Below, piece after piece: positions 1-64,000 of a stretch of 64,000 nucleotides of DNA. Source of the DNA: Nymphaea colorata (taxonomy: Eukaryota > Streptophyta > Magnoliopsida > Nymphaeales > Nymphaeaceae); contig NC_045142.1 of NCBI RefSeq assembly GCF_008831285.2, positions 6,684,608 to 6,748,607 of the forward strand, written 5' to 3'. The position numbers were made by a program, and so were the translations under genes. Position 1 is the first letter of the stretch; each line of letters begins with the position of its first letter. The notes under the pieces are model-generated. The model saw only the letters and a program-made list of their open reading frames with translations, did not search any database and was not told the origin of the DNA.

Positions 1-230
1 TCAAAATTTAAATTCAAGAGGGAAGAGAGTTTTGGAATTCTCAATGTGGATCTAAACTTGGATTTTGAATCTAATTCAAATCTGATAATTGGATTTTGGA
101 TTTGAATCTCCCGTCTATGGTTGGGTTTTGAATTTGAATTTTGTGTTTAGGTTTGGACAATAGCTTAGAAATTCATTTTGGATCAAATAGTCTCAAATTT
201 GTTTTGGTTCTAAAATTCAAATCTACATAA
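1..230. repeat. Degenerate short-period tract (ggattttgaatct-like)
   Basis: The stretch is built from variants of a short AT-rich word such as ggattttgaatct, repeated irregularly. The same kind of word, in complementary form, fills positions 3980-4400 inside the L block, so this is probably the edge of another copy of that gypsy-LTR-like repeat. No coding frame is visible. Confidence 0.4.
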
Positions 231-972
231 TAGAATATGGTTTTTTTTTTGAAAAATTTGGGGTGATAACACAATGTTGAATCAGAAAAGTTCTGCTTCA
301 TCCTAAATTCAAGTAATGTTTGGGCAATATGGAGTATCTCACCAACCTGCAGAATGGATGGCAAAATGAAGCAATAGAAAGTGATCATATACCAAAATAA
401 AGCAACAGAAAAGTGATCATATATTCATTGGAGGGGTGCCCAAAGGGAGCTTGCAATTTCTAGCCAAATTTCATAAGTATTATGAGAACTTAATGTAAAC
501 TAGATCTCTTGCAAAATTTTAAATTCAAGCATCAATCCTTGCAAACAGAGATATAGATGAACTTCCAACAAAGGGACACTGGGAGGCTGCCTGCCTTTAT
601 TACCTTTATTACCTGAATCGACCCATCCAGTGATTCAACTCAATTGGTTGTGTTGGCAAAAAAATTAATAAGAATGCATGTAGCCTACTTAAGCATCTAA
701 GTATCAAACACTTAGGAAACTAATTACATACATATATGATCCCCACATCTGAAAACCAGTAAGTAGATATAAGTATTTTTCCTTTTTGATTTATGAATAG
801 GAGCATCTAATGTAAAAATAAAATAAAATTTTCAATTTAAATAGCCATATTTATACGCCCAAAAAAGTTGTTGAGGTTTTCAGGCATAAAAATCACACCC
901 ACCTTTTAACTTGCACCAAAAAACATAATTACTATTGTGCAGGTCTTACAAACCATGAGTACTCATAAGTGC
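231..972. other. No recognisable gene
   Basis: AT-rich DNA without a credible reading frame or terminal repeat. It lies immediately 3' (on the minus strand) of the gypsy protease remnant, so it may be decayed retroelement sequence, but I cannot recognise a reverse transcriptase in it. Confidence 0.4.
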
Positions 973-2646
973 CTAAGTGGTCTGATTTACTTGGATCACC
1001 AATGGTATGACATTTTTCTCATGGATCCATGGTCTTCCTGGTAGAAAATTGTAAGATGGTGGCATGTCCGCCACATAGAAGCATACCATCTGGACGGTGA
1101 AGTTGATACACAGGTTCAGATAGATCTTGCCTTTGACTGTTCTCTTGCTTCTATCAACACCATAGATAGTCATGTCATTTGGTGTGTAATGTTCATCCTT
1201 GATGCCCAAGGCTTTGGTAGTCATCTCTGGGCAGATGTTGAAGCTGCTCCCTCCATCTACTTGTACGTGAGGAACATTTATACATTACCACAATATATAG
1301 TGCGTGATTGTGGAATTGATGAGGCTTTGGTAAATCACAATTGAAAAGTGTAATCGGTACATTCACCATGACTAAATTGATGGTTTGTGCCAGGGTTTCT
1401 GGAGTGATGTTAGATTTCACCTAGATTTTCTTGAGCACTTCCTTCATAGCAGTCTTGTGTACAACAGAAGTGTTGATGAGATCCAGAATAGAAATGTTTA
1501 ATGAGATGTTGAGAACTTGCTGATCTACTCCTTTTGCTGCTTTGGAAGACTCTTTCTGATCTTCAATTTTTTTCTCTTCTCATTTAACCCACTATTGAGA
1601 TAATATGGGATGAGGCTTAGAAGTTGTAGGCATCTCTTATAACTTGTATACGAATTTTTTGATGGGTTTGGCCCCATTAGCCTGGATTTTCATCACTGTT
1701 GTTTTTTTTTTTTTTGCTGAGAGCTTAAATAAAGTTCAATGGCTTCTACGTAGATCTGCCAATGATGGCCATGACAACCATCTCTTATAGCATGCAGAGT
1801 TGAATAATACCAACAGTAGTATCCGCAACTACCAAGTTTTTGTAAATATAGTCTTGAATAATATGCTTGAATAGTATACAGTCCTTGGTGTCAAGGTCCA
1901 AAGCACGATGAAATTCTCAGTATTGATTTTTCCTTTTCCCTTCATTTTTGGGGGGATCAGACATATGTGGCTGATAGCAAACACCTTTTGCGTGGAGATA
2001 CTCCAGGATCTCCTCCTTTTTTTGTTCCAACATGGTAAACTTCCTGTCTTACATCCAAGTAGGAAATTTAATGATATTGCAATTGCACTGTGATACTGTC
2101 TTATTGTCTCCCATGCCTTTGTAGTTATGTGGCAGCTAACTTGGCAGATTGGGTTGTTCGTTGACTACACACTTATTTACGAAAAGAGCATGCACTTGAG
2201 TTTTATTAGACTTCTGAAAATCGTCTTTCTTGTTACCACCGCTACTCTGTCTCATGTTTGTTTGGAGATAACCATTTTTGATAACTATTTCAATACATTT
2301 TACCTTTTCAGTTAAACCATGAACATTCTCATACTCATGTTGTACAGGATGGCAGTGGATGTGCTCTTGAAAGCCTCCAAGAATCATGGTTAAAACATAC
2401 TCTTCTGGCATTCGGGTGAAGTTTTAAGCTCACCGTCTACCATCTCTAAATATACAATGTGGACTCATGGTGAAGATTGAAGAGGGTATTAATAATTGTT
2501 ATTACAGAAGGGTTGATTTTACATTTTTCAATGAAGACACTGACCACCTCATCGAAGTCCTACATTTGGGTAGAGTCAATGGCTTTTGAGTGCCATTCTG
2601 ATGCCTCACCCTCCAAGCTTCGAGGAAAACAGATGAATAATGCATT
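973..2646 (-). pseudogene. Ty3/gypsy gag (C-terminal part) and aspartic protease remnant
   Basis: Minus-strand remains of a gypsy-type gag-pol. Read from 2646 downwards: a retrotransposon-gag block with the motif FPRSLEGEASEWHSK (around 2560-2630), a gag knuckle region (about 1830-1920) with EFHRALDLDTKDC, then a retropepsin-like domain. The protease shows a DGGSS active-site box (Asp codon at complement 1255-1257) and the downstream GRPWIH motif near 1020-1045. The gag motif and knuckle resemble those of the gypsy element at 62.2-64 kb, so both probably belong to one lineage. Frameshifts (one near 1270) and stops break it; the knuckle's first Cys position reads as TGA. No reverse transcriptase follows. 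Its N-terminal continuation is at 6070-6465, separated by an insertion. The family call is firm; the exact clade (Tat/Ogre-like) is inference. Confidence 0.75.
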
Positions 2647-2774
2647 AACCAGATCTGCCCACAAGCAATAGCTCGATCCTTTTGGAAGATGTTGCTTAGA
2701 TCTGACCTCATTAGGTCTTTTTCCAATGAATTTCAAATTTCTAGCAACACCGAGCATTCACCTTCACCAACCCT
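2647..2774 (+). repeat. Left 128-bp perfect direct repeat
   Basis: Compared base by base with 5942-6069 I find no difference over 128 bp. The flanking bases differ (t/c on the left, g/t on the right), so the ends are sharp. Related but diverged single copies occur at about 18923-19050 and 28597-28720. No TG...CA ends and no obvious primer-binding site, so it is not an ordinary LTR. Confidence 0.9.
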
Positions 2775-3648
2775 GGCGGTTGACCTTTCAAACACCAGTC
2801 TGCTCTTTCAATATCGAGGCAAATGAAAATGACTATCTTGAGTACTAAATCAAATGAGTTTAAACTTGTACCATATCTCTCTCTCTTTAACTACACATTC
2901 ATAGGATAATATAAATAGAAGAAAGCTTACCACCATAGAGAAATACAATGGTTAACAGGTTGCTGAGTACAAAGCAGCATTTCAATTATCATAGAAAGGG
3001 AGTATTTTAGTCACGTTGACAAATAAGCATACCCATCGTTCCATTTTTGCCTTATAAGTGGCCTTCTCTTCATTGAGTCAGAAGGGCATTATGGGCTAAG
3101 ACAAACAACTCAAATGTTTTAGACCAAACATTTAACTCTGAGCATCAAGTCCAGTATGCTGAAATCAGAATTATGTATTTTAGCTCTTTCACTTCTTGCA
3201 TTTGTATTTACTCCTAATTTCAAATAGAAATTTAACTGAAACCACAATGCACAAGAAAGGTTCTGTATATTTCATAAACTTACAAGCTATAAGAAAGTAT
3301 TAGACAATCCAGACAATGGCACACAATGTGAACTCTACTATAAAAAAAACTATATTTTTAGCTTAATTGATTGCCATTTGTTAACATTCAGTTCCATTTG
3401 GAAATACCATTTTATCAAAATTGAGCTTTTGACAAAACCAACTTTTGATGGTCACCCCAAACACACCTTAAACAATATTTTGCCTCCAAAGTGCTGTCTT
3501 AATGTGTTTTTCAATCATGCCCATGAGAATTTTTGGCAGCATTTGGATTTATGTCCAGCTTAATGGGGCTCAAGTGCAACCTTTAGATACTCACTCTCTA
3601 ATGTTTATAGAAAGGAGAAGCGAGTTTCATGACAACTATGTAAGGCGG
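2775..3648 (+). repeat. Dispersed repeat R, copy 1, R2 block
   Basis: Matches 19050-19700, 28985-29930 and 55415-56270 on the plus strand, and 47900-48720 and 38440-38740 on the minus strand. A landmark shared by the copies is aaatgaaaatgactatcttg, here near 2820. No protein frame is conserved between copies. Homology ends at 3648, where copy 2 continues directly into R3 but this copy runs into the L block. Confidence 0.8.
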
Positions 3649-5538
3649 AAAGCAAACCTACACTAAATTTGAAATCATGCATGTTTTAAAAATCTAAATA
3701 AACCACAAAAGTAGACTGATGAACAAAAATAAATTACACTTGGTGTCTTTTCATGTCAAGATCATCACATGCAAATGAAAATTGATATTCTAAATCTAAA
3801 ATGATGCATGAAAAACTAGGTCATGTAGACCTAGAATCTGGCCTCTACTAGCATTTAGGTATAGGAGATGAACCTAGCAAAAATATCTAACTCTGAATCC
3901 AAAAATTGAGATAAGGATATGAGAGGTTTGTTTTAAATTCAAATAGGAGATGTCATGAGGACACAGAATATGATATCATGTTAGGAAAACTTAAGATCCA
4001 AAATCCAAGGTTTGAAATCATGGTTCAACATCCATGATCTAATATTTGAGATCCAAAATCTGAGATAGTATGATCTAATGCTTGACACCCAAAATATGAT
4101 ATCCAAAATCCAAAATCTAAAATTTAAAATACATGATCCAAGATCGAAGAATTGTAATCCAAAATCAAAACTTTGTGACCAACATCCGAATCCAAAAATA
4201 GAAGCCCAAAATCTGATATCCAAAATCCGTAATCTGATATCCATTATCTGAGATTTAGGATTCAAGGCTCGTTATGTGAAATCTAATCCAAAATCCAAAC
4301 TCTGAAGTCTAAAATCTAAAATCTAAGGTTTAAGATCCAAAATCTAAGATTCGACTTCCATGATCTATAATCCAATATTTGAGATCTAAAATCCAATACT
4401 TTTAATTTAAAATCCCACTTAATGGAATTGATTTTGATATCAAGGTTAATTTAGATAACCAAAGATTCATGGTTTGAATCCAATTACTTGATTTGAGATC
4501 CAAGATCCAAATAGGTTGGGGCAGGTTTATCAAGAGATTGGGTTTAGTCTTGCCTACACTGGGTTTAAACCTACCAAAGGCTTGGTTTGATGTGGTAAGT
4601 GTGTTTGGTCTTAGTCAAACCATGTGATATATAAACTTCATTTGTTCCATGTGAATGAGTGTTTCAAAAGTCTGATTAGACCTAGGTTATGGATTGGGTT
4701 CATGCGTAGTAGGCTTTTATGACCAGTCTAGGCTAGGTGTTAGAGAGTTAAACTAGGGTTGGACTCCATGCCTACATGGCCTATAGTTTTTCAAATCATT
4801 TTAAAGAGATTGATAACATAATTTAGAGAAAACTTTGTTTTGAAATTATTCTTGTATGAGGACCATGCCACAATCAGGTTGTGACATACCTGAGCTAATG
4901 CACAAAGGATATGCCACTAAGCTGACCCAATCTGGTTTCAAACAAGGGGTCAATGTCAGTGCAAGGTGGTTCAATGCATATTGAAAAATAGATGCAATGC
5001 GTGATTAAAGAAAGCATGACAGAAAACTATGCCTACCCTAAAGACATTAAAACAAATCTAACATGCTAAACTGTAACATTATTAAAGCAACTAAGAAAAA
5101 TAAACTAACCTAGACATGCTAAAATAAAAAAGAAAACTAAGCTAAACATGTTTAAAAAGCAAAAACTAAACTAAACATGTATAAAGAATTAAATTGCAAA
5201 TAAGAAAAAAAGGAAAAAGAAATTTCCTAAAGCTGGTGCCCTGGCTATATCTGCTCTCAGGACTCCTACACTGTGTCTGGTTGGGTCTAGGTTGAGTGCT
5301 AATGCAGCGCAAACCAAGACTTACACCAAGACTCTTAAATATTTAACTTGTTTTAAGCAAATTCCTTTTTTGAGTACCCAATTGAAATTTTGCCAAATTT
5401 ATTGGGTTCCTCAAGAAAATCTCCTGTGTGTCTTGTGAGGGAGGGGTGAACCCCTATTTATAGGAGGAAAAGGGGGCTCTCCCTTTGAATCCATGGATGC
5501 ATGACTCAATTTCTTCCCCGTTTGATGGACTGAGAAAC

Positions 5539-5541
<3 letters not shown>
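3649..5541 (-). repeat. L block, copy 1 (probable gypsy LTR piece)
   Basis: From about 4230 to 5330 this matches 24190-25310 almost colinearly (shared words such as gggtttagtctt and ggttgggtctaggttga). Positions 3980-4400 are a degenerate array of gatccaaaatc-type words. On the minus strand a TATA-like box (5454-5462) precedes the block, which suggests the downstream half (R-U5-like) of a long gypsy LTR read leftwards. No matching primer site or second LTR with a target duplication was found, so the LTR assignment is inference. Confidence 0.55.
5454..5462 (-). promoter_or_regulatory. TATA-like box of L block
   Basis: Complement reads tataaatag. A similar minus-strand box (tataaac) sits at the corresponding place in the second copy at 25832-25838, both inside a g-rich context. 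Conservation of position supports a promoter element; function is inferred. Confidence 0.4.

Positions 5542-5579
<38 letters not shown>
5542..5579. repeat. (GA)n microsatellite
   Basis: Uninterrupted GA dinucleotide run at the junction of the L block and R's S0 block. It creates spurious Leu/Ser reading frames on the minus strand. Confidence 0.95.
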
Positions 5580-5582
<3 letters not shown>

Positions 5583-5941
5583 AAGAGAGAGCTTGAGAGG
5601 GAGACTGACGAAGCAGAAATAAGGAGGACGAGTGGTCGAGACAGCGTAAGGGAGTAGGATCAGGCACAAAAATGGCAGAACACATCTGAAAGATAACCTC
5701 ATTTGTCCTCCTTACAAGCACTCTTATGCTGGAATGGTTCCTTGAAGCGGTGCTGTGGACTTGTTCATAATTCATAAAATTGTTCTATTGCACCCTCATC
5801 GTCAGTGACATCCTGGAAAACCATCTGCTTGTTATCAAATATTTACCACGAAATTAGTAGGTCCCATTGATCCGCTGGACCACGAAATCAAGGCAGTTCG
5901 GCATTTCCTCCCGCTCCCAATCATCTTGCCCCTGCACTGGC
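5580..5941 (+). repeat. Dispersed repeat R, copy 1, S0 block
   Basis: Matches 18290-18930 of R copy 2 (for example gataacctcatttgt and aaccatctgcttgttatc). Copy 2 carries about 230 extra bases (roughly 18607-18836) that are absent here. Followed directly by the second 128-bp repeat. Confidence 0.75.
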
Positions 5942-6069
5942 AACCAGATCTGCCCACAAGCAATAGCTCGATCCTTTTGGAAGATGTTGCTTAGATCTGA
6001 CCTCATTAGGTCTTTTTCCAATGAATTTCAAATTTCTAGCAACACCGAGCATTCACCTTCACCAACCCT
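5942..6069 (+). repeat. Right 128-bp perfect direct repeat
   Basis: Identical to 2647-2774. It abuts the gag N-terminal remnant at 6070, and the left copy abuts the gag C-terminal remnant at 2646, so the pair brackets the insertion exactly. Confidence 0.9.
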
Positions 6070-6465
6070 TTTTAAACTTTCTACATTCAGCAAAGAATAT
6101 TGATAAATGAGCGTGTGGGTTTTCTGTCACCCTCAACTTACTGAATTTTCTCAGAAGTCCCTTGAGGCCTTCATCTTTTAGCCATTCACAAAAATCTCAT
6201 CTGGAGGTCTTCTTGCCATTCATCTAAATTGGAACTAGATAGGATCTATAATGCACACCATGGAGATCTCAGGTTCTTAGGCATGAGTGGCACCTTCTGA
6301 ATTCTTGTGGCTTGTTGCAGCTATCACTTCTTGATTCTTCATTTGCTGAATCAACTTCTAAATGGCCACCATAAGAGTGGCATCTACCTGATGTGGATTT
6401 TCCATCTCATCTTGAACTTCATGCTCTTTTCCCTTTTTAGTTTTTGATCTCGTGCAAAAAGCCAT
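6070..6465 (-). pseudogene. Ty3/gypsy gag, N-terminal fragment
   Basis: The start codon is at complement 6463-6465 and begins MAFCTRSKTKKGKEHEV, a basic N-terminus comparable with the MVETRSQAK start of the gag at 62194. Further on (about 6075-6150) it reads NPHAHLSIFFAECRKF, matching the NPHxHLSxFF-type gag motif at 62.93 kb (PHVHLSTFFNDC). Several in-frame stops lie between. The reading ends at the inserted 128-bp repeat and resumes at 2646. It was once the capsid gene of the same gypsy element as 973-2646. Confidence 0.7.
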
Positions 6466-6889
6466 TTGAAAATTTTTGTCAATGTTTCACCTAAAACAGA
6501 CATGTAAGGTTGAGAAAAAAGGATGAAAGTAATATAGTTTTGAAAATGGAGAGAAAGATATGTATTTATTTCACACATTGGAAGGAAACAAAATGTCAAG
6601 ATGTTAAACTATAAACATTGTTTAAGACAAGGACATTATGACAATATGGAGTAATACATATAGTTTCCCATCGATTCATGTACATTCTAGACTGAGTGAG
6701 TATATATATAACGATCAATCCCCAAGGATCACCCTTTTGTAGTGAAAATGTCGATGCTTTGTCATGCTTTATTGTCCAGATCAAAATTCATGACTTTGCT
6801 GAAGTCTTCTCTGATCGTATAGAAATCTATCTGTCTCCTAAAGAATTATGCTATGCATCACTTTGGCTAATACAAAACAAAAAGAATGG
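6466..6889. other. Unassigned sequence upstream of gag remnant
   Basis: Corresponds in position to the 5' leader or ORF1-gag spacer of the gypsy remnant, but I recognise no domain. R sequence resumes at about 6890. Confidence 0.3.
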
Positions 6890-7249
6890 ACCTTCCTTTT
6901 TTTAATGTTTAAATGGTTACTCTTGAAAGTTGAATTGCCCACACAAAAAAGGATCAAGTTCCCATGTACCATTTATCGAAATTGCAGGCAAATCCTAATG
7001 TAGATTCAGCTGTTTTTCAACTCCAAACACATACACATGCAATGAGTAGGTTCAGTTACCTAGTCTTGCTTTTTGCTAAGTCACAATTTGCTCGTGGATG
7101 GACCTTTCTTCCACCATCTTATGCTCGACATTCCAAATGGGCACCATTTAGTTTGGTTAACATTGAGCAAAATGATATAATTTTTAGGTGGTAAGTTGAC
7201 AACAAAAAAAAAATAAAAATCATGACTTGAGCCATTCAAAACTGTGCTT

Positions 7250-7307
<58 letters not shown>

Positions 7308-7827
7308 ATAATTAAGAGATTATGGCAACACTTTGCCCGGCACTGCCCTTTATTATTAGCCTAGTTTTAGAAAATAGTCACAACTTAAATATGATCTACT
7401 ATCAATCAATGAAGAGTGAAATTCTCCAAAAATCCAAGAGAGAAGAGGAGGTAGAGAATGTGTGTCTCTGCCAGTGTGAGCTCAGAGTTTCAAATCTTTG
7501 TTTTTTTATGTGGTAAAGATAGAAGTTTGGCACATGTATATCTTTCAAAGAAGCATATATCATGGATATTATAGAATAAAGAACTATATAATCAAAGCAA
7601 CCTATTAGAAATGAAACTTATACTTAAAGTTACCTATACATAATAAATTGGAGTAACCAAAAATGGATATATATATATATATATATATATATTCATTATT
7701 GGTAAATATAAATACATATATACATATATATATATATATTACAGCATCTGTCCCAAAAAGTTAAATGCATATTGTAGGCATTGGTTGCAAATCACCTTGG
7801 GTTCTACATCACATTGGAATCCTCAAA
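6890..7827 (+). repeat. Dispersed repeat R, copy 1, R3 block
   Basis: Matches 19740-20650, 29975-30790 and 32290-32770. Shared landmarks are caagttcccatgta, ctcgtggatggac, gcacatgtatatc and ttgcaaatcaccttgg. It contains a long (TA)n run. Homology to the other copies stops abruptly at 7827, where the next segment is inverted. Confidence 0.75.
7252..7309. repeat. (TA)n microsatellite
   Basis: Nearly pure TA run. TA runs occur at the matching position in R copy 2 (20081-20090 and 20448-20560), so this is a mutable part of the repeat family. Confidence 0.95.
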
Positions 7828-7976
7828 ATTAACTTTTTAAGCAATTTCTGCTGGGAAACATGATTTAAAAATCAAAACTGATATGACCATGAATCTGACT
7901 TCTGAATCTAAAATCTAAATTAGATCCAAGTTTGACTTTTATATTAAAATTTCTAGCGGATAATAAACATAAAAAA
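7828..7976 (-). repeat. Inverted segment within R copy 1
   Basis: This segment is the reverse complement of R copy 2 at about 20850-21000 (for example tttaagcaatttctgctggg here against cctagcaaaaaattgctta there). Its flanks are in normal orientation, and the sequence that should precede it is found displaced at 8485-8710. It is a local inversion plus displacement specific to this copy. Confidence 0.7.
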
Positions 7977-8330
7977 TGGCTTGATTTAGTGTGTGGCTTG
8001 ACTTTCCAATAAAATTTTAGTTTTGTACCTACTATGGAAAAAAAAGCCCTTTCCTCTCAACAGCTATAAATAGAGAGGACATGCAGATAGCCAAGGCAAA
8101 GAGCTTGTACTAGCTAGACTTGGTAATGACCCTAAACCTGCCATGATCCTTGTGGAAAAGGGTCTTTTTGCCTTTGTGTGCAAATTAGTTCTGTTTTAGG
8201 CTAAAGCTGCAAAGGGTTTGGATCAGATTTTTTGTTCCCAAGCACTAGCGACCAACCACTTCCTTCTGGTTAAATGCTTCCTGAGATTAAGCAATTCACG
8301 GACTCCAGGCATGTTACATTTTCCCCTCTC
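7977..8330 (+). promoter_or_regulatory. P block, copy 1: promoter-like part of R
   Basis: Highly similar to 21001-21350 and, in the upstream half, to 31050-31260 and 33090-33310. The order is tggcttgatttagtgtg, a pyrimidine-rich stretch, a TATA box (8065), then a conserved leader containing aaagagcttgtactag and gaccctaa. Conservation of a TATA box with a fixed downstream leader suggests a transcription start around 8095-8100. In copy 2 a short frame begins ATGAACCACTCC; here the ATG is ACC, so no protein is conserved. Confidence 0.5.
8065..8073 (+). promoter_or_regulatory. TATA box of P block, copy 1
   Basis: tataaatag, preceded by cagc and followed by agaggacatgcagatagcc. The same box with the same surroundings occurs at 21096 and 31132; at 33171 the first bases are lost. 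Confidence 0.55.
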
Positions 8331-8484
8331 TCTCTTTACTTTTTTTTTTGCTTTTTTGTTTGCTTCCTTATGATAGTTTATTTCTTATTTCGTGTGACAC
8401 TAAATTAGTTTGCTATCTCGTTAGTTTTTGTTTTCTTTTTGTCTTTTCTTTGTTATTATCCTGCTTTGGTTTAGTTGATTGTAG

Positions 8485-8710
8485 GGATCGGGTTGCGAAT
8501 CACCTTGGGTTATAAATCACATTGGAATCCTCAAAAACTAATGTGCATGCTGATATGTTTCAAACTTTATCACACCGTGTTATTTATAAAATAAGATAGA
8601 GATTGGTATCTTTGTTTTTTTATTAATATATTGGTCAATATTTTATATGGACTGAATGAACCAATATTGTTAAAAATATTGCATGAATGGACAAAGTTCT
8701 GGAAACGATG
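8485..8710 (+). repeat. Displaced R3 segment
   Basis: Matches 20600-20810 (ctaatgtgcatgc..., atattggtgaatatttta...) but here lies downstream, not upstream, of the P block. Together with the inversion at 7828 it shows this R copy was rearranged. The bases 8331-8484 are T-rich and 8711-8942 show nothing recognisable. Confidence 0.65.
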
Positions 8711-8942
8711 TCAACCTGACTGCCGATCCATTAAAACGTAAACAATTTAAACCCATTCAACTTCATATATATCTACAGAGCATGAGATAATACGCTAGCT
8801 TTTGAATGAAGGAAATAAGAGGGGCAGTGGAAATCGTTTATTTTTATGTAAAATGATTTTACCGAAATTACAACATGTATTGTTCTATTTTGCCTTTAGT
8901 GTTCACAGCTTTTCAGCTTTCGTAGTGTTTGTTTTGTGTGAG

Positions 8943-9472
8943 TCTTGAGAAGCACCAGCTTGCATCATGGTTGATAAGACAACAAGCACTCGAACGGGTG
9001 ATGCTCGAGAAGGAAACAAAGGGATTCAAATCAATTTTGGATGGATTAAAGGTTGAGTGGACAGATTCCAATTTTGGTGGTTCTTCATGGGAAAAAGAAC
9101 CACCACAGATCATATCATTCTCTCATTGAGGAATAAGCATTATGATGTCTGAAGGGAAGGTAAAAGAATAATGGTAAGTGTGTACCCTGATGATCTAAAT
9201 GGTAGGGGAGGGCCTTTTAATCACCTGGGTACTCGTTTTCAATTTTTCTTTTTCCATCCCTTCAGATGTCATAATCCTTCTTCCCCAATCAAAGAAGGAT
9301 CTGATCTGTGATGGTTCTCTTTCCTTGAAGAAATCAACACTTTTAGAATCTGTGTGCTTAGCCTTTAATCCATCGAAAATTGATTTGAATACCCTTAGTT
9401 TCCTTCTCATGGATTACCCATATGAGTGCTTGTTGTCTCATCAACCATGAAGCAAGCTGGCACTTCTCAAGA
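8943..9472. repeat. Inverted duplication IR-A
   Basis: Two arms of about 230 bp (8943-9170 and 9243-9472) are reverse complements with moderate divergence, around a 72-bp spacer. Outer ends read tcttgagaag and cttctcaaga. Both arms, read outside-in, give a similar frame containing RQQAL, EKETKG and a variant of KSILDGLK, which suggests a duplicated fragment of a protein-coding exon that I do not recognise. It lies 0.9 kb downstream of P block copy 1. Confidence 0.75.
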
Positions 9473-10854
9473 TCAGCTTGGAGAAAACAAACTCTGCAAC
9501 ACTAAAGACAAAAGTGGTAACGAGGAAGAAGCGTGATGCATATGAAGACAAACAGAAGTTCACCCATAAGAGGAAAACAAGTAACACTAGCGATCTCGTT
9601 GCGATTTCCGTCGATTTCTCCAATTTTCGACATGATATCCAATAAGCTGAGGCCGATACGGCCAAAAAGGCCGATAACGAGTGAGTTTTTTCTTTTTCCT
9701 CGATCAGACAATGGGTTGCTTTCAGCACTTGTTCTTCAACGCACTGAGGGCTTGAGAGATCTCAATGGAATATTGCAAAGAGTACTTTCTCTTTTCTGTT
9801 CCATGGAAGGCAGGAAATTTTGGTTAGCAGAATTGCTTGGACTTCTTCCTTTGGAAGTCGCCAAAGCATCCCTGCCCATGAGGCCGCACATCGGAAGCCT
9901 TTTTTATACTCCTGATGTACACTCTCTTCGGTCGTATAAATAAAACAAAGATAGTGGCAACTATGCTCAAAGGCAAGCAGCCTTTTTGAGAGGTGAAGAC
10001 TGGTTCCTTTGGATCTTCCAGCACATTTCAATGAAATTGGATTTAACATGCATAGATATAAAATTTAAAGTGCATCTTCTTCCTTTAGAACATGCATCCA
10101 AACTATCGAAGAGGCATTTTGTTCGATCAAAACCTGGAACTCGCATGCTTAATCAGATGTGAGAGAACAATCTACATGCCTGACAAAGTTTAAATGCACG
10201 GGACACAAGAAACAAATTTGCAACTTGTGCACCATAACTAAGTGTTGAACATAGCACACCTCAAACCAGTAGCCAATGCACAGAAAATTGACAAGAAGCA
10301 TTCTTGCCGAGCTCTATCTAAAAAATTACAAACCGAATTCTAATGAAAATGATTCTAAACATCAGAAAAAAGAAAACGCATGATCGATCGACTGGAATGC
10401 TGCCACCTAAGGAATATCATTTATATAAATGCATTAACCTTTGGTCTAAATTTCATAAAAATACTCAAATAAGATAGCTTAACAAATCATCATACAGCTT
10501 GAATTCTAGGTGGCAATTGTATCAACCCAATTGGTGAAATAGACTTTATCACATAAAGGAAAAAAGCAACTCCATTCTTAAGAGGGTCCATTAAACTTGC
10601 GAAAGAAGAAAACAGAGAATCTAAATGTTCCTTTTCAGAATTTTATCCAAGAACTTCATGGACGGAGGAAACAGTGTGCAGTACTTTCTGCTTTTGCACG
10701 TTTTTCTTTTTCTTTTTGTCACTTATGAAAAAAGGATGTTCAGTTGCTTGAACCATTTTATCTGGGCAGCAGCCGACCCTTCTTTTTGGCAGTAGAGCAC
10801 TTTATATCAGTGCATTTCGACCCCAAGGAAAACACTTTTGGTGTTTATTACATA
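9473..10854. other. Unassigned region with exon-like fragments
   Basis: From 9500 to 9640 the plus strand has a Lys-rich frame (RKKRDAYEDKQKFTHKRK) with protein-like composition, ended by a stop near 9640; I do not recognise it. Bases 9672-9707 recur at 12340-12374. The rest, including an inward-facing run of AT-rich DNA at 10050-10850, shows no gene or repeat that I can support. Confidence 0.3.
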
Positions 10855-12332
10855 CCTTAATGCATGATGATTCAGCTGCGCATTTTTGTTGGCCACCACG
10901 CTGCACTAGAGCCCGCTGTGCTCCCCCAAGACTTTATGAAATATTGATTCTGCGTCGGATGCATTGTCAAGTGTGGTCGTCGTCTCGACTTTTCAATTTG
11001 GATTTTTGGAGTCTTTCTTTCTTTTATTGCTTTCTCCAGCCAAATTTAGTTTCCCAGTTGAATGGTTAAGATGATCTTCCTTGTCCTGTTAACACGATTA
11101 TTATACATCGTAGATCCAAACTGGTATTAGCGAGAGTAATAGCACGAGCAGGCATGTCATTTATGTCATTGTCTTGTAGGAACTTTGCTATCCTTCGCCG
11201 TGTAGACCACAGGTACGTGGATGTGTTGTGACCCCAAGTCCGGATTGGCTCAACATTCAGATGTGGACTTCTTTAACCATAGCCAAACTGGGAGCAGGAG
11301 GAGGGCCAGAAGTCGAAGCGAGAGTTGGCACCCAGCGCAGGTAGTTGAGAGGTCACACTTTCTTTGTTGGTTGGCATACCAATATTAATTCAGGTGGCAT
11401 CTCAATTTAAATTAAGGACAGGTACACCACCCCTCCTTTTCTTTCAGGTAGAATGCCAACTTCTACAAAATTTGTTAGCCCTTGTATGTATATATTATTT
11501 TTGTTTATAGGTAACATTTTGCCATCTGCACTTCACAATGAGCCAAAAGAAGATCTATGTATATCGGACACATATACTCACGTTGCACATGGATCCACTT
11601 TTGCCTCATTGTGAAGTGCAGACAGTAAAATGTTACGTATAAACAAAAATAATATATACATATAAGGGCTAACCAATTTTGTAGAAGTTGGCGTTCTACC
11701 TGAAAGGAAAGGAGGGGTGGTGTACCTTTCCTTAATTAATATTGGGATGCCAACCAACAAAGAAGGTGTGACCTCTCAACTACCGGAGCCGGGTGCCAAC
11801 TCTCGCTTTGACTTCTGGGCCTCCTCCTGCTCGCGGTTTGGCTATGGTTAAAGAAGTCCACATCTGAATGTTGAGCCATTCGGGACTTGGGGTCGGAACA
11901 CATCCTCGTACCCGTGGTCTACGTGGCAAAGGGAAGCAAAGTTCCTACAAGACAATGACATAAACAATGTGCGAGCAAAGTTCCTACAAGACAATGACAC
12001 AAACGACGTGTGTGCTCGTGCTATTGCCACCGTAAATGTACTCGGCATTTGCCAAGCTAATACCGGTTTGGATTTACGATGTACAATAATCGCGTTAACG
12101 GGACAAGGAAGATCATCTTAACCATTCAACCGGGAAACTAAATTTGGCCGAAGAAAACAATAAAAGAAAGAAAGGCTCCAAAAATCCAAATTGAAAAGTT
12201 GAGATGATGACCACACTTGAAAATGCATCCAGCACAAAATCAAATTTTCATAAAGTCTTGGGGCAGCAGAGCAGGCTCTAGCGCGGCGTGGTGGCCAACA
12301 AAAATCTGCGGCTGAATCATCATGCATTAAGG
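10855..12332. repeat. Large inverted duplication IR-B
   Basis: Left arm 10855-11549 and right arm 11598-12332 are reverse complements along their whole length, separated by only 48 bp. Outer ends are ccttaatgcatgatg and catcatgcattaagg. Identity looks like 85-90% by eye. The outer part of both arms opens a frame starting MHDDSAA and ending near NLVS.LNG (69 residues), but most differences change residues, so no coding constraint is evident. The right arm has an extra 39-bp tandem step (about 11936-12010). A transcript across it would fold into a hairpin of roughly 700 bp. Confidence 0.85.
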
Positions 12333-12339
12333 CAAAGTT

Positions 12340-12374
12340 CGATAACAAGTGAGTTTTTTGTTTTCCTCGATCAG
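12340..12374 (+). repeat. Direct repeat flanking the inverted duplications
   Basis: cgataacaagtgagtttttt... matches 9672-9707 in the same orientation. The two copies bracket IR-B and the sequence before it. This could mark the original locus into which IR-B was copied, or a duplicated exon boundary. Confidence 0.6.
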
Positions 12375-12610
12375 AGCCTTTTTCCAAGGTTTCGGATTTT
12401 GTTTCCATATGGTTTTTTTGACATTTTTGGGAGATCGGATGGAGTAACTTGTGATTTCAGGCTGGGAACGAAGAGGAAGGCCTCTAGGAGCAACGAAGCT
12501 GGGAAGGGAGCTGCTAAGCTGGGAAGAGAGCCCCTAACAAGCCCAGGCAGCCGCCTGGCCTTTTATGTGAATGTTTATAGCTTTTTTTGTTTTTCTCTAT
12601 CGACCTTTTG

Positions 12611-13144
12611 TTAGACCTGAGTATCAGGCTGGCCCGGTCCCAACATGAAAAGACAAACATAAAAATCCCAAAGAGCTACAAAATCTGAACTCAAGCGGAT
12701 CATCAACAAAGAAAAAATCCACCCCCATTCCCCAAGAGATAGGAGACCGCAAAAGTTCGCCAATTTCTTCATCAATGGTGCCACAAAAAACCAAGCAATA
12801 CAAACACAAAATAAAAAATCAGGCTTACTAAGGATCACAAAGAAGTCCAAGAAGAAAAAGAACAATTTCTCATCATCTTCCTTCTGGATCACTTTGCAGA
12901 GGCGGAGGAATTTTGGGAGCCCTAGAGGTGATGATCTCTCCATAATCCAGTGAGGAGGAGGGCAGCCCAGAGATTGCAAGAGATGCCGAAAATAATGCCT
13001 TAAATTGGCGGAAGTGAAAGAAACGAAAAATTTGATCTCGTCCTCAGTTGTCTCCTTATCACGACCTCGACTGAGATCAACTGCCTCTCTATATCCCATA
13101 GATCCTCCATCCAACCTAGGGTTTCTACCAATGACAATGCCCAT
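12611..13144 (-). other. 177-codon open frame, possible orphan first exon
   Basis: A minus-strand frame opens at 13144 (MGIVIGRNPRLDGGSMGYRE). About 316 nt in, near 12828, the complement reads ttagtaagcc, a fair 5' splice site; beyond it the frame becomes hydrophobic and T-rich, like intron. The first ~105 residues are therefore the more believable part. I do not recognise the product. It adjoins the R/S0 sequence into which Copia-2 inserted (target at 13189). Confidence 0.25.
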
Positions 13145-13193
13145 TCATCACCAATGAGCTAGAGGTCGACTTTGAGAGAGAGAAAGATCAAGA

Positions 13194-13684
13194 TGTTGGC
13201 GAACTCCCTTGATTGACACTCAATCGCCTCGTTTTTTATAAGGGAAAATGAGGAAAGGAGGCTGCAACGCACCAAGGAGGGAATACAGAGGTACTAAGAG
13301 AGGGAGAGAGGACTACACGGGCAGAGAGAGAGAGGGAGAGAGAGTGTGTACAAGGACTACAGGAGAGAGATAGAGGAAAAAAGGGGACTACACGGTAGAG
13401 GGCAGAGGCAAAAGAAAAAAAAAACTTTTTCTTTCTTCCTTTTTGGTGTGCTCTTCTCAACTACACAGTGACACTAAAAATGAAAACATCATTTAAAGAA
13501 AACAAAAAGAAACTAAAAAACTTGACCCTCAAGTCAGTAACTGCTGGGTTGTTCCCATGATCTCCTCCACTTCACCTAGAGTCTCGCACCTTTTTCTCCA
13601 CTTCTCTTTAATCACACATTATCTTGGGAACTGCACACATATTCTCACGTTCTCCATGTTCTCCACGACAGGAGTAGACCAACA
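13194..13684 (-). repeat. Copia-2 3' LTR
   Basis: Starts tgttggcgaact and ends gtagaccaaca on the plus strand; pairs with 17758-18250. It holds purine-rich (GA)n stretches in both copies, which account for several indels between them. Confidence 0.95.
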
Positions 13685-13686
13685 CA

Positions 13687-13696
13687 TTCCCCCCTA
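13687..13696 (-). other. Copia-2 polypurine tract
   Basis: Complement reads taggggggaa and lies next to the 3' LTR edge, the expected site of plus-strand priming. Confidence 0.8.
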
Positions 13697-15397
13697 ATCC
13701 TGGTGTGGGGTGAGGTCTCGTACACCCAACAAGTGCCGCATTGTTGCCAACCTAGTCACCAACAATGCCTTTGTCAACAAATCCACTTGCTGCTCATCTG
13801 TTTGCACAAAATCCACAATAATTTGTCCCCTTTCGACACATTTGCATATGAAATGGAATTTTGTGTCAATATGTTTGCTGCGTCGATGAAAAACTAGGTT
13901 TGTCATCAGTGTGATTGCAAACTTATTATTCACATACAAGTTCACCACCTGCGGCTCTCTTCTAGCCAACTCAGCCAACAGTCCTCTAAGCCAGAGTGCC
14001 TAGCATGTAGCCGCAGTTGCTGCCATGAATTCTGCCTCGCATGAAGACAGGGCTATGGTCTTCTACTTCTGCAAGTTTCATGAGACTAGACTTTCATTTA
14101 CATAAAATGTCATGCCTCCGGTGCTTTTTCGGTCATCGACGCCACCTGCCAAGTCACTATCTGTGAACCCAACAATCACCTCTTCTTCTCTTCCTCTGGT
14201 GTATACAAGACCGAAGTAAATTGTTCATTTCAAATATCATAGAATCTACTTCACTGCCTTGTAGTGCATCACTGTCGGTCTTTCCATGAATCTGCAATGT
14301 ACACCGATGGTGTATGAAAGATCTAGTCTTATGTGGAGAAGATACCTCAGACATCCGATGACTCGTCAATATTGTGTTGCATCCACTGGCTGTCCTTTGG
14401 GATCGTTGTTCAGCTGTGACCTTGGTTCCATAGGGATTTTAGTGGGATTGCAATCGAACATGCCAAATTGAGTTAACACCTTCTTGGCATAGGCTGCCTG
14501 CTTGATGTGGATATCGTTTTTGCCTTGTGCCACCTCGATCCCAAGGTAGTAGTTGAGCAGGCCGAGATCACTCATCTCAAACTCAACTATCATCCATTGC
14601 TTGAATGTTGTAATTGCCTCTGAATCCTCCCCTATTACAATTAGATCATCAACATAAACTCCGACGATGATGCCGGCGCGGTCTCTTCCCCTCATATACA
14701 CGGTTTGTTCCAGTGCGAACTTTGAGAACCCAAGGTGCTTCAAGTGTGTGGTGCTTGTTAGAGACCGTACAATGCCTTGCTTAATTTGAGTACCATATGC
14801 TCCTTGTTCTTCACCGTGAAACCCTCTGGCTGGGCTACATAGACCTCCTCATCGAGTTCACCATTGAGGAATGCTGACTTGACGTCGAGATGATGGAGTT
14901 TCCACCCATGGCTTGCTGTGATCACCTATGGTGTCAAGTTTGGTGACCAGTGCAAACACCTCCTCGAAGTCGATTCCTTGCCTCTGGACATTGCCCTTCG
15001 TGACTAATTTGGCTTTGTACTTGATCACCTCTCCGTTTGAGTTTTTCTTCAATTTGAACACCCATTTGAGTCTGATTGCATTGGTTCCGGCTGGTAGGTT
15101 TGTCAGCATCCAAGTCGAGCTTTTCTCAATAGATTCAATCTCCTTGACCATAGCTACCTCCAATGCTGGCTCGCTTGTTGCCTCTTGGTAACATGACGGC
15201 TCCTCTGTTGCCGCGAGTATGACCTCTTCTTCGACATCTTCATCGTCGAGTTCGACGCGTTTAGCGTCTCTCATGATATCATCGATGTATCTATATCGAA
15301 CGGGTCCGTCATTGTTTTCCTTAATCTTTGAGGCCACGACAGTTTTAGACTCCTCCTCAATGCTAAAATCTGACGGTTCACTGCCTCCTGCATCCAT
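13694..15397 (-). pseudogene. Copia-2 reverse transcriptase and RNase H
   Basis: Copia pol C-terminal half in pieces. From 15397 down: a linker and the start of the RT (WVFKLKKNSNGEVIKYKAKL, about 15000-15070), a break near 14750-14860, RT with the catalytic YVDD (complement 14645-14656) and FEMSDLGLLNYYLG, a stop-ridden stretch 14160-14370, then the RNase H C-terminus with HIDTKFHF and the terminal VDLLTKAL block ending near 13740. Frame changes separate the pieces. Reverse transcription activity is lost. Confidence 0.9.
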
Positions 15398-15439
15398 GTT
15401 TCAATTCCACTTCAGTTTTTCTTCAAATTTAGCATGACA

Positions 15440-16375
15440 ACTTACATGGATTTTCCGCGCCATAGATCTAATTGTCGATGCGCCTTGCAGCCATCCTCAA
15501 CACTGAAATACACCATTGGTTGGCTGCGGTCATTGAGCTTCTTCAGGTGTGGCGTCGTCACCCTGGCATGCGCCGTGTAGTCAAACAATCGAAGATGTGC
15601 AAGATCTGGTTTCCTGCCACTCCAAGCTTCATAGGGTGTGTGCTTGGCCAGCGGTTTGATTCAATGAATTCGAGCATGCTTGGTCTTTTGTTCTGAGCAT
15701 GCACAACCACATCCAGTGAGAGAAGTCATCAACGATTAGTAAGAAATAACTATTACCAGCAGGGGTGGGTGGTGTGATTGGTCCGCAAAGATCAGCATGC
15801 AAGAGTTCGAGTGGCTCCTTCGTTCGATAGTTAGCTGCCGACGGGAATGGCTGTCTCGTCTGCTTCACCGCCAAGCACTCTCGGCATAACTGAGCAGGGT
15901 GAGAGATCAGCGATACCCCGGATGCCATATTCTTGTTTACAAGAATCTTCATTGCTTGAAAGTTCACATGGCCGAGACGAGCGTGCCACAGCCATGCCGT
16001 ATCCTCAAGGTTTGCTAGGAGGCACACTAGCCTTGCAATATGCGGCTCGATGCGGTAGAGATGATTCGGTGTGTCTCTCACCTTCATGATCAGCTGCCAT
16101 GGATTTTTAACGAACACCGTCAGCTCGTCTTCATCCATAACTACCTTGTGGCCTGCCTTGGTGAGTTGCGCAAGACTCACGATGTTGCTATGAAGCTGAT
16201 CATCATTTTTGTATCTGAAAAGAATTGAACCCTTACCCATGATCTGCACTGATGAGCTGTCACCGAACTTCACCTTCCTGGTGATTGCCTCATCCAACTT
16301 GCAAAATTTGACCTTGTCTCTGGTCATGTGGTTGTTGGCACCATTATCTAGGTACCACACATCGGTAGTTTCCAT
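15440..16375 (-). pseudogene. Copia-2 protease and truncated integrase
   Basis: From 16375: the protease with WYLDNGANNHMT, in which the usual Thr/Ser of the D(T/S)G active site is Asn, a variant also known from other plant copia elements. Then the GAG-pre-integrase block (ARLGHVNFQAM and a CxxC further on) and the start of the integrase core (ADLCGPI, DDFSHWMW). Near 15640-15660 the reading jumps to the integrase C-terminal region (SGRKPDLAHLRLF in 15480-15600). The second Asp and the Glu of the catalytic triad are therefore missing: an internal deletion of perhaps 100-150 codons. Confidence 0.85.
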
Positions 16376-16559
16376 GCCCTAGTCGGTCCTGCGTAGTTTC
16401 GGTCATACCTGCTCTTCATTCAACAGGACAGCATCCTGCCGATCTTGCCATTCTGGTCGTTCAATTGCTGCGGACACCACTTCTTCCCACTCTGCAAACA
16501 ACAGGGCTGGCTCGGTGTTGTTAGCTTGTGTGAGATGCATCTACTCCTTCTTCTTGGGA

Positions 16560-17690
16560 GCCTTGCACTGGTTCGCGTAATGCCCTAATTCGTCGCAAAT
16601 GAAGCAACGGATCTGACTCTTGTCACGACCACCACCCCTAGAGCCACCTGCTCTTTCCTTGAGAGAGAAGTCATTGCATCCGCCTCTGCCGCGTCCATGA
16701 CCACCCCGGCTACGAACCCCTCCTTCCCCATGAACTTTCTCCTTTCAGGTCGATGACGGGTCGCCGCCACTTCTCTTCTGTCGTGCCTCCCAATCGACTT
16801 AAGTGAGAAGTAGTTGAGAATCGCCGTTGCCACAGGCTCCGAATGCTCGAGGACGAGAGCGTTCTTCGTAGGTCTAGAGTTATCCCACGACCTCTTCAAA
16901 TAGCATAGTGTTGAGGTCGTAAGACTGCTCTATGCCAGCGATAACGCTGAGAAATCGATTTAGAATGGTGTCAAATAGCTTCTTCACCAGGGCAGCGTTG
17001 CTCAGGGTTCCCCCCCAAGTTGGCATACTTGACGGACATCCCGGTTAGCCTGCCCACGTACCGATCCAACGACTCTTCTTCCTGCATTCGCATGGCGTCA
17101 ATCTCGCTATTCAATGTTTGTAGGCACACATTCCTCACGCGATCTGCCCTGACGAATCTCGTCTTGAAGCAATCCCAGACCTTTTTCGCTGTCACCTTAT
17201 TCGCCACCTGCATTAGGAGATCCTCTGGGAGGGCTTGAAGAAGATGTGACCTCGCCTTCTTGCCCTTCCTCGTGTCGACAGCCACACCGGCCGCCGGCTC
17301 GACTGCCTCCCGGACGCCTTGATCCTCCATCATGGCCTGGACCCTAATTACATAGCTGGTGTAGTTCGTCGTCGTGAGTTGCAGATATTGGAACGTCCCA
17401 CTGGCAATCTCCCGTGCCACCTCAGTCTTGAGGCAATCACAGACCTCTTTCGTTGTCGCCTTATTCGCCACCTGCATTAGGAGATCCTCCAGGAGGGCTT
17501 GAAGAAGATGTGACCTCGCCTTCCTGTCCTTCCTCGTGTCGACAGCCACACCGGTCGCAGGATCGACTGCCTCACAGACGCCTTGATCCTCCATCATGGC
17601 CTGGACCATAATTATCAAGCTGGTGTAGTTGCTTGTCGTGAGTTATGGATACTGGAACATCCCACTGGCAATCTCCCGCACTGCCTTAGT
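16560..17690 (-). pseudogene. Copia-2 gag with internal tandem duplication
   Basis: The gag nucleocapsid knuckle (C-x2-C-x4-H-x4-C, from CFICDELGHYANQC) is at about 16560-16620. Upstream lies a copia capsid domain with VWDCFKTRF and DRYVGRLTGM (about 17010-17190). The N-terminal part is present twice because of a 264-bp (88-codon) in-frame tandem duplication. Near the 5' end an in-frame TAA precedes any good start, and a frameshift separates 16899 from 16971, so no full gag can be made. Confidence 0.85.
17163..17690 (-). repeat. 264-bp tandem duplication in Copia-2 gag
   Basis: Units 17163-17426 and 17427-17690 are adjacent, equal in length and about 90% identical, each ending in a ctcagt/cttagt word. 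The length is a multiple of three, so the capsid frame was preserved when it arose. Each unit encodes one AMMEDQGV...KKVWDCFKT-type block. Confidence 0.9.
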
Positions 17691-17743
17691 TGTGATGATC
17701 GAGATTTGCTTGAATTGATGGAGCTTTGGCTTACAACGTAGAT

Positions 17744-17755
17744 GCTCTGATACCA
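17744..17755 (-). other. Copia-2 primer-binding site (initiator Met tRNA)
   Basis: Complement reads tggtatcagagc, the 3'-end complement of plant initiator Met tRNA, two bases inside the 5' LTR. This fixes element orientation. Confidence 0.95.
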
Positions 17756-17757
17756 AA

Positions 17758-18250
17758 TGTTGACAAACTCCCTTGATTCACACTCAATCGACTTGTTTTT
17801 TGATAAGGCAAAATGAGGAAAGGTGGCTGCAACGCACCAAGGATGGAATGCAGAGATGCTGAGAGAGGGAGAGAGGACTACATGGGTAGAGAGAGATGGA
17901 GAGAGAGAGAGAATGTACAAGGACTGAAGGAGAGTGAGAGAGAGAGAAAAGGGGACTACATGGTAGAGGGCAGAGGCAAAAGAAAAAAAACTTTTTCTTT
18001 CTTCCTCTTTGGCATGCTCTTCTCAACTACGCAGTAACACTAAAAAGGAAAGCATCATTTAAAGAAAACAAAAAGAAACTAAAAAACTTGACCCTCAAGT
18101 CAGTAACTGCTGGGTTGTTCCCATGATCTCCTCCACTTCAGCTAGAGCCTCGCACCATTTTCTTCACTTCTCTTTAACCACCCATGATCTTGGGAACCGC
18201 ACACACATTCTCACATTCTCCATGTTCTCCACGACAGGAGTAGACCAACA
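17758..18250 (-). repeat. Copia-2 5' LTR
   Basis: 493 bp, TGTTG...CAACA, pairing with 13194-13684. Its outer edge borders the caaga target duplication at 18251-18255. Confidence 0.95.
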
Positions 18251-20447
18251 CAAGAGACGAACAGTCATAGAGAGAGAATTTGTGATTGAGAGAGTGGTGC
18301 AGAAAGTTGATAGACTGAAAAATCAAAGGGGGAGAGAGACTGAGAGAGATTGAGAAAGAGACTAACCAAGCAGAAATGAGGAGGACAAGTGATCAAGACT
18401 GCGTAAGGGAAAGGGATCAGACAAAAAAAAATGGCAGATCACATCATAAAGATAACCTCATTTGTTCTCCTTATAAGCACTCTTAAGCAGGAATGGTTCC
18501 TTGAACAGGTACTATGGACTTGTTCCTAATTCATAAAATTGTTGTAGTGCACCTTCATCGTTAATTACATCCTAGAAGACCATCTGCTTATTATCAAATA
18601 TTCACCCGCTACTCTCCATCGTCTGACTTGTAGAATAGGAAAATGTCCACTTAAAAGTCATAACCATCCTCTCTTTAGCATCCAACGTGAAAAAGGCACT
18701 AGACTGGATTTAGTAATCCTTTTTAGAAATTGAATGGATTCGGTCCCTTAACCAAGCCACTGCGCAGATCGTGTATTAATCGACTATAGGGCACCCCATT
18801 CTCGCGGGTTACTGCATTTATCCGAGTTGATGAAGATTTTTCATTTGTTGATCTCCTGGACCACAAAATCAAGATAGTTTGGCATTTCCTCCTGCTCCCA
18901 ATCATCTTGCCCCTGTGCTAGCAACCAGATTTGCCCACAAGAAATAGCTTGAGCCTTTTGGAAGATGTTGCTTAGATATGACCTCATTAGGTCTTTTTCC
19001 AAAGAATGTCGAATTTCTAGCAACACCAAGCATTCACCTTCAACAACCCCAGCGGTTGACCTCTCAAACACCAGTCTGTCCTTTCAATATCAAGAGAAAT
19101 GAAAATGACTATCTTGAGTACTAACTCAAATGAGTTTAAACTTGTACCGAACTACTCTCCGACCCTCTTTCTCTCTCTCTCTCTCTCTCCCTCTCTCTTT
19201 AACTACACATTCATATAGATAGTAGAAATACAAGAAAGATTACCACCATAGAGAAATGCAATGGTTGCCAAGTTCCTGAGTACAAAACAGTATTTGAATT
19301 ACTATAGAAAAGGAGTATTTTAGTAATTTTGACAAATAAGCATACCTATCCTTCCATTTTTGCAGTATAAGTGGGCTTCTCTTTATTAAATCAGAAGGGC
19401 ATTTTGGGTTAAGACAAACAACTTCCTTGTTCTAGACCCAAGTGCAACCTTTAGATACTTGCACTGCATTTAGTCCTAATTTCAAGTAGAAATTTAACTG
19501 AAACCATACATAAGAAAGACTCTGTACACTGGGGCTCAAGTGCAAGAATTTTACTTCTTTCAATCATGCCCACGAGAATTTTCAGCAGCATTTGGATTTA
19601 CAGTCTAGTTTAATGGGGCTCAAGTGCAACCTTTAGACACTCACTCTCTAATGTCAATCGAAATGAGAATTGAGTTTCAGGACAACTATCTAAGGCGGTA
19701 TGGTACTTCTCCACTGAAAATAATAGGGTTCTTGATTAATCCTATTCAATGTTTAAATGGTTTCTCTTAAAAGTTGAAATTATCCACACAAAAAAGGATC
19801 AAATTCCCATGTATCATTTATCCAAGTTGCAGCGAAATCCTAATGTAGATTTGACTGTTTTCCAACTCCAACCGCATGCAACGAGTACGTTCAATTACCT
19901 AGTCATGCTGAGTCACAATTAGCTCGTGGATGGACCTTTCTTCCACAATCTTATGCTCTTCCAAATGGGACCATTTAGTTTGGTTGACATTGAGCAAAAT
20001 GACATAATTTTAAGTTGGTATGATGACAACATAAAAAGCATGACTTGAGCCATTCAAAATTCTGCTCATTTTATATATATATAAGAAGATTTTGACAACA
20101 CTTTGCCTGCCACTTCCCTTTATTATTAGACTAGTATTAGAAAATAGGTACAACTTAAATATGAACTACTATCATTTAATAAAGATTGAAATTCTCCAAA
20201 AATCCAATAAATAAACAGGAGGTGGAGAGTATGTTTCTGCCAGTGTGAGCTCAGAGTTTCAAATCTTTGTTTTCTATGTGGTAAAGATGTGGAAGTTTGG
20301 CACTTGTATATCTTTTCAAAATGCATGTATCATGGATATTATAGAATAAACAACTATATACTCAAAATATCCTATAAGAAATGAATTTTATACTCAAAAT
20401 TACCTATACATAATAAATTGGAGTAACGAATATGTATGTATATATAT

Positions 20448-20492
20448 ATATCCATTATTGGTTAATATATATATATATATATCCATTATTGG

Positions 20493-20559
<67 letters not shown>

Positions 20560-20560
20560 T
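20448..20560. repeat. (TA)n microsatellite array
   Basis: Three TA runs, two of them separated by a repeated tccattattggtta word, inside R3 of copy 2. Confidence 0.95.
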
Positions 20561-21095
20561 ATAGCATCTGTTCCAAAAAGTTAAATGCTTATTGTAGGCA
20601 TCCGGCTGTGAACCACCTTAGATTCTATGTCACATTGGAATCCTCAAAAACTAATGTGCATGCAGATATGCATCAAACTCTATCACACCGTTTTAGTCAT
20701 AAAATAAGATGGACATTGATATCTTTGTTATTTTCTTAATATATTGGTGAATATTTTATAAGGGCAGGATGAACCAATATTAATAGAAATATTGCTTGCA
20801 TGGACAAAATTCCTAGGCTATTTCATTCAAATTTGGAATAAAATATCCATTTTTTATGTTTATTATCCACTAGAAATTCTAATATAAAAGTCAAACTTGG
20901 ATTGATTTAGATTGTAGATTCAGAAGTCAGATTCATGATCACATCAGTTTTGATTTTTAAAACATGTTTCCTAGCAAAAAATTGCTTAAAAAATCAATGT
21001 TTGCTACATGGCTTGATTTAGTGTGTGGCATGACTTTCCAATCAAAATTTAGTTTTGTACCTATTATGGGAAAAAAGTCCTCCCCACTCGACAGC

Positions 21096-21104
21096 TATAA
21101 ATAG
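21096..21104 (+). promoter_or_regulatory. TATA box of P block, copy 2
   Basis: tataaatag in the same context as at 8065 and 31132 (agctataaatagag, then gacatgcagatagcca). Downstream at 21277 an ATG opens a 23-codon stretch MNHSLLVKGFLRLSN..., destroyed in copy 1. Confidence 0.55.
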
Positions 21105-21420
21105 AGAGGACATGCAGATAGCCAGGAAAAAGAGCTTGTACTAGCTAGACTTGATAATGACCCTAACCCTGCTATGATCCTTGTGGAAAAGGGTCTTTTG
21201 GCCATGTTGTGCAAATTACTTCTGTTTTAGGCTAAGCTTCGAAGGGTTTGGATCAGATCTTTTTTGTTCCCAAGCACTAGCGATGAACCACTCCCTTCTG
21301 GTTAAAGGCTTCTTGAGATTAAGCAATTCACATACTCCAGGCATGTCACGTATCTCTCGCTCTCTCTTTTTACTTTCTTCTTTTTCTTTTATTTTTTTAC
21401 TTTTTTGTTCGCTTCCTTAG

Positions 21421-21827
21421 GATAGTTTATTTCTTATTTGGTGTGTGACTAAATTAGTTTGCTATCTCGTTACCTAGATCTTAATTTTTGTTTTCTTTTC
21501 CTTTTTTTTGGTTATTCTCCTGCTTAGGTTTAGTTGATTTTTTCTTTATGCCTAGGTTACGGGGCATCTGACCTAACTGCCCAAGGATCCCAAAATATGA
21601 TTAGGCAGTCTCACATGTAGGAGATAACAATGGTCTCCAACCAGACAATACAAGATCAATTAATATACCCAAAGGCAATTGCCAAAAACCCCAATGTAGT
21701 CACACTCACTCTCTCTTCTTTCTTTAGATAAAAGAGCTTGCACTATGGGAGCATTCAAACCACAGATAGAGGTGGGAAATTGAGAATTGAAGTGGTGAAT
21801 TAGGAGAGAGGACCAAGCCAAGAGGTG
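21421..21827. other. Unassigned sequence after P block
   Basis: T-rich leader-like DNA, then mixed sequence with no credible frame. The last eight bases are the left target duplication of the hAT-type element. Confidence 0.35.
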
Positions 21828-21988
21828 CAGGGGCGGAGCCAAGGGGGCTCCGCAGGGGCCCTGGGCCCCCTACAATTTTTTTTTTTTAAATTGACATGTA
21901 AATTTTAGAAAAAATCATTTCTCATATATACAAATTTTGAACAATGATATTTCGGCCTCCTCGTGAAAAATTTCTGGCTCTCCCCGTG
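21828..21988 (+). mobile_element. 161-bp non-autonomous hAT-type element
   Basis: Starts caggggcggagcca and ends tggctctccccgtg; the ends form imperfect terminal inverted repeats (11 of 14), with the CAGGGGCGGA type of end common in plant hAT miniature elements. It is flanked by an 8-bp near-duplication, aagaggtg (21820-21827) and aaaaggtg (21989-21996), the length expected for hAT. No transposase is encoded. Confidence 0.75.
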
Positions 21989-21996
21989 AAAAGGTG

Positions 21997-22850
21997 CCAC
22001 AGCCACGTCTGGAGCAGTGGTCAGTCTAAGCAACCGAATATTGGGCTTTTTGGTAGGTCTCGACGTGTGAGCCCCAAACTAGCCCAGGTGCGAGCCGAAA
22101 CTGGTCTATTTGATGAAGGGCCTAAAGAGCACAGAGTTGAATGAAATTTCTGTCACTCTTCTTTATGTGCATAATACTGAAATTTAATGGAGCTAATGAA
22201 GAAGCTATTTAAATAAAAAAGAAATCTATTTTAATTCGTTTATCAAATTATCTAACACTTTATTTATCTAGGGATTGCATTTTAATGCAGTCATCCAAAG
22301 AGTGGTTTCTAAGCTATTGACTACGATGTTTGATCAATAATAGAATCCACCCACAACAAGTGTTGGAAACTTCCTCACTCCACTGCCTCCTCCCCTGCCT
22401 TTACATCATTTCCAGCTTCCTTCACATCTCTTTGAGATATATATACATGACACTTTTGGAAGAAAAATGATGTTTTGCCATCGTTTTGAGTGTACGTGCA
22501 TCCAAACATGGCCCAAAAATCTAGTTCAGCAACAGAGTTTGAACTTCAGACAGGCCAAAAGACAATGAGTCAACATAAGAAGCTCACAACTGGCAAGTTT
22601 TGAGTCATCTAAAGAAGCACTCAGCTCAACTTTAGAAAATTCTTCGTGTTGCTGGAGCTTGGTTATGTCCTGAACTATATGAAAAGGGAAAAAATGTAAA
22701 GGAGCTTAATTGGCGTGCAGTCTCTGGTCTGACTCTTTCCACAAAGGGTATGTTGAGAAGCCGATGAATATCACATTGCAGGTTATAGGTTGAGTACTGG
22801 AGAAAATAGACAGGGCCCATTTTAGTTATTTATGCCTCCGTGTAATTGCC
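21997..22850. other. Unassigned region; end shared with 34.9-35.2 kb
   Basis: No gene seen in 21997-22555. From about 22560 the sequence matches 34905-35186 (words such as ttgctggagcttgg and ccacaaagggtatgttgaga), so the repeat carrying the foldback element begins before the inverted arms. Confidence 0.5.
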
Positions 22851-23860
22851 CTTCCATTGGGCCTCTTAGAGAAGAAAAGGCAGCCACGAAGAGGAAAAAG
22901 TGAAGAGGGGAGAGTAAGACGATGATGCCAGCACAATTTTGCCTATCGGATTTGCTAATTTTCCTCTCTTGTTTGCAGGGGACATTCGGAATTTTTGATA
23001 CATTTTTGGCTGAAGTAGAAAAAGAGAAAAAAAGATAAGGGGAGACCAATTCCCTTTTGTCTTTTCACTCTTTTGTTTCTTGACAACTGTTTTTGGTGAA
23101 AGCACAGGGGGCGTGAGAGATTGTCTTTTGGATTTTTATTCAGTGGCCTTGCTTGGTTTTTTTATTTCTCCAATGGGATCGGGCTTTTGATTTGAAGAGG
23201 GAAAGCCGATGAAGATTTGGGAGAGTATCTCGTGTTCTTTCGAGTAATTATTTCTTAGGTGCTTGGATATCTAGGGCTCGTAATGTATTTGGAACAAAGA
23301 TGCAAAAGATCTGATAGAAAGCTGTGGCATAGCTCGGCAATAGCATTGCCAGGAAATCATTGTGCAAGAAGCATCATTCGATAGCCAAGATGCACCAGGT
23401 AATGCCTGGCCATTGCTTCCTGTCAGATCTTCTGCATCTCTGTTCTGAATCCATTATGAGGCCTTGATATCCCAGGACCTAAGAAAAAATTACTCAAAAG
23501 AACACCGAAAACTCTCACAAATCTTTGTTGGCTTTCCCTCTCTAAAGCCCGAAGGCCATTTAATAAAAAATCTAAAAGACAACCTCTCATGCTCCATGTT
23601 CTTTTACAAAAAATAGTCGTCAAGAAGCAAAAATCTTAAAAAATCTAAGGGAATTCGCCTCACCTTAGCTTTTTTCCACATTTCTTGTTTCAGCCAAAGA
23701 TGTATCATGAAATTCCGAATGTCCACTGCAAACAAGAAAGGAAAACGAGCAAATCTGATAGGCAAAATTGTGTTGGCATCATCATCTTGCTTCCCTCTTC
23801 GCATGTCCTCTCTGCGACCACCTTGTTTTCTCTCTCCATTAAAACGGGTCTCCCTTTCAT
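22851..23860. repeat. Foldback-like inverted duplication FB1
   Basis: Left arm about 22851-23313 and right arm about 23424-23860 are reverse complements around a spacer of about 110 bp. Matching landmarks are gatgatgccagcacaatttt with aaaattgtgttggcatcatc, and gcaaaagatctgatag with ctgtcagatcttctgca. Both arms can encode a frame ending NGF.TEM.KI-stop after NYFLG/NFFLG, and carry a tttgcag|gggacattc splice-acceptor-like junction, so they look like duplicated pieces of an intron-containing gene that I cannot name. A second copy is at 35187-36154. Confidence 0.75.
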
Positions 23861-24189
23861 GCTTGCTAAAGTCATCTCAATGAAGTGAAGCTCTTGTTAG
23901 ACTCACCGAGCTTGTTTAAACGAGCTCGATAATGTTAACATATGAGTTCACGATCCAAAAGGTGAGCCGGTATGACCTATGAGTTGAGTCGACTCACATA
24001 CACTTGAGCCAACTCAAGTTCCATAAACTCTGACTCGACTCACTAAAGTAAATGAGTCGAGAGGTGTGAGCTTAAGCTTGAACTCACGACCTCAAAGGCT
24101 CGGCTAAAACTCTAGCTAGAGTTGAGCTTTGATGAGTAGAATCAAGTCAACTGGACTCATTGTTCACCGACTCCAAGTGTGTGAAAAGA
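23861..24189. other. No recognisable gene
   Basis: Short region rich in gagtc/gagct words (agctcg, gagtcgactca). No frame or terminal repeat that I can support. Confidence 0.35.
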
Positions 24190-25310
24190 CATAAACTGTG
24201 CTATATTCATAAGCAAATATTCATAATATGATATTTATGATTTAAAATCCATGATCTAATATTTAGAACCCCGATCCGAAATGCAATACCTGAGATCCAA
24301 AATCAAATGTGCTAGAATTGGGTTTAATATCATGACTTAGATCAGCATAAGGTTCATGATTTGAATCCAATGCTTTGAATTGAAATCCAAGTTCCGAATA
24401 TGCTAAGGGTAGGTCGGTCAAGAGGACTGGGTTTAGTCTTACCTAAGCTGGGCTTGAATCTACTTGGGATGGTTTTATGTTTGATCTTGGTCAAGCCATA
24501 TGACATGGTATGATCTTCATTGATTTTGCTTATATGGATATGAAAGAAATTGACTAGATCTAGGAATATGGGACTTTGTTCTTAGATGGTGGGCTCTAAG
24601 ACTGGTATGGACTAGGCTGCAGAAAGCTGAAGTAACATTGGACTGCACCACCCACATGACATAGGGTTTTTTAAAATCATTTAAAGAAGTTGATTTTGAA
24701 AACATCTTAGAAAAAATTATGATTTTGAAAGAGTTATTGTATGAAGATCCCACTAGATTCAGATTTTCACACATCTGGGTTAATGCCACAGGGTATGCTA
24801 CCAGGTTGACCTGGTCTAGTGTCAGACATGGGGTGCATGTGGTGCAAGGTGATCAAGGTGCATGCTAAGATAATAATGTAATGCATGGTTGATGAAAGTA
24901 TAAAAGAAATATATTCTATATGCATGATTTATGCAAAAAGTAAAAAACCATGTATTAAAAGATTGCGATAGGGAAGAGAGAGGCATACGTGATTCCTATC
25001 TAGCGTAAAGAAATTAAATTAAATATATGCTATGAAAACAAACAAACTAAACTAGAGCATTACGAAAGCCTATAAGAAAAACCTAGGAACTAAGCAAAAA
25101 GTCAAACTAGACTAGGCATGCTAAAAGCAAAAGGAAAACTAAAACATGCATAAAAGAAAAGAAAAAAGAAAAAGAAAAATGCTAAATTGCAAAAAAGCAA
25201 ATTAAGAAGGAAGAAAAAGAAATTACCTGAACCAGGAGACTAGACCGAGCCAACTCCCATGACCTTTGTACTAAGCCTGGTTGGGTCTAGGTTGAATGCT
25301 AACTTTCCTC
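24190..25310 (-). repeat. L block, copy 2, downstream half
   Basis: Colinear with 4230-5330, from the gatccaaaatc words through gggtttagtctt, the A-rich aaagcaaaa tract and ggttgggtctaggttga. As in copy 1, it lies left of a minus-strand TATA-like box. Confidence 0.65.
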
Positions 25311-25321
25311 TCTCTCTCACA

Positions 25322-25380
<59 letters not shown>
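25322..25380. repeat. (TA)n microsatellite
   Basis: Pure TA run; a shorter one follows at 25541-25556 next to a GA run. Confidence 0.95.
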
Positions 25381-25383
<3 letters not shown>

Positions 25384-26384
25384 AGTGAATTGTGAGTTTA
25401 GCTATCTACTACAGATCACTCACGATGGCCATCTAATTTATAGTGATAGATGGTTAAAAGAAAAAAAAATATGAACCTAACATTAGACGGTGAAAATGTC
25501 AATGCTAGCTCGATGATTTTAAATAGCTAAAGTTGTTACTATATATATATATATATAAAGAGAGGGAGAGAGAGAGATTGGGCGGCCGACCCCAGCAAGA
25601 TTGCATTGGAGAGGGAGATACTAAATGCTGACTCTTCCTATTTAGATGTATGATGGACAACCCTTTTTTTTTTCCCACCTATCCACCTACCCAATCCTCC
25701 CTCGCTCTCTCCTACAACCAACCACCAGTTGCACCAAACCAACACTTAATCTAGGACTACATTTTGACAATTATTTTGGGCTTCTCTAGGTAAGCTCAAC
25801 GTGAGTGCAAAAAAGGGGGATGTGCACCTCTGTTTATAGGAGTGATAGAGGGGGAGAGGTCAACCCCCTCAAGATTATCATGTTGAGGACAAACCAAACG
25901 ATAAAATTGTGTTTTCTTCTGAAATATATTCGCTGCGATTCCATATTGAGTTCAAATTCAATTTCACAAAAAAGCCACGCTTGCACAGAGAATATTAATT
26001 GATTTTTTTTATGAAGGATTTCACTTACACCAAGTGTGGACAATGAACGATGTGAGAAAATGAAGAGAAGAAAACATACATTAAAACCATAGTTTAAAAC
26101 CAAATATAAAACAAAAAAAATATTCATTCTGACCACATACCAATACCGATTTTGTTTTTCTCTATGTTTCAAGTCTTTTCATGCAAATGGTCACGAAGAA
26201 TGGAGTGAGAAAATCACGATGCATATTTGAAATATTATGTGCATAAAGCTCACACGTTAATCTTGGATTTGGGTTGATATTGAGACGTAGATCTGGATCC
26301 ATATCAAAAGGAAATTCTAGAAGATGGATCTGACTATGATATTGATATTGGACCATGATTTGATATCCCAGAAGTGGAATTTTG
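25381..26384. other. L block linker with TATA-like box
   Basis: Contains the minus-strand TATA-like box (25832-25838) and mixed AT-rich DNA. A minus-strand open frame at 25834-26172 is not supported by any recognisable domain. This part probably belongs to the same LTR-like unit. Confidence 0.35.
25832..25838 (-). promoter_or_regulatory. TATA-like box of L block, copy 2
   Basis: Complement tataaac, in the same relative position as the box at 5454-5462. Weaker match than copy 1. Confidence 0.3.
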
Positions 26385-28250
26385 AATAATGGATCTAGGT
26401 CTACGAAAATAGATCTAAGACTTTGAAATGAGATCCAGATATAGAAATTAGACTTGGGTATGAAATATAGACCAAGAATTTGAAATGGCTTGAACTTGGA
26501 CCAGGCTCTACCTAGGCTAGGTGTGTTTAGGTTGTATGACATGAGCTGGACCTGACTTCGCCTAGTTTAGATTCATTATTTAAAAGTAGGTTTAAGTGTA
26601 GGTTGGGTGCAGGATCAGTGGGCTCAGGCTAAGGTTGAGCCTACCAAATTCATGTGATTGTCTTGGAAATCTAACTTAGGTTTGTGTGATTCATAAGTTA
26701 TGTTTTATGGAAAATATGTGCATGGTGGTAAACAAACAAAGTACCACTATGTGTTATTTTAAGCTGAAACTTGTTCAGATAATGAAGCTAGTTTGAACCA
26801 AGGTTCTAGAAATTAAAGAACATCATAAAGCGAGGTATATGTAGCCTATGCCTTATGTTTATGTAAACAAATATGGCTCCAAAAGAAAAGGCCATTTTAT
26901 TCTTGTGTGTAATTTAGGAGTTCCATTTGAGTTTTCTTTAGCTACGTGAACCAGCTTGTGGGCCTACTTCTAAGATGGCTCTCGAGAAAATTTTACTGAA
27001 AATTTTCTTTCAGATTATTTTAAAAATCAAAATTTCAATTTTTACTGAGCTGTAAATGTCATATTTATAAAGGGAAATCCAGTATGGCTTAAAAAATCTA
27101 GCTATCCTTAAAATTTTCATTAGTGGAGCCGAAGGTGCTTGGAAAAACAACTTACCTTTAAGGATATGCTGAAAAAAAAAAATGATCCAATTCAGCTAAA
27201 TTGAGCTTTAGAGCAGTTTAGAAAGTATAGCAAGTACTAGGAATGAAGTCCATGGCTTTCAGAACTGAATTGAAATCAAACTGGGACAAATCAATTCAAA
27301 CCAAACTAAGAAAAGGTTGATGTATGTGTGTTGAATATAATCCCAGCTCGATTTCAGCTCAAATTCAGCTCAAACTCCTGAAAATATAAGAGAGAAATAG
27401 CTGTAGGGCCTTCAAAACTGAATTAAACTCAAGACATGATGAATGAACTCAAACCAAACTAAATAAGATTAATTTGTGCAAGACAAACAAAATGTTATCT
27501 CGGTTTTTAGCTCGCTCTGGTTGAGCTCAAATTCAGCTCAAACCCTTGAAAATAGTAGAGAGAAAGAGCTTGGAATTGAATTGAACTTAAACCGAGATAA
27601 ATGAACTCGAACTGAAACTAAACTAAAGGTTGATTTATTCATGATAAACATGATCTAGCTTGGCTTCAGCTTGCTCTATTTAGTTGAACTCAAATTCAGC
27701 TCAATCTCTTGAAAATGAGAGAGAGAAATACATCCAGGAAGTTTGGAACTCAAACCGGGATGAATGAACATATACCAAACTAAGGAGAGAAAGATTTGTA
27801 CATTATGAACATGATCCTAGCTTGGTTCAGATTGACATTGTCCCGGTGTTTCAAAATTGGCAAGTGCATGGTTCCAGTGAGTTGATTGAGCTAGAGTGAG
27901 CTCACTATAGTCTTAGAAAACCCTAGTGAGCTGACTCTAACTACTCTTTAGGTCATGTAAAATTGAGAAATGACCTAATTACTCAAACGTTAAGCAATTC
28001 TCAAAAATTTGGTGATGATCTCTAGTCTCCAAGTCAGAATGATTGGGTGCTGGTGTTAAATGGAAATTTTTAGCTTAGACAAAGTAAGTGATCTGGGTTT
28101 AGGTGCTCAATGATAATGTGAAATTTGCTTGTTTGGTAAAAAATGACCCTTGAAAGGATAAAATAGTCATTTGGACTTGTAAAATTTTGGGCCTTCACAC
28201 ACAATTTGCAGAATAAAATTGTAAATAAACCCCTTGGGAGAGTACGAAAA
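26385..28250 (-). repeat. L block upstream half (U3-like), copy 1
   Basis: About 1.9 kb matching 36155-38080 and partly 31595-32022. Near its right edge the complement begins tgtgaaggcccaaaatttt (28199 leftwards), a typical plant gypsy LTR start. However, homology between copies continues about 50 bp beyond this point, so the boundary is not proven. Contains four degenerate ~160-bp tandem units. No coding content. Confidence 0.6.
27230..27850. repeat. ~160-bp degenerate tandem array (four units)
   Basis: Each unit runs through agctcaaattcagctcaaac, ttgaaaatx agagagaaa, an aactgaattgaa/c word and aaccaaactaa. Unit landmarks (gagagaaa) fall near 27390, 27553 and 27719. The same array is present at about 37030-37620. 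Confidence 0.7.
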
Positions 28251-28489
28251 CAGATGGGTACCAGCATCAACCATGGATCCCAACAACTCATTGAAGATGA
28301 CAAAAAAATTTGGGCTCAGAAGATTCCCCCACTAACGATGATATGGCCATCCACATAAATGGAAGAAACATCCTCTCCTTTACATCCATCAGAATGATGG
28401 AGGTTTTTCTTCGGTCCATCTATTGCACTATAAAAACAAGAAGAGTTCATGGTAGTCATCATCATGCGTAGGAATTACTATTTTGCACT

Positions 28490-31400
28490 ATAAATATTCT
28501 ATTTTTTCTTCAGTCAATCTCTTGAAGACGCCTAGCGCTTCCTCCCACTATCAATCATCATGCGTCCCTCCAGCAATTACCTGATTCTCAAGGAGCTATA
28601 GATCAATCCTTTCAGAAGATGCTGCTGAAATCTGACCTCATTGGGTCTTTGTCCACTCAATCATGAACTTCTAGAGATGCCGAGCAGTGTAAAATTCGCC
28701 TTCAGCGACCCATGTGGTAGACCTCTCGAACCCTCATTGAAAGGAACTCTCTATAGCGCCAGTCTGTCTTTCTAATTCCTATATCGAAATCAGCTTCAAT
28801 TTAGTTCATGTTTCCTATACATTTAAGATAAAAACACATAGCACCAAAAGGAATTGAACCAAACTAGAGACACCTGCCCTATGCACCTTGAGGCTGGTAC
28901 TCATGTCTCTTAGCGTTGATCAATTTAATCTAAATACTAAAAGATGGTCAGATTTTCAACCAGTTGCCTTCTTCACATAGTTATTTCATCATCGAGGCAA
29001 ATGAAAATGACTATCTTGAGTACCAAACCAAATGACTTTAAACTTCTACCAAGCCAACTTTTTTTTTGTAACTAGGGGACTTCTTGTCCCCAAATTTTGA
29101 TATAGATTCTCATTTTATTGGGTCTCTTTCTCTCTCTCTCTCTCACACACACACACAAATACAGACTTTTATACTACACATTCATATAGGTAACATAAAC
29201 ACAAGAAAGCCTACGACAATAGAGAAATGCAAGGGCTGCCTATTTACTGAATACAAAGGAATATTTCAATCATTATAGAAAAGGGGTATTTTAGTCATTT
29301 TGGTAAATAAACATCCCCATCATTCCATTTTTGCCCTTATAAGTGAATTTTTTTTTTAAATTATAAGGCAATTTTTGTCCTTTAGGCTAGACAAACAATT
29401 CACGTGTTTTAGCTCCAACATATTACTCTAAGCATCTAGTCGAGTATGCTGAAATTGAAATGATGTGTTTTAGCCCTTTCATTTCCTTTACACGTGTTTC
29501 GCAATAATTCGAAAATTGAAGTTTAAGTGAAACCATGCACAAGAAAGCTTTTGTATATTTCATAAACTTACAAGCTAGTACAAGAAAGTATTGGTCAATT
29601 CAGAAAATAGTAAATAATGTGAAATTTTCTATAAAAAATAAAAACTATTTTTGCTCAAGTCATTTCTTAATATTCAGTTCCATTTGGAAATATCATTTTA
29701 TCAAAATTGGGTTTTTGACAAAACCATCTTTTGACAGTCACCCTAAACACACCTTAAACAACATTTTGCCTCTACAGTACCGCCTTCAAGTGTCATTTAG
29801 CCATGCCCTTGAGAATTTGGATTCAGATTTATGTCTGATTAAACAAGGTTCAATTTCAAGTTTTAAATACTCACTCTGGTGTTTACATAAAGGAGAAGCG
29901 AGTTTCAGGACATGTATGTAATGTGGTATGGTACTTATTTCCTGAAAAGTAAAAGGATCATGATCTTCCATTCTTTTAATGTTTAAACTATTTCTCTTCT
30001 AAGTTGAAATTGTCTCATGTATCATAGTTTGCAGCAAAATCCTATTAACGTATATTTGATTGTTTTCGAACTCCAAACACATGGAGCGAGTAGGTCCAAT
30101 TACCTAGTAATGTCTTTTCATTAGTCACAATTAGCTCGTGGATGGACATTCCCTCCACAATCTTGTGCTCGAATATTGAGTGAAAGGATACAATTTTAAG
30201 TTGGTTAATATTGAGCAAAAGGATACAATTTGAAGTTGATACCCTGACTATATAAAAAGCTTGACTTGGGCCACATAAAACTCTACTTATTATAAAAGAA
30301 AAAAACTGTCATTAAGAGTTTATGACAACACTTTTCCTGCCAGTGCCCTTTATAACTTGACTAGTATTGGCAAATAGGTATAACTTAAATAGATATACTA
30401 TCATTTACCATTTAAATAAACAGTGAAATTCTCCAAACATCTAACAAAGAAAGAGGAGGGAGAGAGAGAGAGACTGTGTGTGTGTGTGTGAACTCAGAAT
30501 TTAAAATCTTGTGTTCAAAGCATATATCCCGTTTTCTATGTGGTAAAGATAGAATTTTGGCACATGTATATATTTCTGGAAGCATATAACAAGGATATTT
30601 ATGAAAAAAGAAGTGTATACTCAAAATGACCTATAAGAAATGGAATTTATACTTAAATTACCTGTACATAATAAATTAGAGCAACCAAGAATGGATATAT
30701 ATATTATAGCATTTGCCCCAAAAAGTCAAGTGCATGTTCTAGGTGTCGGGTTGCAAATCATCTTGGGTTCCAAATAACATTGCAATCCTCAAACTCTATC
30801 ACACTGTGTCAGCCAAGGGTTGGTATCTTTGTTATTTCATTAATATATCGTTCAATATTTTATAAGGACCAAACGGACCAATATTGGTAGAAATATTGCA
30901 TGGACAAAGTTCGTATATTATTACCATTCAAACTTCGATTCAGATGTCCATTTTCTAATGTCTATCACTCGATAGATTTCAGATTCATGGTCATTCAGTC
31001 ATGTTTCCCAGCAAAAATTTGTTTAGAAAGTCGATATTTCATGAAATAGTTTGATTTATTGTGTGACCTGACTTTCCGTTCAAAATTTAATTTTCTTCCT
31101 ATTATGGAGAAAAGTTCTTCCTGTCAACAGCTATAAATAGAGACAGACATGGGGAGAGGCAAGGCACCAAATTCCAAGGCAAAGAGCTTGTGCTAGAGTT
31201 GGGAAAGACCCTAACCATGCTTTGGTCCTTTGCTGGAAAAGGGTCTGTTGGCCATTTTGTTCAACTTGGTTTTGTTTTCGCTTTTTCTCCAACCATCTTC
31301 CCTTGTTTCTTCTTATTCTTTGTCCTTCTTTTTCTGTTTCCTTTTTGTACTCGTCCCATCTACCATCGGTGGCTATTCATCTGATGTCTGGTTTTATTTT

Positions 31401-31520
31401 TTCAGGCTTGGTTATTCTATAACTTATTCTATGGATCATGCTTTTTCACAAATAATGAGCTTCTGCTACATGAAGCTAACATAGTTGCTAAATTGCAATT
31501 CTTAATGGCAAAAAGAACGT
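28490..31520 (+). repeat. Dispersed repeat R, copy 3
   Basis: S0-like sequence and the diverged 128-bp-repeat homologue (28597-28720), an extra ~240-bp piece, then R2 from 28985, R3 from about 29975 and P from about 31050 to 31520. It ends with a pyrimidine stretch, a ttttttcag acceptor-like site and ctacatgaagctaacatag. The latter word recurs at the far side of IR-D (34820), so this copy shows the state before IR-D was acquired. Confidence 0.75.
31132..31140 (+). promoter_or_regulatory. TATA box of P block, copy 3
   Basis: tataaatag preceded by caacagc and followed by agacagacatgg. The leader differs slightly from copies 1 and 2 but keeps aaagagcttgt and gaccctaacc. Confidence 0.55.
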
Positions 31521-31594
31521 CATGCATATATGATCTGCAGCTAGTTAATCAAAACTAGAGTTTCATGTATGCATAAAAAGCAATATAGCACAGT

Positions 31595-32022
31595 AAGGGA
31601 AACATGATCCTAACTTGGTTTTAAACTGAAATTTAGCTCAAATTCTTGAAAATGGGAGAGAGAAAGACATCCAAAACCTTTGGAACTCAAACTGGGATGA
31701 ATGAACATATACCAAACTAATGGGAGATAGATTGATACATTATAAACATGATCCTAGGTTGTTTGGATTGACATTGTCTCTGTGTTTCAAAATTGATAGG
31801 TGCAAGGTTTGAGTGAGTTGAATGAGCTAGAGTGAGCTCACTACATGCTTAAAAAAGCCTTGTGAACTGACTCAGCAAGTTTTTAGGTTATGTAAAATTG
31901 AGAAATAAACTAATTACTCAAGTGGTCGGCAATCCTCAAAAATTTAGTGAAAATCAATAGTCTCCAAGTAAGAATGATTGGGTGCTGGTGTTAAATGCTA
32001 ATTTTTGGCTTAGACAACATGG
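31595..32022 (-). repeat. L block fragment
   Basis: Matches the inner right part of the U3-like block (27700-28070 and 37500-37890), including one ~160-bp unit. It sits between R copies 3 and 3b, so a gypsy-related sequence separated the two. Confidence 0.65.
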
Positions 32023-33578
32023 AAATTTGACTGAAGCCAAACACGAGAAAGCTTTTGTATATTTCATAAACCTACAAGCTAGTACAAGAAAGTATTGGTC
32101 AATTCAGAAGATAGCAAAGAATGTGAAATTTTCTATAAAAAAAATAAAAAATACTTTTTAGCTTAATTACTTGTTGTTCGTTAATATTCAGTTCCAATTG
32201 AAAATATCATTTTATAAAAATTGAGTTTTTTGACAAAACCAACTTCTCATAGTCACCCTAAGCATACCTTAAACAACAGTTTGCATCCAAAGTACTGCGT
32301 ACAGTGTCATTAAGAGTTTATGACAACACTTTGCCTGCCACTGCCCTTTATAACTTGACTAGCATTGGCAAATAGGTTTAACTTAAATAGATATACTATC
32401 ATTTACAATTTAAAGTAAACAGTGAAATTCTCCAACATCTAACAAAGTAAGAGGAGGAAGTGTGTGTGTGTGTGTGAACTCAGAATTTCAAATCTTGTGT
32501 TCAAAGCATATATCCTGTTTTCTATGTGGTAAAGATGGAATTTTGACACGTGCATATTTTTCTAGAAGCATGTGACAAGGATAATAATGAAGAAAGGACT
32601 GTATACTGAAAATAACCTATAAGAAGTGAATTTATACTTAAATTACCTGTACATAGTAAATTAAAACAACCAATAATGGATATATATTTTATAGCATTTG
32701 TCCCAAAAAATCAAGAGCATGTTGTAGGCATCGGGTTGCAAACCATCTTGGATTCCAAATCACAATGGAATCCTCAAAAACTAATGTGCATGCTGATATT
32801 TATCAAACTCTATCACACCGTGTCAGTCAAGGGATGGGTACCTTTGTTATTTTATTAATATATTGGTCAATATTTGACCAATATTGGTAGAAAATATTGC
32901 ATGCATGGACCAAGTTCGTAGGTTATTCCATTCAAATTTTGATTCAAATATCCATTTTTTAGTGTATGTTACTCGATAGAAATTCAAATATAAAAGTCAA
33001 ACTTGGATTTGATTTAGATTTCAAATTCATGGTCATTCAATTATGTTTCCCAGCAAAAAATTTGCTTAGAAAGTCGATATTTCATGAAATAGCTTGATTT
33101 AGTGTGTGACCTGACTTTCTGTTCAAAATTTAGTTTTCTTACTATTATGGAGAAAAATTCTTTCCTCTCAATAAATAGAGACAGACATGGGGAGCAGAAA
33201 GGCACCAAATTAAAAGGCAAAGACCTTGTACTAGAGTTGGGAATGACCCTAACCATGCTATGCTCCTTGCTCGAAAAGGGCCTGTTGGCCATTTTGTTCA
33301 ACTTGGTTTTGTTTTGAGCTATGATCAGATTTTTCGTTTTTTCCATCCCTCTCTGTCTTCCGCTGCTATTTGTTTGTGTTTTTTTTTGTGTCTATTTCCT
33401 CTTCCCTTGTTTTCCCTTTTTCTTCGACCATCTTCCCTTGTTTCTTCTTCTTCTTCGTCCCTCTTTTTCTGTTTCTTTTTTGTAACTGTCCGATCTACCA
33501 TCGGCAGCTATTCATCTGATGTCTGGTTTTTTTTTTGCAAACTTGGTTATTCTATAACTTATTCTACGCTCCCTTTGC
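32023..33578 (+). repeat. Dispersed repeat R, copy 3b (partial)
   Basis: Starts inside R2 (gaaatttgactgaagcc), skips to R3 near 32300 and runs through P (33090-33578). The TATA box is damaged: only ataaatag remains at 33171-33178. After the pyrimidine stretch it ends ctccctttgcag, an acceptor-like site, immediately at the left end of IR-D. Confidence 0.7.
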
Positions 33579-33999
33579 AGCCCCAGTTGGGAAGGGATAT
33601 CGCCCATCGTTTGGTGGCCGGAGTTGCTCACCATCGCCGGAATATGAAACTGATTTGCGGAGGAACCGATGGCAGTAAGACTGGCAGCGCCAATCGACTT
33701 GACGAACGACAATTCGCCGGCGTTGTACCTCCATAGGTTATGCTGCCTGAGATTGGAAACCATGAAGGCTGAATTGACCTCACTCGGCTGGTTGCCCATA
33801 AACGCCTGAGCGGCCGTCGGAAGTGGGATGCCGATGAACTACTGGTGGTTTCCCGGCAAGTTATTTCTGGCAAGCTGATTGACCAAAACTATGTTTCCCT
33901 GTGTGGTCGGCTCAAGAAAACCAATGGGTTCATCAGGTACAGTGTCTGCATGCTGTTCGATTGAACCTCTGCGGCATTGCCAGAGAAGTAAGTAGCCAT
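33579..33999 (-). pseudogene. BEL1-like homeodomain gene 5' fragment (left arm)
   Basis: Start codon at complement 33997-33999. The reading begins MATY, continues with the family hallmark QTLYLMNP, then after a frame shift QQFIGIPL-like sequence and FMGNQPSEVNSAF further on. These are features of the N-termini of plant BEL1-like (BLH/BELL) homeodomain transcription factors. The SKY, BELL and homeobox domains are absent: only roughly the first 140 codons are present. An in-frame TAG and an indel destroy the frame. Being an outward-facing copy of the right arm, it would form the antisense strand of a hairpin in a plus-strand transcript. Confidence 0.75.
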
Positions 34000-34391
34000 G
34001 ATTTCCAAAATTGATAGATCGAGAGCCCTAGATTTCAATTAACAGAAGAATCATCTTCTAATCAATATTGAAAGAACGAACTCCGTCAGGCCGTTGCTGA
34101 TGCCGTATTCCTTTCCCTGGTACCCATGACGATGAAAGGGATAGTTGGTAGTTCCAGAACTTGAAGTACCATGTATCAGAGCCATCTAATAATGTGAAAC
34201 CATGACAAGGCCAAGGTCTCATCTGTTAATTGGCACAGACGATTTCACATTATCTGAAGGCTCTGATACATGGTACTTCAAGTTATGGAATTACCAACTA
34301 TCCCTTTCATCGTCACGTTTCATTATTGATTAGAAGATGATTGATCTGTTAATTGAAAAGTTGGGATCTCGTTCTCTCAATTTCGGAAATC

Positions 34392-34819
34392 ATGGCAACT
34401 TATTTATCTGGCAATTTTGCAGAGATTAAATCGGACAGCATGCAGACACTGTACCTGATGAATCCAAGATATGCTGGATTTCCTCAGCCGACCACACAAG
34501 GAAACGTAGTTTGGTCAATCAGCACGCCAGAAATTCATTGTCGGCAAACCACCAGCAGTTCATCGGCATCCCGCTTTGGCCAGCAGCTCAGGCATTCATG
34601 GGCAACCAGCCAAGTGAGGTGAATTCAGCCTTCATGGCTTCCAATCTCAGGCAGCATAACCTATGGAGGAACAATGCCGGCGAATTGTCGTTTGTCCAGT
34701 CGATTGGTGATCCCAGTCCAATTACTGCCACTTCCTCCGTGAATCAGTTTCATATTCCGGTGATGGCTGAGCAACTCCAGCCACCAAACGATGGGCGAGA
34801 TCCCTCCCCAACTGGGGCT
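34392..34819 (+). pseudogene. BEL1-like homeodomain gene 5' fragment (right arm)
   Basis: ATG at 34392 opens MATYLSGN, then MQTLYLMNPRYAGFPQ (the conserved BEL1-like N-terminal box), and, after a one-base frame change near 34510, HQQFIGIPL and FMGNQPSEVNSAF. Length is about 143 codons, against more than 500 for complete family members; the homeodomain part is missing. It resembles one continuous exon, as expected for the long first coding exon of these genes. Probably a captured gene fragment and not a functional gene; the parent gene should be elsewhere in the genome. Confidence 0.8.
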
Positions 34820-35186
34820 ACATGAAGCTAACATATTTGCTAAATTTCATTTCTTAATGGCATAAAGAAAGTCATGCATATGATCAATGCCACAAAGACA
34901 CAGATAAAAACCTCCCAACAAGCAATTTATGAGTCATCTGATGGAGCATTCAGCTTGACTTTAGAAAATTTGGCTTGTTGCTGGAGCTTGGGCATGTCCT
35001 GAACTCTGAGAAAAGGGGAAAAGAGTAAAGGAGCTTTGTTAGCGCAAATTCTCTGGTGTCACTCTTTCCACAAAGGGTATGTTGAGAAGCCGAGGAATAT
35101 CACATAGCAGGTTATAAGTTGAGTACTGAAGAAAATAGGCAGGGTCCATTTTAATTATTTATGCATCCATGTAGTTGCCCTTCCGT
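34820..35186 (+). repeat. R remnant and lead-in to FB2
   Basis: 34820-34880 continues R (acatgaagctaacatatttg, as at 31469). From about 34905 it matches 22560-22850, the lead-in to FB1. Confidence 0.6.
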
Positions 35187-36154
35187 TGGGCCTCTTAGAG
35201 AAAACAAGGCAACCGCAAAGCCGACATGTGAAGAGGGGAGAGTAAGACGATGATGCCAGCACAATTTTGCCTACCGAATTTGCTCATTTTCCTTTCTTGT
35301 TTGCAGGGGACATTCAGAATTTCGTGACACATCTTTGGCTGAGGTAGAAAACGAGAAAAAAAGATAAGGGGAGACCAATTCCCCTTTGTCTTTTCACTCT
35401 TTTGTTTCTTGGCGTGAGATTGTCTTTTGGATTTTTTATTCAGTGGCCTTGCTTGATTTTTCTATTTCTCTTAGGGATCGAGCTTTTTAACTATGGAGAG
35501 GGAAAGCCAATGAAGATTTGGGAGAGTTTCTGGTATTCTTTTACCAATTATTTCTTAGGTGCTGGGATATCTAGGGCTGGTAATGGATTCGGAACAGAGA
35601 TGCGAAAGATCTGATAGAAAGCTGTGGCATAGCTCATCAATACCGTTGCCAGGAAATCATTGCGGGAGAAGCATCACTCACTCGCCGAGAAGCACCGGGT
35701 AATGCCTGGCCATTGCGTAACGCCTCTGCTTCCTGTCAGATCTTTTGCATCTCTGTTCCGAATCCATTACAAGCCCTTCATATCTCACCACCTAAAAAAT
35801 AATTACTCAAAAGAACACCCAAAACTCTTACAAATCTTTGTCGGTTTTCCCTCTCTAAAGCTCAAAGGCCATTGAATAAAAAATCTAAAAGACAATCTCT
35901 CATGCTCTACGCCCTGTCACCAAAAATAGTCGTCATGAAGCAAAAGAGTGAAAAAATTAAAAAAATAGTCATCAAGAAGCACAAGAGTGAAAAAATCGAA
36001 GGGAATTTGCCACTGCTTCAACTTTTTTCCTCATTTCCTGCTTCAGCCAAAGATCTATCACGAAATTCCAAATCTCCCTGCAAACAAGAGAGGAAAACGA
36101 GCAAATCCGATAGGCAAAATTGTGTTGGCATCGTCATCTTACTCCTCTATATCT
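35187..36154. repeat. Foldback-like inverted duplication FB2
   Basis: Second copy of FB1. Left arm about 35187-35614 and right arm about 35738-36154, with gcgaaagatctgatag and ctgtcagatcttttgca near the centre. Its right arm ends abruptly at the L block. The left arm keeps an open frame ending NGFGTEMRKI, alike in FB1. The duplication of the whole inverted structure shows that FB existed before, or moved with, the surrounding repeat. Confidence 0.75.
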
Positions 36155-38080
36155 CGGAATTGGGTATGAAAATAGATCTCAAATCTAAGACTTGGATATG
36201 AGATCTAGATGTAGAAATTAGACTTGGATATGAAATCTAGATCTGGACTTTGAAATGGCTTGAACATGGACCTGGCTCTACCTGGGCTAGGTGTGTTCAG
36301 GTTGCATGACATGAACTGGACCTGGCTCAACCCAGGCTAGATTCAGTATTTAAAACTAGGTTTTGACTTAGGTTTGGTGCAGGTTCAGTGGGACTCAGCT
36401 TGAGGGCAATTTTTAGAAAATCTGGGTTTAATGAGAAATTAGGGCAGGCTGAGCCTATTGTCAAGCCTACGAGATTTATGTGATTGCCTTGAAAAACTAA
36501 CTTAGGTTCAAGTGACTCATAAGTTAGGTTTTGTAGAAAATATGTGCATGGTGGTACATAGCCAAAGTACCACTATGTGTCATTTTACGCTGAAACATGT
36601 TCAGATAAGGAAGCAAGTTTGAACCAAGGTTCTAGAAATTAAAGAACATCATAAAGCAAGGTATATGTAGCTTATGACTTATGTTATGTAGACAAATATG
36701 GCTAAAAAAGAGAAGGCCATTTTACTCTTGTGTGTAATTTTGGAGTTCCATATGAGTTTCCTCGATCTAAGTGGGCCTGCTTTTAAGATATCTCTATATA
36801 AAATTCTACTGAAAAATTCCCTCCGAATTATTTGAAACATCAAAATTTCGATTTTTACCAAGCTGTAAATGTCATATTTATAAAGGCATCTAGTTATCCT
36901 TGGAATTATCATCAGTGGAAACCAAAAGTGCTTGAAAAAATTACTTATGTGTAAGGATATGCTGAAAAATAAAAAAAATGACCCAATTCAGCTAAATTGA
37001 GCTTCAGAGCAGTTTAGAGAGTGCAGCAAATGATAGGGCAAACTCCATGGCTTTTAGAACTGAATTGAAATCAACCTGGGACAAACGATCAAAGAAACGG
37101 CTGATGTATGAGTGATAAATATAATCTCAGCTAGATTTTAGCTTAGTCTACCGACTTGAGATCAAATTCAGCTCAAAGTACTGAAAATATGAGAGAGAAA
37201 TAGATCTAGGGGCTTTGAAACTGAACTACACTCAAGACAAGATGAATGAACTCAAACCAAACTAAGATGAGATTAATTTGTGCATAATAAATATAAACTT
37301 ATCTCGGTTTTTAGCTCACCCTATCTAGCTGAACTCAAATTCAGCTCAAAGCCTTGAAAATAGTAGAGAGAAAGAACTCGGAATTGAATTGGACTTAAAC
37401 CGATATAAATAAAGTCAAACCTAACTAAAGGAAGACTGATTTATTCATGATAAACATGATCCTAGCCTGGTTTCAACTCGCTCTATTGGGTTGAACTCAA
37501 ATTCAGCTCAAACTCTTGAAAATGGGAGAGAGAAAAACAACCAAAACCTTTGGAATGCAAACCGGGATGAATGAACATATACCAAACTAATGGGAGATAG
37601 ATTTGTACATTATAAACAAGATCCTAGCTTGGTTCGGATTGACATTGTCCCGGTGTTTAAAAATTGACAGGTGCATGGTTCCAGTGAGTTGAATGAGCTA
37701 CAGTGAGCTCACTACAGGCTTAGAAAACCCTAGTGAGCAGACTCTAGCAACTCTTTAGGTTATGTAAAATTGATAAATGACCTAATTAATGAAATGTTAG
37801 GAAATTCTCAAAAATTTAGTTAAAAACTCTAGTCCCCAAGTCAGGATGATTGGGTGCAGGTATTAAATGGTAAGTTTTAGCTTAAACAACGAAGGTGATC
37901 TGGGTCTAAGTGTTCAATGCTAATGTGAAATTTACTTGTTAGGTCAAAAAATGACCCTTGAAAGAGTAAAATAGTCATTTGGACTTGTAAAATTTTGGGC
38001 CTTCACACACCCAATTTGCAGAATAATCTCCATATCAGCTTTTGATTTCACCTGAATTATAAATAAACCTCTTGGGAGAG
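36155..38080 (-). repeat. L block upstream half (U3-like), copy 2
   Basis: Matches 26385-28250 along its length, including the ~160-bp tandem units (37030-37620) and the end taaaattttgggccttcaca. Its left end truncates FB2 and its right end passes into inverted R sequence. Confidence 0.65.
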
Positions 38081-38089
38081 TAGCCTATG

Positions 38090-39130
38090 AAAATAAGTAG
38101 TAGTTGCGGTCAAAGCCATGCTTTTATGCTGATAGCATATCAGCATAAAATTGTATCATTTTGTTTTCGATATTAACCCGACTGAATAGCCATTTTGGGG
38201 GTTTGAGCACAAGATGCTAGAAGAGATGTCTATCCATGAGCTACCTGTGACTCAGTGAAAAGCATCACTGAGCAGTTAGACCAATTTACAGCATGAGTAC
38301 CAAATTTGAAACCAATCAAGCCTGCATCAGGATTTGGCTGCAATTTGGATAAATGTGATGCACGAGAATTTGATCCATTTTTATGTGGGCAATTTTAACT
38401 ATCAAGACAAACCGTTTATACACACAAAAACAGAAGATCAAGAGCCTTTTCCTTGTTAGCCAAGAAGCACCATACTGCCTTATGTAGTTGTCCTCGAACC
38501 TGCTTCACATGAATTCTTAAGGGTGCCACAATTGCGTGACACCTTAAAATGGCACTTTGAAGGCAAAATACTATTTAACGTGTGTCTGGGGTGACCATGA
38601 AAACTTGGTTTTGTCAAAAGCTCAATTTTGGTAAATTGATATTTCCAAAATGGAGTGAGTAATTAAAAATGACATGTAATTGAGCTAAAAATATAGTTTT
38701 TATTTTTTTATAGTAGTTTTCACATTGTTTTCAGAGTTTTTCTTTTCTAGACTGAGTTTAATATGATACAAGTCATGCTTTTGAAGTTGTCAGCATACCA
38801 ACTCAAAATTGTACGATTTTTGTTCAACATTAACTAAACTAATTGGTGCCCTTTTGGGGAGTAGATCACAGATGGTGGAAGAGATGCCCATCGACAACTT
38901 AATTGTGACTCAGCAGAAAGCGTGACCGGGTAATTAAACAGAAAAAGTGTTTGGTGTTGGAGACCAATCAAGTATGCAGGCCGATTTGGGCAGCCGCGAC
39001 TTGGATAAAAGTACCAACAAAGAATTGGCTAAAAGGTGATGCACGAGAAATTGATTCATTTTTATATGGGCATGTCAATTTTTGAGAGAGACCATTTAAA
39101 CATTTTTCTAGCAAAATGGAAAAACAAGAA
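38090..39130 (-). repeat. Inverted partial R copies
   Basis: 38090-38750 is the reverse complement of R from about the R3 start back into R2 (for example gccttatgtagttgtcctcg). 38755-39130 repeats the R3-start part once more in the same inverted orientation. Two partial copies therefore lie in tandem. Confidence 0.65.
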
Positions 39131-40590
39131 CATTTTCGTTTTCAACCATAAACAGTTTTTGTCATTTTCCAAAAAATGTGAAAAAAATGTGAGAAAATGA
39201 AATTCCTTTTAAAACTAAAAAAACATGTTAAAAAAAACAAGAAAAATGAAAAAAACGGGAAATTTCAGTTTTTTTCATTTTTTTTAATGTCAAACAGTTT
39301 TTTTTTCATTTTCTATTTTTTATTTGTTGCAAATCTACTTATCTTTTCATGTTTGTGTTATTCAATTCTCACTTATTTTATTTTTCTATATTTATAGTTT
39401 TTTATTTTTAAAAAAAATACCATTTTTTTCCGTATTTTTCAAGTCCGCTATATATCCGAAAAAAACCTCGCCATTTAAAACTCCGAGACGTTATCCTGAA
39501 ACCCACATCCTTTTTTCATAAAAGTTTGATCAACTATTTAGAGCTTGCATTTGAGTACTGCCATTATCAACTGCCCATCTACCAAATGGGTTTTGATACT
39601 ATAATTGACACTCGCCCTGGCATTTTTTATCATATGATTAATTTAAAATTAATGAATGCTAGCTCCACCTCACTCATGGACTTTCTAGTTGAATATTGTT
39701 TTTCTATATTGTTAATTATCATAAAACAGAATGTATGGATGTTATTTTCACTGCCAAAGTTTTCTAGCTGCACTTGTCACACATACAAGAGATTTTTAAT
39801 TGTTTAAAGGAAAATGTTGAAAAACTAACATACATAAAGTTCTTGCTTATAATTAATCTGATATGCACTTAAGTTTTTTATATTGTTATGACTGAGTCGA
39901 CTTTTTCCCACATAAATAAAAGAAACCAAATACTCCTCTATCTGAGAGTACTTTTTAAGACAATTTCATCACTATACTACAAAACAAGCTGCTAACTTCA
40001 TATTAAATTTAGGAATGCGAATTAGGTGTCTAAGCAGATCCTCAAGCTCAATTAAATTCTGGAAAGCCATTCCTAACCATAGTTTGGACAGAACAGAAGG
40101 AGGTATAGACTCAAAGGGAAGAACACCATCCCTCAATTACTGCGGGAAATGATAGAATGGTGGCATGTGACAGTTTAGGTAGGAAGACCATACAGCACAC
40201 ACTGTAAAAATAATGGGTTATAATGTCCTGTCATTACCGAGATGATTCGAGGTGACCAGATATATACCCGTGATGTAACGGTATAAATCTATACAGGTTG
40301 TGCAAATACCATCGATACAGATGACACCTTATTCCGCCCTCAACAGAAGGTTTGCGTCTCGTGTTAAAAAAGGACAAAAGAAAACGGAGCACCCCATTTT
40401 CTCTTTTCCTCTGGTTTCTTTTCCACTCTTCCCTTCTCTATCTCTCTCCCCTCCTTCCTTCACTCTGATTCAGTGTGTGAGAGAGATGGCCGTCTGGTTC
40501 TGCGTAGGGTTTTCTAAGCCGTGAGACAGAAAGAGAGTGTGAGAGGGAGAGAGGGAGGGAGGGAGAGAGAGAGGTGAATCGTCCTCCAAG
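39131..40590. other. AT-rich region without gene
   Basis: 39131-39440 is A- and T-homopolymer-rich. 39480-40270 has no credible frame. 40400-40590 is a CT-rich then GA-rich stretch of the kind seen in plant 5' leaders, directly before the small frame at 40591. Confidence 0.4.
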
Positions 40591-40662
40591 ATGGCGACAC
40601 GGGGGAAACCTAACGCCATCGGTCTGGTCATCACTTTTTCCGCTGCTGCTGCTGTGAAGTAA
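40591..40662 (+). other. Possible orphan first exon (23 codons)
   Basis: ATGGCG opens MATRGKPNAIGLVITFSAAA, a basic N-terminus followed by a hydrophobic segment, ending at TAA 40660-40662. The bases gaa|gtaaca at 40656-40664 could be a 5' splice site, so this might be the first exon of a small membrane protein. The CT-rich and GA-rich leader upstream fits. I recognise no family and see no convincing second exon, although ttgctgacag at about 40967-40976 is acceptor-like. Confidence 0.2.
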
Positions 40663-41485
40663 CACGAGTAATACTATATGGAGTAATAAGATCAAGTGCA
40701 TGAAATAAATTATCCCACACTAATTCCTTTTGATCCTTCAGGAAATATAATTTGAACCTATCTAGCTTGTTGGTTAAGTTCGTAGGTTCAAATAATCTCT
40801 GAAACTGTTATTTCTTTTTCCATCAAGCTAAATGGGGCACAAACGCACAGTAGTACTCAATATTTTAATTTGCGCCATATATTGCCTGCATCAAAAAGAA
40901 AATTTAGTTCAGTCATGCTCTGTGTAGTCGTTATTAGTTTCTGAAGTTTTGTCCTTTGCTTCTGTTGCTGACAGAAAATGTCCCATCATATTCCTTGTTA
41001 TTTAGATGTGAGATAATCCATAAGGGCTTGTTCATTTGTGCCTGAGTCTTTGTATTGGTTCTGTATAGCGTCAGTTTACATTTTTTCACGGCGGAGCTTC
41101 CACTGGCTCATTTATTGAAAAACTGCTGCCATACCCTGTGTTTCATGGAAAGAGGTTGCTGTTGTTAGAATTATTGTTGAAGGTCTGAAACCTGAACTGA
41201 GTTGAGGTTCTGAAACCCTCACTCGGGGGAGAACGACGATTTTAGAACCCTATTCATTGAAAGAGAAAATTGCCTGAGCATGTGTGGACAGTAACGTAGT
41301 AAAGGAAGAAATGGCAGTTTTGGTAATTTGTTAAAAAAAATATCTTTCATAGTTTTTTTATTTTTTTCAATTTTCATTTTTGTCTTTACAAAACAGTTTT
41401 ATTTTTCAGTGTGAACTAAATTTATTTTAGTCATTAACCATACTGGCACACAAAAATTAGTTTAACAATATATAACCAGGAGGCC
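40663..41485. other. No recognisable gene
   Basis: Mixed AT-rich DNA. No conserved frame, repeat or terminal structure that I can support, apart from the acceptor-like site noted for the preceding entry. Confidence 0.35.
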
Positions 41486-41650
41486 TTCATTGAGGCTTTG
41501 TTTCAGCAACCCTCAATCAAAGGTTTGGGATTCCATGAATGATCTTGAATTTGGTCACGTGCACTAGTATGGCACATAATACCAAATGGGGTTCATTGAG
41601 GCTTTGTTTTAGAAACCCTCGATCAAAGCAGAATGATCTTGAATTTGGTT
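41486..41650 (+). repeat. Short direct duplication
   Basis: ttcattgaggctttgttt...gatcttgaatttggt occurs at 41486-41556 and, with a small internal deletion, at 41591-41650. Two units only; no function suggested. Confidence 0.7.
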
Positions 41651-41965
41651 CTTTTTTTTTCAGATTTTCCAATGTAAAGTAGATAACAAAGGCACGCTCC
41701 AAAATCCAAGCGACACACATCATCAAAACCTTCTTAATTTAGTACGTGATCATCCTTGTTAAATATCACTAAGTTGACAAGACACCATTAATTTTCAACC
41801 AACCAAAAGGAGCATTCCTTGTTGCATGATTAAAGATGAACATACTTCTAAGTCCAAGCGTTCCCTAGGGTTTATTAACTAGAGCAGCGGTGGAATCAGA
41901 AATTTCTGACTAAATGGCAATAATAATTTAAATTTTATACATTTGAAGATAATAGACCAAATCAT

Positions 41966-42393
41966 GATATAATCAGCAACAACGTTATCAGTTCCAAGAG
42001 TATCGCTGGAGGGAGTAACGTCCATACAGCTGGCGTAGATCATGCTGGAGGAAATAACGTCTACACCACCAAAATCATAGCTGGATGAAGTAATGCTCAG
42101 GCCAACAATATGAGATCCAAGATTATAGCTAAAAGAGATTATGATAATAACATTCTAGAATGGCAACTGTCTCAGAAAAGGGAAAAACGCAGGATCTTGT
42201 AAGTCAATCAAATCCGAAGATATGTGGGATTGATGAATGTGTGAATTGAGTATAAATGAAATCTCTCCTCTTGTTAAAAGGAACAAGAGAGAGACCTTTC
42301 TTATCATGGACGTAGACTAACAAGTCGAACCACGTTAAAACACTGTCATCTCCTTCGTTACTCGTTTTCTTATCTTTCGCGTAATGTTTTCTA
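41966..42393 (+). repeat. Copia-3 5' LTR (left edge uncertain)
   Basis: The right edge is set by the primer site at 42394. The left edge is a guess: tgatataatcagc at 41966 is a plausible TG start, but there is no second LTR to compare. The U3 part holds degenerate repeats of gctggaggaagtaacgtc (about 42004, 42053, 42089), and a TATA box (tataaat, 42251-42257) follows. The 41651-41965 stretch before it shows nothing recognisable. Confidence 0.5.
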
Positions 42394-42405
42394 TGGTATG
42401 AGAGC
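42394..42405 (+). other. Copia-3 primer-binding site (one mismatch)
   Basis: tggtatgagagc differs from the initiator-Met complement tggtatcagagc by one base. It precedes the gag remnant by about 290 bp. Confidence 0.7.
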
Positions 42406-42682
42406 CATTGTTGATCAATTTGGGCTGAATCGATCGAGGGAGACCAAGTTATTGTGAAACCGGGAGCCACGTGTGAGGAACAAGAAATTGCAGGTGACAG
42501 TGGGCCAAATCCCTCACACGTTTCATCCCTAGTGATCGGTTGAAGCTGAAATTTGGGGCGTCCACTCCTCACTAGGATTACGTGCTGTTGTCCAATTTTC
42601 ATCAGAATCGGAGCTGGCATTGAATTTCTAAAATTCTGCGAGTCAGGCAGTCCTGAACAGCGTCTGAAGCATAAGATAGCCT

Positions 42683-45600
42683 GTGTTTTTGTTTGCCGTC
42701 TCCCCTGTCCTGTCTAAATCTATCGGCGTTGTCTCCATCAGAGCTTTTTCACCACAAGTTTGGACGTTCACAATCGCATCTCAACCACTAACACCTAACA
42801 GCAACTCTTATAGTACGGATGCGGCATCAACAAAATCTCGATCGGACTCCATGAATCTGCCATTTTCAGGTCTAACCTCTTCCATCATACCTACTCCAAC
42901 AAGTCTCCAGCATTTCCTGTCTATAAAATTGTCTTCGGACAACTCTTTACTTTGGGAATCCCAATTTATTCCTATGCTCAAAAGTTATAATATGATGGGA
43001 TATATTGATGGGTCGTTCAAGTATCCATACGAGTTTTTGCCTAGTGAAGATGGCAAAGGGACTATTTTAAATCCAGCCTTTCTAGAATGACATCGAGGTG
43101 ACCAACTTCTACTAACTTGGATCAAAATAAACTATCCGTTCACTCAGAGTATCATGGGAATGATCAATTGAGAGTTGGAAATGGTGCTGGTCTTCAAATC
43201 AAGAATGTTGGTAATGTTTCTCTCTGTAGCTCAAATTCAAAATTTCTCATAAATAATGTGCTGCATGTTCATATTATGATGTTGTTTTTAAATTTGATGC
43301 AAATTGTTGCTATGTTAAGAATCAGACAACAAGGTAGAAACTTCTGGAGGGAGCAAATAAAAGAGGCTTATATCAGCTAAAGTTAGAATAATATGCAGCT
43401 CGTCAGAAAAACAACACTTATTAAAGAAGGATTCTCAGTTGATGATTGGCATAATCAAATGGGACATCCTGATTTTAGAACTATGATGCATGTTTTCAAT
43501 AAATTTGCTTTACTTATTGACAACAAGTCTTATAATAAGATATGTGATACATGTCAAAGAGGGAAAAGTCATGCTCTTCCTTTTGCTCAAACACAACATA
43601 AGATTGATGCTCCACTTGATTTAATTTTTACTGATGTTTGGGGACCATCAACCACTCCATCGTAGCATGGTTATAGTTATTGTGTTAATTTTTTGGATGC
43701 ATTCTTTCGTTTTCTTGGATATACATTATTAAAAATAAATGAGATGTTCTTTCCGTCTTTAAAACTTTTCAAGTTATGGTAGAACGACAATTTGATTGAA
43801 AAATCAAGGCATTTCAAAGCAACTAGGAAGGAGAATGTCAAATTGTCTCTACCTATCTCAAACAAATTGGTATTGTTCACGGAGTTGCTTGTTCTCATGC
43901 GCACCAGCAAAATGGCAGCATAGAAAGCAAACACAAGCAAATAGTTGACATTAGATTAACTCTTCTCACACATGCCATCTTACCCTACAAATATTGAGAT
44001 TTTGCTTTTAGAACTATTGCCTTCTTTGTCAATAGAATGCCAACACGAGTTCTTAAAATGCAGTCACTATATCACGTTTTGTTCAAAAGCTCTTGGGATT
44101 ATAAATTTTTAAAGGTTTTTGGATGTGTCGGCTATCCATGTCTACGTGATTTCAACTCTCACAAATTGTAGTTTTGCAGCAAGCAACATGTTTTTCTTGG
44201 TTACAGCAGCATGCACAAAGGATACATTTGCTTCGATCAAGATACGAGCAAACTTCTTATCGTTAGATGTGGTATTTGATGAAGGTGTATATCCCTTCAA
44301 AGCCTCGGCATCAATAGCCCCACCCTCACCAAATAAACCTGTACGCACCGTTCCCTTAATCATAACCCTGCGTTCCCAAAACCTACCACAAAATCATGCC
44401 CCATCCCAAATTGTGCCACATCCACCTCTCACACCCGATCTCTCAACCCATCCAACCTCCCCTATTCCTTCCCCTTCTCCCACCATCTCTCCTATCCAGG
44501 ATACACAACCTGAACCTACAACATTCCCCATCTCTCCACCACCTCCAACACTTTCAAACCCACATAGATCCCATTCCAAGCTCACTAGGTCTCAAACCGG
44601 CTCTCTCAAGCCTAAAACCTACACCGTTTCCAAATATCATCTCCCTGAAATTCATCTCACCCATCTTAACCTTGAAGCTGAACCCCATACCATGTCCCAA
44701 GCCTTGAAACATACTCAGTGGGTTCATGCTCTGAAAGCTGAACTTGCAGCTCTCAACAACAATCGTACATGGACTCTTGTCCACCGCCTCTCTCTGCTAA
44801 TATTGTTGCTTCAAAATGGGTTTTTTGTATCAAAAGGAAAGCTGATGGTACACTTGAACACTGCAAACCTTGCTTAGTTGCCAAGAGCTATACTCAAGAA
44901 CACAGTATTGACTACTTTGAAACCTTTAGCCCAGTAGTCAAACATACCTCTATACTCGTTCTTCTCATGATTGCCATCACCTCTAATTGGACTATTTGCC
45001 AATTTGATATTCACAATGCTTTCCTTCATGGTGTTCTCACTAAAAAGTTGTATATGGCACAGCCCTTGGGTTTTATTGATGACCGCTTTCCACATCAAGT
45101 CTGCTAGTTGCATAAAAAAACCTCCTCGTGCTTGGTTTCATTGGCTTACCACCTTCTTGGTCTAACTGGGTTTTGTTGGTTCTAAGGTGAATCCCTTGCT
45201 CTTCATGCAGCCGCAGCAAGGACCACAATTATATATTCTGATATATGTTGACGACATCATTATTACAGGCAATCATGATACTATGATTCAGTCTCTTATC
45301 CATAACCTTGATCAGAAATTTGGCATCAAAGACCTCGGTCTCCTACATTATTTTCTAGGCATTCAAGCAACATTCTCGCCTAAAGGTCTCTTTCTATCTC
45401 AAGAAAAATATATGCTTGACCTTCTCCAAAAAGCAAATATAGTTGATGCCAAACCAATCCCAACACCCATGTCGACCACCATTAAGCTGTCCAAAGATGC
45501 AGGGGAGATTTTACCAGATCCCAAACCTTATCGACAAGTCGTTGGAGCCCTCCAATATCTTACACTTACACGGCTGGATATCTCTTTTTTTGTTAATAAA

Positions 45601-45790
45601 GTTTGTCAATATATGCAGCGTCCTACCACTGTTCACCTGACTGCGGTCAAATGCTTTTTACGTTATGTTAAGGCAACACTCTCTTGTGGTCTTCTTTTAT
45701 AACCAGCCAGCAATTTTCAGGTTGATGCTTTCACAGATGCCGACTGGGCCAAAAGTATTGATGATCGAAAGTCCACTAGATCAGCTGGCT
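42683..45790 (+). pseudogene. Copia-3 degenerate gag-pol
   Basis: Plus-strand Ty1/copia remains. Gag starts around 42850 with FLSIKLSSDNSLLWESQ; most of gag, the knuckle and the protease active site are deleted between 43090 and 43130. There follow the protease C-terminus and the GAG-pre-integrase block (WHNQMGHP, CDTCQRGK, 43440-43570), an integrase broken by stops (FTDVWGPS at 43630, NGSIESKHKQ near 43910), a Pro/Ser-rich linker (44380-44560), RT with a frame change near 44810 and YVDDIIITG at about 45244, and the beginning of RNase H (DADWAK, 45740). It is truncated there; no 3' LTR or polypurine tract follows. Much older than Copia-1. Confidence 0.9.
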
Positions 45791-46206
45791 GATCCTATCT
45801 GAAAACTTTTTTTTTATTATTTCTGAGCATACTAAGTCCTCCTGAGCAGCAACTTGTGTCTTACATCTTTAAGAGAAGATGTATTACAGTATGTAACAAA
45901 AAAAAAAAGCTGCTTCAAGGAGGAAGGAAACAAAAAACAAAAAGAAGCAATACTACAATATGAAAAAAAACAAGGCATTACCCAGTTCTGCTTACTCCAT
46001 GTGCTGTGGGCCAGGGAGGGAGGGAGCGAGCAAGAGAGAGGGCGCGAGGGAGAGGGTGAGGTCGGCAATGGCGTGTGTGTGGGCGAGAGAGAGAGGTTGG
46101 GGCCGGCTCTGACCTGCATTGTGGGCCAGAGAGGGAGGGAGTGAACGAGTGAGAGGGTGGGGCCGGCAAGGTAGGTAGGGCCAGAGAGAGGGCGGGAGAG
46201 AATGGG
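45791..46206. other. Purine-rich region without gene
   Basis: A-rich, then (GA/GGGA)-rich with internal repeats around gtgggccagagagggaggga. Frames on both strands are low-complexity artefacts. Confidence 0.45.
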
Positions 46207-46312
46207 TCGGGGCAAACTAAAATTTTTTGATTTTTCAAATGTAATTATTTTTTCCATGTGCTGGGTAGGGCCATGGCCCAGGCGGGCCCCCTCCCTCTGC
46301 CTCTGGTTCTAG
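46207..46312 (-). mobile_element. Decayed hAT-type miniature element end
   Basis: The complement starts cagaggcagagggaggggg, then cccgcctgggcc and a T-rich core, resembling the element at 21828 (caggggcggagcca, ccctgggcccccta, ttttttt). No second end or target duplication was found. Confidence 0.35.
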
Positions 46313-47594
46313 TTCGTAGAACGTATCAAATCAAGTGAGGAGGAGAGCAGGTGTATCAAATGACTCATCTACATGTCCTGTAGAAGGGTGGCAACCCAGA
46401 TAGGTATGTAGAATCCTCGTCCTCCCGGTCTGATTTTTTTAACTTCATTTCATAAGCTTCGTTAGCTACTTGAGAAATTTATCTACTCAAAGGAAATCTA
46501 AGCTTCAATCATCTCCTAGGGGAAAAATGAAAAATATCACACTAATGGAGGAAATATAATGTGATCAAGGCACCCAAGTTTGTCAAATTTGGTGGGTGCA
46601 CTGTGATAAAATACAATATAAAACAAAGGCAGACCACCACATACGAAGTGCTGAGTTGATGAGATCCTGCATGTAGATAGCAGACGTTTCATCCATCTCG
46701 AATCTATGGATGATGAGGCTCTCATGTTGCCTAACATCAGCTCACCCATTAGTCAAACAAAGAGAGAGAGAGACTGAATCAAATGGAGATGAAGAAATCC
46801 TCGACAAAGCAGTAGGTGAGCAAAGGCTTTAGATGACATCAGCTGAGTGCGCCTCAAAGACAACCAGCAGAAGTAGATGGAGCAGGGGGAAACCGACGGA
46901 GATTTGGGGGTGGATGGAGATGCAGGAAGTTGACAGAGATTTGGGGGCAGAGAGCGAAGAGGAGATGGGAAAGGGAATCTGGCTGGGGAAAGTAGGGGCA
47001 AGGGGCAACCTTTATCGATGCAAGAAGAATCATCATTATCGACATCATGGCAGCAAATCAGTAAAGGTGTCTATATCGACGGCATGGAAACACGATCAGT
47101 AGTAATCAGATAAGTACTGACAGCCACGATAGCCATCAGCAAAAATCTGAATCCCTACTTATGTCCCTAACGTGACGGGTCTGGAGGGATGCCAGAGACA
47201 TTCAAATTAATACAGATGGCTCTCTCATCCATTAGCACATGTCTAGTCAGTAAATACGAAGCTTTTCTAACGACCTCTTCTAGTCATCGGTAAAAATCTG
47301 CTTTACTATCTTATTGTCTCCTCAGTGAAATATAACTTTTGCTGACGGTTTATCTTCTTATTGTCAGTAAAAGTTGAATCTTTTGTTGTGCACACTCACT
47401 ATCTTTTCTCTCTATCTATGTCCTCCCTTTCTCTATTAAATTTTTGGAGGATTGTGCTGCTTATTGAAATGACTGTAGATCAACTTAAATTAGACCTATT
47501 TCCTGATACTAGTTTAACAATAAAAATAAGGGGCAGCATAGGAGCAAATTAAGTGGTGGCGTAATGGTTTTATTGGAGTTCTTTTTCTTTTTGC
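46313..47594. other. No recognisable gene
   Basis: Nothing coding is supported. In 47050-47370 short words of the type tcagtaaaa and catcggtaaaaatctg recur in both orientations, as in subterminal regions of DNA transposons, but no terminal inverted repeats or target duplication could be matched. Confidence 0.35.
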
Positions 47595-48725
47595 AAAAGA
47601 GTTTTCTATGACCCAAGGCATGCCTTTTATGTTGATAGCTTATCAACTTAAAATTGTATTATTTTGCTCAATATTAACGAAACTGAATGAGGCCTTTTGG
47701 GGATTCGAGCACAAGATGTTGGAAGGGATGTCTATCCATGAGAAGCCTGACTGGGAAATTAGACACCCTTGCTGCATGCATTCGTAGTTGGAAGCCTGTC
47801 AAATCTATATCAATATTTGGCTGTGACTTTGATAAATGTGATGCATGAGAATTGATCTAATTTTTTGTGGGCAGTTTCAACTTTTAAGAGAAACTGTTTA
47901 TACATAGCAAAGTGGAATATCAAGAACCATTTCCTAGTTAGCAAAGAATCGCCATACCACCTTATGGAGTTGTCCTCAAATCCGCTTCTCCTTTGTATAA
48001 ACATTAGAGTGAATGTTAAAGCTTGCATCTGAACCCCGATTAATCATACATGAGTGCCAATGCGTGCCGCTAAAAATTCTTAACTGTGTTGTGACTGAAT
48101 GATTACAAACTTGGTTTTGTCAAAAACTCAATTTAAATAAAAATGATATTTCCAAAATGGAGTGAATAGTTATAAATGAGAAGTAATTAAACCAAAAATA
48201 TAGTTTTTATTTTTCTATTGTTGTGTTCACATTATCTGCCATTTTCTGGATTGACCATTGCTCTCTAGTGGCTTGTAAGTTTACGACATATTCTAAATAT
48301 TTATTGTGTTTGGTTTTGGGTAAATTTCTGTTTGAGATGAAAACTAAACCTAAATGCAAGAAGTGGAAGGGTTAGAACACTTGATTTCACTTTCAGCATA
48401 CATGCATTGAGGCTGAGAAGTTATGTTTTGGCGCCAGAGCCCTAAATTGTTGGTCCTAGACCCAAATGACCAAAATACCCTTATAATTAAAAAAAAGACC
48501 GATCAATATGGGCAGAAATGAAATGATGGGGATGATTATTTTACAAAATAACTAAAAATACCATCTTCCATTCATCAACTTGGCAACTGTCGTATTTCTT
48601 TATGGTGGCAGTCTTGCATGTACTGTTTCTAATATCAGTATGAATGTGTTATTGGAGAGAGAGAGAGTTGCGTAGAAGTGTAAACTCATTTGATCTAATA
48701 CTCAAGATAGTAGTCCTTTTTATTT
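47595..48725 (-). repeat. Dispersed repeat R, inverted copy
   Basis: Reverse complement of R from the R3 start to the R2 start, ending in tactcaagatagtagtcc, the complement of the actatcttgagta landmark. It includes the gccttttggggattcgagc word shared with 38190. Confidence 0.75.
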
Positions 48726-49137
48726 TCTTTGACAGTGAAAGTAACATGTTGCGACTAGTTGAAAATCCGACTTTTTTAGTATTTAAAGTAAATATAACAG
48801 TGTGTTCATATCCTGAGAGACATGAGTGCCAGCTTCAAGGTCCAAAGCATGGCTAGTTCTGCCTGGGTTACATAAAGTTCAATCCAACATTGAAAAGGAA
48901 ATAGAAAAAGATCTATCACCAACAAAAAAGAAAAATGTTCTGAACAATCAAGCAAATTATTATTGACCTGAAGATGACCTCAACATAAAAGAGAAGTACC
49001 CAAGCCCAATGAACAACATAGAGAAGTTTTAAAAAATCTTGAACTAGTTCAAGAGCTCTTTTGCCTGCAGTTACCTTGTCCCTTTGAGGGATACGTACAT
49101 CACTAAAACATTTGAAACTGTTAAAAATTCTCATGAA
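48726..49137. other. Unassigned sequence before Copia-1
   Basis: On the minus strand a short frame containing RIPQRDKVTAGKRALELVQ (about 49010-49100) looks protein-like, and the complement of its middle has a gacaag|gtaact donor-like junction. It is too short to assign. The last bases, aactc (49138-49142), are the Copia-1 target duplication. Confidence 0.3.
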
Positions 49138-49142
49138 AACTC

Positions 49143-49650
49143 TGTTAACGCACAAGCTGCTGGTAGTTACAGCTGTCCACCGCATGAGGATCTTGTTGCC
49201 AATTCAACAAATGAAGAAGATCATGACAAATCCAGCAAAATGGCAACTATACCAGCCAGATTGGACGAAATCAATCAAAATCACAAGGTAATTGAAGGAA
49301 ATCATGAAGATCGTGACAAATCCAGCAAAAAGGTAACTATATCTGTTAAAACTGAGGAAATCTATCAAGATCACAGAAGCACGAATCCAGGCAAGAAAAG
49401 TGGCAACGAATTATCATCAAGAGTAAAGGAAAGTAGTAACATCCCTTTATCAAAAGAAAAAAAAGGATTATGGAAACAAGAAAATCAAGGAAGGATTGCT
49501 TTAAATCTGTAATCAATCCTTTCTACAATTATGTATAAAGTCTCATATCAAGGGAACCTCATATCATCGCCTAAAGTGATGTGAGAGATAGTGGACGTAG
49601 GAATTTATTCCGAACCACTTAAAAATCTTAGTATTGCATCTGTTTCTTTA
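49143..49650 (+). repeat. Copia-1 5' LTR
   Basis: 508 bp from tgttaacgcac to gcatctgtttcttta. An open frame runs through the first ~370 bp. Pairs with 53956-54464. Confidence 0.97.
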
Positions 49651-49662
49651 TGGTATCAGAGC
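49651..49662 (+). other. Copia-1 primer-binding site
   Basis: tggtatcagagc, exact complement of the 3' end of initiator Met tRNA, directly abutting the 5' LTR with no spacer. Confidence 0.97.
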
Positions 49663-49690
49663 CATCTCCGTAAGGACTTTCGTCGTATCC

Positions 49691-52600
49691 ATGGCTTCCA
49701 GTGCATCCTCCTCGACCGGAACTTCTCCCTCGTTTGTCATGGCAGCTAAGTATCCATATCCTTCCAACGTTAATGTTGCGAATTTTGTTTCTATCAAACT
49801 CTCCCACAAGAATTACTTGCTTTGGAAGACCCAAATGCTTGGACTCATTGAAAGCCAAGACATGCTGGGATTTATAGAAGGACAAATCTTCATACCGACC
49901 TCCACCATTGAAATTGTTGAAAATGGTGAGGCCCGTTCTATTCCAAATCCAGAATTTCTAGCCTGGAAAAAATCTGACCGACTCCTCAGAGGATGGATCA
50001 CTGGATCGCTCTCTAAAGAAGTGTTGGGTTTAGTGGTCGGGCTCCAAACTTCTTCCGAAGTCTGGATTGCTCTTTTAAAGGTCTTTGCTAGAGAATCCAA
50101 AGACCGAGAATTTTTGTTAACCAGAAAATTGCAGACGTTTCAAAAGCAAGAAAAAACTGTTACTGAGTATGTCACAGGTTTCAAAACCATATGTGATGAA
50201 TTGGCAGCCATTGGGAAACCTCTATCAGATCAGGATAAAGTTTATTGGCTCATAAATGGGCTTGGATCAGGTTATGAATCGTTCATGACGTCGATACTTC
50301 GGCCTCCTATTCCTGCATACATTGATGTTGTCTCTTTGCTTGAAAGCCATGACAACATGAAAAACATCCATGGGTTTCAACTTAATCATAACGCTGCGTT
50401 CATAAGCCAGCAAGTTCCAGCTCCACCATCCTACTCTCACAACTACAGAGGACGTGCGCAGTATACCAGGAAAAACAGCAACCCTCGCTTCAACTCGCGA
50501 GGACGTGGTTTCCCTCCTGCCTCTCAATCTCGTTTCACCAATACTCCAACCAATGCCGATCGGAGTACCACTCAGCCTTCAATGAAAACAGCATGTCAAA
50601 TTTGTGGTTTGAGTAATCACACGGCCTTCAAATGCTACCACAGATTCAATCAGGCGTATCAACCCAAAGATCTTCCACAAATCTTTTATGCTGTTCAAGT
50701 TGCCGACCCTAATAATACAGACTGGTATCCAGACACTGGCGCAACTTCTCATGTTACAGATGATCCAGGTACTCTCAAGCATCTTTTTAAATATCATGGA
50801 ACTGATTCAGTTATGGTTGGAAATGGGCAGCATTTACCAATAACTCATGTTGGATCTACTAACCTTGATCTTGGAAATACGACTCTTCCTCTTGATAATG
50901 TGCTGGTTGTTCCTGCTATAAAGAAAAATCTTATTTCCGTGAGCCAGCTTACATCATCTATGCCATACGTTTTTGAATTTACATCTGATTCTTTTGTGAT
51001 TAAGGACAAGGAAACCCACCAGACGATTGCCAAGGGAGCAAGAAAGGGAGATTTGTATACGCTCAAGACCAGACCTAAGGGAGTATTTTTTTCTGATCGG
51101 TTCAGGATAGCAACCTCCGAGATTTGGCACAGTCGGCTCGGGCATCCATCAGCTAAGATCATTGACTTTTTGTCATCTAAGGGTAGAATAAATTTAGTAG
51201 CAAAAATGTCTATGTTTTCCATTTGCCAAAGTTGTCAATTGGGCAAAGCAACACGCTTGCCGTTTCTTCCATTAGATGATGAATTTTATGAATCTTTTGA
51301 AAAAATTCATTGTGATCTTTGGGGACCGGCACCAGTTGATTCATGTCAAAAGTTTCGATATTATGCGCTCTTTGTTGATCATCATTCCCGCTACTCTTGG
51401 ATCTACCCATTGAAGGCTAAGTCTGATTTTTTTGCAAAGTTTATGGAGTTTCATAAGATGATAAGTACACAATTTGGAAGATCTGTTAAAACCTTTCAAA
51501 GTGATGAAGGCGGCGAATTTAATAGCAATATTTTTCTCTCTTACCTAAGAGAATGTGGAATCAAACATCTCAAGGCCTGTCCTAAAACACCGGAACAGAA
51601 TGGGTTAGTGGAACGAAAACACAGGTCAGTTACTGAACTTGGATTAACTCTATTGTTTCATAGTAATGTTCCCGCTAAACATTGGGTAGAAGCCTTTACT
51701 ACTGCTGTGTGGCTCATAAACCGGCTGCCAACGTCCACGCTCCAAATGCTAAGTCCATATGAAAGATTTCTTGATAAACCTCCCGACTATTCTTGCCTAA
51801 GGACCTTTGGGTGTAGATGTTTTCCCTACATCAAGAGCTACAACAAACATAAGTTTGAACCCAAATCCTTACCTTGTGTCTTCATAGGATATAGTGACCA
51901 ACACAAAGGATATCGCTGCCTTTATCCCTTGACAAACCGGGTATATATTTCAAGACACATAGTGTTTGATGAAAAATGTTTTCCCTTCAAGGAAGGATCG
52001 GCTAGCACACACCTGAATTACAATTTTGCTCATGATCTAGTATCTTTCTCTCCGGTCGCCATTCAACCTAATCAGCCAGCTCTCATCGAAGTGAACCCTC
52101 ATGACGTTGCCAGACTCCATAATAGTGAACCAGATCCCTCTCTTTGTACCTCTAATACACCATCAACACCTAGCTCACCATCTTCTTTTTCACCATCGCC
52201 ACCTAGCTCGCCACCTCTCCCCTCACCATTGCTACCTAGCTCGCCACTTCTTCCCTCACCATCACCTCCGAGTTCTTCTTCTCCCATTCCATCTCATGCC
52301 TTACCCAATACCATGACCAGACCATCTCACCCTATGGTCACACGCTCTCAACATGGTATTGTCAAACCCAATCCCAAATACATATTAACCACCATTGCTC
52401 CCGCTGAACCTAAAAACTTTTCAACTGCTCTCAAACATCCCGGCTGGAGGCATGCTATGGAAGATGAAATGGCAGCTTTGATTGCAAATGATACTTGGAC
52501 CTTGGTACCTCGTGATCCCTCCATGCATATCATTGGCAGTCGATGGGTTTATAAAACCAAATTGAATAGTGAAGGACAGATTGACAGACTTAAGGCAAGA

Positions 52601-54352
52601 CTGGTGGCACAAGGCTATACTCAAATTGAAGGTGTGGATTTTCTTGAAACCTTCTCACCAGTTGTTAAACCAGCAACTATTCGGATCATTCTTTCTGTTG
52701 CTCTTATGAATGGCTGGTCTCTTAAACAACTTGATGTCAAAAATGCCTTTTTACATGGATATTTGACTGAAACTGTTTTCATTGAGCAACCTCCAGGTTT
52801 CAAAGATGCACAATTCCCTCAACATGTCTGCAAATTGAATCGTGCTCTATATGGTCTCAAACAGGCCCCACGAGCGTGGTATGATCGCTTTGCTCAATTT
52901 TTATTCTCTCACAATTTTCAAGCTAGTTCTGCAGATCCATCGTTATTTGTGAGACTCCAACAATCTACTGTTACCATCCTTCTCTTATATGTGGATGATA
53001 TCATTCTCACTGGCAGCAGTCCAACTTTTCTTGCCTCCTTTCAAGCTGAAGTATCTCGTACCTTTGCTATGACTGATCTTGGTGACTTACATTACTTTCT
53101 AGGCATTCAAGTCCAACACACTGTTTTCGGCCTGTTTCTCAATCAGCAACGCTATGCTATGGACATCCTAGAACGTGCTTAGATGCAATCATGCCGCTCA
53201 ATTGTTACGCCGATAGTTACCAATGTCTGTACCAACAACACTGTAGAAGAAGAAGCATATCCCAATGCTACGATGTATCGCTGTCTTGTCGGAGCTCTGC
53301 AATATCTTACTTTCACTCGACCAGACATCACTTATGCTGTTAACTATCTGTCACAGTTTATGCATGCTCCTTCCTTGCACCATTTTCACTTGCTGAAACG
53401 TATTCTTCGCTATATTCAGGGCACTATTTCTCCTGGAATGCAATTTTTTAAGCCTAACAAATTATCAATCCGCGCTTATTCTGATGCAGATTGGGCTGGC
53501 TGCCCCTCCACTCGTCGTTCTACTACTGGCTACTGCACGTTTCTAGGCCCCAATTGCATTTCTTGGGCATCAAAAAAGCAACAAAGTGTTGCGTGAACCT
53601 CTTGTGAAGCCGAATACCGTGCCCTTGCAATGGCTGCAGCAGAGCTCACTTGGATAACATTTATTCTTAGAGATCTTGGACTGTTTCTTTCTCAACCCCC
53701 TTTGTTATTATGTGACAATGTTTCTGCCCTGCAATCCACCATCAAAACGGCACATCACTCCCGGATCAAGCATATTGAACTTGATTTTCATTTCGTTCGA
53801 GAAAAGGTGGCTCTTGGATCCTTATTTACTCAATATATTTCGTCCACTCATCAGCTAGCTGATATGTTTACAAAGCCTCTTCCTCATTCTCGGTTGACAG
53901 CTCTAAGTCACAATCTCGGTCTCCGTTACAATCTACGCTCGAGATTGAAGGGGGATGTTAACGCACAAGCTGCTGGTAGTTACAGCTATCCACCGCATGA
54001 GGATCTTGTTGCCAATTCAACAAATGAAGAAGATCATGACAAATCCAGCAAAACGGCAACTATACCAGCCAGATTGGACGAAATCAATCAAAATCACAAG
54101 GTAATTGAAGGAAATCATGAAGATCCTGACAAATCCAGCAAAAAGGCAACTATATCTGTTAAAACTGAGGAAATCTATCAAGATCACAGAAGCACGAATC
54201 CAGGCAAGAAAAGTGGCAACGAATTATCATCAAGAGTAAAGGAAAGTAGTAACGTCCCTTTATCAAAAGAAAAAGAAAGGATTATGGAAACAAGAAAATC
54301 AAGGAAGGATTGCTTTAAATCTGTAATCAATCCTTTCTACAATTATGTATAA
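49691..54352 (+). pseudogene. Copia-1 gag-pol polyprotein with two in-frame stops
   Basis: One frame from ATG 49691 (MASSASSST; the upstream ATG at 49634 lies inside the LTR and is not used). Order: copia-type gag domain (residues ~30-240), knuckle C-x2-C-x4-H-x4-C (302-315), protease DTGA (348-351), GAG-pre-integrase HHCC block (~480-516), integrase D542-D605-E641 with exactly 35 residues between the last two, Pro/Ser linker (~830-880), RT with Asp in LDVKNAFLHG (1015) and YVDD (1100-1103), RNase H with DADW (1265) and Asp 1342. TAG at 53180-53182 (codon 1164) lies between RT and RNase H and TGA at 53594-53596 (codon 1302) within RNase H. No frameshift exists. After RNase H the frame stays open through the polypurine tract and 131 codons of the LTR to TAA 54350. 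Without readthrough, RNase H is not made. Confidence 0.93.
53945..53955 (+). other. Copia-1 polypurine tract
   Basis: ttgaaggggga immediately before the 3' LTR; the coding frame passes through it. Confidence 0.9.
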
Positions 54353-54464
54353 AGTCTCATATCAAGGGAACCTCATATCATCGCCTAAAGTGGTGTGAGA
54401 GATAGTGGACGTAGGAATTTATTCCGAACCACTTAAAAATCTTAGTATTGCATCTGTTTCTTTA
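53956..54464 (+). repeat. Copia-1 3' LTR
   Basis: 509 bp, near-identical to 49143-49650. Five of the six substitutions lie in the open frame and all five change the encoded residue (C/Y, M/T, R/P, V/A, I/V). Confidence 0.97.
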
Positions 54465-54473
54465 AACTCTAAG

Positions 54474-54621
54474 GCAGCATTGCTATTGGTTTCAAAAACA
54501 ATGCTGATATTGGCATCATCGCGTTCGTAGATGTAGAGGAGGTAGCAAGGCATAGTCAGAAAAGGGCAGATCTCTTTAGTATATCTAGCAAACTTGGCTC
54601 TCTCTTCCAGAAACTAAGAAG
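54474..54621 (+). other. Exon-like sequence next to Copia-1
   Basis: Between an acceptor-like ctctaag and a strong donor-like agaag|gtaag lies a 148-nt frame with protein-like composition: AIGFKNNADIGIIAFVDVE, then EVARHSQKRADLF and KLGSLFQKLR. I do not recognise the family. The target site of Copia-1 (aactc, duplicated to 54469) lies within five bases of the acceptor, so the element disrupted the 3' end of the intron in front of this exon. No upstream exon is identifiable on the far side of Copia-1, so this may be a gene fragment. Confidence 0.35.
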
Positions 54622-54673
54622 GTAAGAATATTACATTAATTGGTGCATTTCGTATTTTGTACCACCCACAGAG

Positions 54674-54800
54674 AAGAAGAAAATTTCTGTTGACTGCTGG
54701 AATCATTATTTCATGGAATGCAGACACAATTCAGGTCTTCCAGCATGTGTATGCTTGGAAACTCACAGAGCGAAAAGATAATTCCTGCTGCTGGGAATAA
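54674..54800 (+). other. Possible terminal exon
   Basis: After a short 52-bp gap ending cccacagag, a frame compatible in phase with the preceding exon reads RRKFLLTAGIIISWNAD and ends at TAA 54798-54800, followed by aataaa-type signals (54796-54801, 54814). Together the two pieces look like the 3' end of an unidentified gene. The small intron would be near the lower limit for plants. Confidence 0.25.
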
Positions 54801-55329
54801 ATTAACTTGTAATAAAGAAGTTTGCTTAGTAATTTTATTTATTTTTCTTTTTCTTTTTTTTTTGGAGTTTTATTGGGAGGAAACCACCTGCCTGAGTGAC
54901 TTTCTTGGCTGGCCGAGGACATAAAATTCCCCCAAGTCCAATATTCAAGTACTGCTCCTATGGTCTTGATATGCAATGGCTGTTCTGATTGTCTCGCTGT
55001 AGAATGATATGGAACTGCCATTGACATACTTGAAAATTAGTGTACCATTTTTCATTTTCCCGAAAAGGGTGCTCGAGCTAAGGGACCATGCTGGGCTTGG
55101 GTCTATAGTACCAGTTCGTTCATTTCATTGCCCTTCCTGGAATGGGTCGGTGCCCCTTGCCCAACGTGCAGATTTCAAACCTATCATGGAAACCACAAAA
55201 ACAACATATGAAAGGAAAAACCTCCTTATCCCTTTGACATTCAAAAACCCCTCCTTTGGAGCAAATATACAAGTTTTTAGTGTTTCAAAAAATACTTCTA
55301 TTGAAGTAACTCTCATGCAAAAAGCCTAG
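54801..55329. other. No assignable gene
   Basis: A 106-codon plus-strand frame (55009-55329, starting MELPLTYLKISVPFF) is open but has no recognisable motif and an overlapping minus-strand frame; I leave it unassigned. Confidence 0.25.
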
Positions 55330-56626
55330 CATTGATCAATTTAGTTTAAATACTAAAAGATGGTCTGATTTTCAACTAGTTAACTTCTCCTTCACATAAT
55401 ACTTTCACTAGAGGCAAATGAAAATGACTATCTTGAGTACCAAATCAAATGAGTTTAAACTTCTAACTAACTTTCTCTCTGTCTTTCTCTATCTAAGTAA
55501 ACATTCATAGAGATAGTAAAAAACACAAGAAAGTCTACCATCATAGAGAAATGCAATGGTTGCCAAGTTATTGAATCCAAAGGAGTACTTCAAATATTAT
55601 AGAGAGGGGTATTATAGTCATTTTGATAAATAAACATCCTCATCAGTTCATTTTGCCCTTATAAGTGGATCTCTTTTATCAATTAGAATGGCACTTTTGA
55701 CATTTTGGGCAAAGACAAACAAATCTCATGTTCTAGCTAGCTCCAATATATAACTCTGAACATCAAGTCGAGTATGTTGAAATTGAAATTAAAAGTTTAA
55801 ACACTTTCCCTTCTTGCATTTGTGTTCAGTCCTAATTCTAAATGTAAATTTAACTGAAGCCATATACGAGAAAGCTGCTGTGTATTTCATAAACTTGCAA
55901 GCTACAAGAAAGTATTGGTCAATCCAGAAAATAGAAAATAATGTGAAGTCTACTATAAAAAAAAAAGTACTATATTTTTAGCTTAATTACTTGTCATTTG
56001 TTAATATCAGTTCCATTTGGAAATGTAATTTGATCAAAATTAAGTTTTTGACAAAACCAACATTTGACACCATAAACAGCATCATTTTGCCTCTAAAGTA
56101 CCATCTAAAGGCATCATTTAATCATGCCGTTGAGAATTTTCAGCAGCATGTGGAGTTACGTCTGATTAAACATGGTTGAAGTTCAAGCTTTAAAAACGTA
56201 CTCACTCTAATGTTTATGTAAATGAAAAGAGAGTTTCAGGACAACCAGGCAAGGCGGTATGGTACTTCTTCACTGAAAAGATAAAGGTTTTTGATCCTTC
56301 ACTTTTTAATGTTTAAGATATTTCTCTTGGAAGTTGAAATTGCCCACATAAAAAAAGGAGCAAATTCCAAAGTATCATTTATCCTAGTTGCAGCTATATC
56401 CTAATGTAGATTTGATTGAATGTATTCTAACTCCAAACACACTTGGGACGAGTGGACCCGATTACCTAGTCATGCATTTGCTGGGTCACAGCTATCTCGC
56501 GGATGGGAATTTCTTCCACCATCTTGTGTTTGAATTCCCTTAAAAGCACCATTTAATTTGGTTAATGTTGTAAAGACGGAATTTTGATACTTGTGTATCT
56601 TTTCAGGAAGTACATCTCAAGGATAT
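55330..56626 (+). repeat. Dispersed repeat R, copy 4 (truncated by gypsy LTR)
   Basis: Starts with gatcaatttagtttaaatac (as at 28918), then R2 and R3 up to the word caaggatat. In the other copies the next bases are ttatagaataaa; here the gypsy LTR begins at 56627. The R3 continuation is not seen in the window. Confidence 0.75.
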
Positions 56627-57154
56627 TGTAATCACCCCAAATTTTCCTAAAAAGACAATGTTAATTTACCCAAGCACGAAACCCAAATTTAGATGCAAGA
56701 TTCAAATCCAAAATACAACTTTCAGATCCAAATTTGATCCAAAGCCCAAGTTCAGACCCAAAATTCAAATCGCATCCGAAACAAAAAAAATATGAGCATC
56801 GCGCACGGACCTTCCCTTTGCTTTAAAAACTCATTTCTCATGCCAAAAGATTTTCTAAACCCAAGTCGCACGCTCGAACGAGTTGACAACCAACTAAACC
56901 AAAATCAGATTTGGAGAGAGCTTGGGCAGGGGCCTGCAACAATGCAGGCCCCCTCCCCCCTCCTTTTCTTTGCAAAACTGACCCTTGGTTGTCGGTTTTT
57001 GAAATTTTTGGGTGGGCAATAGCCCTGCCCACAGCCCAAAGGAGTATTTGCAAAAAAAAAAAAAAAAAAAAAATTCAAAATTCTTTGAATTTCGGCTGAA
57101 AATGTTGTGAAATTCAAAAAAAATCAAATTTTGATTTTTGGCTCTAAAATTCTC

Positions 57155-57162
57155 TATAAATA
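57155..57162 (+). promoter_or_regulatory. Gypsy LTR TATA box
   Basis: tataaata, preceded by tctc and followed by cacccacaatcccccctctt. Transcription would start near 57185-57195, leaving about 2.8 kb of the LTR in the R-U5 part. Confidence 0.6.
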
Positions 57163-57457
57163 CACCCACAATCCCCCCTCTTGGGCTTGATCTTGCCCTT
57201 GCAGAAACTCTAGTGCATTCTCCCTTGAAGATTGAGAGTTTTTCCCCTAGCTCTCTTCCTCTAGTGCATTCTCCTTCTCCAACCTTGAGAGCGGGCTTCA
57301 TCAAGCTACAACCTTCTTGGAGGCATCATCTTGAAGCTTCACTCAAGGGGATCTTAAAGTTAAGGTGTTCATTTTTTCAAAAGCTATTCTCACTAGAGAT
57401 ATGTAATCAATATCTCACTTCTTTCTTTCTTCATTTTCCTCTCTTTTTCCTCTTCCT

Positions 57458-58135
57458 ATGGCCAAAAGAGACTGCCCTCAATCTCTATGTTAGAGACAAG
57501 ACGCTATCCTCAAATGCACCAGGAGCATGGAAAGATGAGATGGTCTTTCATTTTATGGTTAAATCACCATCCCTCTCATTTCTTTCATATTTTCTTTTCG
57601 ATCTCCTTCCTCTCTCCATGACCAAAGGAGATAGCTCTCACTCTCTATTTTAGAGCCAGGAGGCTATGCTCAAGTGCACCGGGAGCATGAAAAGATGATA
57701 TGATAAAATCATGTTCTTTCTTTTTCTTGATGTTGTTATTGTTGTTGTTCTTTCTCTTCAGAAATATATTCTTCTTGTTATTGCTATTTCTTTTTTTGAA
57801 TATAGTCTTGCTGTTGTTCTCTTATTTCCTCCAATTTTTCTCGCTTCTTCCTCTCCCCATGGCCAAAGGAGATAGCCCTCAATCTCTATTTTAGAGTCAA
57901 GAGGCTATGCTCGAGTGCACCGGGAGCATGAGAAGATAAGATGATCTTTTATTTTCATGTTTGAATCATGTTATCTCATTTTTTGAATACATTCTTGTTG
58001 TTCTTTTGCTTCCTTCTATTTTTCTCTCTCTTCATTTCCCCATGGCCATATGAGATATCCCTCAAACATCTATTTTAGAGTCAATGAGCTATGCTCGAGT
58101 GCACCGTGAGCATGAGAAGATGAGATGATATTGCA
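57458..58135 (+). repeat. Four-unit tandem repeat in gypsy LTR
   Basis: Units start at atggccaaa-like words at 57458, 57618, 57859 and 58042 (spacing 160, 241, 183) and share ctctattttagag, aggctatgctc and gtgcaccgggagcatgagaa. The intervals differ mainly in T-rich spacers. A partial fifth unit (gaatgcacggtgagaatgag) lies near 58235. Confidence 0.85.
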
Positions 58136-58852
58136 TTCTATGATTGAATATGTTCTCTCTAATACTTGAATGTTGCTTTATTTTAGAAATATTGTTCGTA
58201 GTGGCTTAATTTTTATCTATTTCATATATATGAATGCACGGTGAGAATGAGAGTGTTGTTTGGGATTCTCTCTTTATTATTGTGTTGATTAATTTTTGAG
58301 GTTGGGGCTTGTCCAACCCGGGAAAGCCCTCACGAACACGTACATGTTAATATGCCTTTGCTTGTCGTTTTGCGTTAGTTTCCTTTTAATCATCACATTA
58401 GAAACCTTAATGAGCAGCTTATTCTATGGTTTGTGTTTCTTCCATACCCAACGGTGAAAGAAACATATTCCCTTGCAACCAATAAAATAACTATGTTTTA
58501 TGTTTATAATCATGTTTTTCAAAATATTTTCAAAAGAACTCCTTTCTAATGTGCTTTGGAAGCTTAGTTTAGGCTCTTGCATGAGTCCAAGCTCCCGTCT
58601 GGCCTACATCAAACTTCAAGTCGGTTGTTATTAAATCATCTCTTCACTTCTAATCTCATGAAGACACGTATATATACATGCTATATACATATGTGTGTAC
58701 ATGATGATTTTTTTTATCTTTCTCTCTCTATGTTTTCACATTCTATTTTTCAAATTTTCATATACACATGCATGCATATATATATGAATGTGCTACTTTC
58801 TCTCAAAAATCATTTCTCTTTTTATGTCAAATGCCTTCATCTACAAATCTCT

Positions 58853-58855
<3 letters not shown>

Positions 58856-58895
<40 letters not shown>

Positions 58896-59108
58896 TTCTC
58901 CATTTCTCTTTGTATTCAAACCAATGAAGTTTTTATAATCTTCACAATGTATATATGGGATAGTATATATACATGTATGTTCATCTTCTCTATCTCCCTC
59001 TCTTTCTCTCTTTCTTTTGAAAGTTTCATTTTCCTTCTCTACAAATGTATATCTGTACGTATCTGTACGTATATATATATATATATACGTACAAATGTAT
59101 ATCTGTAC

Positions 59109-59162
<54 letters not shown>
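58856..59162. repeat. (TA)n arrays and short repeats
   Basis: Three TA runs (about 58856-58890, 59070-59087, 59110-59160), the last two each preceded by acaaatgtatatctgtacgt. They create spurious Tyr/Ile frames on both strands. Confidence 0.9.
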
Positions 59163-59166
<4 letters not shown>

Positions 59167-60022
59167 GTCTCTCTTTCTTTTAAATGTTTGATTTTGTGAC
59201 TTTTAAGATCTTTTTTCCTCTCTCCTTCTCTATATTTTCTTATGATCAAGTATCTCATTTTTTACATTCTTTTGGTCATTTTCTTCTCCAAGATCATTTT
59301 CATTTGCCGACTTCATTAGGACCACAACTTAAGTAATGACCCAATATCGGGTTCGTGCTTGATAGTCTACAACCTCAATCTAATTTCAAAAACTTTTCTT
59401 TGTTTGAATGTTCATGTTAACTATAAAACAAAAATCTTAGATGTATGTTGTGGTAGGAATGTCTTTACATATATGTTGTGGTAGGAATGTTTTGCTTTCT
59501 TCCAATCATATAGGATCAACGCATCCATGCATTCACCTCCACTTAATATCACAAATGAGCACAATCACATCTCTAAAAGAACTTAGGCAAGATGAGATGG
59601 AGCTCTAACTAGGTGGTAATTGAGTTAGAGCAAAATCTCAAACCTTATTTAAGTCTTAAGAGAACACCTAAGTGATTCCCAAAATGATTCCCCAAGCTTT
59701 CCAAATGATATTTACAAAGATTTCACAACTCTAATTTTCCTCAAAATGTTTCACATTCTTAAGCAATTCTTCAAGATTCTTTTCAAAACTTTGAAACATC
59801 AAACTTTCAATATTTTTCTATACCGCACATAGAAAGAAAAGTTTAAGCCAAAATGAAATGGATCAATAATAAACATAGCCCTTGGATTGATTACCTCCGG
59901 TAAAGGCACCGGGAACGGTCGATCCTCGTATCGACGTGTGTGTCCCTTTCTCTCTTATTTTTAAATAAAAATCTCATTTTTCTGGAGCACTCCAAATACC
60001 AAAAATTTTGGGGATGCGAACA

Positions 60023-60787
60023 GATGACGACCGTGATGGGACCCGTCATCATTTGGCTATGGTTATAATTAATGCATTTTCACTAACTTGAGCATCTCAT
60101 ATATTACCAATGATAAAGCGTGTCCCCTATTTTGGCCTTCATCCAATTGGCATTTCATTACATTGCTTGGTGATTGTGTTTGCTTTCATGCATATAAGAC
60201 TAATCAAGGATGATCAATCATGTTCACTTAGATCTACTATCAAATACAACCCTCCTAAATTTAATAGTTGTTTGAAAACAATGTTTGCTCTTCAATTTAT
60301 TTCAATCATCATCTTAGGCAACATTGCATTAGAGACAACTCATTTTACATGATCTCTCATATTTCAAAATTTCTCATACCTATTTGTCCCAGTCATCATG
60401 TTGCTGGGCTTGGTCTTAGGCGGTAGCACAAGACTAAGCCTTACAACTAGACCACACCTTAGGTGGGAAAGCCTCCTCATTAGTATCATGAGTGGTAATT
60501 TGTGGTATATTGACGAGCGACCAAGAAGTTAATGAACCTTACCCTTGGTTGCCTAAGGAAAAATCTATGCTAGTACTAAGCCATTTGGCTAATGAGGTTG
60601 TAAATTATCCTAATTAGGTCCCTATATCCTTTTTTGTCCAAAATCATTTCAAATGACATATGGTTGTCCATAAAACCTTATGTGATGTTTTACAACCTCA
60701 TTATATACCTCTACTTCATATTGTTTTTGTCAACCTAGTCAATCTTTTTCTAATTTAACTTTCTACCCTTCAGAGTCATCATTCAAG
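60023..60787 (+). other. Gypsy leader with primer-site-like sequence
   Basis: gatgacgaccgtgatgggac directly follows the LTR end. It resembles the tggcgac-type primer sites of related plant elements but I cannot match it to a specific tRNA. The remaining ~740 bp to the ORF1 ATG shows no conserved frame. Confidence 0.4.
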
Positions 60788-61987
60788 ATGTATTCTTTCC
60801 AACGTGGTGTTACATTCCCTTATGATCATATCCTCTTCGGGGAAGGACCCGAACGGTCTATGTACATATCTCTTGAGTCTAAACCTTTGGCTCTCGAATG
60901 GTATCGGTCTTGGCATCCCACCTTCTCTTGGATGTTTCCTTTTTACTTTGAAGAATATGGGCTAGAGACAGTGGCAGCCAAAGTAATGCAGTCAGTTGAT
61001 GAAAAATTGGTACATGCAATCACCGAGTGTTGGAACCCAAGGACCTCCTCTTTTTGGATTCCATGGGGAGAAATGACAATACAACTAGATGAATTTGCCG
61101 AAATACTAGACTTCCCAACCCCAACTTGTGACCCGAATGATTCATTGGAAAAATAATTCCTTATGAACCCAACCAAGGTCAAAGCAAGTGACCTCATTGC
61201 TCACTTTACCGGACGAAAAAATTGGCCCTTGGTAGAAAACCATAAAAATCAAAGTATTAACCTGAAAAATTTGTATGAGGAATTTGGAGCTTACATTGAA
61301 CCTTTCACTTTGCCCTGAAAAGCCATAAGAAGAATCAAACATTGTCTGATGCTTTGCACAGTGGAAGTAACCCTTTTCACCGATGGAAGTGACCTCTTTG
61401 ATGTCTGTATTGCTTGACTTTTTTGGGTATGGGGGCATAGTGGAACTCGACACTTGTCAGTAGCATTGATAGCTTTAGCCTTCTTTTACCGAGGACTCAC
61501 CTGCTTCACCATTAGAGATGCCGACTTCATAGAAGGATACACATATGCTTTGCAATTGTGGTTCCTCAAGCACGTGGGACCCCAAGCCAGCCTATTCAGA
61601 AACACTAATGGAGCATTGACAGTCTTAGAACAATACCATCGTTTGATCAAGTAGTTAAAAGAAGATGAAATCATTTGGGACTATTGTGATCGTCGTCAGG
61701 GTCTGCCTCGATACACTCACCATCATCATGGGCGTACCACACTCTTGGGCCCTTACTTCATAGTTGATTATTGTGTTGATAGATGTATGAGACAATTCTC
61801 TCAGAGGTAGAAGATGGATTCTATGCATGCACCAATTGGAGCTATTCCGAAATTCGACCTCAGCTCTCCTCAATGGGTGGCATTGTTCGTAGTGGCTCGA
61901 CAAGAATGGAAGACACAAATATCATACACTTGGTTCGCAGGCCCAGTGGTACAGAAGGAATACGCCGAATGGTGGGATGCCAACTGA
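60788..61987 (+). pseudogene. Gypsy ORF1 with plant-mobile-domain-like region
   Basis: A single 399-codon frame from ATG 60788 (MYSFQRGVTFPYDH) to TGA 61985-61987. It holds WYRSWHPTFSW and YFEEYGLE (residues ~38-60), then ECWNPRTSSFWIPWGEM and LDEFAEILDFP (~80-113), the hallmark of the plant mobile domain (aminotransferase-like) family, which occurs in plant genes and in several transposon groups. The C-terminal part contains HVGPQASLF and QKEYAEWWD. Five premature stops interrupt it (61154, 61316, 61415, 61652, 61808) but there is no frameshift. Its role in retroelements is unknown. Confidence 0.7.
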
Positions 61988-62193
61988 CCACCATCCATCA
62001 TTCCTTAAAAGTTTACATTGTCAATCTTGTACTCTTTATGTCATCTTTAGTCGTTGTCATCTTTATTAGTATTTTCTTCGGATGTAACTTTTAAAAACTC
62101 TTAATGCAATAAGAACATTCATTTTGTCATCATTTTCTTCCAATGACTCTTCATTTTCTTGTCTCTCAAGGTGAATACTTGAAAGCCAACAAG

Positions 62194-64000
62194 ATGGTTG
62201 AAACTAGATCGCAAGCTAAATAGGCTCCTCAGAACGAGACTTCATCTTTCGAGCTTAGGCCAGAAACACTTGGCCTCTCAACAATTGAGCCAGAAGGCTA
62301 CCATATGTTCCGGTTGTTCATGGAGCGATTCATGAGGGAACAAGAAGAACAAAAGACCTTGTTGATTGCTCCAGAACTAGAAAATGAAAAAGCTGCCAAG
62401 CAGAAGATAAAAAAGAAAAGCAACAAACCTTCTCCTACAGATGGGGATGAAGATCATATGGGCTCAGATTCAACAACTAGTAAAGAGGAAAACCCCGTGT
62501 TGCTTCCTCTAAATAAGAAAAATACAACAAAGAAAAGCAAGAAGGAAAAAGAAATTATGGTGGAAAGCAGCTCACCTAGCTCTATCACCATTGGAAGTTT
62601 AGAAGAGAAACCTAAAAGAAAGAGAAAGCTTACCAAAAGAGGCAAAAAAACAAGGAAGTACATCCCCAACAGTAACTCAAATAGTGAAAGTTCTGCAGAA
62701 AAGTAAAGGAGATCAAGAGCAAGAAGAAAAAGACAATGCCATAATTAGTCGAATCAAGTGATGATGAAAGTACGACTAAGCGCAAGTTCTATGAAATGGA
62801 GAAAATGATGAACAATCTTCAACTTAGGGGGAAAGGAAAACGCTCATACTCATGCGAGGATTATTACCTTGGTATTGAAGGGGATGAGGACGTGAAAGGC
62901 TTACCTAGGGAGTTCGTCAAATATGATGGAACCACCTGCCCACATGTTCATCTTTCAACCTTCTTCAATGATTGCTACAAAATTTGGGAAAATAGCAAAG
63001 ATTTGTTTCGCTATTTCCCAAGAAGTCTTGAAGGCATCGCTGCATTGTGGTACAAAGAAAATGTCAACCCAATCAAACTCAAGGAATTTGACAAGTTAAT
63101 TAACATGTTTGTCGAAAGATTCGAGCAGCTCCAATGGCTCCAATCCTCAGCACCATTTGCGGTCTCCATCAGAAACAAGGAGAAAAGGCTCCAGAATTCA
63201 TCCAAAAATAGAGAATTCAATGCAACAAGATGAAGGAACCCATTTCTAAAACACAAGCTCTGTCGCTGATCAGGAAGAATCTTGGCCAGCCCTTGAAAAG
63301 TCTTATCCGCAATGCCCCGATCAAGACCTTCACTGAGTTGATTGAACAAGCAAATTCAATAGAGGAAGGAGTTGAGGAGGGTGATTTTGATGGAATCATT
63401 GCCCCTAAGTACAAGAAAGAGGGTAATATAGGAGGAAGAAGACAATTGTCTGCACACTTCATAACTAATGCCGACATTTGAAAGGACAACACCAACAACT
63501 AGAAGCATGACAAGGAAGTCAGTCTCAAGAAGAACATGCAGTTTCCCAAAGGCAATGACGAAAGAAAAAACAAACACCCAGGCTGGATTTATGACCGAAA
63601 ATTCACTCCTCTCAGTCAGTCTTGCGAGAAGATCTTGGAATATCTCCTTGCCAAATGAACCATCGTTTTGCCAAAAATATCAGAGCCTCTGAAAATGAGG
63701 GGAGGAAATAAAGAAAAACTGTGTAAGTTTCATCGTGCCCCTGGTCATGACACTAAGGATTGTTTTGTCCTCAAAAACATTATCCAAGACTTCATCAACA
63801 AGGATCTCTAGATTGGTGATGATAGCGTCCCTGAGGTATTAAGGAATCTATTTCCTGATCACGAGAAGGCGGCAGTAGCCACAGTCAGCATAGGCACTCT
63901 ACTCTTATATCATCCACAGGAGCACATCAGACCTTGTGATGGAAGCAGTTCACACAAGGTCATGATGAGAAATCATGAAAAGAAACCTTTGGATTTTATT
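62194..64000 (+). pseudogene. Gypsy gag (continues beyond window)
   Basis: ATG 62194 starts MVETRSQAK, followed by a TAG at codon 10. Lys/Ser-rich region to 62706, then a one-base frame change, then the retrotransposon-gag domain (PHVHLSTFFNDC, FPRSLEGIAALWY; 62930-63110). A second frame change near 63150-63170 leads to KTFTELIEQANSIEEG (63325-63375), and the knuckle CKFHRAPGHDTKDC starts at 63722. More stops lie at 63479 and near 63500, 63656 and 63810. It encodes, in broken form, capsid and nucleocapsid. The same FPRSLEG block and knuckle type occur in the remnant at 973-2646. Confidence 0.85.

Follow-up and report, generated by a model that had tools for sequence, protein, structure and literature searches.

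We propose that a locus on contig C5 of Nymphaea colorata is a tandem array of hairpin-RNA (hpRNA) genes in which one promoter cassette heads changing payloads, a reading to which, judging from the sequence, we assign a probability of roughly 60%. Each unit would comprise a fixed cassette (the R and P blocks, with a TATA box and a leader) and, downstream of it in the same orientation, a payload: part of a gene or of some other outside locus, present as two inverted copies separated by a short spacer. P-driven transcription would yield a long hairpin, from which Dicer-like enzymes could produce 21-24-nt siRNAs targeting the gene of origin, presumably with some benefit. New payloads would arise when an unlinked locus is copied into a unit as an inverted repeat (IR); tandem duplication would then raise the number of units, and older hairpins would decay.

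Promoter blocks and inverted repeats in the window

The window, i.e., the whole 64-kb stretch of DNA that was analyzed, contains the following P, R and Q blocks:

5575-7828, plus strand: R block before P1, rearranged, containing inserted sequence
7974-8480, plus strand: P1 promoter/leader block, TATA at 8065
18332-20812, plus strand: R block before P2, belonging to the repeated cassette
21008-21539, plus strand: P2 promoter/leader block, TATA at 21096
26413-28244, plus strand: Q block, the downstream portion of the unit (second copy at 36183-38082)
28539-30912, plus strand: R block before P3
31044-31431, plus strand: P3 promoter/leader block, TATA at 31132
32016-33029, plus strand: R block before P4, shortened
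33087-33566, plus strand: P4 promoter/leader block, TATA disrupted (6 bp deleted)

These are the four plus-strand P blocks of the original prediction, including the three TATA positions and the damaged fourth copy. Within the 64 kb, TATAAATAGAG is confined to P, with one copy each at 8065, 21096 and 31132. The sister copy of P4 at C5:6787434 has an intact TATA. That P4, the block adjoining IR-D, carries a damaged one weakens the hpRNA reading.

Five IRs were found in the window:

8924-9495: IR-A, hairpin payload, arms of about 280 bp, 82% identical, spacer 10 bp (by eye, the inverted homology may extend to 8889-9512)
10855-12332: IR-B, hairpin payload, arms of about 700 bp, 90% identical without gaps counted
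22868-23833: FB1, hairpin payload recurring in many array units
33576-34822: IR-D, hairpin payload, the 5' end of a BEL1-like homeodomain gene as an inverted duplicate inside the P tail
35240-36144: FB2, hairpin payload, a segmental copy of FB1

All five IRs predicted downstream of P blocks are real, but they cannot be counted separately: FB1 and FB2 (81% identity, K2P 0.134) are a single event that was duplicated along with its segment, so that no more than four IR events in the window can be independent, and IR-D is the nearest IR of both P3 and P4. No palindromes beyond these five were detected in the window (E<1e-8). The association of P with IRs within the window alone (p=0.017, circular shifts) is post hoc and, taken by itself, weak.

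The suggestion that the arms hold gene pieces held true for IR-D, and for a MATE fragment elsewhere in the array, but no coding match was found in the other window IRs. Read-through translations of window positions 8900-10900, 10855-13192, 21540-23840 and 33576-34902 gave only below-cut-off matches to Pfam, one MATE arm translation gave nothing above the cut-off, and searches of solved structures with two arm peptides returned no result, as did a tRNA scan of the window. Rfam yielded zero matches in the window at the gathering threshold, hence no match to a known MIRNA family.

A single array with many payload families

Of 75 candidate P matches in the 407.8-Mb genome, 40 were scored, and all of them fall at C5:6.467-6.974 Mb, in a tandem, single-locus array spanning ~507-510 kb; no scored copy lies in any other place. 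The original prediction had envisaged a repeat family that supplies captured, inverted gene pieces with a TATA-bearing promoter. The array and the BEL1-like and MATE sources described below bear out that arrangement; the scored P copies lie in one array and are not dispersed. Transcription, siRNAs and silencing of parent genes are still predictions, and the promoter-plus-hairpin reading as a whole is supported in part.

We then compared IRs downstream and upstream of P copies, as had been proposed. Direct reading of 294 kb of array sequence covered 19 P copies (13 on the plus and 6 on the minus strand; the set leaves out L042, a stretch with a BELL match), and array sequence away from P served as the control. 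A same-strand IR lay within 3 kb downstream of 17 of the 19 copies, at distances of up to 2.8 kb, compared with 5 of 19 upstream; the 17 are not independent, as four near-identical Z units are among them, P3 and P4 share IR-D, and two facing P copies share an f palindrome. The upstream cases belong to families a and d. Family d lies inside the R block, upstream of P in four units. Similarly, inverted pairs of the 11 payload families searched genome-wide (of 15; a, b, d and g were left out) occurred within 3 kb downstream of 30 of the 40 P copies and upstream of one. Among five additional P loci with 1.5-kb flanks, one had a long downstream palindrome. It is these array data, rather than the window statistics, that make the association between P and IRs firm.

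The IRs in the 294 kb fall into 15 mutually unrelated sequence families, and arm sequence varies from unit to unit. Thirteen families have a member downstream of P. Under independent placement the mean was 5.9 families, and 13 was reached in 1 of 20,000 trials; under circular shifts the corresponding figures were 5.1 and 20 of 20,000.

Long IRs with a short spacer, foldable into an extended duplex, are present (33 entries). Their arms range from 68 to 1,316 bp in length and from 96% down to 72% in identity, and the longest perfect runs in young hairpins reach 111, 87 and 66 bp. The one payload that was folded reached -658 kcal/mol, whereas 20 shuffled versions of it averaged -232. Examples of hairpins with young arms are:

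C5:6497929-6498836
C5:6558448-6559578
C5:6585508-6587696

Capture of payloads from unlinked loci

For nine of the 11 searched arms there is one main matching place beyond the array, and these places are spread over eight other contigs: C13, C2, C8 (two places), C1, C12, C14, C11 and C9. The FB1 source-like place is C9:1180006-1180501 (80%), and that of IR-B is C12:15964870-15965310, which matches in two pieces at 65-77%. The family c match is likewise at 65-77%, that of family k is not collinear, and family i has a weak outside match only. IR-A matched array copies only, with no outside match in the genome.

Source genes were read for two of the nine places, and they are a BEL1-like and a MATE gene. 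IR-D derives from C13:6301604-6302236, the 5' end of a BEL1-like homeodomain gene (POX, 5e-17), and another array IR, outside the window, copies the 3' end of a MATE transporter gene (MATE, 3.9e-70). In both cases, capture and inversion were near-simultaneous, because the arms are about as divergent from each other (K2P 0.124 for BELL, 0.070 for MATE) as from the source (0.092 and 0.100 for BELL, 0.083 and 0.081 for MATE). The 21-mers identical to the source number 88/604 and 61/603 in the BELL arms and 177/1075 and 148/1034 in the MATE arms.

The tail of P3 (31432-31529) provides the site without IR-D. Relative to it, about 20-34 bp of target were replaced (by eye), the junction shows microhomology, and there is no target-site duplication (TSD). 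IR-D would have entered the P tail as an inverted copy, with some target bases replaced. A 9-bp near-repeat flanking IR-D was considered as a TSD and rejected, as both of its copies exist, by eye, in the IR-less site. For the other four window IRs, the TSD test, a weak one here, gave nothing above the null; in the same test an intact Copia control stood at a null fraction of 0.057, and an older control was missed.

Alternative explanations

The IR-D junction, with its replaced bases, microhomology and missing TSD, also fits a palindrome hotspot, in which the array is fragile, break repair near P inserts template-switched inverted copies, and P marks breakage, the hairpins being functionless. 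We consider this unlikely, yet it is the alternative to be taken most seriously. It would sit well with the neutral decay of the arms, which also counts against the hpRNA reading: selection for pairing or coding was tested and none was found, since GU-compatible changes show no excess in P-sense over antisense RNA (212 vs 220 over 14 IRs, p=0.74) and changes in IR-D are spread evenly over codon positions (13/14/15). Instability is further suggested by a palindrome repeated in tandem about four times at C5:6506942-6509439 and by the rearranged P1 unit. However, a hotspot alone does not predict the conservation of the TATA word TATAAATAGAGA, a point in favor of the hpRNA reading: 15 of 16 aligned P copies have it intact, and no other 12-mer across the 580 bp of alignment is as well conserved, a result matched in none of 20,000 column permutations (which ignore kinship among the copies). 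Nor does a hotspot alone predict IRs that lie mostly downstream of P in both orientations. Both would follow if P transcription drives breakage.

A transposon family (Pack-MULE, foldback element or Helitron) carrying captured gene pieces, with P as its end, is very improbable. Elements of these kinds are known to capture gene fragments, but here the scored P copies show no dispersal with common termini, IR-D lacks a TSD, the arms differ between units and belong to 15 unrelated families, and no transposase domain exceeded the Pfam cut-off in the scanned stretches. We give equally little credence to P blocks being the promoters of a decayed tandem family of protein-coding or long noncoding genes, with IRs as later accidents: such a family would be expected to keep a conserved TATA and leader, and the regular units do have open frames of 92-178 aa in common, but five of these frames (from one unit) had no Pfam match above the cut-off, distant units are homologous to the regular one only as far as the P tail, and 13 downstream payload families are left unexplained.

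Significance and comparison with known systems

If the hpRNA reading is correct, one conserved promoter block heading many unrelated host-derived hairpins would show the mass birth of siRNA genes, and arms spanning 96% to 72% identity, with known sources, would offer an age series for testing the inverted-duplication model. A further-reaching version, which we put forward tentatively as a possibility short of even odds, is that the locus is a renewable self-targeting hairpin library, with a selected cassette, unlinked gene fragments copied in, siRNA precursors expressed, and turnover by duplication and decay. This would amount to array-based renewable RNAi, perhaps directed against selfish or duplicated genes or serving as a drive element. 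Independently of this version, expression of the locus in germ tissue could make it relevant to genetic conflict and gene silencing in plants.

In the portions of the literature available to us, hpRNA genes are single or are tandem copies of one hairpin family, and a promoter array with many hairpin payloads was not found. Pack-MULEs and Helitrons, as far as their available descriptions go, share gene-fragment capture with this array, which differs in the missing TSD at IR-D, the undispersed scored P copies and payloads without shared ends. The inverted-duplication origin of plant MIRNA genes, as outlined in PMC3237417, also makes a hairpin gene from an inverted fragment duplication; unlike in that model, arms here reach 1.3 kb, and many stand under one promoter cassette. 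The Teosinte Pollen Drive hairpin Tpd1 and maize pollen hpRNAs, which give siRNAs against a protein-coding gene, are likewise plant long non-coding hairpins with near-complete complementarity; the available part of that account lists one drive hairpin and 28 putative hairpin precursors and mentions neither an array nor a shared cassette (PMC11390486).

Closest in organization are the Drosophila hpRNA loci and clusters, such as hp-CG4068, the hp-tHMG-cluster and hp-pncr009, which according to the sections available of PMC10317233 undergo rapid birth and loss. Both have long inverted repeats that originate from host genes and occur in tandem copies, with the parent gene located elsewhere. Small RNAs are proven for the Drosophila hpRNAs and predicted for the array described here. 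Each Drosophila cluster described there holds one payload family, whereas here one cassette heads at least 13 unrelated payloads.

A tandem promoter-cassette array on contig C5

Self-comparison of the 64-kb window bore out the original prediction of four plus-strand copies (P1-P4) of P, a repeated promoter and leader block with a TATA box, and of five inverted duplications (IRs: IR-A, IR-B, FB1, IR-D and FB2), positions included. The element TATAAATAGAG occurs three times in the window, confined to P1-P3; P4, predicted to have a damaged TATA box, indeed carries a 6-bp deletion at the position of TATAAATAGAG. FB1 and FB2 are segmental copies and represent a single event (K2P 0.134 between segments; arm-arm 0.218 and 0.246). 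P1 is locally rearranged (window 7743-8699), with an inverted upstream piece before it and a directly repeated piece after it. The window by itself gave no more than a hint of a P-IR association (circular shifts, p=0.017, post hoc).

Searching the genome (407.8 Mb, 783 contigs) for P yielded 75 first-look candidates, of which 40 were scored; these 40 scored matches (35 plus, 5 minus) are all within C5:6467341-6974291, none of them outside this array. We read 294 kb directly, comprising the window, C5:6440001-6640000 and C5:6930001-6960000, the latter two picked by location and spacing, with IR content not a criterion. Array units have in common a cassette of P and its upstream block, R. At C5:6.93-6.96 Mb, units recur with a period of ~5.85 kb and 97-99% identity, and the homology of distant units to this regular unit stops in P or at the P tail. 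Other elements were noticed:

Window 49143-54464: Copia-type LTR retrotransposon, a young insertion (LTRs 98.6% identical), with a 1,193-codon open frame bearing RVT_2, rve and copia gag domains
Window 13193-18252, minus strand: presumably an older Copia-like element, judging by motifs, between the P1 and P2 units (LTR K2P 0.087)
L030:1862-3070, 3' of the FB hairpin: regular-unit frames that we take, by motif, to resemble reverse-transcriptase fragments, a likeness unconfirmed by Pfam

Inverted duplications downstream of P

The expected excess of downstream IRs was found in the 294 kb read: on the strand of P, an IR follows 17 of 19 copies (13 plus, 6 minus) at a distance of no more than 3 kb, versus 5 of 19 with one upstream; of the other two copies, one is followed at 0.65 kb by a weak inverted pair. 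These copies are not independent: the sequences of the four regular units are nearly the same, IR-D is counted for both P3 and P4, and one family f palindrome is counted for two P copies that face each other. By blastn, 33 IR entries form 15 unrelated clusters, 13 of which are represented in the downstream zones (18.9% of the sequence read). Random placement of the 29 IR loci, lengths kept, averaged 5.9 clusters, and 1 of 20,000 trials attained 13; joint shifts per stretch averaged 5.1, and 20 of 20,000 attained 13. Clusters a and d have upstream members only, d being located in R. Nested payload f palindromes occupy L025:845-5180 (C5:6600845-6605180), between two facing P copies.

Judged by genome-search coordinates, 30 of 40 P matches have an inverted pair of one of the 11 searched payloads at most 3 kb downstream, and 1 of 40 has one upstream; as these payloads were selected within the array, only the upstream-downstream contrast is informative. 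Eight loci were fetched on their P match alone, five of them (L003-L007, 1.5-kb flanks) outside the read stretches. Within these flanks, a 627-bp palindrome follows P by 0.5 kb in L005; L006 has one of 38 bp, L003 an inverted pair upstream of P, and L004 and L007 none of these. There is good support for the overall anatomy, in which promoter cassettes stand in tandem and many inverted duplications, captured independently, lie for the most part downstream of them.

Sources and timing of the captured fragments

Eleven arms were searched genome-wide for sources.

Matches of payloads (IR sequence families) outside the array
IR-D (BELL): source C13:6301604-6302236, 83%; weaker C1 paralogue
MATE (C5:6585508-6587696): source C2:31162083-31163098, 90%; weak C3 match
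h: source-like, C8:20253278, 89%
e: source-like, C1:21072112, 90% across 402/631 bases
f: source-like, C11:1735119, 88%
FB: source-like, C9:1180006-1180501, 80%
IR-B: source-like, C12:15964870-15965310, two pieces, 65-77%
c: source-like, C14:10536330, 68%
k: source-like, C8:6823391-6824067, in pieces, not collinear
i: sole match on C3, 121 bp, 72%
IR-A: no match outside the array

The arms had been predicted to hold exon-like gene pieces; among window IRs this held for IR-D, whose source is a BEL1-like homeodomain gene, given the POX domain in the C13 frame (E 5e-17). The C2 match of MATE begins within a 591-aa frame with a MatE domain (E 3.9e-70). Divergence is star-shaped for BELL (K2P arm-arm 0.124; arm-source 0.092 and 0.100) and MATE (0.070; 0.083 and 0.081), so in these two cases the inverted pair formed near the time of leaving the source.

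By eye, against the P3 unit, IR-D lies inside the P tail, replacing ~20-34 bp, with a shared GCT at its right junction; the target is not duplicated. Another BELL hairpin stands behind an intact TATA at C5:6787926; it has the same junction at 98-99% identity, and is therefore a copy of the IR-D event. Four other units retain one BELL copy plus 38-39 bp of the other arm, as would be expected of palindromes losing an arm.

Possible hairpin-RNA genes, or a palindrome hotspot

The best explanation is that the IRs are putative hairpin-RNA (hpRNA) genes against their source genes; its chief competitor is a palindrome hotspot, with breaks close to an active promoter as the driving force. Of 16 aligned P copies, 15 retain the TATA 12-mer intact, and it is the top 12-window of the 580 bp aligned (0.99, versus a best score of 0.81 upstream of P), matched by none of 20,000 column permutations, which take no account of relatedness among P copies. 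Arm changes show no bias towards keeping G-U pairs in P-sense RNA (212 vs 220; 14 IRs), and those in IR-D are evenly spread over codon positions, without coding bias; both were counted against function. Longest perfect runs of 111, 87, 66 and 56 bp indicate that some hairpins are young enough for long perfect duplex, and payload h (908 nt) folds at -658 kcal/mol (mean of 20 shuffles, -232). Exact 21-mers common to arms and source number 88/604 and 61/603 for BELL, and 177/1075 and 148/1034 for MATE.

At L015:6942-9439 (C5:6506942-6509439), the payload i hairpin occurs in about four tandem copies downstream of a minus-strand P. In this arrangement they are like the tandem hpRNA clusters of Drosophila.
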